From Buxus sempervirens (lineage: Eukaryota > Streptophyta > Magnoliopsida > Buxales > Buxaceae), in the NCBI GenBank assembly GCA_947561395.2, contig OX387193.1:28018276-28082275 (forward strand): a stretch of DNA of 64,000 bases, written 5' to 3'. Positions 1-64,000 of the stretch are shown in pieces; the stretch's first letter is position 1, and every line of letters starts with the position of its first letter. Under the pieces are notes generated by a model that saw only the letters and a list, made by a program, of their open reading frames with translations, ran no database searches and was not told the origin of the DNA. The position numbers were made by a program, and so were the translations under genes.

Positions 1-2608
1 GAGTATGCGGTTTTGTCCCAGTTTGCTATAAAAGGAAAATCCGAACAGTGGGACAGGGATGGCCATTCTCCACTATTCCCTCTCCTTCTCCCTCACCCTC
101 TGAACCTCCGAACCACCCTTTTTCATTAATCTAAAGCCTCAAACCTACCTTAATCTCCTTGAACACCACACCGGTCCCTTCTCCTCCAATCAAAGTAAGA
201 AGGAAGCTGGATTTGGTTCTGGGAAGCTGAAGGGAGGTGCATCCATCTGATGTCCAAGCCAAAGGAAGGTGAAGCACATCCCAAAACACTGTTGTAAGCC
301 TAAGGTAAACATCCTAGCATGATTCTAATTGACATATATGAGCATGAACTGATTTAGAGTATGCATAAGTTTATATGAAGTCATGTATTTGCTGGTTTGA
401 TTAATGTGTTCTTCTCCATATCTTCATCACTTTCATGCATCACCACAAGGGTGTTGCTCATTCAAGGTAAGGTGAGCATTTTGAATACACCAAAGAGAGG
501 AAGGAGGGTGGTTTGATCGCTTTATAAAGGCCATGTAACCACCTTACGGCCACTGTCTTGTCCTTTTTTTTGTGTTGTTTCTTTTCATCAAGGAAAGGAG
601 CATATTCCTCTCATGATACTCCATCATATCCTCAAGTAAGCCCCCACCCCCTTTCTCTTCCCCTTCTCTAAATGTCTTTGAGTTCAACATAGAATTTGAG
701 TTTAGATTTTGCTAGAACATGGTCTTGCTGATTTTCTCTTATGCACGCATGGACTTGGTACCAAGGAGTGTGCATAGCATCCCTTGCTGGTAGAATGTGG
801 TCATGTAGTCCCTTTGTTGCTTTTACATTGCCCTATCTCTTGGTGTCATTGCTGATTACCACATCATCTTGAGAAAGGGTATGATAAACACACATGTGCA
901 CGTATGTGGTGCTGTTTTCTTTGTTGTTTTGCATGCCTAAGTTGCTGTTTTGAGTTATTAGTATATGCCCCCCTTTAGCTTACTGTTTTGGGTTGATGAA
1001 CATGTTCCCTTTACCCCATAATCCCCTTCGTCATAGCCTGTGAAGGTTACTGCTAGGAGATAGCAGCAAATCCTTCTTTTTCCTCACCACATAGACCTTA
1101 TACATGCTCCCAACCCCCTTTGTATAATTTCTGTCCTTGCAGGTTTAAGACCCTCCCCCAACAGTTGCTGTTTTCAGCATACTCATGCACCCATATTCCC
1201 CCATAATCCAGCCTTTTAGCACCACCATGAAAGCTACTCCCCTCTACCCCACATCCCCCATATAGTGACCCATGAGGAGCTGCTGGAACAGCAGCCTACT
1301 CTCGCTTCTTGTTGCTGTCCACACCCCACAATATGCCCACCAGAGTGCCTGTGCTCTCCCCCCAAACCCAACTCATTAACCCATGTAATCAAGCCTTCAT
1401 CACCCCCTCACTTGGTTGCTATCTAGGATGTTAATGTGCTACTGTTTTATCCATTAGCGTGTTATTTCTTTTATCAAGTGTGCATTAACATGCTCCCCTC
1501 CCAACCCCTTTTAGGCACCCTTACTTGCCCCTCTTTTGCCTTTGCTTGGAGTTAACAACATGTCATTTTTCTGTACCTATTTACTTGTTGTTTTGATATT
1601 GTAAGCATGACCCCTTACCCCTTACCCTTTTGTTGTTCCAGCATGAACAAATCTAGTAGTACTTGCTGCCCCATGTGTAGTGTATGTGGATCATGAGTGT
1701 ATGTAGCATGAGACTTGACCATTTGCTATTTGATGTGTTGAGAAACCAAGACAGGGACTCCATCGTCTCTGTCAAGCATTGTGTGTAATCCAAAATTGGG
1801 ACAGGTAGCCCCAAGGCTCCCCCTTCTTTCTTTGATTAAGAAACTCCAAAAAAGAGACCAAAAGGAGGTTTAATCCTCCCCTGAACCACTATGGGCCCAC
1901 GCAGGGGCCCACATAAATGCAGAGACATCACAGGAGACCCTGAGACCCAAAGCCCCCAAGAAAAATTAATTTTTGGGTTTTCTAGGCCGGAACCACATAC
2001 AAAGAATGGTTTGGCTCAAATCGCACTGTATGAGTGGTTCGAGCCAAACCGCACCTGTTTTGCGGTCAAAGCCCAGTGAACCCACCAATCTTTGAATAAT
2101 TGAGCAACCCTCAAACTAAATAGCCAAATCCAATAAGCTGGGTTATCCGATATAACCCCGAATGGGAATTGGGCTTGACTTAAGCCCTCTTTGGTATCCA
2201 ATGGGCCTTCCAACGGGGCCAACATCAGACCAACATCACCTGGATAAAAAGATAAAAATCAATTAAAATAAAAGGGACCCACACCTTTGAAGGTCCCAGT
2301 CAGACTTAATAAGTGAGCATGTTGGTTTAGGACATAAGGGTGAGTTGAACCAAAATTGACTCGAACCAGGGAAATACATAGAACCCGTCAACCGACGGGG
2401 TGGACCGGGGGGTCTACAGACTTCCCCGGACCGTAAATCGAGACCTTAGCCGAAATCTCAAGCCACAAACCAAAGCAGATATCCTTAGGGCACCCAGGTG
2501 TCTGCCTGCACCCCATCAGGCAGTGATGACGCCAATACCCCCATTCCCTCACATTTTTCATTCGCGTGTGCCCTCGCGTCGCGCATTTCATCACGACGTG
2601 CGCACACA
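1..2608 (+). mobile_element. LTR A: long Tat-type LTR, 5' end outside window
   Basis: Plus-oriented LTR of the same family as B and C. It has a TATA box at 26-34 (TATAAAAGG), pyrimidine-rich transcribed sequence, a stretch with GGGCCCAC-type blocks around 1890-2240, and a 3' portion with the landmark CACCCCATCAGGCAGTGA near 2510-2525. It appears to end at about 2608 (GCACACA), by comparison with B and C. No PBS follows it; LTR-K-like sequence resumes instead, so it is probably a solo LTR inside K. The start and the TSD lie off the window. An imperfect inverted repeat (GGTTTGGCTC / GAGCCAAACC) spans about 2009-2053. No coding region is credible here. Confidence 0.7.
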
Positions 2609-3158
2609 TGACATTGACCATTCGATGATTAATCGGTATTGTTGTCGGTCTTTGTTGGAAACTATTATTGGGGTTTGGATTGCAAACTTCGGGATTGTCT
2701 CTATTGACTTAATTGTGCTTGTTATTCATCGTGGCATGTTTATAACTGATGATAACAATTTCTGCATGCATACGCTACTCGCTGGGATATTCGTATCTCA
2801 TCCCGTTTGTTTTTGTTTTGTTTTCAGATACTCGTGGTGAGGCGCCTACTGGGGTAGATCCGACAGACACTTATAGGGAGGAGGATTATTACTACATCCC
2901 ATAGACTAGTATGTTCATTTTGGATCGGGAATATTGCCTTGTTGGTTTGGAAAATGTAATAAAGTGGATTGATGGTGGATTGATTTGACTATAATCAAAT
3001 ATTTTCTTTTGAGCTTCCTAGTTGATAAATTGTTTGTGCACTCTGATATGGTATAACTCGGGTGATTATTCAGCGATCACAAAAGTCGTGGGCCCATACC
3101 TAACACCCCGTGAGACGTGTTATATCTTTATTGAACAACACGGATCCGGGGCGTTACA
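2609..3158 (+). mobile_element. LTR K: 3' end of a chromovirus-like LTR
   Basis: This stretch ends in GGGGCGTTACA at 3158, typical of plant gypsy LTRs that begin TGTAAC and end GTTACA. Its last 350 bases resemble the 3' end of LTR J (both have TTTTCAG followed by a TACTCNTGGTGA motif, then an AT-rich stretch, then GCGTTACA). LTR A interrupts it at about 2608, and its 5' part is outside the window. No primer binding site follows, so I read it as a solo or truncated LTR inserted in the 3' noncoding part of element M. Confidence 0.5.
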
Positions 3159-4372
3159 ACCTGCCTCTTCAGACTGGACAGGGCCTTGGAGTGATGGTTG
3201 TGCTCTCGTCAAAACGAGAGGGACCCCCCCCCCTTTTAGATACCACTCTCTATTTACTAGAGAAACTCCATTGGGGATTGAGGAGAGGGCATATGTTTTC
3301 CTTTGAGGGGTCTTTCCATTCCTTAGTCCTTGGCCTTCTCTTTTCCTGCTTTGATTGTACCTGTGAAGAAAGGAAGGGATTAGCATGTTAGCTGAAGATC
3401 TGCTGGGGAATGTATGCAAAAGAATTTTTCTTTTCTTTTCTATTTCCAAGCCTTCTGCCCATCGTAACTAGAAGCGGCTCTCGTCAAGGTTATGAGATTA
3501 CTAACTAAGGTTAGTAGCACAACGTGAAACTCAAGAATAGTTAAGCAGAACAATTATAGGAGAGCGTAGATGTGCCAGTGTGTGCCGGTGTCTGCAATGT
3601 CAAAAGTTAGTCCCAAGGTCAGACGGGACTTGATGCGCTAGGTATTTTCAGTAGCATTGTCATCATGGGCCACTGTGAAGTTCTGGATCAAACACACCTA
3701 GCCGGTCTGGTTCCTTCCGATTTCTTGGTTTTATTGCTCAATTCTGTTCCTGCCCTTCCTTTATTCCATTCTACTTAATCCATACCTAACCATTCTCATT
3801 TCTTTTCTTTTGCTACGACCGACCCTTTTTGCACACAGCGCCCTTTTTTGGGTTTTCGCTGTGTCTGGTCTTTCTGGAACTTCTGAATTCTGTCATCGCC
3901 AATGAATGCAGACTTGACTATTTGCCCAGATCATTCTTCTCGGGATCTGAGAGGTCTTGGAGATAGGATGAAACGTAGGCCTGGTTTCAGGTTATGAAGA
4001 AAAGGTGGAGTGGCTCAAAAGGCTTAACTATCTGGGTTCACATAGTGCTCTATTTTTTATTGTTGTTTGGGCTTACATCCTATCTTATTTTTATCTCTAT
4101 TTTTGTAAGGTAAATATTTCCCTGTTTTCTTCTCTTTTCTTTTTCCATTGGATTTTCTTTTCTTTTTGAGATTTTCTTGGCCAGGAATGCCCGTTTTTTC
4201 TTTGCTATGCCAGGAATGCCTAGTTTGAGGTACCGCACACTTGTAATAGGTTGAAAGAATATTTAAGGCTCAAAATTGTCTGACTAGGGGAGAATTTTAA
4301 GGTGATTGGAGGGGTTCATGGTCTAAGGGAGGATCAAAGATGGCCTTTCTTCATTTCCCAAGTAAAATGATC
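3159..4372 (-). other. Noncoding tail of element M downstream of integrase
   Basis: Between LTR K and the integrase stop there is no credible gene. On the minus strand it is the region downstream of pol. It is T-rich on the plus strand (3400-3450, 3780-3820, 4080-4200), has a C9-10 run near 3226, and has an inverted repeat ACACAGCG (3833-3840) / CGCTGTGT (3857-3864). The matching 3' LTR of M is not recognisable here and probably lies to the left of the window. Confidence 0.5.
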
Positions 4373-4797
4373 TTAGGCATAGTACAATTTGACTGTATCC
4401 ACATTTATCGGCTCAGGAAAAATTGCTCCGTCCATTTCTTGTATGATTAGTGCTCCTCTGGTCAAGACTTTGTGGACTATGAATGACCCTTCGTAGTTTG
4501 GTTTGAATTTCCCTCTATTGTCTTCTTGGTGGGTAAGGATTCTCTTCAACACAAGATCTCCCACCTTGAAGTGTCGTAGCTTTACTTTCATATTGTAGGC
4601 TAGCGCCACCCTCTACTGGTAGAGTTGGCCGTGACACAAAGCCTTGATTCTTTTCTCATCCAATAGCTATAGCTGGTTAAATCTGGATTCTTCCCACTCA
4701 ATGTTGTTGATCTCGACTTCTTTCAGGATTCTGAATGAGGGGATCTACACTTCCACAGGGAGAACTGCTTCCATTCCATATACGAGGGAGAATGGGG
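4373..4797 (-). pseudogene. Element M integrase C-terminal fragment
   Basis: Minus-strand translation gives the end of a Tat-lineage integrase: an LVYGMEAVLPVEV-like block just inside 4790, then KALCHGQLYQ, then a GKFKPNYEGSFIV block, ending in EPINVDTVKLYYA with a stop at 4373. It aligns with the last ~135 residues of the intact element Y polymerase. In-frame stops interrupt it after the PVEV block, after the FNQL block and after GQLYQ. The upstream part of integrase resumes at about 8000, so LTR B split the gene. No chromodomain follows. Confidence 0.85.
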
Positions 4798-5524
4798 TGT
4801 AAGCACCTTATCTTTGCACCTCCCAAAAGTGCTGAAAATGAAAACCCTAACTGAAAAGTCAAACCTTAAAAGGGGAAAAGTTGACTTGTTGATCAGGTGC
4901 TAATTAGCCACCATGCTTCTACCCGATGGATAGAGGATTCCGATACGATTCTAACACAACTAAGTTTGCCCAAATTGGAGTCCGGATGAAAAAGTTATGA
5001 GATGGTCAAGCCTAGGGGGAGCAGAAATTGACTTTCTGCTCAAATCCAGGTCAGATGCCCAATTTTATCCCAACAGATAGAGAATCCAGACACGATTCCG
5101 GTGCCACTAAGTTTGCCGGAATTGGGGCCTAGATGAAGGAGATATAAGTATATTAAGATTCCGGACGTGACTTCGGCTTTCTGCTAAAAACTTGAATTTG
5201 CTGCAAAACCCTACCCCAGTGGATAGAGGATCTCGACTCGGTTCCAGCGCAACTGAGTTTGCCAGAATCGGAGCTCGGATGAGAGAGTTATGAACAATTT
5301 AGGTTTTGGGGTAGAACTACTGGAAGCTGTCCATGTGGCAAATGGGCGGAAACCTGCCACGTGGCGAGCAAATGACGGAAAGGACAAGCAAATAAAATAT
5401 CAGGAATATAATAATAATTTTTCTGAAAATATCTCGTTTTTTCATAATTAAAATAATTAAAAATCCAAAAATATCTCAATCAAATCAAGGGTAAATCCGG
5501 GAAAAATCCTTTTTTTTATATAAA

Positions 5525-5738
5525 ATAACTGAAATTAATTTTCGGTTATACACAAAATGTGTATAACCAAAATTTAATTTCGGTTCATAAAGTAAAACCC
5601 CAGATTTTTCTGACAAATTTCCCGACAATATCTCTGATTTTTCATGATTGCATGTTGGAAAACATGTTTATAGTATAACTGAAATTATATTTCAGTTATA
5701 CTATATTTTTAGCGTAACCGAAAATTAATTTTAGTTAC
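5525..5738. repeat. Palindrome array 1 of LTR B (TAACCG type)
   Basis: About 25-bp dyads with half-sites TAACTGAAAT / TTTCGGTTA start at 5525, 5563, 5675 and 5714. Pairwise pitch is 38 and 39 bp, with a gap of 112 bp between the two pairs. The last copy ends 11 bp before the TATA box at 5750. Confidence 0.8.
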
Positions 5739-5749
5739 TTTTTTTTGTC

Positions 5750-5757
5750 TATAAAAG
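5750..5757 (+). promoter_or_regulatory. TATA box of LTR B
   Basis: TATAAAAG directly downstream of palindrome array 1 and followed by pyrimidine-rich leader sequence. The position matches the TATA boxes of LTRs C, E, F and H. Confidence 0.7.
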
Positions 5758-6852
5758 GAGCTTAGCAGCTCATTTGAAAGAGGTTGGCCATTTTTGCTTT
5801 GCCCTCTCTCCTCCCTCTGTCTGAAACTTTCTTCTTCCCCTCCTTAATCCTTCTAAACTCCTCCATACCCCATCCAAGTGTACAAAACCCTTTCCTTCTT
5901 CTTCTCCTTCACTTAAAACCCAAAGGAAGCTTGAAGATCTTTCTTTTGTGCTTGGAGAGGAGGTGTCCTGGCTGTTGACAGTGCCTCCAAGGAACTCAAC
6001 ACACTCAAGCAACTCTCTAATCCCCTAGGTAAGCTCTTTGGTGAGTTTTATTGTACATATATGAATATGGTTGTGATTTGAGCATGTTTTAGCACTTGTC
6101 TTCTCTATGTACTATTTTCATTTAGCATTTGGTTTCTTTATTTTCCTTCTTCCCTTCGAATAATGGAGTTCTCATGACAAGGAGAAGGTATAGGCCTAAA
6201 AATGGGAGGTTGAGAGGTCGCACTAAAGTGGTTTAAGGTTTGCCTCTTAAGACATGTCCCTCCTCTCTTTGATGGTATTCTTTATTTTATTTTTTTATAA
6301 CCAAGGGGAGTACGTTCCCCTCTCCCATCTCAAAGTCTCATGTACCCCGATGAAATCCCCTTTTTCCCTTCTTTGTTTGTTTGCTAAAGTCTTTATGATC
6401 ATGCCGTTATGTGATGCCATGGTAGGGAATGGATGTAGGGACTTGCAGGTTTAGCCAGTAAGCACACACTTCCACATGATATGCTTGTAGTTTTGGTTTG
6501 TCTCTCCATACATGTTGTACACATAACATCACCCACATGCACATATGTATATAATAAGCATGCTAGGTTCTATTCTAATCTTGCAAATCAATCTGATCAT
6601 TTACACACATTCACATTTCAATTTAGCTTAGCATGTCTAGGATGTTCTCTTTGTGTATATAATTGAGTCATGCAGGTGTAGATAGAGGGTGTGGCCAAGC
6701 AAGGGCCATTTCTTCAAGTGTTGAACCATTGTGGGCCCACACAGCCTCCGAATGCCCCAAAGGACCCCGGGGATCAGTTCCCCTTTAACAAATTCAAAAC
6801 CTGTGTTTTCTGTGTTTGCTTGAAAACACAGGTCGGGCAAACCTGTCTGAAC

Positions 6853-6948
6853 ACTTAACCGATTTCAGTTAAGTGTATATTTAGCATGACCGCAATATTA
6901 TTGCGGTCATGCCATGTTTTGGTGTAACTGAAATTATACTTCGGTTAC
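6853..6948. repeat. Palindrome array 2 of LTR B
   Basis: Three dyads lie about 1.1 kb downstream of the TATA box: CTTAAC / GTTAAG centred near 6863, a 29-bp GCATGACCGCAATA-type palindrome centred at 6898, and a GTAACTGAAAT / TTCGGTTAC dyad at 6924-6948. Their sequences differ from one another although they sit in one array. Confidence 0.75.
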
Positions 6949-7999
6949 GCCCTATAAATATCAGAAAGTCAATTTTCAGCCCCCTTGTCCTTTTTGGATC
7001 TATTGTTCATAAAACCAATCAAGCCAAAAGGGTTTCTGGGTCAACCAGAAACCCAACATGGGCCTTGGACCCATCTAGTCCAATTTGATCAACCGTTGGC
7101 CTTCCAACGGGGCCCACTCAACCCGACCAACTCACTTTGTGCTAAAAGGATAAATAAGTTAAGTGAATGGGCCAACCCTCATGAGGCCCAACCAAAGCCC
7201 AATCTGAAACATGCTGGTTAGTTTAGGACTGGTTTGGCCGTGATTGCAGGCCTGGGCCTATCGAGCCCACTTAGCCCAATTGCCAATAAAGAAAGGGGTT
7301 CAAAACCCTGATCCACCAAGCCTTGGGTTTTTCAGCCCGAGCCTAGGATGCGGGCCCCAAGCCCATTCCTAGCCCATTGGAGAAGCTTAATTAAGATGAT
7401 TGAATCACAAGGCCACCACTGTGTGGCCCACCCAATGGGCCCACACATCATCTAGACACACCAAATAAAGTCTTAAGCTAATCCTTGGCTCAGATCAAAA
7501 TAAAATCAATCAAGCCAACTAAACCCTAACGGGCCTTTCAAGAATAGATCAAGGCCCTGAAAGGGACATGTAGGGTGGGCTCAGCCTACCAAAGAATCCG
7601 CAGGCCTTCCAATGAGGCCTGCCCAATCATACCCATATCACTTAAAATAAAGAAGATAAAACCAAATAAAAGGAAACCCACACCACTTTGGTGGTCCCCA
7701 CCAGACTAAAATAAACTGTGAATGTTTGGCCTAGGAAATAGGGTGAGATTAAGTTGACCTAACCAGGGAGACCCATGGGACCCGTCAACCAACGGGGTGG
7801 ACCATGGTGTCTACGGACTTCCTCGGACCGTAACTAAGACCCTACACAGAATCTCAAGCCGCAGACCAGCCTAATAGACAAACCTAGGCACCCAGGTGTC
7901 TGCTTGCACCCCATCAGGCAGTGGCCACTCCAAAACCCCGATTCTCCCAAAATGAGGCACGCACGTTCACATGCGCTTCGCCATGCAACCCTGTGCACA

Positions 8000-8744
8000 G
8001 AAAGGTTTCCCCGATCAATGTCCTAATCGACGCACGATATGCGTGCAATGCGTAGGGCAACTTCTCATGCCAATCTCTGTAGGTGACTATCATCTTTTCA
8101 AGTATCTTCTTCAAATTCTTATTGGCAACCTCTACTACTCCATTCATTTTGGGCCGGTATGCTGTAGAATTTAGATGTCTGATCTTCGGATCTTCACACA
8201 TCTTGACCATGTCCTTATTATTCACGTTCTTCGCATTATATGTGATAATTGCCTCAAGCACACCGTAGCGGAAAACGATGGTGTTTCTGACGAACTTAAG
8301 CACATGAGATTTCTTCACATCCACGAAGGACAGGGCTTCTACCCAATTGGTGAAATAGTCGATCGCAACCAAGATGAATCGATGCCCATTTGAAGCCTTC
8401 GGATGAACCTGGCTTATCATGTCAATTCCCCAGATGGCAAATGGCCAAGGCGAGGCCATGGAGTACAAGGTATTCGGTGGCGCATGAATGTTATTTGCGT
8501 AAATCTGGCACAACTAGCATTTCCTGACATGGGCATAGCAATCCAACTCCATAGTCATCCAGTAGTAGCCCATCCTCAGGATATCTCTCTCTAGAATATG
8601 ACCTTTCATGTGTGCGCCACACAAACCTCCGTGGACTTCCTCAATCAGCTTCTGTGCCTCATCTTCTTTGACACACAGCAGTAGAGAGTCATTGTATGAC
8701 TTCTTGTACATTCTGCGTCCACTGTGAAAGTACTGCCTTGCCAA
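8000..8744 (-). pseudogene. Element M integrase, zinc-binding and catalytic core
   Basis: Minus strand. 8744-8517 encodes the integrase zinc-binding region (VHGGLCGAHMKGH, then a C just before a stop). A TAG at about 8514-8516 falls inside the CxxC pair. The core follows (WGIDMI with the first catalytic Asp; AIDYFTNWVEA; RPKMNGVVEVANKN with the catalytic Glu). The second catalytic Asp is replaced: the block that reads SDNAS in element Y reads TYNAK here. LTR B cuts the frame shortly after the SIRT block, near 8000. The remains are inactive. Confidence 0.85.
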
Positions 8745-8825
8745 CCTCTGAATGGTTCGCTTTTCTACGGCTATGGCACCTTCTGGTAGAATTCTGTCCT
8801 TTAGGTATCTCTCAATGTCCGCGTA

Positions 8826-9638
8826 CTAGGATTCTTCTTCAGGTGTGCTCTTCTCAATGCCAAAGCAATAGACGGGGTGGTGCTGAACTTTTATCTCCAG
8901 AGGTTGCACCCAGGTGTCATTAGTGATGGTTGCCATAGACACTAGTGTTGCTAGTGCATCCACAAACTGATTCCTATCTCGTGGCATGTAGTTGAATGTC
9001 AAGTTCTCAAATTGCTCTTCCAGTTCCTCGATCAGTTCTTGGTATGGCACCAACTTTACATCTCTCGTCTTCCAGTCCCCTATCACTTGATAGATGATTA
9101 TACTAGAGTCACCGAACACTTTCAGCTCTTGTATACGCATTTCGATTGCGGCTCACAAGCCTAGCACACATGCTTCATATTCTACCATGTTGTTGGTGCA
9201 ATCGAATAAGAGTTTTGCTGCTATCGGGTGATGGACACCTTCTGGGGAGATCAGTACTGCTCTAATTCCCTTTTCATTTATATTGATTGCTTCGTCAAAG
9301 AACATCTGCCATTTGGTTTCCTCTACCTCTTCTGTGGACTCTATACACATCACATCTTCATGAGGGAAGTGAGTGAGAAGTGGTTGGTAGTCCGATAAAG
9401 GATGCTCTGCCAGATGATCCACTACAGCTTGTCCTTTTATCGCCTTCCTAGTCATATAGACGATGTAGTATTCTGATAAGAGGACTTGCCATCTGGCGAC
9501 CCTTCCCGTAAAGATCGGCTTCTCAAAGATGTACTTTGATGGTTCCAGACTTGAGATCAATAGGACTGTGTGGCTAAGCAGATAGTGTCTGAGCTTCTGA
9601 GTTGCCCAGACTAAGGCGCAACACGTCTTCTTGAGCAT
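8826..9638 (-). pseudogene. Element M Ty3-type and archaeal-type RNase H
   Basis: Minus strand. 9638-9400 carries the end of the Ty3-type RNase H (CCALVWATQKLRHYLL) and the tether. From about 9330 to 8930 is a second RNase H of archaeal type (WQMFFDEAI, TNNMVEYEACVLGL, VFGDSSIIIYQ, NQFVDALATL). Two RNase H domains in this order are diagnostic of the plant Tat lineage. A stop lies between the EACVLGL block and the next segment near 9150. It sits between RT and integrase, as in element Y. Confidence 0.85.
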
Positions 9639-9657
9639 TGTGTATCTGACTTCAAAT

Positions 9658-11046
9658 TCAGTGAACTTCTTTGCTCAGATAGTAGATTGCTTGTTCTTTC
9701 CTTCCCATCTCGTCATGTTGCCCTAGCGCACATCCTACTGCCGTCTCTGAGACTGTCAGATACATGATCAAGGGTCGCCCTGGGACTAGTGTTGGCAGAC
9801 TCATTAAATAAGCCTTGATTTTGTCAAATGCCACTTGACAGTCTTCATTCCAAACCACCGGGTTGTCCTTCTTTAGCAGCTTGAATATCGGCTCGCACAC
9901 GAGAGTCATTTGTGCATTCAACCGACTGATGTACTGCAATTTGCCAAGGAATCCTCTCACTTCCTTTTCTGTTGACGGAGGAGGCATCTCTAGGATTGCT
10001 TTTGCCTTGACAGGGTCAACCTCAATTCCTCGTTTCCCAACTATAAATCCAAGCAGTTTCCCTGAAGTAACTCCAAAGACACACTTGTTCGAGTTGAGTC
10101 GGAGTTTGTGTTTCCTGAGTCTATCGAACATCTTTCCAAGGTTCACCAAATGATCTTCCTCTTCCTTCAACTTTGCAATCATGTCATCCACATACACCTC
10201 CATCTCTTTGTGCATCATGTCGTTGAATAATAGAGTCATTGCGCGCTGATATGTAGTGCCCGCATTCTTTAGTCCAAACAGCATCACCTGGTAGCAGTAA
10301 GTACCCCAGTGTGTGATAAAGGATGTTTTCCCTATGTCTTCAGGTGTCATCCTTATCTGGTTGCAACCAGAGAACCCGTCCATAAATGAAAACATTGAAT
10401 GCATCATTGTATTGTCGACCAGTACATCAATTTGCGGTAATGGCAAGTCGTCCTTCGGACTTGCTCTGTTCAGATCTCCGTAGTCAACACACATTCTGAC
10501 CTTTCCGTCTTTCCTAGGAACTAGCACAATGTTTGCTAACCACTGTAGATAATCAGTTACTTGCAAGAATCCGGCATCTAACTGTTTGGTGACCTCTTCC
10601 TTAATCTTCAGGGCCCATTTTGGTTTTGTGCGTCTGAGTTTTTGTTTCACAGGCGTGGCCTTAGACTTTGTTGGTAACCGGTGCACAACCAAGTCCATGT
10701 CTAACCTAGGAATATCCTCGTATGACCATGCAAACACGTCAGAATAAGATTTTAAAAACTTAATCATCTGCTTTCTCAATAATTGCAACAGCTTTTTACC
10801 AATTTGGAGTATCTTGGGTTGTGCTATTTCACCTATGTCAATAGGTTCAGTTTCCTCAATGTTTGCCTGGAGACCCTTTTCATGCCTTTCCAAAGCAAAT
10901 TGGATTTTTAGCAGGGCCTCCCATGATTCATTGTCGTCCTCATGCTCGGAAAACTTAAAGGGGACAATGTCTGAATCCTTTTGCTGCTGTGGGCAGGTGC
11001 CTAAGCCCGATTTATCAAGACCTTGCTCGTTTTCAGTACTGAGCAC
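9658..11046 (-). pseudogene. Element M reverse transcriptase region
   Basis: A 462-codon open stretch on the minus strand. Its N-terminus has LERHEKGLQANIEETEPID, colinear with the start of element Y pol. RT motifs in order: KDGKVRMCVDYGDLN, FSFMDGFSGCNQI, YVDDMIAK, then the start of RNase H (IMYLTVSETAVGCALGQHDE). The catalytic YVDD is intact. The frame breaks just after YYLSKEVH and the RNase H resumes at 9638. This is the best-preserved part of M, but it is not functional because the surrounding domains are broken. Confidence 0.88.
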
Positions 11047-11138
11047 TGGCTCATGCTTTTATTTTATTATTGCCTACTCAATTGGCTGCTCAGAGCCCAG
11101 GCTTCCAATTTCTTTTCCTTTTATGACAGTCTCATTAT

Positions 11139-12740
11139 CTATCCCGTGCTCCGACTTTTTTTGGTGCGCGTATGGATTGGTACTAAGACTGCAAGATTCA
11201 GATTGTTTGTTTCTGTTATTTTTGTTTTTATTCTCAGACACATGCAGAAGTTGTTCAGATATTCATTAAAAATCTCAGCAGTTGCTACAATAGTTTCAGA
11301 AGTTAAGGGAACCACCTTAGCAAAGTTTGTCTTGCTAGTTGCGAAGGCCACGGTGCTCCAGTTCTTCAGCGGTGAGTTTTCCTCCTTGTCAATCGCAGCT
11401 ATCTCTTCTGGCTCGACTTCCCCAGTCAGAACCATGTTGGCGCTTTCATCGGATGATATGCAAATAGGGTCATTGGCTGCACTAGTTGGCTTGTTCTGGC
11501 TTTCCTCAGACTTGGGATCATACTCTGGCAACGGCCTCCTCCACGATGTTGATGGGACAAGAAGTGCCGTAAGCATATCTGCACCAGGTGGTATGTAAGC
11601 AATGGTGACCAAATGCGCCAAGTCTTGTCCTGGTGGCACAGCAATGGTGAATGCTATGGATGGTGCTCCTGGTCCAGTGATTGAGAAACTTTCAGGTGCC
11701 CATTTGCCATAAGTCTCATGGTGCGCTTCCGCAGGGAGTGGCTCAATCACATGGAGCATGCCCTAAAATATCTGACCTAGCCCATCATGAGTCCTGGGGT
11801 TTTGAACTGGTAGAGGAGGATGCGGAGACCTGGGCCTTCGGTTGGGTGCTCCCGAGCTTCCTTGGCTTTCCATCATGCAGATATACATGACTTGACCCTC
11901 TTCTTATTCAGCGGTAGCGGGTGGTCGCACTTCATCCATTGCGACCGCAGGATTGATGGGTACTCCTTCAGGGATTGGCAGTTCATCAGTAGGTGGAAAA
12001 GAGATGGTGACATCCTCTGCTGATTCCAAGGCAAATAGCACAGGCAAGCCATCCGGCGACCAGTCAAGAGCTAGCGGGTCCACCTCCACTGTGTTTCCGA
12101 CTACATCCAAGGATAGAGGCTCTTCCCAAAGCATCTGAGCCAGCCCTTGTAAGTAATTTCCTTCCTGAGCAGGGGAAGGCGGAAACTCATCACCCCAGAC
12201 TTAGGCGACTATGTTCTCTAGTGACAGGGCAGCCTCCCATTCCATATTAGTGAAACGGTGGTACAGTTCTCCATGCATGCATATGGGCCAGTGTGGGTCT
12301 CTTCCTTCAGCTCTGGCCCTTTTCCTTTTGGCACACCTTCTAAGAAGCCTAGAGTAGTCTTCAAGCTGTGGATTGAACCCAAGCCAAAATCTCGTGGTCT
12401 ATTCGTATGGTTGTATGGCTGCCTTAATCCCTTGTTTGTACTTGCCAAGCCCTTCTCTGGCTCTGAGGCCCCAATCGGCACATTTAGCAGCGCCAAACAT
12501 GTTGCTTCTTCTTCCTCTTGGCAATTGCTGCCTCAGCTCAGATGTGGGAATATGGTTTACCTATACCATTTCCACAACCTGGAAATTTAGTGAGGTGGGC
12601 AGCTCGTAGTCAACATAGGGTACCCCGACCCTTTCAAACTCTCAGTGGTCTTCAGCATGGACCATGATGAGCTCATTACCCAAGATGAAGCAGACCATTC
12701 GATGCAAAGAGGATAGTAGTGCCTCGGCCTGATACAACCA
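11139..12740 (-). pseudogene. Element M protease-RT linker with G-patch-like block
   Basis: Minus strand. A 206-codon open stretch (11759-11139) is a low-complexity linker without a recognisable catalytic motif. Around 12490-12200 the minus strand encodes a GLGKYKQGI block and GFNPQ, matching the G-patch-like segment after the protease in element Y, with a stop shortly after. The region links protease to RT and is frameshifted in several places. Confidence 0.6.
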
Positions 12741-12743
12741 TGG

Positions 12744-13204
12744 TCACCCGATCAACAAAGTGAATGAGGCATTGATATCCATGAGTTCCAACGCCATGAC
12801 GAAGGGCCTTTCTATGACGGCAATTGTCAAGGTGACTTCTTCCAAGGATTCCCTCCTTGCATTGTCGAACCCTCTAACATTATGTGCACTTGGCTTGATT
12901 AGGGAAGGGTCTAACTGCAGACTATAAAAGGTCCTCATAGGACAGATATTCAATGCAGACCCATTATCGGTCATTGCCGGCTTTACTATCAGGTCGAGCA
13001 TCTCACGGTCATGTACAGTGGCTCCATGTGGTTATGCCCTTCAGGTGGCAGATCTGCTATAGAAAAGGAGATGGCCTTGGGCTCCATGATTACTAATACC
13101 ACCGCTTCCAGCTGCTCCGGGTTGATGCTTTCTGGCACATGAGCATTGCCAAGGACCTTCATCAGTGCTATTCTATGTTTTTCTGAATCAATCAGGAGGC
13201 GCAT
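12744..13204 (-). pseudogene. Element M aspartic protease
   Basis: Minus strand. 13204-12989 encodes LLIDSEKHRIALMKVL and related sequence, colinear with the pre-protease region of Y. After a frameshift near 12990-13001 the frame continues with DNGSALNICP, the catalytic Asp motif of the retropepsin, and DINASFTLLIG near the end. The catalytic residue is present, but the frameshift and flanking breaks make this a pseudogene. Confidence 0.85.
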
Positions 13205-13423
13205 TATGGAGATCTAGGCTGGCACCTTGTTCAGCTGCTGGAGGAGGTCATATTATGGCATGTAGACGCTGTGATGGAGGTCTGTGACCTCCTGCTCTGT
13301 GGCTCTCCCCTTCTTTTTGTGGGTCTATGGCAGTTCTGTTGCCACTTCCTTCCCTTTCTCTCTCCTTCTTCTTTCTTCTTCCATCTCTCCCTTTGGTGCA
13401 GATGGAGGGTCAGTGTTTAAGTA

Positions 13424-15473
13424 TCACCCAGATCGAGTGATCCGGTCGATTTCTGCTTCCGTAATGGTGGAGTTGGATTGACGGTAGAGGGATTGAAGAA
13501 AGTAGGGTGGGGGTACGGCATTGTAGGATGGGTGCTCAAGGTGGAGTTGTGAAAGGTTAAGGGTGGGTGGTTCGAATGAAAGGGCAGTCAGATCATGTGG
13601 AGGTATATCCATTATGTCAAAAATGTTGAGGGCAGATGGGTTAGGATTTGGCATGGAAGAGGGGTAGAAGAACTCAGGTTCCTTGAGGGAATGGAAATGC
13701 ACCAGAGGGAAGTCTGAGGGGGTGCCTTCATCACCTTCTTTGATGACATTCACAGCTTGCTGCCCTGCTACTTCCTGGGGGTACACCCTCACTACTTGCC
13801 CTGGCCAACCAATCAGCACTAATTAGTCAAACTGCCCGCTGCTTTGATCACTGCTCACTTGATTTGCAGACTTACTGGTGGAAGCCTTTGAATGGTCTGG
13901 GAGAGGGTTCATGGAGATGCCGGCTATGAGTGTTTGTGCTGATGATGCTTGGGGATCGACCATGATATGCTTATTGTCAATCAGGTCTTGTATGTCATGC
14001 CTTAGATCCCAGTAGCGGTTAGTGCTATGCCCTGGAGCACCAAAATGGTACTCGCATCATTCTGCAACGTTGTACCTTCTAGAGTTAACAAATCGGGGGT
14101 TCGGGGGATTGATCTGCACATACCCTTTCTTCAATAATGTCAGTAGCAATTCAGCCAGTGCATATGGCAGGGGGTGAAAACCCTCATCATTTTGGCTTCC
14201 ATTTCTTCTTTCGTTCTTCTTACCCCTTGGTAAACTGCTTGCCCCGCACCTTGGGTGCTACTGCCTCTGGCCCCTGGGGGAAGTTGCATGGTTGTGCCAG
14301 CTACACATAGTTGACCACCTGTGGTTCCGGTCTCCTGGGCTCTTGCCCCTAATTTCTGCTTGCCTGCCCAATCACTGGCCTTATTGGCACAGAACACTGC
14401 CCACTGTCGTCTATCTTGCCTGCTCTCACTGCGTCCTCAATCCAATCTGCCGTCAGGATTATATCGTTGAAGTTGGACGTACTCTACACTAGCAGCAAAG
14501 TGAAGAATGGCTGCCCCAGTGAAGCAATAAACAAGGACGTCATCTCCTGCTCCAACAGCGGTGGTTGTACCAAGGTTGCCAGTTCTTTCCACCTCTTGGC
14601 ATACACTCGCACTGATTCCTGACTCTTCTTAGCCAACCTCTATAATTTTGCCCTAGTCTAAAATATCTGAATGTTCAGCTGGTATTGTTGGATGAAGACT
14701 GCAGCCAAGTCATTCAACGTCTTAATCTTGGTTTTATCAAGACTCAAAAACCAAGTGTAGATGGCCCCAGTTAGCGACTTCTAGAAGAACTGCACCATGA
14801 TCCGTTTTTCCTTGGCATATTGACACCTGTCACCAGAATAGGACCTTAGGTGATTTAGCGGGCAACCTGTGCCATCAAATTGGTGCAACTCTGGGCATCT
14901 AAACTTGGCTGGGAGTTGAATGTCAGAGAAGAAGCATAGGCTTTCTAGAGTAGCCTCACTCTGTACCGTGCTGGGCTGCAGTTGTTTCAGGATGTCCTCC
15001 CTCATGGCAGCCATTTGCGCTTTGTTATCTTCTTTGATCGCTGCCAACCTTTCCTCAAACTGAGCCTCCTGGGTTCTGTATTAGTCCTCTTCATCCTACC
15101 CCAATTGGGCAGGCACGAACTAATCCTCCTGTGGAGGGTGGACGGGTATTGCCTCCTGAAATGGTGCTGCTTGCAATGGTGCCATCGAGGGAGGATGTAC
15201 TGGATATGGGAGTGGTGCCACTTTTGCTTGCAGCTGGAACTGCGGCTGCTACTGGGTGGCTGGCACTGTTGGGAGAACTTGCTTCAATTTCCTTAATTCT
15301 GCCATCAAGTCTTGGATGATGGTGCCCATGCTGTTGATTTTCTGCTGCAGGTCATTGACAACTTGTGTCTGTTTGGATTCTGCCGGGTATTGCCCTGGCG
15401 GTGTCTTGTCTCCTTGCTGATCCATTTTGAGCCTTCGCCTCAATCTCAACAGGTATGAACTTCTGGAAGCCAT
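13424..15473 (-). pseudogene. Element M gag
   Basis: Minus strand. It starts near 15473 (MASRSSYLLRLRRRL) or a little downstream, includes a coiled-coil-like segment (DLQQKINSMGTIIQDLMAELRKL), then about 14950-14790 the capsid-like start (LPAKFRCPELHQFDGTGCPLNHL), which matches the same block of Y gag. From there to 13424 the coding sense survives only in fragments separated by stops and frameshifts. A 131-codon open stretch (13819-13424) covers the spacer before protease. Confidence 0.8.
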
Positions 15474-15589
15474 TTTGATACCTGTTTAAAACAATTGATA
15501 GGCATTAGTGCAGTTTCACATGAATTGGTTAGGCAACTTTATTTGATTGAATCTGTTTATTTGCTTTTGTTGTTTTTGCTTTTCTTATG

Positions 15590-15917
15590 TGATTAGATTA
15601 ACTGATCTATTTTAGTTGCCCGTAGGCAACTGGGAGAGAGAACCCTATTTGAACCCGATCTATTTTAGCCACTCGGAGGTAGCTAGGGGAGGGAACCTTA
15701 TGAACCTGATCTGTTTTGGTCGCCCGCAAGCAACAAGGAGAGAGAACCCGATTTGAAAAGCTGATCTATTTTAGTGACCCTTAGGCAACTGGGGGAGAGA
15801 ACCCAATGAACCTAATCTATTTTAGTCACTCGTAAGCAACAGGGGAAGAGAACCTAAATTACTAAAAAGCTGATCTATTTTAGTCGCCCGTAGGCAACTG
15901 GGAAAAAGAACCCTATT
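15590..15917 (-). repeat. Leader tandem repeats of element M (proximal part)
   Basis: About five degenerate copies of a 50-70 bp unit containing GATCTATTTTAGTCGCCCG, then GGCAACTGGG and AGAGAACCC. They lie upstream of gag on the minus strand. The array resumes at 23680 on the far side of LTR H, so H was inserted within it. Confidence 0.85.
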
Positions 15918-15922
15918 GATCA

Positions 15923-18050
15923 TGTGAGCGAGTCGGAAACGCCACAGGGGAAAATTCGGAGTCGCCACTGCCTGATGGGGTGCAGGCGGATACCTGGGTG
16001 CCTAATCTTGTTTATTGGTCTGGTCTGCGACTTGAGATTCTGAGAAAGGTCTCGGTTGTGGTCTGGGGAAGTCCGTAGACACCCCAGACCACCCCGTCGG
16101 ATGACGGGTTCCGTGGGTTCCCTAGTTTGAGTCGGCTTGCTTTGGTTTTCACCCGATTCCTAATCCGATATGCAAGTTGGTTAAGTCTGGCGGGACCACC
16201 TGAGTGGTGTAGGTCCCTTTAATTGATTTTATCTTGCTTAATTCAGTAATCTGAGTCTGATTGGGTGGGCCCCGTTGGAAGGCCCAAGTTTTCCTTGGTG
16301 GACTTAGGTAAGCCCACATATCCCCTGTGGGCCTCTGTCTAAGCCTAGGAGGCCCTTTAGGCGTAGGTTTAGTTAATTGATTTTATCTTGAGTTTTAATT
16401 TAAAGTCTTAAGTGGCCTTCATGAAAAAATTGGGTCGGCATGGGTTTGCGGGCCCCTGTGTGGGCCCCCAAGATTGTTGCCAAAGTATTTTAGATTTATC
16501 TTGTTATATTTTTCAAAATGAGTTTGGACATTGGGCTTGGGCCCGTAGTCCAAATTTGGGCTTGAAAGCCCGAGTTCCTTAAGGTTTAGGGTTTTCACTC
16601 TTCCTTAGTTTGGTTAATGGGCTTTGGCGGGCCCGATAGGCCCTAGCCCTGGGTCTCGGCCAGGCCATGCTATCTATCACACACTACATTCCACAAAACA
16701 AGGCTCGAGTGGGCCGCATTGGATTTGGCCCGTCTGATTCGATTAGTTAATTCCACTTAGCTTGCTTAGATTGCATGCTTAAATTCCTTTATGTTTGTCG
16801 GGCTTGGTGGGCCCCGTTGGAAGGCCACTAATTGTTTCAAATTGGACCGATGGTCCAGGTTCCGTGCTGGGTTTCCGGGTCACCCGGAAACCCTATCGGT
16901 CCATTTGGTTCGGTTTGAAAATATCATTCTAATGCATCAATATTCCAAGAGCATAAAAAGTAGCATTTCTTGAGGGCTTTGCTATGGAGGGTGTGCGCGC
17001 GTCGGAACGCCGCAAGGGAAAATTTGGAGTCGCAACCACCTGATGGGGTGCAGGCTAACACCTGGGTGCCTAATCTTGTCTATTGGGCTGGTCTGCGGCT
17101 TGAGATTCGGAGAAAGGTCTCGGTTGCGGTCTGGGGAAGTCCGTAGCCACCCCAGACCACCCTGTCGGATGACGGGTCCCGTGGGTTCCCTGGTTTGAGT
17201 CAACTCGCCTTGGTTTTTCACCCGATTCCTAATCCGATATTCAATTCGTTTAAGTCGGGTGGGACCACCTAAGTGGTGTGGGTCCCTTTAATTGCTTTTA
17301 CCTTGCTTAATTAGATGATCTGAGTTTGACTGGGTGGGCCCCGTTGGAAGGCCCACGGTGTCCTTGGTGGGCTTGGTTAAGCCCACATGCCTCTAGTGGG
17401 CCTCCGTCTAAGCCTGGGAGGCCCTTTGGGCTAAAGGTTTAGTGAATTAATTTTACCTTTAGGTTCAATTTGAAGTTTTAAGTGATTTCCACGCAAAAGG
17501 CAGGTCTGCATTGGTTTGTGGGCCCCTGGGTGGGCCCCCCATGATGGTTGCTAAAGTATTTTCAGATTATCTTGTTTAAATTTGCCAAGGTGAGTTGGAC
17601 ATTGGGCTTGGGGCCCGTAGTCCAAGTTTAGGCTTGAAAGCCCATGTTCTTGAAATTTATGGTTTTGGACCCTCACTTGGTTGGTTGGTGGGCTTTGGCG
17701 GGCCCGATAGGCCCTTGCCCTTGGTCTCGGCCAAACCATACAATTCAAACATCATTCCACAAAACAAGGTTCGGGTGGGCCGCATTGGGTTTGGCCCGCC
17801 TGGTTCGATCAATCGATTTTTTCTTATCTTGCTTATTTTGCATGCATTAGGGTTTATTAGGCTTGGTGGGCCCCGTTGGAAGGCCCACAAATGTTCCGAA
17901 TTGGACTGGTGATCCAGGTCCCATGTCGAGTTTCTAGATGACTCGGAAACCCTCTTGATTTATTTGGTTTCATTGTAACCATCACAAAAATTCCACAAAA
18001 CAAGAAAATATCAAAATTGGCATTTCTGCCAAGTAGCCGACCATTATGGT
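15923..18050 (-). repeat. 1.07-kb tandem duplication at the 3' end of LTR H
   Basis: Unit 1 (15923-16991) and unit 2 (16992 to about 18050) share the same order of landmarks: TCGGAA, GGAGTCGC, CCTGATGGGGTGCAGG (15971 and 17039), GGTGGGCCCCGTTGGAAGGC and a CCGGAAACCCT-type block. The offset is 1068 bp. The units are visibly diverged, so the duplication is old. A nested partial LTR is the alternative, but no second promoter half is present. Confidence 0.7.
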
Positions 18051-18135
18051 TGGCTAAGAACAAATTTTAATATAGCCGACCATAAAGGTCGGCTATAAAC
18101 AGGTTAAGGGTGATCCGACCTGAGTTGTCGGATCA
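18033..18135. repeat. Palindrome array 2 of LTR H
   Basis: Three dyads start at 18033 (TAGCCGAC / GTTGGCTA), 18072 (TAGCCGAC / GTCGGCTA) and 18111 (TGATCCGAC / GTCGGATCA). The pitch is exactly 39 bp twice. This is the promoter-distal array. Confidence 0.85.
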
Positions 18136-19924
18136 CCCTTAACTTGCCCTTTTTACGGGGTTTTGCCATTGGGATGCTTTTGTGGGTTTCCTAGGGGTCT
18201 TCTACAAGTCATGTGGGCCCTGGAGAGGCCCACATTGGTTCGGGCTTGGGAGGGCAACCCCTTGGGAGTTCTCTACAAAACAAGAAGGCATGGGCAAGGG
18301 GAGAGAGGGCTGCTGGCCCTTTCTCACTTCTTTTTGGTTATACAACAATGGCAAAAGGGGCACGGCTCCCCTAATTCATGGTTCCTTACCATTAATCCAT
18401 AAGCAATTAAAGATAAGTGATCATGCATATCAAGCGAAGCAAACAAATCACAAAACCTACATGTTGTAAGGCCTTGAACAGCACTTCACAAACAAGATTT
18501 AAATCTGGTTTTTTAGTGTACACACAAGGGTAAGCAATGCATGGGAGGAACAGCAGCTGCCATGGGGGTGGGGGAGCATGCTGGGGGTTGCAGCAAATTG
18601 TCTTGGGTCTATAGAACTGTTGGGACAGCAACAGTGAAGGGTTCATACATGCTTAAAGGATTGAAAATGGGGTGGGGCCAGGCACCTACATTTGTGGTGC
18701 TGGTGAGATGTCCTGGTGGTAGGGATACATGCATGGACTTGCTGGAACAGCAAGTTGAAAGGATACACAATCTTCACGATAATCCCGCAAGACAAGGTCA
18801 CATCATGCATACATCATCAAGGAAAAAAGAAACCTGTTGTAGGTAATAGCACAGCACCAAGTAAAGGATGGCTAAGCAAGTAAATAGGGGCAGGAAATTC
18901 ATGACAATTGGGGGAAGGGAAGCATGCATTAATATATGGACGATCAGCAAACCACAAAGGGGAAAGATCATGCATTCCTACCCTAAAACAGCAAGCCACA
19001 AGGGGGGGGGGGGGGGGGGGGGGGAAGGGAACATGCTTAACGCTTCGAACAACTAACAAGCGGGGAAGGAAAACACACCAAACACCCCCAGAAGCAGCAA
19101 GCAAACAATAAAAAGAAACGAACAGAAAAGAATAGTAGCTGGCATGCATGAGAAATTGATCAAGCATGTAAGAATAAATAAAGGAATGCTCATACGATCC
19201 TAGCATGCATGTCACTACACATGTAAAGACTAACAAAGAAAAACAGCAAAGGAACAATATCCAGCAAGATTTAGGCCTAGGCTTATTGCTCAACACAAAG
19301 CCTTTGGAGAAAGGAGAGAGAAGGGGGGGTTTATGGGGTACATTTGGACGAACTGGAAGAGGAACAGCCTCCTCTTAGAAATGCTTAAAAGAAGACCATC
19401 ACAGCAACTTGTGAGCCTTGGAAATGAGGTGGACTTCCTCCCACTCTCTCATAGAACAAGATGTGGGGGTCTCTCTTATCCTTAGAGACACCCACTTTAC
19501 CAAAAGAAGTAAGAAAAAGCATGTAAATGGGCATCAAAACCAGATTTCAGCTAGGGGAGAAGATGAACTCAAAAAATCAGTAGAATAATCTCATTTTAAA
19601 GTATGTACACTACAATACCAAGAGGAATCTTACCTGGTGGTTCTTCACTCTCTAGTGGAGGTGTGTGACCTCTTTGAGGCAAAACAACAGCTGGGAGTTC
19701 CACCTCTTGACAACAGCTGCAGTGGCTCCTTCTTATGCTGGGGTGCAAGTGAAGAGAAGGAAGGTGGGAGGAGGGTGAAGCAACTCAAGGATGGTGTGGG
19801 GGGTGGTGGAGGCAGGGAGGGTTGAGAAGAAGGTGGTTCAGATGAATAAGGGAGGGGGAAAAAGCTCCAAGGACAGCAACCCTCGGCCAGGGGGTTGCTG
19901 ACCCTTTCTATAGACTTTTTTAAT

Positions 19925-20170
19925 GTATCCGACCATATAGGTCGGATACACTACATCCTTAGTGTATCCGACCTATATGGTCGGATACACTAAGTTCTAT
20001 TTGTATCCGATATTAAATATCGGATACAAAACATAATTATTTGAAAATTTAATGCCACCGCGACTTTGTCCGAGAATCGGCGCGAATATCGCTGGTAGAT
20101 CTCTTTGTATCCGATGAATAGTATCGGATACATACAAAAGTATGTGTATCCGACATATTTGGTCGGATAC
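19925..20170. repeat. Palindrome array 1 of LTR H (GTATCCGA type)
   Basis: Near-perfect 25-bp palindromes of form GTATCCGA-N9-TCGGATAC start at 19925, 19964 and 20003, and again at 20107 and 20146. The pitch within each cluster is exactly 39 bp. The clusters are 104 bp apart. The array abuts the minus-strand TATA-like box near 19905. Confidence 0.9.
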
Positions 20171-20260
20171 AAATAAAAAAATTACAGATTTGCCCCTCAA
20201 CTTGACCAATTTGACCGATTCGACCGATTTGACACTTTTAGATATCTACAGATTGCCCCC

Positions 20261-23167
20261 TGTGAGACATGGAAAAATCACCTAGATGATTCCCTCCGTC
20301 ATCACACGGGCTCAACAAAAATGGGAGAGCCACCACCATTCAATCTTAGGTGTGAATGGACACCAAAATCATCAAAAAGAACAAAAAGGCAAAAACTAGA
20401 GTAAAAATAACTCTACTTGAAAATCAAATCCAGAGATGGGTAAGGGGATTAGATTATGAACGGGGGAAGGTGTCAAGCACCCCCATTCACCCACACAAAG
20501 TGGTTGCCAAGTGTTGTTCATGCTAAAAAATAAGAAAGCTTGCTAAAATAATCAAAAACCTTGAAAAAGGATTAAACAAATGTATGACACTTCCACATGA
20601 GAAATCTAATGAATTACAGATCCTCTTTTATGTCAGTATCACTTCTGGGATATCACCATTAGATGGAAATCAAAGCAAAACTTAAATAAAACCAAGTTGA
20701 GACAAATCCGGAAAATTTGGTAAAAGATAGAGCCATTTGTCTTGAAATCAATCAAATCTAATTTAAATTGAATCAAACCAAATCCATTTGAAAGATTATG
20801 ATAAATAGAAGACTCAAGCAAATTTTCAATCAAATCCGGTTAAAACCCTAGGAGTTATGCTCCTTTGAAATCTGCTGTTGGAAATCAGTAAAAGTAACAA
20901 GCGGGCAACTTTGGAAATTCATTTAGGAAAATTGGCTCCATGTAAATCCGTGAATTTTGCATGAATGAAGTCTGTAGGGCCATCTTTCAAATGAAACTAG
21001 CCTCATACCAAACTCCATTCGGATGTGCCTTGGGTGACCTCCCGAACAGGCCCCGAAGATCACAGATTAGCCTAGAAATGTGTTGTTGAGCAGTTCTGAG
21101 TAAATCTATTACCCAAGACACAAATGAAATCAAAATTTTATGAAACCAAATGGATTTGAAAGTAGACTCCCAAAGGAAAACACAGAAACAAAAATCACTC
21201 GAGCCAAACTTAAAACGAACACATGGCGCTTAGTCAAAGTGACAGGTTCCGCAATCTGGCTTGAACTGACCTATCAACTTCGACTGAATGGTGTCAAAAA
21301 TCCCCTCCATAAAACTTGATGCAATTTTACAGACATAAACTAGACAGCCTCACCTTTCCCATAGCTTTAAAATCACTCCAAAATTCATCCGGATGATGAA
21401 GTTATGAGTGTCCGAAGTTAGGGTACAGCTGCTGTCCAGTTTATACCCCTTTTAAGTAAAATCAATCCAAAACGGTGATCAAATGTGTGTGATCCGTGCA
21501 ATATAAATCAAAATCACTTGAAAAAGCGTTGAAAACCCTCTAGGAAGAAATAGGGCATGAATTTGGCTCACCATTCTCTTTGATTGAAAGAATATGCCAA
21601 AAACCCTAAAGTGGAGCAAAAATGCCCAAAACCGAAAGGTTAGACCTAGAGATCTTCAATACTCGAGATAAACTTGTTTGAAATCAATAAGAAACATCCC
21701 AGAAATGCTTGGGGCTATTTATTTCAGATCTATCACAATGAATGCAATAGATCTCAAATACAAGCCGATTCCGACAAAACAAGTGCAATATGTGCATGTG
21801 TACAATCATCTCTCTAAACACATACATAACAACATATAGCATTCATATCAATCAAATGGGGTTCAAAAAAACCTAGGGTTCCGTTTCATTCTCGTTTCCC
21901 TTAGTTCTCTCTCCCCGTTTTACGGTTCTTAGAGATAGTCTTCGGGTACTTTGAGTATGAAACGGTTTTCATAGAATCAAAAGGCCATTCAAGTAGGTTC
22001 TAAGACTAAGGATCAATTCCCAGTCTCGTTTCCCCTAGATCCCTCTCCGCGTTTTACGGCTAGAGGGAGTCTCGAGGTACTTTGAGTAGGGAAAGGGTTT
22101 GCATACACAATCAATAGGCCATTACTCTACAGAAAGGTAAAAGGAAGATCTATTTCTAGAATTTAAGAACATAAAGAAAAGGAGGTTTTAGGCTTACCTG
22201 GGGGTGCTGGAAGCAATGGGGCAGCGGTTCCCTTCTTCACTTGGAGCTCTTCAATCTCCAATTCTTCTCAAAAATTCTTGGCCATTTGCTTGAAGAGGGG
22301 CTTCCTATTTATAGGCAAAGGTTAGGGTTAGGGGGAACCCTAATGGTAGACACAAGGAAGTGTCTAGCATTCTCCCACTCAACCCTAAGGTTATTTCCGA
22401 GATTTTCACTTCTTGAACAAGGGATAAGACAGTAAAAAGTGAAAACTTTCAAAAAAAACCCTAATTTTGAGCAAAAACCTTGTATCTGACAACTCAGGTC
22501 GGATACAAGCAATTCTCTTTATATCCGACATTATCTGTTGGATACAATAAAGATGCTTTGTATCCGACATTATCTGTTGGATACAAGGAAAGAAGCTTTT
22601 ATCTGCATTTTAACACAAGCAATACTTATTTACATGTAATATCATTTAAGTAAATGTCCTCGTATTTTTTAATCTCCATTTACTTAAGATATTACATGTA
22701 AATAAGCAAACACCCCCCCCCCCCCCCCACCCCCATTTGAATCCATTAAAAATAGTTCCAGACCCAAATTCCAAGTGAATAAAAAGTCAACTTTTCAGTT
22801 CAAAGCAAAATTCCGGTTTTTCAGGTCTGGTAAAAAGGTTCAATATGTTAATACCAAGGTATTCGTCAAGATTTAAAATCTCGAAAAATTCATTTATGCA
22901 ATAACATTGATAAAAACCTAATTACTGGGAAAAATTATCTTAAAATCTTGCTTTAAAAAATATTTCATTTTCTGGGGTCAAAAGTCAACAAAAATTCAAC
23001 CGGAAAAAGTTTGACTTTGCACAAAAGTTGAATTCGGGCCTTTTCCTTTGTGGTTTTGGATTCAAATGGGTTAAGGATCTCAAACCCAATGCAAAGAATT
23101 GAAAATTCCAATAATATTTCTCTCCTTCAAGATTTATCAAAAATCATGCAATTTTGGGGTGTCTACA
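20261..23167 (-). mobile_element. Solo LTR S, relative of the element Y LTR
   Basis: On the minus strand it begins TGTAGACACCCC at 23167 and ends CCATGTCTCACA at 20261; both termini match the LTRs of element Y. The TSD is CCCCC at 20256-20260 and 23168-23172. LTR H sequence continues on both sides. A TATA box (TATAAATA, minus) lies at 22306-22313. The 3' portion (about 20280-20640) is clearly homologous to the last 400 bp of the Y LTR. It is 2907 bp against 2274 bp in Y, so it is an older or variant family member. A C-run occurs at about 22711-22729. No gene. Confidence 0.88.
22482..22584. repeat. Palindrome array of LTR S
   Basis: Dyads start at 22482 (GTATCTGA / TCGGATAC), 22521 (ATATCCGACA / TGTTGGATAC) and 22560 (GTATCCGACA / TGTTGGATAC). 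The pitch is exactly 39 bp. As in element Y, the array lies about 170 bp upstream of the TATA box. Confidence 0.85.
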
Positions 23168-23679
23168 CCCCCTACAAATTTTGGTTTAGTCCTTGAGATA
23201 TTTGGCAAGTTTTGGATTTTTAAAGATTACCCCCTGAGATATTTTGCTGTGTTTGCTACCATGTGCGCAGTTTCTTTGCCACGTGTGCAGTTTCCGGTTT
23301 TGCTGCTCGGAAACTTCGACAGCTTATATCTTCTTCATTCGGACTCCGATTTGGGCAAACTCAATTGCGTTAGAACCGTATCGGAGCCCTCTATCCAATG
23401 ACAAAGGGCTAAGTACCTACTTCAGGGTTTGGCAAAAAGTCAACTTTCAGTTCCCTTTTAAGTTTGACTGGCCTGCAGAACCTTCATCCGAACTCCGATT
23501 CCAGCAAACTCAGTTGCATTGGACTCGTGTTGGGATTCTCTATCCATTGAGATAAAACAAGGTGGCCAAGTTTCACTTGATCAAAAAGTCAATTTTTCAC
23601 CCCTTACAGTTTGACTTTTCGTCCAGGGTTTGAATTTCCGGCTCTTCAGGGAGCGCAAAAATGAGGTGCTTACAGATCA

Positions 23680-24510
23680 GATCTATTTTAGTCGCCCGCA
23701 GGCAACAGGGAAAGAAAACCGGGTTTTTGGAAAACTGGTTCATTTTGGTTGCCTTAGCACAACAAGGGAAGAGAAACTTTATTACAAGGGGTTTTGGTTG
23801 AGCTCAGTATCACGGGGTTGGACCATGCAGGGCCCTCACAGGCGGTAGGCTGAAAAGCAGCACCCAGGGTTGCCTGTACCAATCTCCGACTCATCCGTCG
23901 GCGGCTTTGGCACCACAAAATTCAGCTAGTAGTACCCGGGCGTTCCTTAGCCAATCTCCGACTCATTCTTCGGTGGCTTAGGTGTCGCTATCTAGGGTAG
24001 GCTATGCCAGGATGCTCCTCCACCAATCTCCAACTCATACGTCAACAGCTTCGGTGCCCTAAAATTTTGACTAGTAGTACTCGGACATTCCTTAGCCAAT
24101 CTCCGACTCATTCGTTGGCGGCTTTGGTGTCGCTATCTGGTGTAGGTTATGCCAGGATGCTACTCCACCAATCTCCGACTCATCCATCGGCGGCTTCGGT
24201 GCCCTAAAATTCGGCTAGTAGTACCTAGACATTCCTTAGTCAATCTCGGACTCATCCATTGACGGCTTTGGTATCGCTATCTGGGGTAGGCTATGCCAAG
24301 ACGCTCCTCCACCAATCTCCGACTCATCCGTCGACGGCTTCGGTGCCCTAAAATTTGGCTAGTAGTACCCGGACGTTACTCAGCCAATCTCTAACTCATC
24401 CGTCGACGATTTTAGCGTCGCTATCTGGGGTAGGCTATGCCAGGACGAACCTTAACCAATCTCCAACTCATCCGTCGGAGGCCTCGGTGCCCTAAAATCC
24501 AGCTAACCAA
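23680..24510 (-). repeat. Leader tandem repeats of element M (distal part)
   Basis: Two arrays. 23680-23800 continues the GATCTATTTTAGTCGCC repeat found at 15590-15917. From about 23880 to 24500 there are about nine copies of a unit containing CAATCTCCGACTCATCCGTC at a pitch near 72 bp (23881, 23954, 24033, 24098, 24169, 24241, 24314, 24385, 24461). They alternate between a GGTGCCCTAAAAT and a GTGTCGCTATCTGG flank, giving a two-unit super-repeat of about 144 bp. No coding content. Confidence 0.85.
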
Positions 24511-25657
24511 ATGATCTTGCAAAGAGATACACACGGGTGTGATCGAAGCTCAAAGTCTCGGGTGTTCTTAGGTTTTGAACACTTACTGGGTTTTAGGATC
24601 TCAATGAAAGAGATGTGTGTGCACCCGTTTCCGAGTCGCACTGGGTAAAAATGGGAATTTGGAGTCGCCACCGCCTGATGGGGTGCAGGCGGACACTTGG
24701 GTGCCTAAATTAGTCTATTAAGGCTTGGTCTGCGGCTTGAGATTCTAAGTATGTTCTCGGTTGCAGTTTGGGGAAGTCCGTAGACACCCCAGTCCACCCC
24801 GTCAAGTGACGGGTCCCATAGGTTTCCCTGGTTTGAGTCAACTCTGGTCTCTCACTCACCCGATTCCTATTCCAGCATTCGATTTAGTTAAGTCTGGCGG
24901 GACCGCCAAAGCGGTGTGGGTCCCCTTACTTGATTTTATCTTCTTTAGCTTAAAATGAGATGAGTCTGCATTGGCGGGCCTCGTTGGAAGGCCCGCGGAT
25001 TCCTTGGTGGGCTCGGTTGAGCCCACGTGTCCCTTGGTGGGCCTCAGTCTAGCCTGAGAGGCCCTTTGGGCTTGGTTCAAATGTATTGATTTTACTTTAA
25101 AGTTTAAGTTGAATTTAAAGTGATTTTCATGCAAAGGTGGGCTGGGTTGGTTTGTGGCCCCTTGAGTGGGCCCCACTATTGGTTGCCGAGTGATTTTGAT
25201 TATCTTTCTTAATCTGTACCAAAATGGGCCAGGCCTTGGGCTTGGGGCCCTTTACCTGGGCTTAGGCTTGAAAGCCCAAGACTTCATGAGCTCGGGTTTG
25301 GAAGTCCCAAGTCGGTCTGGTTCGATGGGCTTTAGTGGGCCCGATCGGCCCTACCCACAGTCTCGGCCAAACCATGCATAAATCTAGGCATCATGCTTTC
25401 AAAATGGGCTTTGGTGGGCCTCAATGGGTTTGGCCCACTCAATCAATTTGATTATCTTTATTTAACAAAAGTAAACTTTATCGGGCTTGGTGGGCCCCGT
25501 CGGAAGGCCCATCGGAAATCAACTTGGACCGGGTCGGTCCATGGCCCATCTTGGGTTTCCGGGTGACCCGGAAACCCTACTGGTTCGCCCGGATCTATCA
25601 AACAAACCAAAGAAATCACACAAGATGAGCAAAATGACAAAAATGCGGTCTGGCAGT

Positions 25658-25760
25658 GTAGTCGGCCTAAGATGCCGGTTACACACAGGGCTCAGTGTAT
25701 CCGGCATCTGTGGCCGGCTACGAATGGGACTCTGTTGATCCGGCCTGAGTTGCCGGATCA
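25658..25760. repeat. Palindrome array 2 of LTR F
   Basis: Dyads start at 25658 (GTAGTCGGC / GCCGGTTAC), 25697 (GTATCCGGC / GCCGGCTAC) and 25736 (TGATCCGGC / GCCGGATCA). The pitch is exactly 39 bp twice, in the same relative place as 18033-18135 in LTR H. Confidence 0.88.
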
Positions 25761-26896
25761 ACACACAGAGGCTTGTTTTCGGATTTTTCAGAGGGGGTTG
25801 GGTTTCTGGGCTCCCTAAGGTGTTCCAAGGGTTGTGTGGGCTCCTGTGTGAGCCCACATTGGTACAGGGAGAGGGGGGGAATGTCCCAATTTTGCCTTCT
25901 TTTGGGACTTTGGTGGTTCAAGCAAAGGGGGAGGAGGCTTAAGGTGTTGCCTCCTCCCATTCTTGGGATACTTCGAGTAGATGAACAGGGACCTAGGTGT
26001 CCCTGTTTGGTTCTCCCCGGTCTGCGCAACAGCAAGCAAATAAAGTGGTGATAAAACAACAATCAAACCTATCCTACATGCTTTGACTATGGTGAACATG
26101 CTTTAACATCCTCATATTGTGTGCACGAAAAGTGGAGGGTGTGTGAGTGTACCTACAGCTTTGCAAATGGATACACATGCATGATCAAACTTGGGCAAGC
26201 ATGTCATACTACCGACTTTAAGCTTAAAAGAAACACAAGGTCACCAAGGCACAACTATTTTAGAGAAGGGAAAGAGAGGGAGATTAATAAGGGGTACAAT
26301 GGATGGATCATGCTAAGGGGAACATGCTCCCCATCACCAAAAAAATGGGCTCAAAACAATAGTTAAAATGACTAGAAGGAAATGTGGAGGGTCACCTCTC
26401 ATCCTCCCATGGAGCCAAACGTGATGCTCATCTTACCTAGGAGATCCTCATGTGGTGGCAATAAGAACATGATACATGCCATATATGCACTTGAACCGAC
26501 TTACAGCAAGGGAGAAAACCATGCTCATTAATATGCTTAGAAAACCACCATTTCTACATATACGTAAGGAAACTTAACAAGAAGCCATACCTTGGGGTTT
26601 CAAACCCTTCTTGTGGTGTGCTTGGACTCCCTTTGAAGCTCAACAGTGGCTGGAACCTCTCCTTGTGCCACCAAGAACAGCAAGTCCTCCTTTGGGTTTG
26701 AGTGGAAATGAAGAGGAAGAAGTGAGGAGAGAGTGGGAGAGTCTTACGGTTGTGTTTTGGGGGGTTATGGAGGCAAGGAAGGGCTTGGAGGAGGGATTTC
26801 GGAGCAAGGTTCGTGGGGGAGAAGAAGTGGAAAACAGCCAAAACCAAGCCAACCCCGGAAATGGGGCTGCTATTGCCTTTTTATAGAAAACTTAAT

Positions 26897-27141
26897 GTAT
26901 CCGGCATTTAATGCCGGATACACTACACTTCCTTTGTATCCGGCATATTATGCCGGATACACTGCCCTTCCTTTGTATCGGCATAATATGCCGGATACAA
27001 AACATAATAATTTCGAAAATTAAATGCCGCCGCGAATTTATCGGCGAATCGGCGCGAATCTCGCCGAGCAAATCTTTGTATCCGGCATTTGAGTCCGGAT
27101 ATGAAGAGGGGCAAGTGTATCCGGCATTAAATCCCGGATAC
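26897..27141. repeat. Palindrome array 1 of LTR F (GTATCCGGC type)
   Basis: Palindromes GTATCCGGC / GCCGGATAC start at 26897, 26936, 26975, then 27078 and 27117. The pitch is 39 bp within each cluster. The array abuts the TATA box at about 26886. The layout is that of array 1 of LTR H, but the core bases differ. Confidence 0.9.
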
Positions 27142-27747
27142 AAATCGAAAAATTACGGATTTGCCCCTCGACTTGACCGATTTGACCGATTTGACACTTT
27201 TGGATATCTACGGATTGTCCCCTGCGAATTTTGGTTTAGTCCCTGAGATATTTGATGATTTTTGGATATTTGAGATTTAGTCCCTGAGATATTTCTCTGC
27301 ATTCATCGCCACGTGCGCAGTTTCTTCGCCACGTGTGCAGTTTCTGGTTTTTCCGCTCGGAAACTTCGACGGCTCATATCTCCTTCACCCGAACTCTGAT
27401 TTGAGCAAACTCAATTGCGTTAGACTCATATCGGAGCCCTCTATCAAATGAAATAGGGCTAAGCACTTGGCACGGGGTTCGAGAAAAGTCAACTTTCGGC
27501 TCCTCTTTAAGTTTGACCAGCCCATAGATCCTTCATCCGGACTCCGATTCCAGCAAACTCAATTGCATTGGAACCACGTCGAGATTCTCTATCCATTGAG
27601 ATAGGACAAGGTGACCAATTTTCTCTTGATCAAAAAGTCAATTTTTGACCCCTCAGGGTTTGACTTTTCTACTGTCTTTTAGCACACACTTTTTGTTTTC
27701 TTCTTTTTTCTTTTTGGGTTTATCGAAATTTGGGTGCCTACAAGATG

Positions 27748-27959
27748 CATTTAAAGGAGTTGGGTGGTTGTAGCGACCGGGAATTTGCAATCATAGATGG
27801 TCTACAGGAGACCGAGTTGCCCAATTTGGGGACTTCAATCCAGTTCATTTATTTCAGATTTAGTTCTTGTCTTTGTTAAGTTCAAAGCAAAGCACTTGAT
27901 CAAAAGGAAATTCACGCTCAAATACATAATTAAAAAGAGCCTGCCGAGGCTCGCAGTAC
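27748..27959 (-). other. Element M sequence between LTR F and the PMD pseudogene tail
   Basis: This is M sequence between the right TSD of LTR F and the stop of the PMD pseudogene. I see no gene, repeat or regulatory motif in it. Confidence 0.4.
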
Positions 27960-28276
27960 GTCAACATGTTTATCAATTACAACATAGCCAAAATCTAGTT
28001 AGGTTGGTCATCATCATAGTGGGAGGATACGTCTTGTTCCGCAGACATCGATCCTCCTCTACGCACCTTTGCACTAAGTCCATGTCATCTTGGAGGGCCA
28101 TATTGGCCCGTCTACTCTCTCGTTCCAAATCCACATAAGCTTAATGGATACGGGAGTGGGTCTCCTGCAGTTCGGCCACCGTATCCATCTATGTGTCAGG
28201 GGGCGGAACAGGAATGTCACTTGAAGTGATGGGTTGAAGAGGCGGGGGGCCGTCGTGACCCAATTCACGAACCATC
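27960..28276 (-). pseudogene. Element M PMD pseudogene, C-terminal coiled-coil part
   Basis: Minus strand from 28276. One reading frame runs VRELGHDGPP, then VAELQETHSR, YVDLERESRRANMALQDDM and a terminal stop near 27967, broken by two in-frame stops (TAG after PDT, TAA after SRIH). Its place after the PMD block and its charged helical composition match the coiled-coil C-terminus of the element Y antisense gene 1. The N-terminal part is 24 kb away at 54827-55960 because LTR C, and later element Y, inserted between them. Confidence 0.65.
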
Positions 28277-29063
28277 TGTAAGTACCTCATTTTTGCACCC
28301 CCCAGAAGTGCCAAAAATGAAAACCCTAACTGAAAAGTCAAACCATAAGGGGAAAAAATTTTACTTTTTTATCAGGTGCAGATCAACTGCCATGCCCTAT
28401 GTCAATGGATGGGAAATTCCGACACGATTCCGACGCAACTGAGTTTGTCGGAATCGGGGTCCAGATAAAGGATATATGGACAGAACAAACACTGGGGGAG
28501 CAAAAATTGACTTTCTACTCAAACCCAGACTGACTACCATTTCTATCAAGGAATAAAGGAAATCCCGACACAATTCTGACGCAATTAAATTTGCCGGAAT
28601 CGATGTCCGAGTCAGGAAGTTATGAGCGGATTAAGATTTCTGACGCGGTTTCAGCTTTTTGCTAAAAACCTGAATTTACTGCAAAAACCCTGTCCCAATG
28701 AATAAAGGACCTCGACCCGGTTCCAGCGCAACTGAGTTTGCCAGAATCGGAGCTCGGATGAGAAAGTTATGAGCAGTTCGGGTTCCAGGGCAGAATTGTC
28801 GAAAGCTGCCCACGTGGCTAGAGCGCAAAAATCTGTCACGTGGCGAAGAAAGGACGGAAGGGCGAAGAAAAGAAAATATCTCGAATATAATATTAGTATT
28901 TTGAAAATATCTTGAATAAAATAATATTTTTTACAAAATATCTCATTTTTTATAATTAAAATAATTAAAAATCCAAAAATTTGGATTCTCTCCTTAAGAG
29001 AGAGAATCCAATCAAATCAATCAAATCAGGGGCAAATATGGAAGAAATCATTTTTTATATAAA

Positions 29064-29213
29064 ATAACCGAAATTAAATTTCAATTCTAAGGGATAAGAT
29101 TTCAGGATTTTCTGACAGATTTCCCGACAAAATCTCTGCATTTTCATGATTGTATGTTGGAAATAGGTCTAACCGAAATTTTATTTAGGTTACATTATTT
29201 CTAGCTATATAAG
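29064..29213 (+). promoter_or_regulatory. LTR C promoter: degenerate palindromes and TATA box
   Basis: Degenerate dyads TAACCGAAAT / ATTTCAATT at about 29064 and TAACCGAAAT / ATTTAGGTTA at about 29169, then TATATAAG at 29206-29213. The second dyad ends about 13 bp before the TATA box. Intervening copies seem to have been lost. Confidence 0.6.
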
Positions 29214-30382
29214 CTACTTAGTAGCTCATTTGCAAGGGGTTAGCTACTTTTTCATTTTGAGCTCTCCCTTCTCTCCTGCCCCTGCACAAAAACCTCTGCT
29301 TTAACCTTCCACTACCCACTCAACCCCTTTGATCCCTTCTAAGCATACTAAGACCCCTCCTCTCCTACTCCCACTTCTCTTTAAACCCAAGAAGAACTTG
29401 GAGGACCTTGATAGTGCAAGGAGGAGGTGTTCCAGTAGCTCTTGAAGCTTCAAGGAGCTACAACACATCTCAAATAGAGTTTTTAGCTCCAAGGTGAGCA
29501 TTCTTGTGACATTTTATTGCACATATGTGAAAACAAGCGGATTTTTGAGCATATACTTTGTATTTGCTGTTTCATTACTTGGGAGCATGTTTTTATTTCA
29601 TTTATTCCCCTTTTCCTCTTCATGCTATTGTAAGGGTGAAGCCCCATGATAAAAGGGAGGTAAATGGGTCGAATGGGTGAGTGGAGAGTCTCTTTTAGCA
29701 TAAAAGTCACATGCGAATCCATGCTTAATGTCTAGCTATATTTCTTGTTTGTGATATGAATGGGAGAGCATGCCCTCCCCCTTTCTGCATGTCCAATGTA
29801 TCCCATAAATCCCCCCAAGTCCCTTCTTTGATAATTTCTTTTAGATCATATCATGTTAGCTCTTCTTCATTATTCTTTTACATTGTAAAGCATGCTTGCA
29901 TATGGTTACTGATTTGCATGCATATAAGCTTAGGGAACATGCTCATGCCTCTTCTTCTTTCATTTCTAGTTACACCACACACATTTCTAATCAGTGTTTA
30001 CAGCATGCTCCACCTCTTGTTCAAGGCATGGGATTGGATGCTTGTTGTATGCATGAATGTTGCTCGGCCATAGACCCGTACATTGGCCTCCCGGGCCACC
30101 CCTCTAGCTCTCCCCAAAGAGAAGAGGGGGTGTACTTTGTGCAAAAAAGGAACATCGTAGGTCCCTGTTCTATAGCTTGAATTCTCACTCAAGAAGAAGG
30201 AGGAGGGCCCCAAGCCTCAACCTCCTTCCCTTTAGATCCAAAAATCACCAAGGAGGTCAAGTAAGGCCTCTCCCCTTCAACCTGAACCACTGTGGGCCCA
30301 CGCAGGGGCCTGCATAGCTGCTAGCTATCCCCAAAAACCCAGGAATCAAATCCCCTCAAAAAAAATGCCAAAATAAGGGTTT

Positions 30383-30387
30383 CTGTG
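30383..30387. repeat. Target-site duplication of element Y, left copy
   Basis: CTGTG directly before the LTR start; the identical right copy is at 53594-53598. Both lie in LTR C sequence. Confidence 0.92.
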
Positions 30388-30477
30388 TGTAGACACCCCA
30401 AATTGCACAAACAATCATCAAAAATCATTATCTCCTGGAAAGCCAGCACAGAATTTGAAGAAAATAAATTTTTGCCA

Positions 30478-30618
30478 GTATCCGGATACTCAATTCGGAT
30501 ACAGTGCTCCTCCCCGTATCCGGATAGTCATACCGGATACGTGTGGGCCTTAGCGTATCCGGTACCATGTACCGGATACCTTAAGGCCCTTTGTTATCCG
30601 GTCTGATATACCGGATAT
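30478..30618. repeat. Palindrome array in U3 of the Y 5' LTR
   Basis: Four dyads with TATCCGG / CCGGATA half-sites start at 30478, 30516, 30555 and 30594 (pitch 38, 39, 39). The spacers of about 14 bp are unrelated. The same array is in the 3' LTR at 51410-51550. Confidence 0.9.
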
Positions 30619-30774
30619 CTTAAGTTTGCTCAAAATTAGGGTTTTCCGAGAGCTTTTCACTTTTACCATCATGTCCCTCATTAAATGAGGGGAAATCGCG
30701 GGAATAACCTTAGGGTTTAGGTTGGAGGGGTTCTAGACATTAAGTTGTGTCTACCAATGACCTTAGCCCTTGCC

Positions 30775-30782
30775 TATAAATA
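30775..30782 (+). promoter_or_regulatory. TATA box of element Y
   Basis: TATAAATA, about 157 bp after the palindrome array. Transcription is expected to begin near 30805. From about 30806 to the splice donor at 30890 there is no ATG. Confidence 0.8.
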
Positions 30783-32663
30783 GGAGCCTCCTCCTTGAGC
30801 AAATGGCACACAACTCTTGTTTTGAATTCTCGCAAAGAAGAACTCCAAGAGAAGAAGGAAACCGCTGTGGAATCGCCTCCAGCACTCAGGTAAGCCTCAA
30901 CTTTTCTTTTTATTTTCTGTCTTTACATTCCTAGATCTAGATCTCTTCTTCTACCTTTCTGTAGTGTAAAGCCTTGTTTGTATGTGTGGAAATCCTTCCC
31001 CGGCTCAAAGTATCTCAAGACTCCCCTAGCCGTAAAACGTGAAGGCGGATCTAGGAGAAACGAGACTGGGGATTGACCCTAGTGCTAGAACCCATGTAGC
31101 ATAAGGCCTTTTTGATTGATTGAAAACCGTTCCATATTCAAAGTACCCTTGATTATCTTAAAGAGAACAGAGGGAAACGATAATGGAACGGAATCCTAGG
31201 CTATGCTAGAACCTATTTTGTTGAATCTATATGCATGTGTATGGATCTTGCTTGGTTTTTCACTTTTGCACACATATTACACCTTTTTGGCGGGATAGGC
31301 TCATATTTGGGGTTTATTGCATTTATTGTGATAAATCTCAAATAAATGGCCTCAATCAATTCTGGAATGCCTTTCGGATGATTTTAAAGTATTTGTGTTC
31401 ATCTTGCCCGAATTTCATTTTTTTATCAATTTTCGGATTTGATTTTCTTCAAAAGTGGCTTAACTGGACAGCACCTGTACCCTTACTTCGGACGCCCATA
31501 ACTTCATCATCCGGATGAATTTTGGGGCGATTCCAGAACCATGGGAAAGGTGAGGCTGTCTAGTTTATGTCCACCAAATTTCACAAATTTCTATCTAGCG
31601 GATTTTTGACACCTCTCTGTCGAAGTTGAGTGGACAGTTCAGGTTCAAATACAGAACTTGTCACTTCGACGGACCGCCATGTGTTCGTTTTAAGTCCGAT
31701 TCGAGCGGTTTTTATTTTTGAGTACTCCTTTTTGAGTCTATTTTCAAATCCAGTTGGTTTCATAATTTTTGGATTCCATTTGAATTATTGGTAGCCGATT
31801 TACTCAGAACTGCTCATTTGCACTTTTCTGGGTAAATCTGTGATCTTTGGGGCCTGTTCGGGAGACCACCCAAGGCACACCTGAAGGGATTTTTGTATGA
31901 GACTAGTTTCTGTTGAAAGATGGCCATACAGACTTCAATCACACCAAATTTCACGGATTTCTATGTAGTGGATGTTTCTAGACAATTTTCCAAAGTTGCC
32001 CACTTACCACTTTTAAAAATCCCCAACAGCAACTTCAAAGGAGCATAACTCCTAGATTTTTCATCGGAATGAAGTGAAATTTTGCATGAGACTCTTGTTT
32101 ACCCTAATCTTTCAAATGGATTTGGTTTGGGTCAATTTAGAATTGGATTTGAATGATTTCAAGGCAAATGGTATACTTTTTACCAAATTTTCCGAATTTG
32201 ATTTAACTTGGTTTTGAGCAACTTGTGCTTTGATTTCCATCTTTTGAGATATTCCAGAAATGATATTGACATAAGAGAGGATCTAAAATCCATTTAGATC
32301 TTCATGTGAAAATATCATACATTAATCCTTTTTCAAGGTTTTCTATGATTTTTAGCAAGCTTTCTTACTTTATTTTTGCATGAACATACACTTGGCAACC
32401 ACTTCGTGTGGATGAATGGGGGTGCCTAACACCTTCCCCCGTTCATAATCTAATCCCCTTACCCATCTCTGGATTTGATTTTCAAGTAGGATTATTTATA
32501 TCCTAGAATTTGTCTTTTGGCTATTTTTGCCTACTTTTGAACTCTTTGGTGTCCATTCTCACCCCAAAATCATGAATGGTGGCGACTCTCCCAATTTTTG
32601 CGTTGAGCCCGTGTGTTGACGGAGGGACGATCACTCCGGTGATTTTTTCCCATGTCTCACAAC

Positions 32664-32682
32664 TGGCGACTCTGCTGGGGAC
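32664..32682 (+). other. Primer binding site of element Y
   Basis: TGGCGACTCTGCTGGGGAC starts two bases after the LTR end. The sequence fits the 3' end of a plant tRNA; tRNA-Arg is the primer usually given for Tat/Ogre elements, and I think it likely here but did not align it. Confidence 0.85.
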
Positions 32683-34042
32683 TTGTGGATTTAAGCCATT
32701 TTGTGTATATTCATGCTTTTTACTTATTTTTGAATGCTTGCTATTTTGTTTACTTTATTGGTGTATATTGGTGTATTCTAAATCTGATTGGGATGCCTTT
32801 AAAATTTTATATTGATAAAGGCATGTGTGTATGCTTGGATGCTTAGGATCATGTTTAGGGCCTTACCTTGTTGTGCATGCCTACTTGTTTTCTTGTTTGC
32901 CTTGTGTTAGGAGGTTCTTAGTGCCATGATTTGAGCATGAAAATATTGAGCAAAAATCTGTAAATACAGTAGCCATTAGGATGGTTTTCAAGCATGTTTT
33001 CCCTCACTAAAACACTTTTGTATCATGTCAAGTAGTTGCTAAATTTTTAGGCATTAATTTGGGGTATAAAGGATGCACTTTTGAGCATAAGAAATCTGAA
33101 AATTTTAGTGCATATTTCTGGAGATTTCAAGCATATTTTACCTCATTGAAACACTTTTGAACCATGTCAAGTAGTGCTAAAATTTTAGGCTCCAATTTGG
33201 GGTAGAAATGGTACACTTTGAGCATGAAAAAGAGCATGAAATCTGGGATTTTAGGGAATGCTTTTGAGTTTCAAGCATGCTTACATGATTTAATGGTTGT
33301 TCGTACAAATGACATGTTTTGTATAACACTTTTGGGCATGTAATATTTTTGTGCATATTTAGTTGTTTTGGTGCTTGCTTGCTTGTATTTGGGTTCATTA
33401 TTTTTGTCATATGTACCTTGGCTTGAAATTGAATGCATGGCTACGAAAAAGAGTGGCAAGGGGCTGGGACGTTGTGAATGTTACCACAATTTAAAATTGC
33501 ACTTGAGCACTTGAAACAATTTGCACAGCCTACCCTTTACCTATTAGGAAGTTGAACCATGAATGTGTGTAGCTTGGCGCACCGAGGTCGTGACTTCGGA
33601 AAGCGAAAGTGAAAACATTTACCTTAGAATTTGGGTCAATGATGTGATGACAATGGGATCTGTGATTCGATTCCGGGCATCACTAGACTTGAGTTCTAAG
33701 TTGCCAATTAAGCCAAAACCCAAAAACCATACGCTTGAAGGTGGAGAAACACGTTTTCGGCTAAAAGCACACAATTGCATTTGGGGAATTGGGTGTAAAT
33801 GTGGGAAGGCCGTTTGCATGTTTTACAGGCCAAGGTATAATGTGAATACCATATTGAATGAAGGTAATACAAGGTGGCAAGGTAAAGCCATGTTCTCTTC
33901 CTAAATTTAGGAAATTTTGCAAGTATGATGTCCAAGCCCAATTTGGGGCAAGTTTTGAAGGTCAAATTAAGGTGAACATCAATTGGGAATAAAAAAAAAC
34001 TAATCTGGTGAAAAAAATGAGTCAAAAAGGGCCATTTCGGCA
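32683..34042 (+). other. Element Y leader, noncoding
   Basis: No credible gene. It contains two diverged copies of a roughly 139-bp unit (about 32985-33125 and 33126-33235; both have TTTTGNANCATGTCAAGTAG and AATTTGGGGTA blocks) and several AGCATG-rich segments. Confidence 0.6.
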
Positions 34043-34184
34043 ATAACTGGTAACTCAGGCCGGTTAATAACAACTCTGTTCATATCCGGTATATATTTCC
34101 GGATACAAAGGCATATGCGTATATCCGGTTAGGTTGACCGGATACAATAAGGCATATTCTTATCCGCTATAGTATACCGGATAC
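34043..34184. repeat. Palindrome array in the Y leader
   Basis: Dyads start at 34043 (degenerate, ATAACTGG / CCGGTTAA), 34082, 34121 and 34160, with TATCCGG / CCGGATA half-sites. The pitch is 39 bp three times. No TATA box sits at the distance seen in other arrays. Confidence 0.85.
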
Positions 34185-34492
34185 ATTCAAAAAATGCACA
34201 AATTGGCTTTTCAGCCCAAATTTTCAAAATAAAATGCCTAAAACACTGTGGATAATCCTTAGGCACCCCGAAAAGAACATAAGAAATGTTCCCAAAAATA
34301 CAAAAAAAAAACAAAAAAAAAAGAAAAACAAAAAAGAATAAAATAAAATATTCTTTCAGGATTTAACCTAAGTTTGAAAATCAAAGAGGAAACCAAGGTG
34401 TCATATTTTTTGGCACCAACTCAACTCAAACATATGTCAATCCAGCTTTAGAACTTGAAAATCTTCTAAAATGCATCAGATTTCAAATCAAA

Positions 34493-36195
34493 AAAAAAAA
34501 TGAAAACCTTGGTTGGTTATTTTTATCAATCAAATCAAAAAAGGTGGGACACTTGGAAGCCCTAGAATATTCCATGAAAACCTTGGTTGGTTATTTTTAT
34601 CAATCAAGTCAAAAAAAATGAAAACCTTGGTTGGTTATTTTTATCAATCAAATCAAAAAAAGTGGGACACTTGGAAGCCCTAGAATATTCCATGAAAACC
34701 TTGGTTGGTTATTTTTATCAATCAAGTCAAAAAAAATGAAAACCTTGGTTGGTTATTTTTATCAATCAAATCAAAAAAAGTGGGACACTTGGAAGCCCTA
34801 GAATATTCCATGAAAACCTTGGTTGGTTATTTTTATCAATCAAGTCAAAAAAAAAAAATGAAAACCTTGGTTGGTTATTTTTATCAATCAAATCAAAAAA
34901 AAGTGGGACACTTGGAAGCCCTAGAATATTCCATGAAAACCTTGGTTGGTTATTTTTATCAATCAAATCAAAAAAAAATGAAAACCTTGGTTGGTTATTT
35001 TTATCAATCAAATCAAAAAAAAAAAGTGGGACACTTGGAAGCCCTAGAATATTCCATGAAAACCTTGGTTGGTTATTTTTATCAATCAAATCAAAAAAAA
35101 AAAAATGAAAACCTTGGTTGGTTATTTTTATCAATCAAATCAAAACATTTGTGGGATACTTGGATAGAATATTCCAAGACACCTTTGGTTGGTTATTTTT
35201 ATCAATCAAATCAAAGCATTTATGGGATACTTGGATAGAGTAGTCCAAGACACCTTTGGTTGGTTATTTTTATCAATCAAATCAAAACATTTGTGGGATA
35301 CTTGGAAGCCCTAGAATATTCCAAGACACCTTTGGTTGGTTATTTTTATCAATCAAATCAAAACATTTGTGGGATACTTGGAAGCCCTAGAATATTCCAA
35401 GACACCTTTGGTTGGTTATTTTTATCAATCAAATCAAAACATTTGTGGGATACTTGGAAGCCCTAGAATATTCCAAGACACCTTTGGTTGGTTATTTTTA
35501 TCAATCAAATCAAAACATTTGTGGGATACTTGGATAGAGTAGTCCAAGACACCTTTGGTTGGTTATTTTTATCAATCAAATCAAAACATTTGTGGGATAC
35601 TTGGAAGCCCTAGAATATTCCAAGACACCTTTGGTTGGTTATTTTTATCAATCAAATCAAAACATTTGTGGGATACTTGGAAGCCCTAGAATATTCCAAG
35701 ACACCTTTGGTTGGTTATTTTTATCAATCAAATCAAAACATTTGTGGGATACTTGGAAGCCCTAGAATATTCCAAGACACCTTTGGTTGGTTATTTTTAT
35801 CAATCAAATCAAAACATTTGTGGGATACTTGGATAGAGTAGTCCAAGACACCTTTGGTTGGTTATTTTTATCAATCAAATCAAAACATTTGTGGGATACT
35901 TGGAAGCCCTAGAATATTCCAAGACACCTTTGGTTGGTTATTTTTATCAATCAAATCAAAACATTTGTGGGATACTTGGATAGAATATTCCAAGATACCT
36001 TTGGTTGGTTATTTTTATCAATCAAATCAAAAAAAAAATGAAAACCTTGGTTGGTTATTTTTATCAATCAAATCAAAAAAAAATTGGGACCCTTGGAAGC
36101 CCTAGAATATTCCATAAAAACCTTGGTTGGTTATTTTTATCAATCAAATCAAAAAAAATTATGGGACCCTTGGAAGCCCTAGAATATTCCAACAC
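34493..36195 (+). repeat. Minisatellite-like tandem repeat in the Y leader
   Basis: About 25 copies of a core TTGGTTGGTTATTTTTATCA, followed by ATCAA and TCAAA. In the centre (35185-36000) the unit is 76 bp, with some 73-bp variants. The flanks alternate 43-46 bp and 73-78 bp units, because an A-run linker replaces the GTGGGACACTTGGAAGCC segment. Central units are nearly identical, indicating recent amplification. The array lacks stops in several frames, so long meaningless open frames appear on both strands. Confidence 0.95.
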
Positions 36196-36412
36196 AAAAT
36201 CAAAACAAAAAAAAAAAAAAAACAAAAACAAAAAAACAAAAAACAAAAAAATCTGGATTGGTGTTCACCTAACCTACTGGTTTACATATATAGGGGTGTG
36301 ACTCAAGTTAAATGGAAACTAACATGTTCTATTAATTTTTTTTTCATCAGGTACATTCAACCCAGGTACACTTGCAATCATTGCTCCAGTAACTAGATCC
36401 AAAGCCAGAACA
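36196..36412 (+). promoter_or_regulatory. A-rich spacer, splice acceptor and 5' leader of gag
   Basis: A-rich to 36250, then ATTAATTTTTTTTTCATCAG ending at 36350 (candidate splice acceptor), then 62 bases without ATG before the gag start at 36413. Confidence 0.6.
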
Positions 36413-39400
36413 ATGAATACTGAAGAGAACCAAGCCCAAGCTACCGTCCCTGCTCAGGACTTTACTCAACTGCAGGAGCAAGTGGCCGGTCTGGCCAAAA
36501 TGCTGGGGGACCTATTGGCGGCTCAGGCCCAACAGGCCCAAGCCCCGAACCAGGCATCTACTTCCCATCAGGCACCACCACCTCAGGCCTACATTCCGCC
36601 TCCGGTTCAGCCCATGCCTGAGCCCATTTCTGAACCAGTCCCTGAACCCATTCTGATCAGGGAAAATATGGCGGAGTCTGAGAAAGAACTGGAAAAAGAA
36701 AAGGCAAGGGATGAGATGGAAAAGAAAATGCTGCTGAGGATAGAAAGAATCCAGGCAGAGCTGAAAGAGGTGAAGGGGGGAGGCAGCCATGCAGGCACCA
36801 CCTTCGAGGACCTGTGCATGTACCCGGACGTCTGTCTACCGGCTAAGTTCAGGTGCCCGGATTTTGACAAGTTTGATGGCACGGGCTGCCCATTAAGCCA
36901 TCTGAAACTATACTGCGGGGCCCTGTGCCAGTTTGGCCGGGACGATGGCATACTGATCCAGCTCTTCCAGAGGAGTCTGACCGGGTCAGCCCTTCGGTGG
37001 TTCGCTACGGTGGACCATGGAAGGATCAGGAGGTGGAAGGACTTGGCTGATGCTTTCTTGGACCAGTACAAGTTCAACTCTGAGATCGTGCCGGACCGGT
37101 ACGACATGATGAGGATGACCAAGGGGAAGGATGAACCGGTACGGCAGTACGCCAAGAGATGGAGAGAGGCCGCCTCCCAGGTCAGGCCACCTATGCAAGA
37201 GCCGGAGATGATCTCCACATTTATGGGCACACTAGGGCAGCCCTTTTACAACCATCTGGTGGGCCAGATCACCACCAACTTTACAGCCCTGGTGCAGGTG
37301 GCTGACCGGATCGAAGAAGGGGTCAGGTCAGGAAGGCTGATAGACTACTCTACTCTGACTGGGCAGTCTGATTCCTCTGCCTCTATGGCCCAGAAGAAAG
37401 GGGCCGGGTTTAAAAAGACGGGGGCCCGAAAAGAAGGGGAGGTGAACCTGGTCCAGGCTCCTCCAGCCAAGAAGCCACTTCATGTGAACATCTCGACACC
37501 CCAACAGGCCCAACAGGCCCAGCAGTCGTACCAGACCCCGATGAATGTCAACTTCTCTCCGTCTGTGCCAAGTAACACAAGGAGGACTTTTTCTAAGGAG
37601 GAGCGGGATGCCTGGTTCGCAGCAAGAAAGAACCGGGTTTTCACCCCTCTACCCATATCTCTTTCCCAACTATTGCCAACCCTGCTGAAAGGGGAATATT
37701 TGACTCTGAAAGAGCCCAACCCGAATGCCACCAGGGGAAGAAATTTTGACACATCGGTCACCTGTGACTTCCACATGGGTGCACCGGGGCATTCTACCGA
37801 TACCTGCTGGGTATTGAAGCATGCGGTCCAGGACCTGTTGGACCAGAAGGCCTTAGTGTTCAACACTGCTGCACCGGCCCAGTCCGGGAATGATATTGGG
37901 CAGAACCCTCTACCTTACCACAATGGGGCAGGCCCATCCAACTCCATCACTGCCATATCCACCACCAGAAGGGCCTTTGACCCATCACAGCTCATAGCTC
38001 CCGTGGGGACCACGGTCCAGGTCCGATTTTTCCCAGAAGAGGAGGAAGAGGAGATCAACATGGTCTCCCAAAAAAATAATCTTGCTGCTGAGGACATAAG
38101 CTCCTCCTTAAACCGGGTCTCTTCTCTGATGGCCCAGATAAATACTGCAAGGCCTCCATTGGTCTTCAATTGCCGTCCACCCACTTATTCCCCATCTAAG
38201 CCGTCTAAGGCTCCGCTGGTCATCAATCTTGACCCCACCACTGCTTCCATCACTTCTTCTGTCCCCACCAAATCCAAACTTCAACCCCTGGTTGTAAATG
38301 TGCAACCAGCCCAGACTATCCCTAAACCGGCCCATACATCCCGGTCCAAACTCCAGCCACTAGTGGTTGACATCCCTAAATTAGCCTATTCTGAGGCCGC
38401 TGTACCATGGAACTACAGCGAGGGAATCACAGCTACGGTTCCAATGGTCAGGAACCAGAACCAGGAGGAGGTGAACCTCATGACGAGGTCGGGGAGATGT
38501 GCAGGGGGTGAAGAGAAAGAAAAAGAGACAGAAGCGGAGAAAGAAAAAAAAGAAAATGAAGAAAAAAGAAAACAGAAGGAAAAAAATAAAGTGGGAGAAG
38601 ACACCCCCCAGGGTGCAGAAAATGAGGCAGCCGACCTCATAAAAATAATAAAAAAGAGTGAATTTAATCTTGTGGATCAGCTAAACAAGGTCCCGGCCCA
38701 GATTTCAATACTGGGCCTTTTGCTGAATTCCGAAAAGCACAGGGATGCATTGTTAAGGGTGCTACAGAGTGCACACGTATCCCAGACTATTGATCCGGAC
38801 CAGCTTGGTAAAATGTTTGGTCAAATCTTGTCACATAATGTGATAAGTTTCTCAGAGGGTGAGATCAGCCCAGGTGGGTGTTATCATGTGGACCCTTTGC
38901 ACATCACTGTGCTTTGTAAGGGCTGCATGGTTGCACGGGTTTTAATTGACAACGGGTCAGCGTTAAACGTCTGCCCGTTAATCACTTTTACCAAGCTGGG
39001 TCTGGACCAGTCAAGGATCAAACAAAATGGGCGGATAGTTAGGGCTTTTGATAGCTCCAAGACCCACTCCCTAGGGGAGATTGAACTGCCGGTCACAATT
39101 GGGCCGAATATCTTTAACATCACATTTGAGGTGATGGATATACCCGCAGCCTTCAATCTGCTCCTAGGAAGGCCGTGGATACACTCGGCTAGGGCAATAC
39201 CATCCACGCTCCACCAAAGGGTGAAATATGTAAGAGGGCAAAGGGTGATAACAGTCCTAGCCGAAAACTTGGTGCCGCCCATTGTGTCACCTGATGTACC
39301 ATTAATCAATGTGGACTTGACTGTCGACAAGATTGCATTCCACTCATTCCAATTTGAGGCGGTCAATTACATACCTGGGGGGTGTGAGAAAAAGAAAGAA

Positions 39401-40117
39401 AAGGGGACCACTGCAGAAAAGATGGTCAAGAAAGTGATGGAGAAATACCACTTTCACCCAGGGAAAGGCCTGGGGATCAATCTGCAGGGGATGGTGGAGC
39501 CAATCACGGCTAAGAAACTGATCCCCAAGGTAGGGTTGGGCTTCAAGCCCAGAGACTGGAGAAGAATGAAACATGAAGAAGGGGAGAGCAGAAGCAAAGG
39601 AAAACTCCCGCATCTGAGGGTGAACTTTCCAAAACCCTCCTACATAATCCAAATTTCTCCTCCCATGGACCAGTCCAAGCCTCCATACCGAAACGTCAAC
39701 CCATTTCAAAAGCCTTTTGTTTCGGCCCTACAACCCTACAACCCATCTCCAATACTGGAAGCAGTGGATGGGCCTGGACCACAGCCCGAGCAGCAGGTGG
39801 ACCTGTTTGAAGATGTTGGTGCATTCTTCGCCATGACTGAGGGCGAAAAGACAGGGGCAGACATGGAACTGCCATTTATTGACTGGGCCGCAGTAAAGGT
39901 TCCAGACAAGGTCATTTCTGAACTGGGCCCCGTAGCAGAAAAGGGCAGTACCCACCCGGTGATGATGGCATCGGATGCTGGGCTTGAGGAGCAGGCTTTC
40001 CCTATTTCCCCTGCTCCCCAAAATTTTGTACTGAACAATTGGGAGGAAACTCCCCTTACCTTTGAAGCAGCGTTAGTGTGGCAAACTGACGCGGCTTCCA
40101 AAAAAAAACTCCAATAG
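36413..40117 (+). CDS. gag-pro: Gag-protease polyprotein of element Y
   Basis: 1234 codons. The N-terminus (1-80) is Q- and P-rich, then comes a charged helix (about 85-122, EKELEKEKARDEMEKKM). The capsid-like gag domain is about 130-310 (LPAKFRCPDFDKFDGTGCP, ALRWFATV, VRQYAKRWREAA). A C..H....H....C motif (CDFHMGAPGHSTDTC, about 453) is the nucleocapsid-type signature of plant gypsy gag. After a K/E-rich linker the retropepsin has its catalytic Asp at about 846 (LIDNGSALN) and a LLLGRPWIH block. A G-patch-like segment follows at about 1005-1045 (HPGKGLGINLQGM, GLGF). It should form the particle and process the polyprotein. The start is the first ATG after the predicted splice acceptor. It ends TAG in a different frame from pol. 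Confidence 0.95.
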   Translation: MNTEENQAQATVPAQDFTQLQEQVAGLAKMLGDLLAAQAQQAQAPNQASTSHQAPPPQAYIPPPVQPMPEPISEPVPEPILIRENMAESEKELEKEKARDEMEKKMLLRIERIQAELKEVKGGGSHAGTTFEDLCMYPDVCLPAKFRCPDFDKFDGTGCPLSHLKLYCGALCQFGRDDGILIQLFQRSLTGSALRWFATVDHGRIRRWKDLADAFLDQYKFNSEIVPDRYDMMRMTKGKDEPVRQYAKRWREAASQVRPPMQEPEMISTFMGTLGQPFYNHLVGQITTNFTALVQVADRIEEGVRSGRLIDYSTLTGQSDSSASMAQKKGAGFKKTGARKEGEVNLVQAPPAKKPLHVNISTPQQAQQAQQSYQTPMNVNFSPSVPSNTRRTFSKEERDAWFAARKNRVFTPLPISLSQLLPTLLKGEYLTLKEPNPNATRGRNFDTSVTCDFHMGAPGHSTDTCWVLKHAVQDLLDQKALVFNTAAPAQSGNDIGQNPLPYHNGAGPSNSITAISTTRRAFDPSQLIAPVGTTVQVRFFPEEEEEEINMVSQKNNLAAEDISSSLNRVSSLMAQINTARPPLVFNCRPPTYSPSKPSKAPLVINLDPTTASITSSVPTKSKLQPLVVNVQPAQTIPKPAHTSRSKLQPLVVDIPKLAYSEAAVPWNYSEGITATVPMVRNQNQEEVNLMTRSGRCAGGEEKEKETEAEKEKKENEEKRKQKEKNKVGEDTPQGAENEAADLIKIIKKSEFNLVDQLNKVPAQISILGLLLNSEKHRDALLRVLQSAHVSQTIDPDQLGKMFGQILSHNVISFSEGEISPGGCYHVDPLHITVLCKGCMVARVLIDNGSALNVCPLITFTKLGLDQSRIKQNGRIVRAFDSSKTHSLGEIELPVTIGPNIFNITFEVMDIPAAFNLLLGRPWIHSARAIPSTLHQRVKYVRGQRVITVLAENLVPPIVSPDVPLINVDLTVDKIAFHSFQFEAVNYIPGGCEKKKEKGTTAEKMVKKVMEKYHFHPGKGLGINLQGMVEPITAKKLIPKVGLGFKPRDWRRMKHEEGESRSKGKLPHLRVNFPKPSYIIQISPPMDQSKPPYRNVNPFQKPFVSALQPYNPSPILEAVDGPGPQPEQQVDLFEDVGAFFAMTEGEKTGADMELPFIDWAAVKVPDKVISELGPVAEKGSTHPVMMASDAGLEEQAFPISPAPQNFVLNNWEETPLTFEAALVWQTDAASKKKLQ
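40102..40108 (+). other. Candidate -1 frameshift site between gag-pro and pol
   Basis: Nine A at 40100-40108 include the in-phase heptamer A AAA AAA (40102-40108). A one-base backward shift there leads to ACT CCA ATA GTG GAA and the pol frame, bypassing the TAG at 40115-40117. Downstream, 40129-40138 can pair with 40157-40167 (CTTCAGGGGAA, one bulge). The 20-nt spacer is longer than usual for a stimulatory hairpin. A T-rich tract ending CTAG at about 40220 would also allow an Ogre-like splice. Confidence 0.55.
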
Positions 40118-43100
40118 TGGAATGCCATTTCCCTGAAGGTTCTAATGGGCCTTCGTCTTCAGGGGAATTATGTTTAGAAGGCCCACAAAAAAACCAAAAA
40201 GATTTTTCTATTTTTTCTAGAAAATTTAATTTTTTCAAAAAGGTCCACACCACTTATGAACCATATAATCAGACCGAATTGGACCAGGTTGAATATGACT
40301 TCGACCTTGAGCTCGACTTTGATCTCATGGGGGTCGAAGAAGAGACCAAGGTCGAAGAAGAAGACGTTCCAAAAGAAATTGAATACCAATTGGAACGTCA
40401 TGAAAAGGGGGTCCAACCTAATATTGAGGAGACCATATCCATAAATCTTGGGACTGAAGATGACCCTAAAATTGTGAAAATCGGGTCATGCTTGTCTGAT
40501 GTGCAGAAAAATGAAATGTCACAGTTCTTGGCAGATTACAAGGATGTGTTTGCTTGGTCGTATCGGGACATGCCGGGGTTGGACACTGACATGGTGGTGC
40601 ACAAGTTGCCAATTTTGCCAGGGGTTAAGCCGATTAAGCAGAAGCTGAGAAGATTGAAACCTGAATGGACCTTAAAGGTCAAGGACGAAGTGGTCAAGCA
40701 GTTCCAAGCTGGATTTCTGGCAGTCTCTACGTACCCAGAGTGGCTCGCAAACATAGTGCCAGTACCAAAGAAGGACGGGAAGGTCCGAATGTGCGTGGAT
40801 TATAGAGACTTAAACAGGGCAAGCCCAAAGGACGATTTTCCGCTTCCACACATCGACATTCTGGTCGATAATACTGCGGTACATAGCCTGTTCTCCTTCA
40901 TGGATGGTTTCTCAGGATATAATCAGATCAAGATGGCTAAGGAGGATCAAGAGAAAACAGCATTTATCACGCCTTGGGGCACATTCCACTACACAGTCAT
41001 GCCATTTGGGCTCAAGAACGCTGGGGCAACATACCAGCGGGCCATGACTGCACTATTTTATGACATGATCCATAAAGAGATGGAAGTCTACGTGGATGAT
41101 ATGATTGCCAAATCATGCAAAGAGGAGGACCACTTGATCAATATGAAGAAAGTGTTTGATCGGCTCAGGAAGTACAGTCTACGGCTTAACCCGGCTAAAT
41201 GCGTCTTTGGGGCTACATCAGGGAAATTACTGGGGTTTATAGTGAGCCAAAGAGGAATTGAAATTGACCCGGCTAAAGCCAAGGCCATAATTGAAATGCC
41301 AGCACCCAGAACCGAGAAGGAGGTCAGGGGCTTTCTTGGGAGGACTCAATACATAAGCCGGTTCATAGCACGGCTCACTGCTATCTGTGAACCAATTTTC
41401 AAACTTTTGAGAAAAGATAACCCGAAGGTCTGGAATGAGGACTGCCAACAGGCATTTGATACAATAAAGAGGTATTTACTGAACCCGCCGGTATTAGTGC
41501 CACCAACTCCAGGAAGACCTCTGATCCTATACTTGTCAGTGTTGGAAACGTCGATGGGATGTGTCTTGGGACAACATGATGAGACTGGTAGAAAAGAAAG
41601 GGCAATTTACTATCTGAGTAAAAAATTTACGGAATATGAAGCCAAATACTCACCATTGGAAAAGACTTGCTGTGCTCTAGTGTGGGCCACTCAGAGGCTA
41701 AGGCATTATTTCCTTAGTCACTCCACACTATTGATATCCCGGATGGACCCGCTGAAATATTTATTTGAGAAACCGGCACTGACTGGCAGGACGGCAAAGT
41801 GGCAACTGCTACTGTCCGAGTTTGACCTCACATACATCACCCAGAAGGAGATCAAGGGTCAAGCCATAGCTGATCACCTGGCCGCACATCCTTTGCCAGA
41901 ATATCAACCCTTGAAGACCAACTTCCCAGATGAGGCGATTCTGTACACTGAAGAGGAGGACAGTGAGAGTTCTTGGCAGATGTTCTTCGATGGGGCCGCC
42001 AATATGAATGGGAACGGAATAGGGGCAGTCTTGGTTAAACCAGATGGTTCACACATCCCGATTGCAGTAAAGCTGAGATTCCAGTGCACCAATAACATAG
42101 CAGAATATGAAGCATGCATAATTGGATTGCAAGCAGCCATGGATCATGGAGTAGAGGAACTTGACGTATACGGGGATTCGAGTCTTATCATCTTCCAAAC
42201 AACTGGTGAGTGGAAAACCAAGGATCACAAATTGATCCCCTATCACCAGTACTTGGAAGAAATAAGCACAAATTTCACTCGAATTTCCTTCAACTATATG
42301 CCAAGGGCCAAGAATCAGTTTGCGGATGCTTTAGCAACCTTGGCTTCAATGGTCAGCATATCAGAAGGAGTAGACATCAGACCACTGGAAATTGAGGTCC
42401 GAGATGAACCGGCTTACTGTCTCGTTCTAGAAGGAGCACCAGAAGAAGAAGCACCATGGTTTCAAGATATCAATAATTTCTTGAATAATCGGAGTTTGCC
42501 AGAAAATGCCACTGCTACTGAGAAGAGGACAATACAGAGATTGGCTGGTCAATTTCTGCTAAGTGGTGGACATGTGTACAAGAGGTCACATAATGACATT
42601 CTACTAAGATGCGTAGCCAAGGCTGAATCGGAAAGGCTGATTGAAACTGTACACGGAGGAGTTTGTGGGCCCCATATGAGTGGGCACATGTTGGCAAAGA
42701 AGATCCTGAGGCTAGGGTATTACTGGACAACCATGGAGCATGATTGCTGTATACATGTCAGGAGGTGCCACCAATGTCAGATCTATGCAGATAACAAGCA
42801 TGCACCCCCAGGTGAGCTGCACAACATGACATCACCCTGGCCCTTCTCTATGTGGGGCATAGATGTTATTGGCATGATCTCACCTAAGGCATCGAACGGA
42901 CACAGATTCATCTTGGTGGCAATTGACTACTTCACTAAATGGGTGGAAGCAGCATCATATGCAAATATCACAAGCAACCATGTGATCAAATTTTTGAAGC
43001 ACAACATTATTTGTCGCTATGGACTACCAAGTGCCATAGTATCAGACAATGCTTCAAATATTAAGAACAAGGACATGAAGAAAATGTGTGAGCAGTTTCA

Positions 43101-43704
43101 GATCACCCACCACAAGTCAGCTCCGTACAGGCCAAAGATGAATGGGGCAGTAGAAGCAGCAAACAAAAACATAAAGAAAATCATTCAGAAGATGGTAGTG
43201 AGCTACAAGGATTGGCATGAAATGCTGCCACTTGCTCTACATGCCTACAGAACCTCGATCCGGACTTCAACTGGGGCAACCCCATACTCCCTAGTCTATG
43301 GGATGGAAGCAGTCTTGCCCGTGGAAGTAGAGATCCCATCACTCCGAGTGCTCATGGAAGCAGAACTAGAAGAAGCCGAATGGATCCAGTCGAGACATGA
43401 TCAACTTAACCTGATAGAAGAAAAGCGGTTGAAAGCGCTTTGCCATGGACAGTTGTACCAGAAGAGAATGGCCCGGGCTTACAATAAGAAAGTGAGGCCC
43501 AGAACTTTCCAAGAAGGAAACTTAGTGCTAAAGAAAATTCTACCATTTTTGGAGGATCCTCATGGTAAGTTCAAGCCCAATTGGGAAGGCCCATATGTCG
43601 TCAAGAAAGTCCTATCAGGGGGTGCACTCATCTTAGCAGAAATGGATGGGTCAGATTTTCCTGAGCCCATTAACTCTGATGCGGTAAAAAGGTATTTTCC
43701 TTGA
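40117..43704 (+). CDS. pol: Pol of element Y: RT, RNase H, archaeal-type RNase H, integrase
   Basis: 1195 codons from a GTG at 40117. It has no suitable ATG, which fits translation by frameshift from gag-pro. RT is about 170-345 with VRMCVDYRDLN and YVDD at 325-328. The Ty3-type RNase H is about 470-560 (GCVLGQHDE, CCALVWATQRLRHYFL). The archaeal-type RNase H is about 615-745 (FFDGAANMNG, NNIAEYEACIIGL, YGDSSLII, NQFADALATL). Integrase has a zinc-binding region (VHGG, SGH, CHQC) and a catalytic triad D916, D977, E1013, with exact D60D35E spacing. The C-terminal GKFKPNWEGPY block is present and there is no chromodomain. All catalytic residues are intact, against several losses in element M. 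Confidence 0.95.
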   Translation: MECHFPEGSNGPSSSGELCLEGPQKNQKDFSIFSRKFNFFKKVHTTYEPYNQTELDQVEYDFDLELDFDLMGVEEETKVEEEDVPKEIEYQLERHEKGVQPNIEETISINLGTEDDPKIVKIGSCLSDVQKNEMSQFLADYKDVFAWSYRDMPGLDTDMVVHKLPILPGVKPIKQKLRRLKPEWTLKVKDEVVKQFQAGFLAVSTYPEWLANIVPVPKKDGKVRMCVDYRDLNRASPKDDFPLPHIDILVDNTAVHSLFSFMDGFSGYNQIKMAKEDQEKTAFITPWGTFHYTVMPFGLKNAGATYQRAMTALFYDMIHKEMEVYVDDMIAKSCKEEDHLINMKKVFDRLRKYSLRLNPAKCVFGATSGKLLGFIVSQRGIEIDPAKAKAIIEMPAPRTEKEVRGFLGRTQYISRFIARLTAICEPIFKLLRKDNPKVWNEDCQQAFDTIKRYLLNPPVLVPPTPGRPLILYLSVLETSMGCVLGQHDETGRKERAIYYLSKKFTEYEAKYSPLEKTCCALVWATQRLRHYFLSHSTLLISRMDPLKYLFEKPALTGRTAKWQLLLSEFDLTYITQKEIKGQAIADHLAAHPLPEYQPLKTNFPDEAILYTEEEDSESSWQMFFDGAANMNGNGIGAVLVKPDGSHIPIAVKLRFQCTNNIAEYEACIIGLQAAMDHGVEELDVYGDSSLIIFQTTGEWKTKDHKLIPYHQYLEEISTNFTRISFNYMPRAKNQFADALATLASMVSISEGVDIRPLEIEVRDEPAYCLVLEGAPEEEAPWFQDINNFLNNRSLPENATATEKRTIQRLAGQFLLSGGHVYKRSHNDILLRCVAKAESERLIETVHGGVCGPHMSGHMLAKKILRLGYYWTTMEHDCCIHVRRCHQCQIYADNKHAPPGELHNMTSPWPFSMWGIDVIGMISPKASNGHRFILVAIDYFTKWVEAASYANITSNHVIKFLKHNIICRYGLPSAIVSDNASNIKNKDMKKMCEQFQITHHKSAPYRPKMNGAVEAANKNIKKIIQKMVVSYKDWHEMLPLALHAYRTSIRTSTGATPYSLVYGMEAVLPVEVEIPSLRVLMEAELEEAEWIQSRHDQLNLIEEKRLKALCHGQLYQKRMARAYNKKVRPRTFQEGNLVLKKILPFLEDPHGKFKPNWEGPYVVKKVLSGGALILAEMDGSDFPEPINSDAVKRYFP

Positions 43705-44647
43705 GTGAATATTTCTAGGAAATGATCCGAGGCCATTTTTCTTTATTTCCTTCAAAAATTTTAATCCCTAGTCTAGCCAAGTTGAGCCGATTCGTTTCTT
43801 TGATCAACCTAAACCGGATTTACAGTCAAATTGGGGCAAAATCAATTGGGGCAAAAGTGAGGAAAGAAAAAGAAAAGAGAGGAAAAGCAATGAAAAATGG
43901 CAAATGAAAGCCAAGTGTGAAAAAAGATGCAAAAAATGCAATTTGGGGAAAAAGGGTTAAATTCATCATGACTGTAAGTCCGGTTGACCTATTTCCACAC
44001 TTGAAAATTTTTGGGCCTTTAATACCCTTTCTTTCATAAACTGAGCCTAGCCTTTATTTCGTCCTATTTTTAAGCCCTCGGTGATCTTGGCTTGTTCATT
44101 TAAATATCAGAGTAAGATGGGTGATGACAGAATTCAGAAGCCGGCCCTAGTGAAAACCGTAACTGGCGCTAGGGGCAATATTGGCAAAAAGGCAAAAAAA
44201 AAATAAGAAAAAATAAGAAAAATGAAAGAAAATCAGAGGTTGAGTTGATCATGGGGATCTGAGCTTCAAGCAAAGTCGGCATGAGCAGAATGGGGCAGTT
44301 TTGGCAGTTGGGGATGACTCTAAAGGTCCTAAGATGGACGGTTCTGATCCCTCAGTATTTTGTGGACTACCCTTTTCATTATTTAACCTGGTTTTAATTC
44401 CCTTAATTATAGGTGATTAAGTGCATGGACCAAATTTCAAAAAATACAAAAAAAATATAAAAAGAAAAAATTATACTTTGGCCAGTGATGAGAAATCAAA
44501 TACTTTTCATAAAACCTTTGTTTTTACAAGCATCTGAGCATTCTGAGGCCAATAATATAAAAACTTTATTTTGAATTAAATCCTTTGTATTTCCACTATT
44601 GGAGTTCAATTTTGTACAAAGGTATGAAAAATGTGCAGGAAATAAAG
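43705..44647 (+). other. Spacer between pol and antisense gene 1
   Basis: No gene recognised. It holds A-rich stretches (43860-43940, 44190-44230, 44430-44470) and a short duplication CAAAATCAATTGGGG / TTGGGGCAAAA near 43830-43855. The sense and antisense transcripts would converge here, so terminators for both are expected, but none can be defined from sequence. Confidence 0.4.
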
Positions 44648-46329
44648 CTAATCTCCTAGCCGCTCCTCAAGCTCCCGAATCCGAGCTGCCTGAGCTGCAA
44701 TGACTCCTGAAGCCCCCTCTGCAGCGGGATCACTCAAGAAGGAAATGACCTCATCTGAAAGGGCCTGCTTGATCCACATACTCCTAAGGCTGGCCAAAGT
44801 ATCCTGGTACTTCTGCTCCTCCAGCTTTTCTTCCACAGCAATACGGCGTGAGATCTGCTCCTCAAGCTGCCTCTCCAGATAAGCGCCCTGTATCCTGAGC
44901 TCCTGGGCCTCCCGTACCCATATCTGCTGAAGCCGCTTATGAGAAGCCCGCTCAGACTCTAGAATGTCCTCATAAGTAGGAGCCAAGAATACAGGAGGAT
45001 CTTCGGGTACTGGGGCCTGAGTCTGTATCTGTTCCTTGATCCAGAAGAGATAATCCTTCACATGGGTTTCCGAGAAGACTGGGCCATGCATAAAGCGGAC
45101 ATAAGACCACTCCTTCATCAACCAAGCATTCAGCTTCATAGAAAGAGGCCCAAGACGATCCTCATATCCACATGGGATGATAATCCCCTGGGTCGCTCGG
45201 AACTGACGAAGGACCCGCAGAGGAAGATACAGCACTGCATGCTTTAGGCCCGCTAGGATCAAAAAGTTGCGGTCACGGAAGCTAATCACTGTCTCCGCAT
45301 TGGGCTGATAAGTGCCAGGCCATCTCACCTGGTCCTCTTGAAGTGAGCCCAAGAAAGTAAACCAGCCCTGTTTGCCCCCTGGAATATCGGGACACCCCCT
45401 GTTGCTCATCAACAAAGGAACTTTCAGACTCGGGAAGAAGTGTCGATTGATCTCTTCAATCTGGCTCAAATGATCAAGTAGCCAAAGCTGCAAGGGAAGA
45501 GAGAGGTGTCAGCACATTGTATATAAGAAAAAAAAGGGGCAAAAAGAAAGCCAAAAAGCAAAAAAAAAAAAAAAAAAGCAAAAAAGCAAAAAAAATAAAT
45601 AAATAAAGAAAAGCTTTTTACCTGCAGGATCTGGGCACATGCTAGGAAGCGTTTCGACTTCCTATTGTAGCAGTCAGTCAAGGCCTGATATATCCCAGCT
45701 AAAATCATAGGGGCCAACCTCTCCCGCTCCCTGACCTGGCATATCACAGAAATCAAGGCCAAGTCCACCTCGTCATCCTCCCGTGGGAAAAGCAACTGGT
45801 TGACCACTATCAGGGTCAACGCGTTGAATCGGGCCTCCTTATCTTCTCCCCTCAAAAGCTTCTCAGTCAAAAAAGCCTTAGATAGGGTCAAAAGGGTGTC
45901 AGAATCCCCCAAGTCCTTCTTCCCTATGCCCAAAAAAGTAGAAGCTTCCTTCTTATAACTGGGCCTAAGAGGTGGATTCACCACCTTCTCATCAAACCTC
46001 AGGCCCAGGATGGTTTCCACCTCTTCAATGGTTGGGGTCATCTCATGGGTCCCAAAACGGAACAAGTTGAGATCAGGAACCCAATGACCAATCATGGCCT
46101 CTATAATCTCCCACTTGAAGGGAACCTTGGGAATGAGCAGGGTATGGCCTAGGTTAGTAGTACCCCATCTCCTCTCCTCATCTAGGGTCATAGAGTTAAC
46201 CCACCTGGTGTAAAAGGAATCCACAGGGTTGTACCTAGTGAGATTTGGGGGTTTTGATCTAAAAGGCTGTTTTGCAGGGGAGGCAATGTGGACAGACAAT
46301 AATGGGGCAGAAGATGATCCGGATTCCAT
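44648..46329 (-). CDS. Antisense gene 1 of element Y: PMD plus coiled-coil protein
   Basis: Two exons on the strand opposite gag-pol: 46329-45622 and 45487-44648, joined across a 134-bp GT-AG intron (CAG|GTAAAA ... TTGCAG|CTT), phase 0, giving 515 aa. The N-terminal half (about 40-235) is a plant mobile domain: VPFKWEIIEAMIGHW, DLNLFRFGTHEMTPTIEEVETILGLRF, YNRKSKRFLACAQILQ. Residues about 390-515 form a coiled coil (ERASHKRLQQIW, LERQLEEQI, RIRELEERLGD end). The MESGSS start (46329) is chosen because the upstream ATG at 46422 lies too close to the TATA box at 46441-46446. PMD proteins such as MAIN and MAIL1 act in gene silencing and genome stability; the role in this element is unknown. Confidence 0.85.
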
Positions 46330-46440
46330 TGGATTTGACGGGAGCAAGCTAGAACTCAAGAGGAGGAAGAAAAGGGCGGAAAAGGGGGTTTCTAAACTCA
46401 AAAACTCGTAAAAAATGCCCAAATCCCGAGACTGGTTGCA

Positions 46441-46446
46441 TTTATA
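46441..46446 (-). promoter_or_regulatory. TATA box of antisense gene 1
   Basis: On the minus strand it reads CTATAAATGC. It lies about 112 bp before the MESGSS ATG and about 12 bp from the palindrome array, the same arrangement as in LTRs B, C, E, F and H. Confidence 0.75.
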
Positions 46447-46458
46447 GCATCTTTTAAC

Positions 46459-46599
46459 ATATCCGGTAACTCAGACCGGATACAAAGGCTTTGGTAATAT
46501 CCGGATAAGTATACCGGATACAACGGATCCCATGAATATCCGGTATAACATACCGGATACAAAGACCAATCCATGTATCCGGTATGTCAGACCGGATAC
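46459..46599. repeat. Palindrome array upstream of antisense gene 1
   Basis: Four dyads with TATCCGG / CCGGATA half-sites start at 46459, 46497, 46536 and 46575 (pitch 38, 39, 39), the same order of spacings as in the Y LTR. Confidence 0.9.
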
Positions 46600-46805
46600 C
46601 GAGAAAAAATGCAAAAAAAGAGCTAAGGATGAAAAAATCTGAATTTTTTACCTGTTTTACCTGCTTACAAGTCATAATTGCATAGAATGGAGAGCAAAAG
46701 ATGTGCAAGACATGATAGAATGAATAAAAAGTTTTTTCATATATATCTGAAAGTTTTTGTACAGGGATGATAAAAATACATGAAAATGAAAAATATAATC
46801 CTAAT

Positions 46806-49481
46806 CTACTCCTGTGCAGGATCATCCCCGCGTCCTCGGCCGCGTCCACCTCTACGGCGTCTCCCCCAAAGGGCTCGGCCTCTAGAGTATGCAAGAATCC
46901 GCTCGGCCGCATGGCGAGGATGCCGACCTACCACCTGCTGAAGATGATACTCCAAGCAATAATCCTCGAGATCTGGGGGAGGAGCAGGAGTAGAATCTGG
47001 AGAAGAAGCCTCGGGCTCAGCAGCAACCGGCCCAACTGGGCCCTCATCCAAAGCATCCTCTGCTCCCGCAGCTCCAGAAGGCCCAGCATCAGCAGCAGAG
47101 GGGCCAGGATCAGAAGTAGCTGAGTCCACAGAAAAGAGGAAATCAGAAGATTCAGATATAAGGAAGAATAAAAGAAGAGAATAAAAAGAAGATCATACCA
47201 GGAAGATCTGCAGAAGGAGCAGGAGGATCCGGCACACCAGGATCAGCAGCTGGGACATCCACAGGATCAGAGGCCCGAGCAGGAGATGGGTCAGGAATCA
47301 GGAAATCATGCTCAAAGAAGGCATCCTGATCATGGGCCGGGCCCTACACAAGTCAAACAAGCATATTAGAATATCAGAAACAGGAAAATTAAAAAAAATA
47401 TAAGAAGGCCAGATACCTGTCTAGACTGGAGCTCAGCAACTAAGGCCTCCAGCTCCCTGATCCGGGCATCCCGCTGGGCCACGACCGCATCGTGCTCCGC
47501 GATCATATCATCAATCGCAGCCCGCTGGCTCTCGAACCGGTCCCGAATGGAGTTCAGCTCGTGTACCTGCCAGCAAGAACGGAAGCATGGTCAGAAAGGC
47601 ATAAGGAAGGAAAAGAGGATAAAAATGGGAAGAGTACAAGGCTTACCGTGTCCTCATGGATCCGGATACGGATCCCGCCAATCTCAGTCACCCCAGCACG
47701 AGTGGGTCGATCCATCAAGCATCCAATAGACACCCGCTGGAACCACTCGTCATAATCTCCAGCTACTGTAAGCCCCTCCGCATCCAAGAAGTGATCGAAC
47801 TGATCAACATCAAAGCCCGGGAGGAGTGTGTCAGGACCCACAGCAGGAGGAGGGACGGGGATGCGAAGTGCGCCAGTGTGCTGGTAGTACAGGCGCTCTC
47901 CCAAGTACATCACCCTACCAAGCCTCCCAAGGAAGCACTGGTAAGACTGACGTCGGAGATCTCGCTCAAAAGCATCCTGTACTGCCATCTCACGGGCGAC
48001 TCCGACATCCACGTCATCTGGACGGGATAGAATAAGCTGCAAAGAAGCAAAGTGGTCAGATACAGTCAAGGTACAGGAAAGGAAATAAAAGAAAAAAAAA
48101 TAGAGGACTTACATCAGATCGGCGGGCACGGTCTAAGTGCGCCCGAGCAGTGCGAGGCTGGCTCCTATCGGCATCTCGAACCTGGGCCGACCATCGCAGG
48201 GCCACAGGGAAATCCGCAACCTCAGGAACCGGGGAGGGGCGGAAGGTCATATAGGTGTACATGAACACCTGGCAAAAGAAAAATCAGTCAATAAAAGATA
48301 AAGCCTAAGGAATTAAGCCAGACAGATGAATGCAATACCTGTAGAATCTGCCAGAAGAACCGGCTGCTAACTCCATCACCTCTCGGAGATGCTAAGCCTC
48401 GAACCGCTCGGCACAGCCCGGCCAAGATGGTCCCATAGATCAGCCGACCCCATGCTAGCTGGCGGGTCTGATGGAAATCTCTCAAGGCGTCCAAAAAGAG
48501 CGGACTGACACCAGTCGTATCCTCCGGGAAGAAGCAGCTCCCCAACATCAGCAGGAATACATGTCGGAAGATCGGCGCAAAGGCTGCATCCTCCACAGAA
48601 ACGGTCTCGTGCCTCCTCTCAAAATGGCGAGCCAGACTCTCCCGCAGCCAGCTAATGGAGAGCCGGCCACTCCTCCCATCCCAGGCAGTAGGTGGAAGGG
48701 CCTGATACCCCAGAAGGAGGCCCATATCCTCCGCAGAAGGCAGCTCTAGGACGATGGTCCGTCCCGTCAGAGGAATGCCAGTAATCATCACAAAATCGGA
48801 GGGGCGGATCCCCAGCTCCACGTCCGGCAGGTGGAACGACTGTGTCTCTGGGAAGTATCTCTCCATCATGGCAAAAATGAGTGGACGGTCGGCTCTGAAT
48901 GATGGAATACTGAGGAAGTGATCCAGATGGCACCTCCCAAACTCCCGCCTGAGTGCCGGAGAAAGTGACCGTGCCAACTCGCTGAATCTCCCCCAGCTGC
49001 CGCGCAAGTGGGAAGAATAGTAGGGAAGCGGCACATCGGCCCTGATGCACATGGAGGGGTGGCTATCCAAGCCATGGAGGAGCTCTGTATCATGCACAGA
49101 AGCCCTCAACTCCTCAGAGACCCCTGCCAAAGCTACAGCAACCCCCTCCGGAGCCATATCTCTGGCTCTGCCTCGGCCTCTACCACGGCCTCTCTCGCCC
49201 TCAGGGGCCTGATCCTGAACCCGGCCTCTGCCTCGGCCTCGACCACGAGCGGGTACAACCACGGGCTGAATTGCAAAGGAACAGCGTGAATATTTGTGTA
49301 CAAGGGAGAATGAAGAGAGAAAGAAAATTTTTTGAAAACCTACCTCGGCAGAACTCTCTCTGGAGTCACCTAACGGCTCAGACAAAGTGGCGCTGGAGCT
49401 CGCCTCTGTCCGAGCCCGCGAACTGGAGGGCTGATCAGCTGGGTCAACATCCTCTCTAACCCGAGAACGACTCCTAGCCAT
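46806..49481 (-). CDS. Antisense gene 2 of element Y: seven-exon PMD protein
   Basis: Coding exons on the minus strand: 49481-49344, 49265-48339, 48268-48113, 48036-47647, 47566-47417, 47343-47199, 47119-46806. All six introns are GT-AG and 70-80 bp. The sum is 2220 nt, 739 aa, with no stop in frame. Order: S/R-rich N-terminus (1-46), RGRGRG repeats (about 50-85), plant mobile domain (about 110-420; FPETQSFHLP near 182, then SDFVMITGIPLTGR), a second folded part (420-530), coiled coil in exon 5 (about 536-585, ending RIRELEALVAELQSRQ), a P/A/D-rich tail, and a basic RRRRGGRGRGRG end. RG tracts suggest nucleic-acid binding (inference). It lies upstream of gene 1 on the same strand and has its own palindrome array. 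Confidence 0.85.
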
Positions 49482-50690
49482 CTACAACAGGGAAGTATCC
49501 TGTGAATTTCAGTTCAAATTTATGTGGAACCCTACTTTGCTTAGTTCAAATTGATCAAAAATTTCACTTTGATTTTATAAGTTCTAACTCTGGTTCATCA
49601 GGAATCTCATATGATTTTTCAGGGATTGGGGTTCGGTTCAAAGTCTTTTAGAAAATATTACTCTAAAAAATTTGTTTACAAGACCTAATATCTGATAATT
49701 TTCTGCAGGATTGCTACCTGGGTGCAAAAGCAAAGGGTCTGAGCTAAATGAAGGATCGGAATAACGGTGGAGACCAACCACAGAATGGTCCTGGCAGTTG
49801 GAGCACAACATTAACACCGGGCGGATTGAGAATCCCAGCATATCAAGAAGTAGCAGCAAGGCAGTCCTAAGTTTTGGACACTATCAAGTCAAGGATTGCA
49901 CAAGCAACAGTCACATGGGCAGCTCCAAAAAGTGGTAATTGAAAGGCAAGAATCACATATCATGAAGTCTGAAAATTCTATCAATAAGCTATATGGGAAA
50001 TGCCCAATCATGTCATTCAGTGGGAAAGGCAATCCCAATCAGTGCAAATAAAAGTCATGGCGTCACAAAAAATTTTTGAAGCATTGTAATCCAGCATGGT
50101 TTGTCCAAAACAACCAAGGCAATGACAGGATTGGATTCATTAAAGCATCAATTCAGAAATTCAAGCTCAAACTTGGCAGAAATTCAGAAATTCAGGCAAT
50201 TGGCAGCAATTCAGAATTGGCAGAAATTCAAGCAATTGGGAATTTACCACAATCAAAAGAAATCCAAGGCATAGCTATTCAGAATCAAGGCTTGACAGCC
50301 AAGGCAATAACACAGCAAGCATTCGGTTTCTAAAGGAATCAATACAAAAAGAATACATGCTCGTCCAATGTTTGAAACAGCAAATTAAAATGAGAAGAAT
50401 GCATGCTAAGATGCTCACTGACCTGGTCGGATTGAGTCGAGTTGGAGAAGAACAGGAAATCCAAAAGAAAATCGAGCTAGGGCTCGACTGCTGCTTTGAA
50501 TGATCGAACAAGGGAGGTCGCCGGAGTTGCAGACTCTCGCCGGCAGCAACAGGAGCCACCGGAGCTCAGGGAATCGCCGGAGAAGAAGGGAGCAACCGTC
50601 GGGTGAAGAAGAAGAGGAGGATAGCCGGTCTGAGTTATCGGAGAAAGAAGAGAAGAAATGAAAAGTCGCGGTCGCGCGCGACTTAAGTAA
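49482..50690 (-). promoter_or_regulatory. 5' untranslated exon and intron of antisense gene 2 (predicted)
   Basis: On the minus strand the stretch from about 50690 to 50422 has no ATG and ends CCGACCAG|GTCAGTGAG (donor at 50421). An acceptor TTGTAG sits directly before the ATG of gene 2 (49482/49481). A 940-bp leader intron would make that ATG the first in the mRNA. No clear TATA box is present; TTTACTTAA (50683-50691) is a weak candidate. Otherwise I see no gene in this 1.2 kb. Confidence 0.55.
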
Positions 50691-50697
50691 ACCTGCG

Positions 50698-50761
50698 GGA
50701 TCCGGATACTCAGGCCGGATACCCGCAGGCCCTTTATTATCCGGATACATTTACCGGATAC
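50698..50761. repeat. Palindrome pair upstream of antisense gene 2
   Basis: Two dyads start at 50698 and 50737 (GATCCGG / CCGGATAC; TATCCGG / CCGGATAC), pitch 39 bp. They are the same type as at gene 1 and in the Y LTR. Confidence 0.85.
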
Positions 50762-50762
50762 C

Positions 50763-51306
50763 AAAAAAAAAATAGAAAAAAGCAGAAAAAAATAGAAAAA
50801 ATAGAGGAAAAAACAGGGAAAAATAGAAAAAAGAAGAAAAGGAAAAAGGAAAGAAAAAAAAAGAAAAAACAGGAAAAAAAGAAAAAGAAAAAAAAAGAAA
50901 AGAAAAGAAAAAGCAAACTTGTGCTACAACTTCTATTTTCTCAAAATCCTATTTTTGTCTTGAAATCCACCTCACAGCCACAAGAGCTCTGTGGAATTCG
51001 GGACAACTTTGGGAAATGTGCCTGGTCAAAAGGATGATATCTACTCAATTTTCAACTTGGTTTGATAAAAAATCAGTTTTTCAAAAAATCCTATTTTTGG
51101 GCTTAAACTCCACTTCACAGCCACAAAGGGCTCGTTGGAATTTAAGAACTCTTGGAGAGATGCCCCCTTAAAGTGAGGGCTTTTTGGCAAATCTCCACTC
51201 AAAGATGGTTTTCTACAGAAATTGAATTAAACCGAGCAAATCATGCTCAATGGAATGCAATTTGGGCTTGTCTACTCTTTGCAGCTCACTGCTTCGCAGC
51301 TCCCGC
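50763..51306 (+). other. Purine-rich tract and 3' noncoding region of element Y
   Basis: 50763-50915 is almost pure A/G on the plus strand. 50935-51165 contains two diverged copies of an about 140-bp unit (TCAAAATCCTATTTTTG / TCAAAAAATCCTATTTTTG, then TTCACAGCCACAAAGG-like). No gene seen. Confidence 0.6.
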
Positions 51307-51319
51307 AAAGAGGGGCAGT
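51307..51319 (+). other. Polypurine tract of element Y
   Basis: AAAGAGGGGCAGT directly before the 3' LTR; primes plus-strand DNA synthesis. Confidence 0.75.
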
Positions 51320-53593
51320 TTTAGACACCCCAAATTGCACAAACAATCATCAAAAATCATTATCTCCTGGAAAGCGAGCACAGAATTTGAAGAAAATAAA
51401 TTTTTGCCAGTATCCGGATACTCAATTCGGATACAGTGCTCCTCCCCGTATCCGGATAGTCATACCGGATACGTGTGGGCCTTAGCGTATCCGGTACCAT
51501 GTACCGGATACCTTAAGGCCCTTTGTTATCCGGTCTGATATACCGGATATCTTAAGTTTGCTCAAAATTAGGGTTTTCCGAGAGCTTTTCACTTTTACCA
51601 TCATGTCCCTCATTAAATGAGGGGAAATCGCGGGAATAACCTTAGGGTTTAGGTTGGAGGGGTTCTAGACATTAAGTTGTGTCTACCAATGACCTTAGCC
51701 CTTGCCTATAAATAGGAGCCTCCTCCTTGAGCAAATGGCACACAACTCTTGTTTTGAATTCTCGCAAAGAAGAACTCCAAGAGAAGAAGGAAACCGCTGT
51801 GGAATCGCCTCCAGCACTCAGGTAAGCCTCAACTTTTCTTTTTATTTTCTGTCTTTACATTCCTAGATCTAGATCTCTTCTTCTACCTTTCTGTAGTGTA
51901 AAGCCTTGTTTGTATGTGTGGAAATCCTTCCCCGGCTCAAAGTATCTCAAGACTCCCCTAGCCGTAAAACGTGAAGGCGGATCTAGGAGAAACGAGACTG
52001 GGGATTGACCCTAGTGCTAGAACCCATGTAGCATAAGGCCTTTTTGATTGATTGAAAACCGTTCCATATTCAAAGTACCCTTGATTATCTTAAAGAGAAC
52101 AGAGGGAAACGATAATGGAACGGAATCCTAGGCTATGCTAGAACCTATTTTGTTGAATCTATATGCATGTGTATGGATCTTGCTTGGTTTTTCACTTTTG
52201 CACACATATTACACCTTTTTGGCGGGATAGGCTCATATTTGGGGTTTATTGCATTTATTGTGATAAATCTCAAATAAATGGCCTCAATCAATTCTGGAAT
52301 GCCTTTCGGATGATTTTAAAGTATTTGTGTTCATCTTGCCCGAATTTCATTTTTTTATCAATTTTCGGATTTGATTTTCTTCAAAAGTGGCTTAACTGGA
52401 CAGCACCTGTACCCTTACTTCGGACGCCCATAACTTCATCATCCGGATGAATTTTGGGGCGATTCCAGAACCATGGGAAAGGTGAGGCTGTCTAGTTTAT
52501 GTCCACCAAATTTCACAAATTTCTATCTAGCGGATTTTTGACACCTCTCTGTCGAAGTTGAGTGGACAGTTCAGGTTCAAATACAGAACTTGTCACTTCG
52601 ACGGACCGCCATGTGTTCGTTTTAAGTCCGATTCGAGCGGTTTTTATTTTTGAGTACTCCTTTTTGAGTCTATTTTCAAATCCAGTTGGTTTCATAATTT
52701 TTGGATTCCATTTGAATTATTGGTAGCCGATTTACTCAGAACTGCTCATTTGCACTTTTCTGGGTAAATCTGTGATCTTTGGGGCCTGTTCGGGAGACCA
52801 CCCAAGGCACACCTGAAGGGATTTTTGTATGAGACTAGTTTCTGTTGAAAGATGGCCATACAGACTTCAATCACACCAAATTTCACGGATTTCTATGTAG
52901 TGGATGTTTCTAGACAATTTTCCAAAGTTGCCCACTTACCACTTTTAAAAATCCCCAACAGCAACTTCAAAGGAGCATAACTCCTAGATTTTTCATCGGA
53001 ATGAAGTGAAATTTTGCATGAGACTCTTGTTTACCCTAATCTTTCAAATGGATTTGGTTTGGGTCAATTTAGAATTGGATTTGAATGATTTCAAGGCAAA
53101 TGGTATACTTTTTACCAAATTTTCCGAATTTGATTTAACTTGGTTTTGAGCAACTTGTGCTTTGATTTCCATCTTTTGAGATATTCCAGAAATGATATTG
53201 ACATAAGAGAGGATCTAAAATCCATTTAGATCTTCATGTGAAAATATCATACATTAATCCTTTTTCAAGGTTTTCTATGATTTTTAGCAAGCTTTCTTAC
53301 TTTATTTTTGCATGAACATACACTTGGCAACCACTTCGTGTGGATGAATGGGGGTGCCTAACACCTTCCCCCGTTCATAATCTAATCCCCTTACCCATCT
53401 CTGGATTTGATTTTCAAGTAGGATTATTTATATCCTAGAATTTGTCTTTTGGCTATTTTTGCCTACTTTTGAACTCTTTGGTGTCCATTCTCACCCCAAA
53501 ATCATGAATGGTGGCGACTCTCCCAATTTTTGCGTTGAGCCCGTGTGTTGACGGAGGGACGATCACTCCGGTGATTTTTTCCCATGTCTCACA
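51320..53593 (+). repeat. 3' LTR of element Y
   Basis: Same length as the 5' LTR (2274 bp) with two substitutions. One changes the terminal TG to TT at 51320-51321. That terminus is internal to the inserted element, so it does not affect the joined ends. It carries the same palindrome array (51410-51550) and TATA box (51707-51714). Confidence 0.95.
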
Positions 53594-54821
53594 CTGTGTT
53601 TGCCCGAGGACTCAAGTCGAGCAAACATCATTTTATACATAACCGAAATTGTATTTCAGTTATGTATAAAATATAACATGACTGAAATTTAATTTCGCTC
53701 ATGTTATATTGAGGTGTAACCGAAATTTAATTTCGGTTACACCCTGTAAACCTTAAGAATCAGCTTTTTCTCATCCCTTGTCATTTTTAGCTTGTTTGCA
53801 TCTAAACCAGATTACCCAGCAGGGTTTCCGGGACAACAGGAAAGCCAATGTGGGCCTTGTAGTCCAATGGGCCCAGCTTGATTACCTGTGGGCCTTCCAA
53901 CAGGGCCCACTTAGCCCAATAAACATGCTTTAGTCCGAATCAAGCAAGATAATCTAAGTAATCAAGCCATACCGTTTGAGGCCCAACCAAAGCCCAATCA
54001 ACTACCTACTGAATAGACTAGGGTTTGGTTTGGCTATGACCACGGGCTTGGGCCGATCGGGCCCTGCTCCCCCCAAGGGAAGCCAACTTAGCCAGGAGGG
54101 AAGGGTATCCAGAACCCTGACCCATGAAGCCTTGGGCTTTGAAACCCAAGCCTAGGGTATGGGCCCCAAGCCCATTCCTAGCCCACTTGGAAGAACTTAA
54201 CAAAGATAATAAAAGTATCAGGGCAACCCTTGTGAGGCCCACCCAATGGGCCCACAAACCATCCAGGCCCACTAGAATAAACCTTAACTTAAACCTTCAT
54301 CTAAACCCTAAATAAAAAAAGCAAAATTAGCCAAAACCCAAAGGGCTTTTTAGGGTTAGAGAGGAGCCCAACAAGGGGGAATGTGGGCCCTGTTCGACCC
54401 ACCAAGGGATCCATGGGCCTTCCAAAGGGGCCCACCCCCGACCAACATCACTTCAACTAATCAAATAAAAGAAAGGGGACCTACACCTTTCAACTGGCCC
54501 CACCAGACTTAAATAAGGTGTTTGCATACCTGAGTAGGAAAATTGGGTGAGATAGACCAAGGTAAAATTGACTCAAACCAGGGAGACCCAAGGGACCTGT
54601 CAACCGACGGGGCGGACAGGGGTGTTTTCAGACTTCCTCGAACCGTAACTGAGACCTTACACAAAATCTCAAGCCACAGACCAGCCTAATAGACAGACCT
54701 AGGCACCCAGGTGTCTGTCTGTACCCCATCAGGTAGTGACAACTCCAAAACCTTGATTTTTCCCGAATGGAAGCACGCATTCCCGTGTGCCCCATGGTGC
54801 GACATTCCCGACGCGTGCACA
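53594..54821 (+). mobile_element. Solo LTR C, right part
   Basis: It continues LTR C after element Y, beginning with the right TSD CTGTG (53594-53598) and ending GTGCACA at 54821, followed by TSD CCATC (54822-54826). It has GGCCCAC-rich blocks and the landmark ACCCCATCAGG near 54723. No gene. Confidence 0.88.
53639..53740. repeat. Palindrome array 2 of LTR C (TAACCG type)
   Basis: Dyads start at 53639 (ATAACCGAAAT / ATTTCAGTTAT), 53678 (ATGACTGAAAT / ATTTCGCTCAT) and 53716 (GTAACCGAAAT / ATTTCGGTTAC). The pitch is 39 and 38 bp, although the sequence is unrelated to the TATCCGG type. Confidence 0.88.
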
Positions 54822-54826
54822 CCATC

Positions 54827-55960
54827 CATTGTTTGTACTCTCGAAAGTGGGATTTGGAGAATATGTCTTCCTGGTGCACGCGCACAATCTTCCATTCTGC
54901 CGACAACCACTGCCTCAATGCCTTCATGAGTGGTCCAGTCAGATCATCCGCGTCATCCTAGAGCAGGATTCCCTACGGCTTCCCAAACTGTCTCAGAACC
55001 CAAATCGAATAGTATATCACAACATGGGTTAGGCCCATTAGGGCAAGGCACCTCCTGTTCTTGAAGGCCAAGATAGGGGTGCAGGTAAGTTGAAGGTACC
55101 CCACCATCTGATGTCTGCCTCTCCATTCTGTTGGAGAAGATGGGTCAACCAATCCTTACAGGTCGATAGGTCTGGGTGGATTTCTCTTTGGGCCATCCAT
55201 ATGATATTGTCACAGACTAGCTCATAGTGTGCACTGATGGATTTTGCCACCATCAGGTGGTCTTGCAGCCAAATGTGGAGAAGGGGAGCGCGCCCTTGAA
55301 ACCTCCAGGTTCCATTTTCGGACAAGGTTAGGGAATGAATTAATTAAGCGAGTATCAGTGGCATGATTTGGTACCCTATCGAGAGTTGGTCCACAATTTC
55401 CATGAGTGCCAAATTAATGGTGTCTCCCCCAGTTGGAAAGAAGATTTATGACAGAACTACAAGGGTGAAAGTGTCCCACCAAACACGAGATCTTTCCTGT
55501 TTTTTGTTTCTTATCTTTTAAGCAAGGAAGGTTTTGGAGACCCTCGTGAATGATTTGTCACCGCCCAAAGTCTGGAATTCTTCCCTTGAGAGGCTAAAGA
55601 AAGTACAAGCTTCATTCTTGTAGCTATCTTTGAGATTTGGCCGGACGGGTTCTCCACGATCGCTAAATCGGAGGAATAGGTCAAATTCCTCAATTGCGGG
55701 AGCCAACTCTATAGTCCCCAATCAAAACATTGACAACTGGGGATCCCAGAAAATCAAGGCAGCTTGGATCATATCCCAATTTATCGGCACGTTTAACAGG
55801 GACAAAGTTTGCCCCATATGGTATCGTGTCTCTCACTCAATCTGCTCATCCCCTTGGAGATGTCTTATTCAAGAGCGGATCCAGGGGTATCTCAGGCACA
55901 CTTCTCTATCCTAGGGAATCAAACTCTCTCGGATGAGGATAAAGATGTCATGCCGGCTAT
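54827..55960 (-). pseudogene. Element M PMD pseudogene, N-terminal part
   Basis: Minus strand. Blocks in order: WDMIQAALIFWDPQLSMF (about 55790-55730) then a stop, IELAPAIEEFDLFLRF and RPNLKDSYKNEACTFF (55721-55600), VSKTFLA; then after a gap LHIWLQDHLMVAKSI (about 55290) and EADIRWWGTFNLPAP; then LRQWLSAEWKIVRVHQEDIF and FREYKQWM ending at 54827. Each has a counterpart in the same order in antisense gene 1 of Y. The frame is broken by stops and shifts. It continues at 28276 after LTR C. It lies in the sense orientation of M, between PBS and gag. Confidence 0.75.
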
Positions 55961-57472
55961 CCAACCGGAATTCCAAGTCAATTTAGGGTTCCACAACATA
56001 GCTCTTAATCAGTCTAAAGCATGCATAAGGAGATGCAGAAATTAAGTGAAAGGGATGGACATCACCATTTTTCACAGTTTTCCCCAGAATTCAGCAAAGT
56101 AGTAAATAAATTAAAAGACAATGCGAAATTTCAATCCAAGCACACAAGGTGTGTGGTCCTAGAGGTTAGCGCCAATTGAGGCGCGACTCCTAGACATACT
56201 TGTGTAGGGAAGCACGTCCAAGTGCTGATCAGTCTTTTGTCTTTCATCTGTTCTTTCATCTGCTTTACGTGTCGGACCGCCGCAAAACTTACAACTTGCC
56301 ATCAAGGGCAAAATTTACATGATATTTACAAAATCTATGAAGAATTCATCTCTAGGGCTGTTGGGAGCCCCAAAGAAGGGTACAATTTGCTTTAAAGGCA
56401 GGTGAGCTAAATTCCTAGATCTAGGGTTTCATGCCCTTGTTCTGATTTGACCTGCTTTCATCTGATTATGTGATCTGACCGACTTTCACTTGCTCAAAAA
56501 GGCCGATCTGGACTTAAAGTGCTTTCAGCGGACTCAATGGGTCAGGGCCCAAGGCTCACAGGACTCAATTCATGGATCTGGGGTGGTTCCCCTAATCAAA
56601 GTTAGGCCAGCTTCCTAAATTAAGGCTAGGGCAACCCTTGATCTAGGGTTTACTCAATTTGATGCAAAAGGCGGGGGTTGCTGCCCCTGATGGACTATTG
56701 GGTTTTAAGTTGATTTTACTCCTCTTGTATTCACCATTCAAGCACATTCAAAGAACCACGGGGTATTCAGACGTAATAAGTAGGAAAGGATACCCAGCAC
56801 GAGACATACGCCTATAAGGGTCTGGACCAAGTACTAGACCCTCACGTACTACGGCAAGAAACCAGTGACGCTATAGGAATCCAGAAACGTGGGGAGATGG
56901 GTTAACCTTGCTTTCCCCAGAAAACCACGGGAGCGTAAGGCTAATACCATCCCAAAATGTTGTTCATAGGAATCAAAAAGGTGGCTGCTAGAGAGATCTA
57001 GGTTTTGGTAGAGAAGATGCAATATTCGTTGATTTATTTACACAAGATCGGATCATTCACGCAGTCTCCCTCGTGCATGTCACCCCACGCAGTTTTTATT
57101 AAAGCAGTAGAACCATCCACGGTGTAGTAGGTGCCCGTGTGTGTAGTTGGGCCGAGTGCTATGTCTAATTGGGTGAGTTTGATTTGGATATTGACTGATG
57201 AAAGAGTTTCTTATTGCCCCATATAGTAAAGTGAAGCATTGGCACGCAAAACAATGTTCTGGGAGAATTCCCAGGTAATTTGAGGGGTCACGGTGGTCCC
57301 ACTTAAAATCCAATTTCCTTAGGCAATTATCTCGTCCTTCATGACAAAATTCCCAAACATACGTATTCCTGTGTATGCTGTATTTAACTAAGATAAGGAA
57401 AAAAGAACCATAAACACCAACCATATCCCCCTTAGGTTGACTCTTTCAAACTAGGGTCCGGCTGGGCTGAAA
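55961..57472 (-). other. Element M region between PBS and PMD pseudogene
   Basis: 1.5 kb with no recognisable gene. Open frames on either strand are short and match nothing I know. It may contain the decayed promoter and 5' part of the PMD gene. Confidence 0.4.
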
Positions 57473-57491
57473 GGTCCCAGCGGAGTCGCCA
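57473..57491 (-). other. Primer binding site of element M
   Basis: On the minus strand it reads TGGCGACTCCGCTGGGACC, three bases from the LTR end at 57495. It is the same class as the element Y PBS and fixes LTR E as a 5' LTR. Confidence 0.85.
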
Positions 57492-57494
57492 GGC

Positions 57495-60400
57495 TGTGCG
57501 CACGTGGGTCGCACTACGAGGCACACGGGAGTGCGTTCCTGATGGGGTGCAGACAGACACCTGGGTGCCTAGGTTTTTCTATTTAGGCGGTCTGCGGCTT
57601 GAGATTCTATGTAAAGTCTCAGTTACGGTCCAGGAAAGTCCTAAGACACCCCGGTCCGCCCCATCGGGTGACGGGTCCCACAGGTCTCCCTGGTTCGTGT
57701 CAACTTCTATTTTTGATCTCACTCAATTCCTACTCAGATATGCAACCACTTCTTTAAGTCTAGTGGGGACCACTTGAGAGGCATGGGTCCCCTTTCTTTT
57801 ATTTGATTTTATCTTGATTCGTTGAAGTGAGGTTGGTCTGAGGTGGGCCCCTTTGGAAGGCTCACGGCATGCCAAGTTGGGCTTAAGTCAAGCCCAAGTC
57901 CTATTTGGGTTACATTAGATAACCCACTTTTTGGAGGTTAATTAATTTGGTTTGGAGGTTATTTAATCATGCAAGAGATTTAGTGAGTTTGAGGCTTTTA
58001 AGATGGGCCCATTGTGCTTGTACGGAGGCCCAAAGGCTTATTCAAATCGCCCTTGAAGCCCATCTTTGGAATGGGCCGGGGTTAGGGCTAGTCAGGTATG
58101 GGCCCCGTTGGAAAGCCCACAAAGAAGTCTTATTGGGCCCAGGAGGGCCCAAGTCTCAAAAGAAGGCCTAGAATTGCCCAGAGGCCGAGAGGGATCAAAG
58201 CTGATTGATTGAGTTGGATTAAATGGGCCTAAGCCCAAAGATACATGCTTTGGAAGCTTACTGGGTGCTGCCCGCAGACCCTGTGCAGGCAGGCCCTGAG
58301 TTTACGAGCATGACCCGAAACCTAAAAAAAAAACAATTTCTGGGAGGGGGACAAGGGCTCCTCCTCCCCAAGGCCTTGCACACACCTATGGGTCACAAAG
58401 CTGACCCACAGTGGCTTCAAACTTCCACTTTTTGGCTAAAACCAACACCTTTCAAGGTTATCCCAAGGGGGAAGAAGGGAGAAAGCTTGGGGCTTTCTCC
58501 CTAACTTAGAACAATTGCTTGAAACCATAGAACATGGACCCTAGAAGTCCCTGTATGGTATTGAAGGTGATCTTGCCCCCCCCCCCCCCCCCATGAGAAG
58601 AGGAGAAAGAAAGGCCAAGAGGCCTAGATAATGTCTCATTCGTCCATCCATCCGTGCACACATCCCAACCATGCAATATACACACTTAAGGCATATAAGA
58701 ATGGCACGAAAATAGCAAGGGAAACATGTAACCTCAAGAATGCACAAGTGGTAATAAGAGGAAAAGGGATTCATGAAGAGACCTAGCCTGATTCCTAAGG
58801 CATCATGGACGTACGTGTGTGCTTGGGGGCTGCTGACCAAGTGTTCACAAACACAAGTCACAACAGAGGGTAGGACATAAAAAGAACATTCTTACATGAC
58901 CCTCATGCACACAAACTTAAGCTCATGCTCCCTAAATGGTGTAGCATACATAGAAAGAATAAAGTGAGGGAAGAAGGGGGTTAGGCTCATTCATACTTCT
59001 GATAACTGCCGTGAACGTATGTGAGCATGATAGGTGCATGAAGATTGGGTGGAAAATCATGCTACATGGCACAAGACAGTAACAAACCATATAGGGCAGC
59101 AACCATGGGATGGGGAGCATGCAAAATACATGCTCACAACTTTAAATCCATGCATGCAAGCATATTTAATAAGTAAAACAGCACACACCAGCATGTCTGA
59201 AGCCTAAAAGGGCTTAAAAAGAAGTGACTTAGCGGGGATTAGGGCTACAATGGAGGTATAAGAAGAGGAGAACATGCTCCCCTAGAATAAATGCACAGTA
59301 GCCTCATTAACATAACCTTTTGACCATCAACATGGTGCTTCCCTCCTCCCATACGAAATGTTGACCTCCCCTTACCATGGAGGACTCAATGGCACGAAAA
59401 GTGAAGAAAAGGAAGAAGGGAGAATAGTAAAAAAGGACTCGAGATGGCCAAGAATGTAGACATACTCACAATACACTCATTTTGATATATGTGAAACAAA
59501 ATACCAAGGAAACACTTACCTTGGGGTTGTTTTTCTCATTGGAGATGAGGTGGTACCTTAGTGGACATGAACAGCAACCCAAAAGCTCCTCTTGGCTCCA
59601 CCAAATGTCCACTTCTTGTCTTCTTGTTGGTAGGAAAGGGAGAGAAGGTGAAAGGAGAGGCTTGGAGGGTATAATGGGAATTTAGGAGGGCTTGGATGAG
59701 GGGGAGGAGGTTCAGAGGGCTTACTGGTCTCAGAAGGGGTGTTGGGGACGAAAGGGGAGCAGCCAACCTTGAACCAAGGGGCTTTGGGCCCCTATTTATA
59801 GAAAAGAGCTTTGTCCGCACATAGTGTGCGGCGAGGCTTGCCCACACACTATGTGCAGACGAGCTGTCCTTGCGCGCAATGAGTGTGAATCTGCCACGTG
59901 GTGATTCGCGCAGAAGATAAGATTCTCGGAAATCTTTTTCGCCCGCACATGAAGTGCGGACAGGACATTTTCAGTTCATTTTCGCTCCGTCGACACACTC
60001 ACTGCGGATTTTGAGGTTTCCCCAGATTTCCGAGATTCTGGATAAGATTTTGCCCGCATATCATGTCGGGCAATGCACATCCGCACCACATGTGCGGACG
60101 CCCACTTTCTCTCTCTTGTTTTGACTGATTGAAGTGATGGATTTGATTGATGTGACGGATTTCTCTCTCCTGACGAGAGAATCCGATTTTTCATTTATTT
60201 TAAACAAGAAAAATGAGATATTTTGTGAAAACTCATTATTTTAGTCAAGATATTTTCTTTCTCTTTGTCCTTTCGTCGTTTTACTGCATTTTTGCCACGT
60301 GAGCAGTTTTCTACATTTCCGTCTCAGGGTTTGACTTGATCATAACTGCCCGATCCAGACACCAATTCTGGCAAACTCAGTAGCGTCAGAACCGTGTCAA

Positions 60401-60831
60401 GATTACCTATCCATTGGGACAGGTTACGGCAGCTAATTCAAGTTTTGAGTAGAGAGCCGAAACCGCGTCCGGAATTTTAATCTGCTCATAACTTCCCCTT
60501 CGAGGCCCCGATTCCAGCAAACTCAGTTATGTCAGAATCATGCCGACATTCTCCATCTGCGGAGATAAAATTGGGTAGCTGACCTGGGCTTGAGGCAAAA
60601 CCCAATTTCTACTCCCCCTGGGTTTGACCAGCTCATAACTCCATCCAAGCCCCGATTTTGGCAAACTCAATTACGTCAAAACCGTGTCGAAATTCCCTAT
60701 TCAATGGGAAGAAGCATGGTGGTTGATTCGCACCTGATCAAAAAGTCAATTTCACCCCCTTAGGGTTTGACTTTTCAGTTAGGGTTTTCATTTTCGGCAC
60801 TTCTAGGAGGTGCAAAAATGAGGTGCTTACA
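57495..60831 (-). mobile_element. LTR E: 5' LTR of element M
   Basis: It begins TGTAAGCACCTC at 60831 (minus) and ends at 57495 next to the PBS, 3337 bp. The TATA box (TATAAATA, minus) is at 59793-59800. The landmark CCTGATGGGGTGCAGAC is near 57538. A C-run lies at about 58577-58592. The flanking base pairs differ (GTTAG on the right, M interior on the left), as expected for one end of a full element. No gene. Confidence 0.85.
59813..60099. repeat. Palindrome array of LTR E (GTCCGCAC type)
   Basis: Dyads of about 21 bp with CCGCAC / GTGCGG half-sites start at 59813, 59840, 59941, 60052 and 60079. Where adjacent, the pitch is 27 bp, not 39. The array ends 13 bp from the TATA box, so position is conserved although pitch and sequence are not. 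Confidence 0.8.
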
Positions 60832-63803
60832 GTTAGATTTAAATAATGAATTTAAGGTTTAAAAGAAGGAAAAATGGCATAATTGTAATTATGCTTATTT
60901 AGGAGCCTTAATTTTAGTAATATGGGAGATCATTAAGTGTTTAGCTAATATTTAAAAATAGGGATTAGGAATAGCACGAAAATTAATTAGATTAGAAGTC
61001 TCTTATGAGTTAAGTTCAAGAGAAAATAATTAGGAGAGATAAGATAGAAAATCTTTCCAAATAGAATTGGGAATCCTAATTGGAAAGTCTCCTAAATCGA
61101 TTAGGACTTCTAATTAAGTGAGCCTATAAAAGGAAGGCATTAGGGAAGGTTTGGGGTTTCCATTAAGTTAATCATGAGGAGAAAAGAAGAGGTAAAATTC
61201 GTGCATAGGGCTGGAGAAAATTAGAAAAAGAGATAAAGAGAAGAAAAAGGTGTTTTATGAAGAAGAAAGGGTGCTATAGAATTCCGACCAACAATTTTCA
61301 AATTAAGATCTAGAGATATCCAACCGTTAGATCGACCTCAAATTTGGATGTTATGTTCTTGACTCGTAGAATTTCAATCTGAATGGGAGAGATTTGATTT
61401 GGAGATGCTTAGAGTGGTGCAAACAATCTCAGAAATTCGGTGGACATTCGGGTTTCTTGGAAGAATGATTTCGCATGTTGAGGCAAGTAGCAAACACTTT
61501 TAAAACTGGAGAAATTGCATGATTTTCATATGATCTAGATGTTTTATCATGGTTTGTTTTAATTCATATCTTGATTTGAAAAGTTGAGAGTTTTATAAGA
61601 TGTTTTTGTTTTTGCACACTTTCAAAGAAATGAAGAAAAGTGATGATCACAAGGGAATTAATTAAGTAGGAAACTTTAGATCAACTTATAATTACTGAGA
61701 ATAGGTTATTGTTGTTTTAGAAGTAATTTAGAATTAAAATAGGATGATTAGAAACAATTAAAATTATAAAAAGTATTTTATATTTCAGAAATCAAAAAAC
61801 CGACAAATATAGTAAAATTTGGCCGAGCACCCAATAGGCCGCTCGAGCGCAATCGCAAGCGCCTCGCCTATGTCTTTTTAAAAACAGAATAACAAAACCT
61901 CGAAACTCAACACCTAGAAGGACACTCAAGCGTTATCCCGAGCGTCTAAGCAAAATTTCACCAAGTAATGGATGCCCAACAGGCCACTCAAGCACAATGT
62001 CAAGCGACCTCTTTCAGAATTTTTCTAGATTTTTTTATTTTGAGCCAAAATCTATTTTTAATTATTTTTTCTGGGAATTCTGAAGTTGTAACACCTGTAA
62101 TTAGGTTAATTTGAAATGTTGGAAGTGGCGGAATCAAATTTGGATAAAAGAATAATAATTTGGAATGATAAATGTAAAGATGGATTTTATAGAAGTGTTT
62201 TGGGGAAAATGTGGACTTAATCTACTTAGAATTGGTTTTGGTTAATGTAACCTATTCCTAAACTTTATTACAGACCTAAAATACCCTGTTGAAGGATTAA
62301 ATATCAATGTTAATGAGTTTTGACACCTTAGGTTTTTAAAAAAAGAAATTTTGACATTGTTGAGTAAATTATTGAGAACAACAACCGATTAGGAGATGAA
62401 TTTAAGTAAGACTCAATATACTGATTTAGTAAGTTATCTAACACTTAAATATAAGTAATTTAAGAGTGTTCACATTAATAAATTATTATTTAGGCAATTA
62501 ATCAAGAAATTGGGCATATTTTGGTAAAGATGACATGGTTTTTAAGGTTTGGATGTGTTTTCTAATTATTTTTAGATTTGAGCGATTTCTCACTTTCAAT
62601 ATTTTATTTCTAGATATTTGCATATGGTTTTATCGATAAGTGGGCAGAATCATTGCTTTCCTCCGTGTATCTCTGAGTGGCTGAATTCTTCTTTCATGTA
62701 TTTTGGGATGAGATGTTTATGGGAGAATGAGAATTTATTTTATTTTTAAGCGTATCTTACTTTTGAGACAAATTATTATTAAATGTTTTTTTATGTGAGT
62801 TGTGTCTAATGGGCAATGCTTAGTATGGATTCATAGCATAACTAGGAAGGGAAATGGAATTATCTCTAGTAAGTTAAACCTGTCCCCCACTTTAAGCAAT
62901 CCTGGCCCATCGTGTATCTCAACCTGGTCATTAGCCGTGTACCTCAACATCGGAATTTATTTTCCCCCATTGTGTACTCAACGTGATTTATTTGGGTTAC
63001 CATCGTGCGCTTTAATGAAACATTGGCTTACATGTGTTTTTTATTGGTCATGTTTATAGTTTACGTGTAACTCGCACCTGAGAGCTATATTTTGGCCGTG
63101 CTTGTAGTTCACTCGTAGCTTACACATATACTGGCATTAGTTGTGTATTATCAAGGATCCATATATATTTGATAGGACTAGTATTCCCATTTGTTGGACA
63201 GTTGTACTTGATTGGATTGCACACGCTAGTCCCCCGTGTACTCAGCTGTGTGATCCGCAATGATTGTAGACAAAGGATGGGGACCGTGTATCTCAGCTCC
63301 ATATCATGTAAGCTCGTAAGGTGGCGACTTAGGAACAAGGAGTAGCTCGTTGAAGTAATTTTAGTTCATGAGTCCTATGATGTCATAACATATGCATGGT
63401 TTAGTTTGATGATTGCTTTGAATATTATTATCGTGATTTGATTTTATCGTTATACCTCATGACTTTATTTTTATAAAGAAATTAGACTATTTTAATTCAT
63501 GCATCTTGCCACTTGTTGAAATTTATATCTCACTCCGGCTTTCAGTATTTTTCAGGTACTCTTGGTGAAATCGACAAGCATTGGGATAGTATGTAAAAGG
63601 GGTAGCCAATTAGTTGTGAACCAATTATGAGTACAAAAACAAATTGTAAATGTTAAGATTAGTTGTGAATGAATTTTATTCCGCATAATAATTCTGATAA
63701 AGACATGAATAAAAGTTTTAAATTATTTTGGATTTTAGTTGCTTTGGCCCACATATACTAACACTTTGGGGTTGGACAATTGATCCAGAACCAGAGCGTT
63801 ACA
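60832..63803 (+). mobile_element. LTR J: chromovirus-like LTR, 5' part hidden behind element M
   Basis: A TATA box CCTATAAAAGG lies at about 61122-61132. 61820-62010 has repeated GCTCGAGCG / CACTCAAGCG-type blocks. The 3' end has TTTTTCAGGTACTCTTGG and finishes GCGTTACA at 63803. The left edge abuts LTR E, so M seems to have inserted here. A TGTAACACC at 62087 could instead be the true start of a shorter 1717-bp LTR, but flanking pentamers GAAGT and GTTTG do not match. No gene. Confidence 0.5.
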
Positions 63804-64000
63804 GTTTGATCCAGAGATTGGGTAGAGGGGGTTAGGTTATGAGTAGAGGAAGGTATTAAGCACCCCTTCTCATCCACACAAGGTAGTTGACATATGCTAT
63901 TCATGTTTAATAATTGCTTGCATATAAAAATCATTCAAAAGTATGTAAAAAGAGACAAACATATGTGTGATTCTCCCATATGAGTAGTCCAATAGATCTT
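63804..64000 (-). mobile_element. LTR T: fragment of the Y/S LTR family
   Basis: On the minus strand it matches the 3' third of LTRs S and Y: ATCCAGAGATTGGG, GGTATTAAGCACCCC, CATCCACACAAGG and TATTCATG blocks in the same order as 20430-20530. It is cut on the left by LTR J and by the window end on the right. This is the outermost layer seen. Confidence 0.7.

Follow-up and report, generated by a model that had tools for sequence, protein, structure and literature searches.

To our knowledge, no function has been established for the extra genes that Tat retrotransposons carry in antisense. Antisense ORFs between pol and the 3' LTR of Retand, a Tat-clade element, carry TRP28 and are suggested to be DNA-binding regulators (PMC11963269, in the portion of the text at hand). 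Ogre elements carry PMD in 57% of cases and an additional RNase H between RNase H and integrase (PMC6317226, likewise in part). Sirevirus elements (Ty1/copia) carry numerous short palindromes in their LTRs before the TATA box, almost all of them built on a CGG-CCG core; extra copies of these repeated motifs (RM) stand before the additional ENV-like gene, and the rest of the motif varies between elements (Bousios et al. 2010, excerpts of PMC2829016). The system of VANC anti-silencing proteins and VANDAL motif arrays comprises an element-encoded protein and arrays of short motifs in non-coding parts, with motif and protein changing together between related VANDAL elements (Hosaka et al. 2017, excerpts of PMC5735166).

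We analysed a window of 64,000 nucleotides from Buxus sempervirens that contains arrays of palindromic dyads. A motif-free scan of the window detected 55 dyads, where three dinucleotide shuffles yielded 6, 5 and 3. CCG-N11-CGG with paired arms occurs 50 times; 20 shuffles averaged 2.25, with no more than 5 in any of them. Dyads reported in an earlier note on this DNA were recovered to within a base or two. CCG-N11-CGG is the common core of five half-site classes that share this geometry, the outer bases being family-specific. The arrays lie in LTRs, in leaders and upstream of antisense PMD genes. Some dyads, mostly at array ends, have a central ACTCAG and are here called marked. The arrays in LTRs other than those of element Y are as follows, with dyad centres.

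4781-7963, plus strand: LTR B (ends approximate)
5524-5739, plus strand: LTR B array 1; centres 5537, 5575, then after a 112 bp gap 5687, 5726; half-site TAACCGA
5749, plus strand: TATA of LTR B array 1, 23 bp past the final centre
6814-6949, plus strand: LTR B array 2; centres 6828 (degenerate marked dyad), 6863.5, 6898, 6936; gaps 35.5, 34.5, 38
29168-29194, plus strand: final dyad of LTR C array 1; centre 29181, TATA 24 bp on
53599-53741, plus strand: LTR C array 2; centres 53612 (marked, ACTCAA), 53651, 53690, 53728
19924-20171, minus strand: LTR H array 1; centres 19937, 19976, 20015, then after 104 bp 20119, 20158; half-site TATCCGA
19913, minus strand: TATA of LTR H array 1, 24 bp from 19937
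18032-18136, minus strand: LTR H array 2; centres 18045, 18084, 18123 (marked)
26896-27142, minus strand: LTR F array 1; centres 26909, 26948, 26986 (1-bp deletion), then after 104 bp 27090, 27129; half-site TATCCGG
26886, minus strand: TATA of LTR F array 1, 23 bp from 26909
25657-25761, minus strand: LTR F array 2; centres 25670, 25709, 25748 (marked)
20261-23167: LTR S, a solo LTR with GGGGG at both flanks
22481-22585, minus strand: LTR S array; centres 22494 (marked), 22533, 22572; half-site TATCCGA; TATA at 180 bp
59810-60102, minus strand: LTR K array; centres 59823, 59850, 59951, 60061.5 (core spacing N10), 60089; half-site TCCGCAC; pitch 27 and 27.5 bp, not 39; TATA at 59801

Element Y is of Tat/Ogre type with open gag and pol ORFs, a 5-bp TSD (CTGTG) on either side and a PBS at 32664.

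30388-32661, plus strand: Y 5' LTR (3' LTR 51320-53593; the LTRs are 99.96% identical)
30477-30619, plus strand: Y LTR array; four dyads, centres 30490, 30528, 30567, 30606; half-site TATCCGG; second copy at 51409-51551; TATA at 30774, 168 bp past the final centre
34042-34185, plus strand: Y leader array; centres 34055 (faint, marked ACTCAG), 34094, 34133, 34172; pitch 39
36413-43704, plus strand: Y gag (36413-40117, with G-patch) and pol (40117-43704)
44648-46329, minus strand: PMD gene 1 (PMD/DUF7745), likely ATG 46329; by eye, a GT-AG intron at 45621-45488 and a coiled-coil-like C-terminus
46441-46447, minus strand: PMD gene 1 TATA box CTATAAA, 24 bp past the final dyad centre
46458-46600, minus strand: PMD gene 1 promoter array; centres 46471 (marked), 46509, 46548, 46587; pitch 38-39
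48288-49481, minus strand: first exon of PMD gene 2; later exons probably run down to about 46800 (by eye)
50619-50762, minus strand: PMD gene 2 upstream array; centres 50632 (faint) and 50710, both marked, and 50749

The pol of Y encodes RT, RNase H, additional RNase H and integrase (Pfam RT_RNaseH 465-569, RVT_3 624-742, rve 909-1006). The additional RNase H, lying after RNase H and before integrase, places Y in the Tat clade (Ogre/Retand, Ty3/gypsy), and PMD, a frequent though not obligatory Ogre feature, is present in two antisense ORFs. By domain content, Y is probably an Ogre within Tat. TRP28 was not found among the 16 ORFs run against Pfam. PMD1 matched no solved structure, and no relative of PMD2 was found in the protein collection with 8,000 candidates scored.

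Arrays often stand 22-25 bp ahead of a TATA box. A TATA lies 22-24 bp past the final dyad centre in 6/14 window arrays (chance 0.0005 per array) and at 23-25 bp in 4/9 scanned loci, which were picked from pattern matches and not at random. Other spacings in the window are 168 bp in Y, 180 bp in S and 16 in B array 2, and five of the 14 arrays have no TATA within 400 bp; CTATA[AGT]A is absent in the 400 bp downstream of 50710 at the PMD gene 2 array. Among the genome loci, spacings of 60 (L020), 168 (L001) and 32 (L025) were seen, and the nine-locus scan found no TATA in L021, L023 and L024. The leader and PMD arrays, the TATA spacing and the marked dyads did not figure in the earlier note.

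Spacing within arrays is regular. In the CCG-N11-CGG scan of the window, neighbour gaps below 77 bp equal 38 or 39 in 26/26 cases, a count that takes in both copies of the Y LTR; when fainter dyads are counted too and the Y 3' LTR copy is dropped, gaps of 38-39 bp make up 28 of the 32 inside arrays. Genome-wide, TATCCGG-N9-CCGGATA occurs 28,399 times (control 5). After a TATCCGG dyad, a further TATCCGG appears at pitch 38-39 in 15,271+15,107 = 30,378 cases (control 0) and at pitch 23-37 in 26+23 = 49; the 1,910+1,740 cases at pitch 40-70 are, among the matches listed, mostly the pattern re-matching within the next in-register dyad. Many genome copies are kin by descent, so these counts are not independent events. 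TAACCGA has pitch 38-39 in 94/100 among the matches listed, of 898 genome-wide, and joins TATCCGG and TATCCGA (the latter from the window only) in a 38-39 bp group. The 38-39 bp pitch of the earlier note is therefore real and enriched genome-wide, and the absence of 39-bp enrichment that it held would speak against the idea is not what the genome contains.

The other classes are spaced differently. CCCGTA recurs at pitch 27-28 in 4,727+4,682 cases genome-wide; in a wider search (4,285 in total), 93 of the 100 matches listed lie at 56, seven at 55 and none at 39, and spacings of 55-56 are two steps of ~28. Genome-wide, 35/42 TCCGCAC spacings are 28; single cases fall at 27 and at 29, five at 47-48 and none at 38-39. 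A fixed 39 bp, as first proposed, thus fails for LTR K, for the CCCGTA and TCCGCAC classes and for the two shorter gaps of B array 2. The idea that spacing is kept while sequence changes holds within the TATCCGG/TATCCGA/TAACCGA group and breaks down across all classes. Nor are the LTRs unrelated to one another, as had been thought: they fall into two homologous backbones, one shared by B, C, H, F and K and the other by Y and S. Pitch tracks half-site class and not backbone; L010 and L012, with a Y-type LTR, and L011 and K, with a B/F-type LTR, are all at 27-28 bp.

In the elements examined, half-sites differ in concert. When both arrays of the homologous LTRs H and F are compared, 14/14 half-sites differ at offset 5, and offsets 6-11 differ at 4/84 (0/48 in array 1; Fisher 9e-14 for offset 5 against offsets 6-11, half-sites being treated as independent). 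In array 1, 37/175 positions differ outside the dyads and 29/83 in spacers. Over offsets 4-11, H array 1 agrees with F array 1 at 6.45/8 and with H array 2 at 6.43, and the concerted H/F signal rests on offset 5. Half-sites of Y have G at offset 5 in 24/26 across the LTR, leader, PMD1 and PMD2 arrays; in B array 2, 2/4 half-sites are off their own class at this offset. In the C11 element, LTR and leader arrays are CCCGTA at 28 bp, from which a like array was predicted beforehand for its PMD1 promoter; the array there is CCCGTA-type at 27-28 bp. The earlier suggestion that a protein sets the pitch gains support from the tie between pitch and half-site class and from this element, with other-class half-site and pitch in 3/3 arrays examined.

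We consider it likely, from sequence, that the arrays are multi-dimer promoter sites for a predicted DNA-binding protein that is specific to the element and belongs to a class determining both half-site and pitch. Each array would be a cis-regulatory landing site for several dimers, one per dyad (CCG-N11-CGG plus family-specific outer bases), with adjacent dimers touching or packing at a class-specific 38-39 or ~28 bp. The two distances are about one helical turn apart, so adjacent dimers would be rotated relative to each other by a similar amount in both. Since the same type of array precedes the LTR promoter, lies in the leader and precedes the antisense PMD genes, one factor may govern genomic RNA and accessory genes jointly; we infer both protein binding and such autoregulation. 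An element's arrays largely share half-site and pitch and related elements carry another, which points to an element-specific factor. That the element itself encodes it is somewhat favoured; a PMD protein as this factor is a more tentative proposal. Between two elements of different half-site class, identity is 80% over 237 residues in PMD1 exon 1 and 52% over 265 in PMD2; the PMD1 figure would be high for a protein with switched specificity and counts against this explanation, as do the H/F comparison over offsets 4-11, the off-class half-sites of B array 2, the arrays with other TATA spacings and the outer-arm pairing described below.

Host transcription factors, with families using different factors or having captured different host promoters, seem unlikely to be what binds the arrays. 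The TATA-adjoining position and the CCGAC within H and S half-sites, which we take to be the core of the host DRE/CRT element, would suit them, as would the Sirevirus repeated motifs, which mainly matched stress-factor sites in PLACE (excerpts of PMC2829016); they offer no obvious reason for a shared CCG-N11-CGG in five classes or for the joint array differences, the PMD array included, in the elements examined. It is improbable that the palindromes act as RNA or single-stranded DNA hairpins (genomic RNA structure, small-RNA templates) in place of duplex protein sites. Each of the six arrays folded does so much better than its 200 shuffled versions (z -8.3 to -15.6), and small RNAs are reported to map in excess to palindrome clusters in the LTRs of maize Sireviruses (Bousios 2016, as cited in PMC10760457). 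Outer arms also pair past the shared half-site more than arms swapped among same-element dyads (offsets 13-18, 117/246 against a mean of 94.4; 11/10,000 permutations as high), which is more than a pure dimer site needs. At core offsets 6-8, however, pairing is 109/123 against a permutation mean of 109.7, so there is no dyad-specific pairing beyond consensus and specific sequence is kept, not pairing alone. Outer arms show few compensatory changes, 6 where the control gives 2.9, and separate hairpins would not predict constant pitch or TATA spacing.

The symmetry of the outer arms would also suit a functionless relic in which a 39-bp or 28-bp unit was duplicated in tandem, persisted by descent and was re-symmetrised by template switching, which can create and repair hairpins (PMC8794818, in part), and Tandem Repeats Finder reports several 39-bp arrays. 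Such a relic is very improbable in view of the conservation of offsets 6-11 in H/F array 1 against the divergence outside its dyads, and drift is not expected to give uniform differences at a single offset. A nucleosome-scale or other chromatin structure, also raised in the earlier note, has the regular spacing as such in its favour and next to no likelihood otherwise: one pitch would be expected whatever the half-site, and two discrete pitches bound to half-site class are found. The nucleosome repeat length is neither 28 nor 39 bp.

The cis code proposed here suggests which elements share a regulator. It correctly forecast an array upstream of a PMD gene before that gene had been examined, and it makes the function of Tat antisense genes experimentally testable. 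It also supplies a series of naturally occurring specificity switches, either of a single base at every half-site compared or of half-site together with pitch, through which joint change of regulators and sites can be studied, and a simple sequence tag for sorting the many large retrotransposons of a plant genome. Should a PMD protein load the arrays, the PMD domain would gain a molecular function. A bolder version, which we regard as doubtful, is a private, re-codable operator system of plant Tat/Ogre elements: an element-encoded, putatively DNA-binding PMD protein would load onto polar arrays, starting at the marked end dyads; it would come in two structural classes with pitches one helical turn apart, and elements with the same backbone would have escaped mutual control by switching half-site and pitch jointly in LTR, leader and regulator promoter.

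In a VANC-type anti-silencing system, an element-encoded protein binds the motif and removes methylation in trans. Concerted change of motif arrays as in the VANC system is seen here in two comparisons only (H/F LTRs; Y/C11 element), and VANDALs are DNA transposons. The VANC motif is non-palindromic and forms single-orientation arrays (excerpts of PMC5735166), whereas the window arrays are palindromic. Element Y shares antisense genes between pol and the 3' LTR with Retand, which carries TRP28 where Y carries PMD, and shares PMD ORFs and the additional RNase H with Ogre elements; 'palindrom' occurs solely in a cited title in the Retand paper (PMC11963269, in part) and is absent from the main text of the Ogre paper (PMC6317226, in part). 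Like Sirevirus RM, the window arrays consist of CGG/CCG palindromes in multiple copies ahead of the LTR TATA (array 1 of B, C, H, F and K; farther in Y and S), with accessory-gene copies before antisense PMD1 (two elements) and PMD2 (Y) in place of the ENV-like gene. Element Y is not itself a Ty1/copia Sirevirus, since its integrase follows RNase H and an additional RNase H (Ty3-type order with the Tat feature). The RM consensus is 10-20 bp and belongs to another superfamily, and the excerpts of PMC2829016 make no mention of fixed pitch, half-site/pitch classes or marked end dyads. As far as those excerpts allow comparison with Sirevirus RM, two half-site-linked pitch classes and marked end dyads in Tat/Ogre-type elements set the present arrays apart.

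The relevant content of the window (C19:28018276-28082275) is nested Tat-type Ty3/gypsy retrotransposons. A motif-free scan recovered 55 dyads (palindromes of ~25 bp), as compared to 6, 5, and 3 in shuffled controls, and dyads of the form CCG-N11-CGG numbered 50 versus a shuffle mean of 2.25. This geometry, built around a central base, is common to the half-site classes, with deviations in single dyads (e.g. K 60061.5, with N10). The outer and inner bases of the half-site (one arm of the dyad) vary between classes, and the core geometry is constant. The half-site reads TATCCGG in LTRs F and Y, TATCCGA in H and S, TAACCGA in B and C, and TCCGCAC in K. Its CCG is intact in 26/26 sites of Y, 15/16 of H, and 13/14 of F, but in only 6/12 of B, 4/8 of C, and 3/6 of S, where most changes are to CTG or CCA; this loss is perhaps an age marker through methylated-CpG decay.

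The window contains a Tat/Ogre-type element, Y:
30388-53593, element Y; LTRs 99.96% identical (self-comparison), 5-bp TSD CTGTG, PBS at 32664
36413-40117, gag of Y, with G-patch domain

Besides gag, Y encodes pol (RT, RNase H, additional RNase H, and integrase) and, in antisense orientation, two plant mobile domain ORFs (PMD1 and PMD2). The placement of the additional RNase H between RNase H and integrase, together with the PMD, fits Ogre as described in PMC6317226; a search of pol against viral contigs returned no match. Just upstream of gag, the leader holds a long tandem repeat (34483-36158; units around 44, 76, and 118 bp). In both PMD genes, a GT-AG intron appears to follow identical ...QILQ residues (by eye; 45488-45621 and just below ~48340), and these introns would survive retrotransposition because the genes are antisense.

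Dyads are organized in arrays. LTRs B, C, H, and F have two apiece: array 1, immediately upstream of the TATA box, and array 2, ~1.1-1.8 kb beyond; in LTR C, element Y sits between them. Y itself has four, in the LTR, in the leader, before PMD1, and before PMD2. In array 1, 103-112 bp separate a doublet from the two to four dyads that come after it (B, H, F, and L017-L019 and L022, loci elsewhere in the genome). This layout is common to both pitch classes described below, and the 103-112 bp gaps, examined for helical phasing between sub-arrays, are without a common phase. Two insertions lie beside arrays, these being the only cases (n = 2): Y (30383-30388 / 53593-53612) directly adjoins the dyad of LTR C that has ACTCAA, a near form of the ACTCAG described below, at its center, and ~90 bp separate solo LTR S (from 20261) and array 1 of LTR H. 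A tandem duplication covers the 3' part of the H-type LTR (15923-16910 and 16992-17969, 82% identical).

An earlier note had described these arrays as sharing a fixed 39-bp pitch (center-to-center step) across unrelated LTR families. The arrays are real, and broader and more structured than stated, with 39 bp as one of two pitches. Within the window, 28 of 32 in-array gaps are 38-39 bp, two are 34.5-35.5 bp (B array 2), and two are 27-27.5 bp (K, whose first center was placed at 59823 by its CCG and CGG, giving gaps of 27 and 27.5). The second pitch was exposed by 28-bp gaps in a sample of arbitrary positions, 12 stretches of 10 kb (120 kb; 20 stretches and 200 kb were intended, 8 contigs being too short), which held 10 dyads in 4 of the 12 stretches and five neighbor gaps below 200 bp (28, 28, 28, 56, and 71 bp).

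Genome-wide counts (676.5 Mb) of the TATCCGG, TAACCGA, CCCGTA, and TCCGCAC classes include many copies of common descent and so measure abundance, not independent events. TATCCGG-N9-CCGGATA occurs 28,399 times (reversed control, 5); another half-site lies 38-39 bp further on in 30,378 places (both strands), as compared to 49 at 23-37 bp (full list), none at 28 bp. With spacing left open at 25-55 bp, TAACCGA was found in 444 + 454 places, and among 100 matches listed 94 were at 38-39 bp and four at 40, with single cases at 37 and 28 bp. CCCGTA-N7-TACGGG followed by CCCGTA at 27-28 bp was found 4,727 + 4,682 times. Widening the pitch to 29-59 bp gave 2,162 + 2,123 places, where 93 of 100 matches listed lie at 56 bp, seven at 55, and none at 39; these spacings are about two steps of 28. 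The 42 TCCGCAC places (full list) comprise 35 at 28 bp, one each at 27 and 29, five at 47-48, and none at 38-39. On C1, eight listed matches in one orientation recur at a constant ~15.32 kb step (C1:8464545-8571857), which probably reflects a single element unit repeated head to tail in tandem, and others recur at ~61.03 kb (8895665/8956692/9017743 and 8865070/8926097/8987124), probably a large tandem segmental duplication.

The families are not unrelated sequences, since self-comparison resolves two homologous backbones, B, C, H, F, and K being copies of one ~3-kb LTR and Y and S belonging to another. Arrays of 27-28 bp pitch occur in Y/S-type LTRs (L010 and L012, CCCGTA) and in B/F-type LTRs (L011 and K, TCCGCAC), and therefore both backbones carry both pitches. 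Pitch goes with the half-site and not with the LTR backbone. The two pitches differ by 11 bp, approximately one helical turn, with rotational offsets of 240 and 257 degrees (10.5 bp/turn); a dimer-dimer contact would account for this similarity.

The arrays are positioned relative to promoters. A TATA box starts 22-24 bp after the last dyad center in 6 of 14 window arrays (B1, C1, H1, F1, K1, and PMD1; the first five are homologous LTRs and PMD1 is separate), with a chance of 0.0005 per array. In nine further loci, chosen from pattern matches, the TATA box is at 23-25 bp in L017, L018, L019, and L022, at 60 bp in L020, and at 168 bp in L001, and none was found after the arrays of L021, L023, and L024.

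Some dyads carry a central mark. The hexamer ACTCAG is exactly central in 5 of 46 window dyads (0.026 expected), or in 7 of 46 with up to one mismatch (0.38 expected). Fainter dyads in array register supply two more (34055 and 50632), and B array 2 has one degenerate marked dyad. Genome-wide, TATCCGGNNACTCAGNCCGGATA occurs 2,131 + 2,174 times versus ~14 expected from 28,399 dyads (our own estimate, 2/4096). By eye, marked dyads stand at array ends and ACTCAG is directed into the array in 8 of 9 listed, the exception being 50632; if this faint dyad belongs to the array of 50710, marked dyad 50710 is not terminal. Both ends carry inward-directed ACTCAG or a near form in L001, L022 (array 2), and L023 (by eye), with exceptions in L022 (one outward-directed ACTCAG at 362, and near forms inside array 2). 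Within the window, no TATA-proximal array (B, C, H, F, or K) has ACTCAG in this register, but that of L022 has one at 440. The marked end is upstream with respect to transcription in the Y LTR, leader, C2, H2, and F2 (LTR and array number), and at the TATA side in S and PMD1; array polarity is thus independent of promoter direction.

Half-site and arm-pairing counts were made on 41 dyads, leaving out the Y 3' LTR copy, K, B2 dyad 6863.5, and F 26986 (1-bp deletion), as well as 6828, 34055, 50632, and 53612, which were found or accepted later. Homologous dyads were compared as seven H/F and three B/C pairs, H 20015 being unpaired owing to a deletion in F. Offset 5 (half-site position number) is A in 16/16 H half-sites and G in 14/14 F half-sites, and differs in 14/14 paired half-sites across both arrays, versus 4/84 differences at offsets 6-11 (0/48 in array 1). 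Identity in H/F array 1 is 138/175 outside dyads, 54/83 in spacers, and 18/45 in central loops. In Y, offset 5 is G in 24/26 half-sites over four arrays. This pattern matches what one trans-acting specificity per element would predict. However, B array 2 deviates at offset 5 in 2/4 half-sites. Over offsets 4-11, H array 1 is about equally similar to F array 1 (mean 6.45/8) and to H array 2 (6.43/8), so for H and F the concerted signal is offset 5. Deamination was discounted as the source of this A/G difference, the adjoining CCG being intact in 15/16 H half-sites.

A Y-like element on C11 (L012 and L025) differs from Y in both half-site and pitch. Its LTR and leader arrays in L012 are both CCCGTA-type at ~28 bp, versus TATCCGG at 39 bp in Y, some of the eight dyads being faint (4-6 of 9 pairs). 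In both elements, the distance between the LTR start and the LTR array is 100-115 bp, and leader arrays correspond only roughly. Before its sequence was read, the C11 PMD1 promoter was forecast to carry CCCGTA at 28 bp. L025 bore this out, with a CCCGTA-type array of pitch 27-28 directly upstream of PMD1 exon 1 (883, 911, 938, 966, and 994 of that locus; the outermost two faint, at 5 and 4 of 9 pairs) and a TATA box after it at 851. Between the two elements, identity is 80% for PMD1 exon 1 (over 237 residues), 63% for the initial 600 residues of gag (over 599), and 52% for PMD2 (over 265). As the most diverged of the three, PMD2 would be the likelier specificity factor, albeit on a weak argument. 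No match was found for PMD2 in a protein collection (8,000 candidates scored) or for PMD1 among solved structures.

Beyond the core, arms pair at offsets 13-18 in 117 of 246 cases, versus a mean of 94.4 when arms are exchanged between dyads within one element (a count reached in 11 of 10,000 permutations); at core offsets 6-8 there is no excess over exchanged arms, and offsets 9-12 are excluded because dyads had been selected on them. Single dyads have private long arm extensions (e.g. H 18123 and C 53651). Template switching at quasi-palindromes (PMC8794818) could be the source of this extended symmetry, with hairpin selection as the alternative; the six arrays folded gave strong RNA hairpins. 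Evidence for compensatory change in the outer arms was weak (6 vs 2.9 in the control), and only the symmetry excess is upheld.

Taken from sequence, the arrays are likely protein-bound promoter arrays, and the protein that binds them is probably encoded by the element; it may be a PMD protein. The literature searched, which omitted most subscription papers, yielded no description of such arrays in Tat/Ogre elements. The nearest precedent is the Sirevirus RM boxes (PMC2829016), CGG-CCG palindromes that occur in the LTR upstream of a TATA box and also ahead of an added gene. The nearest mechanism is VANC and its motif arrays (PMC5735166).
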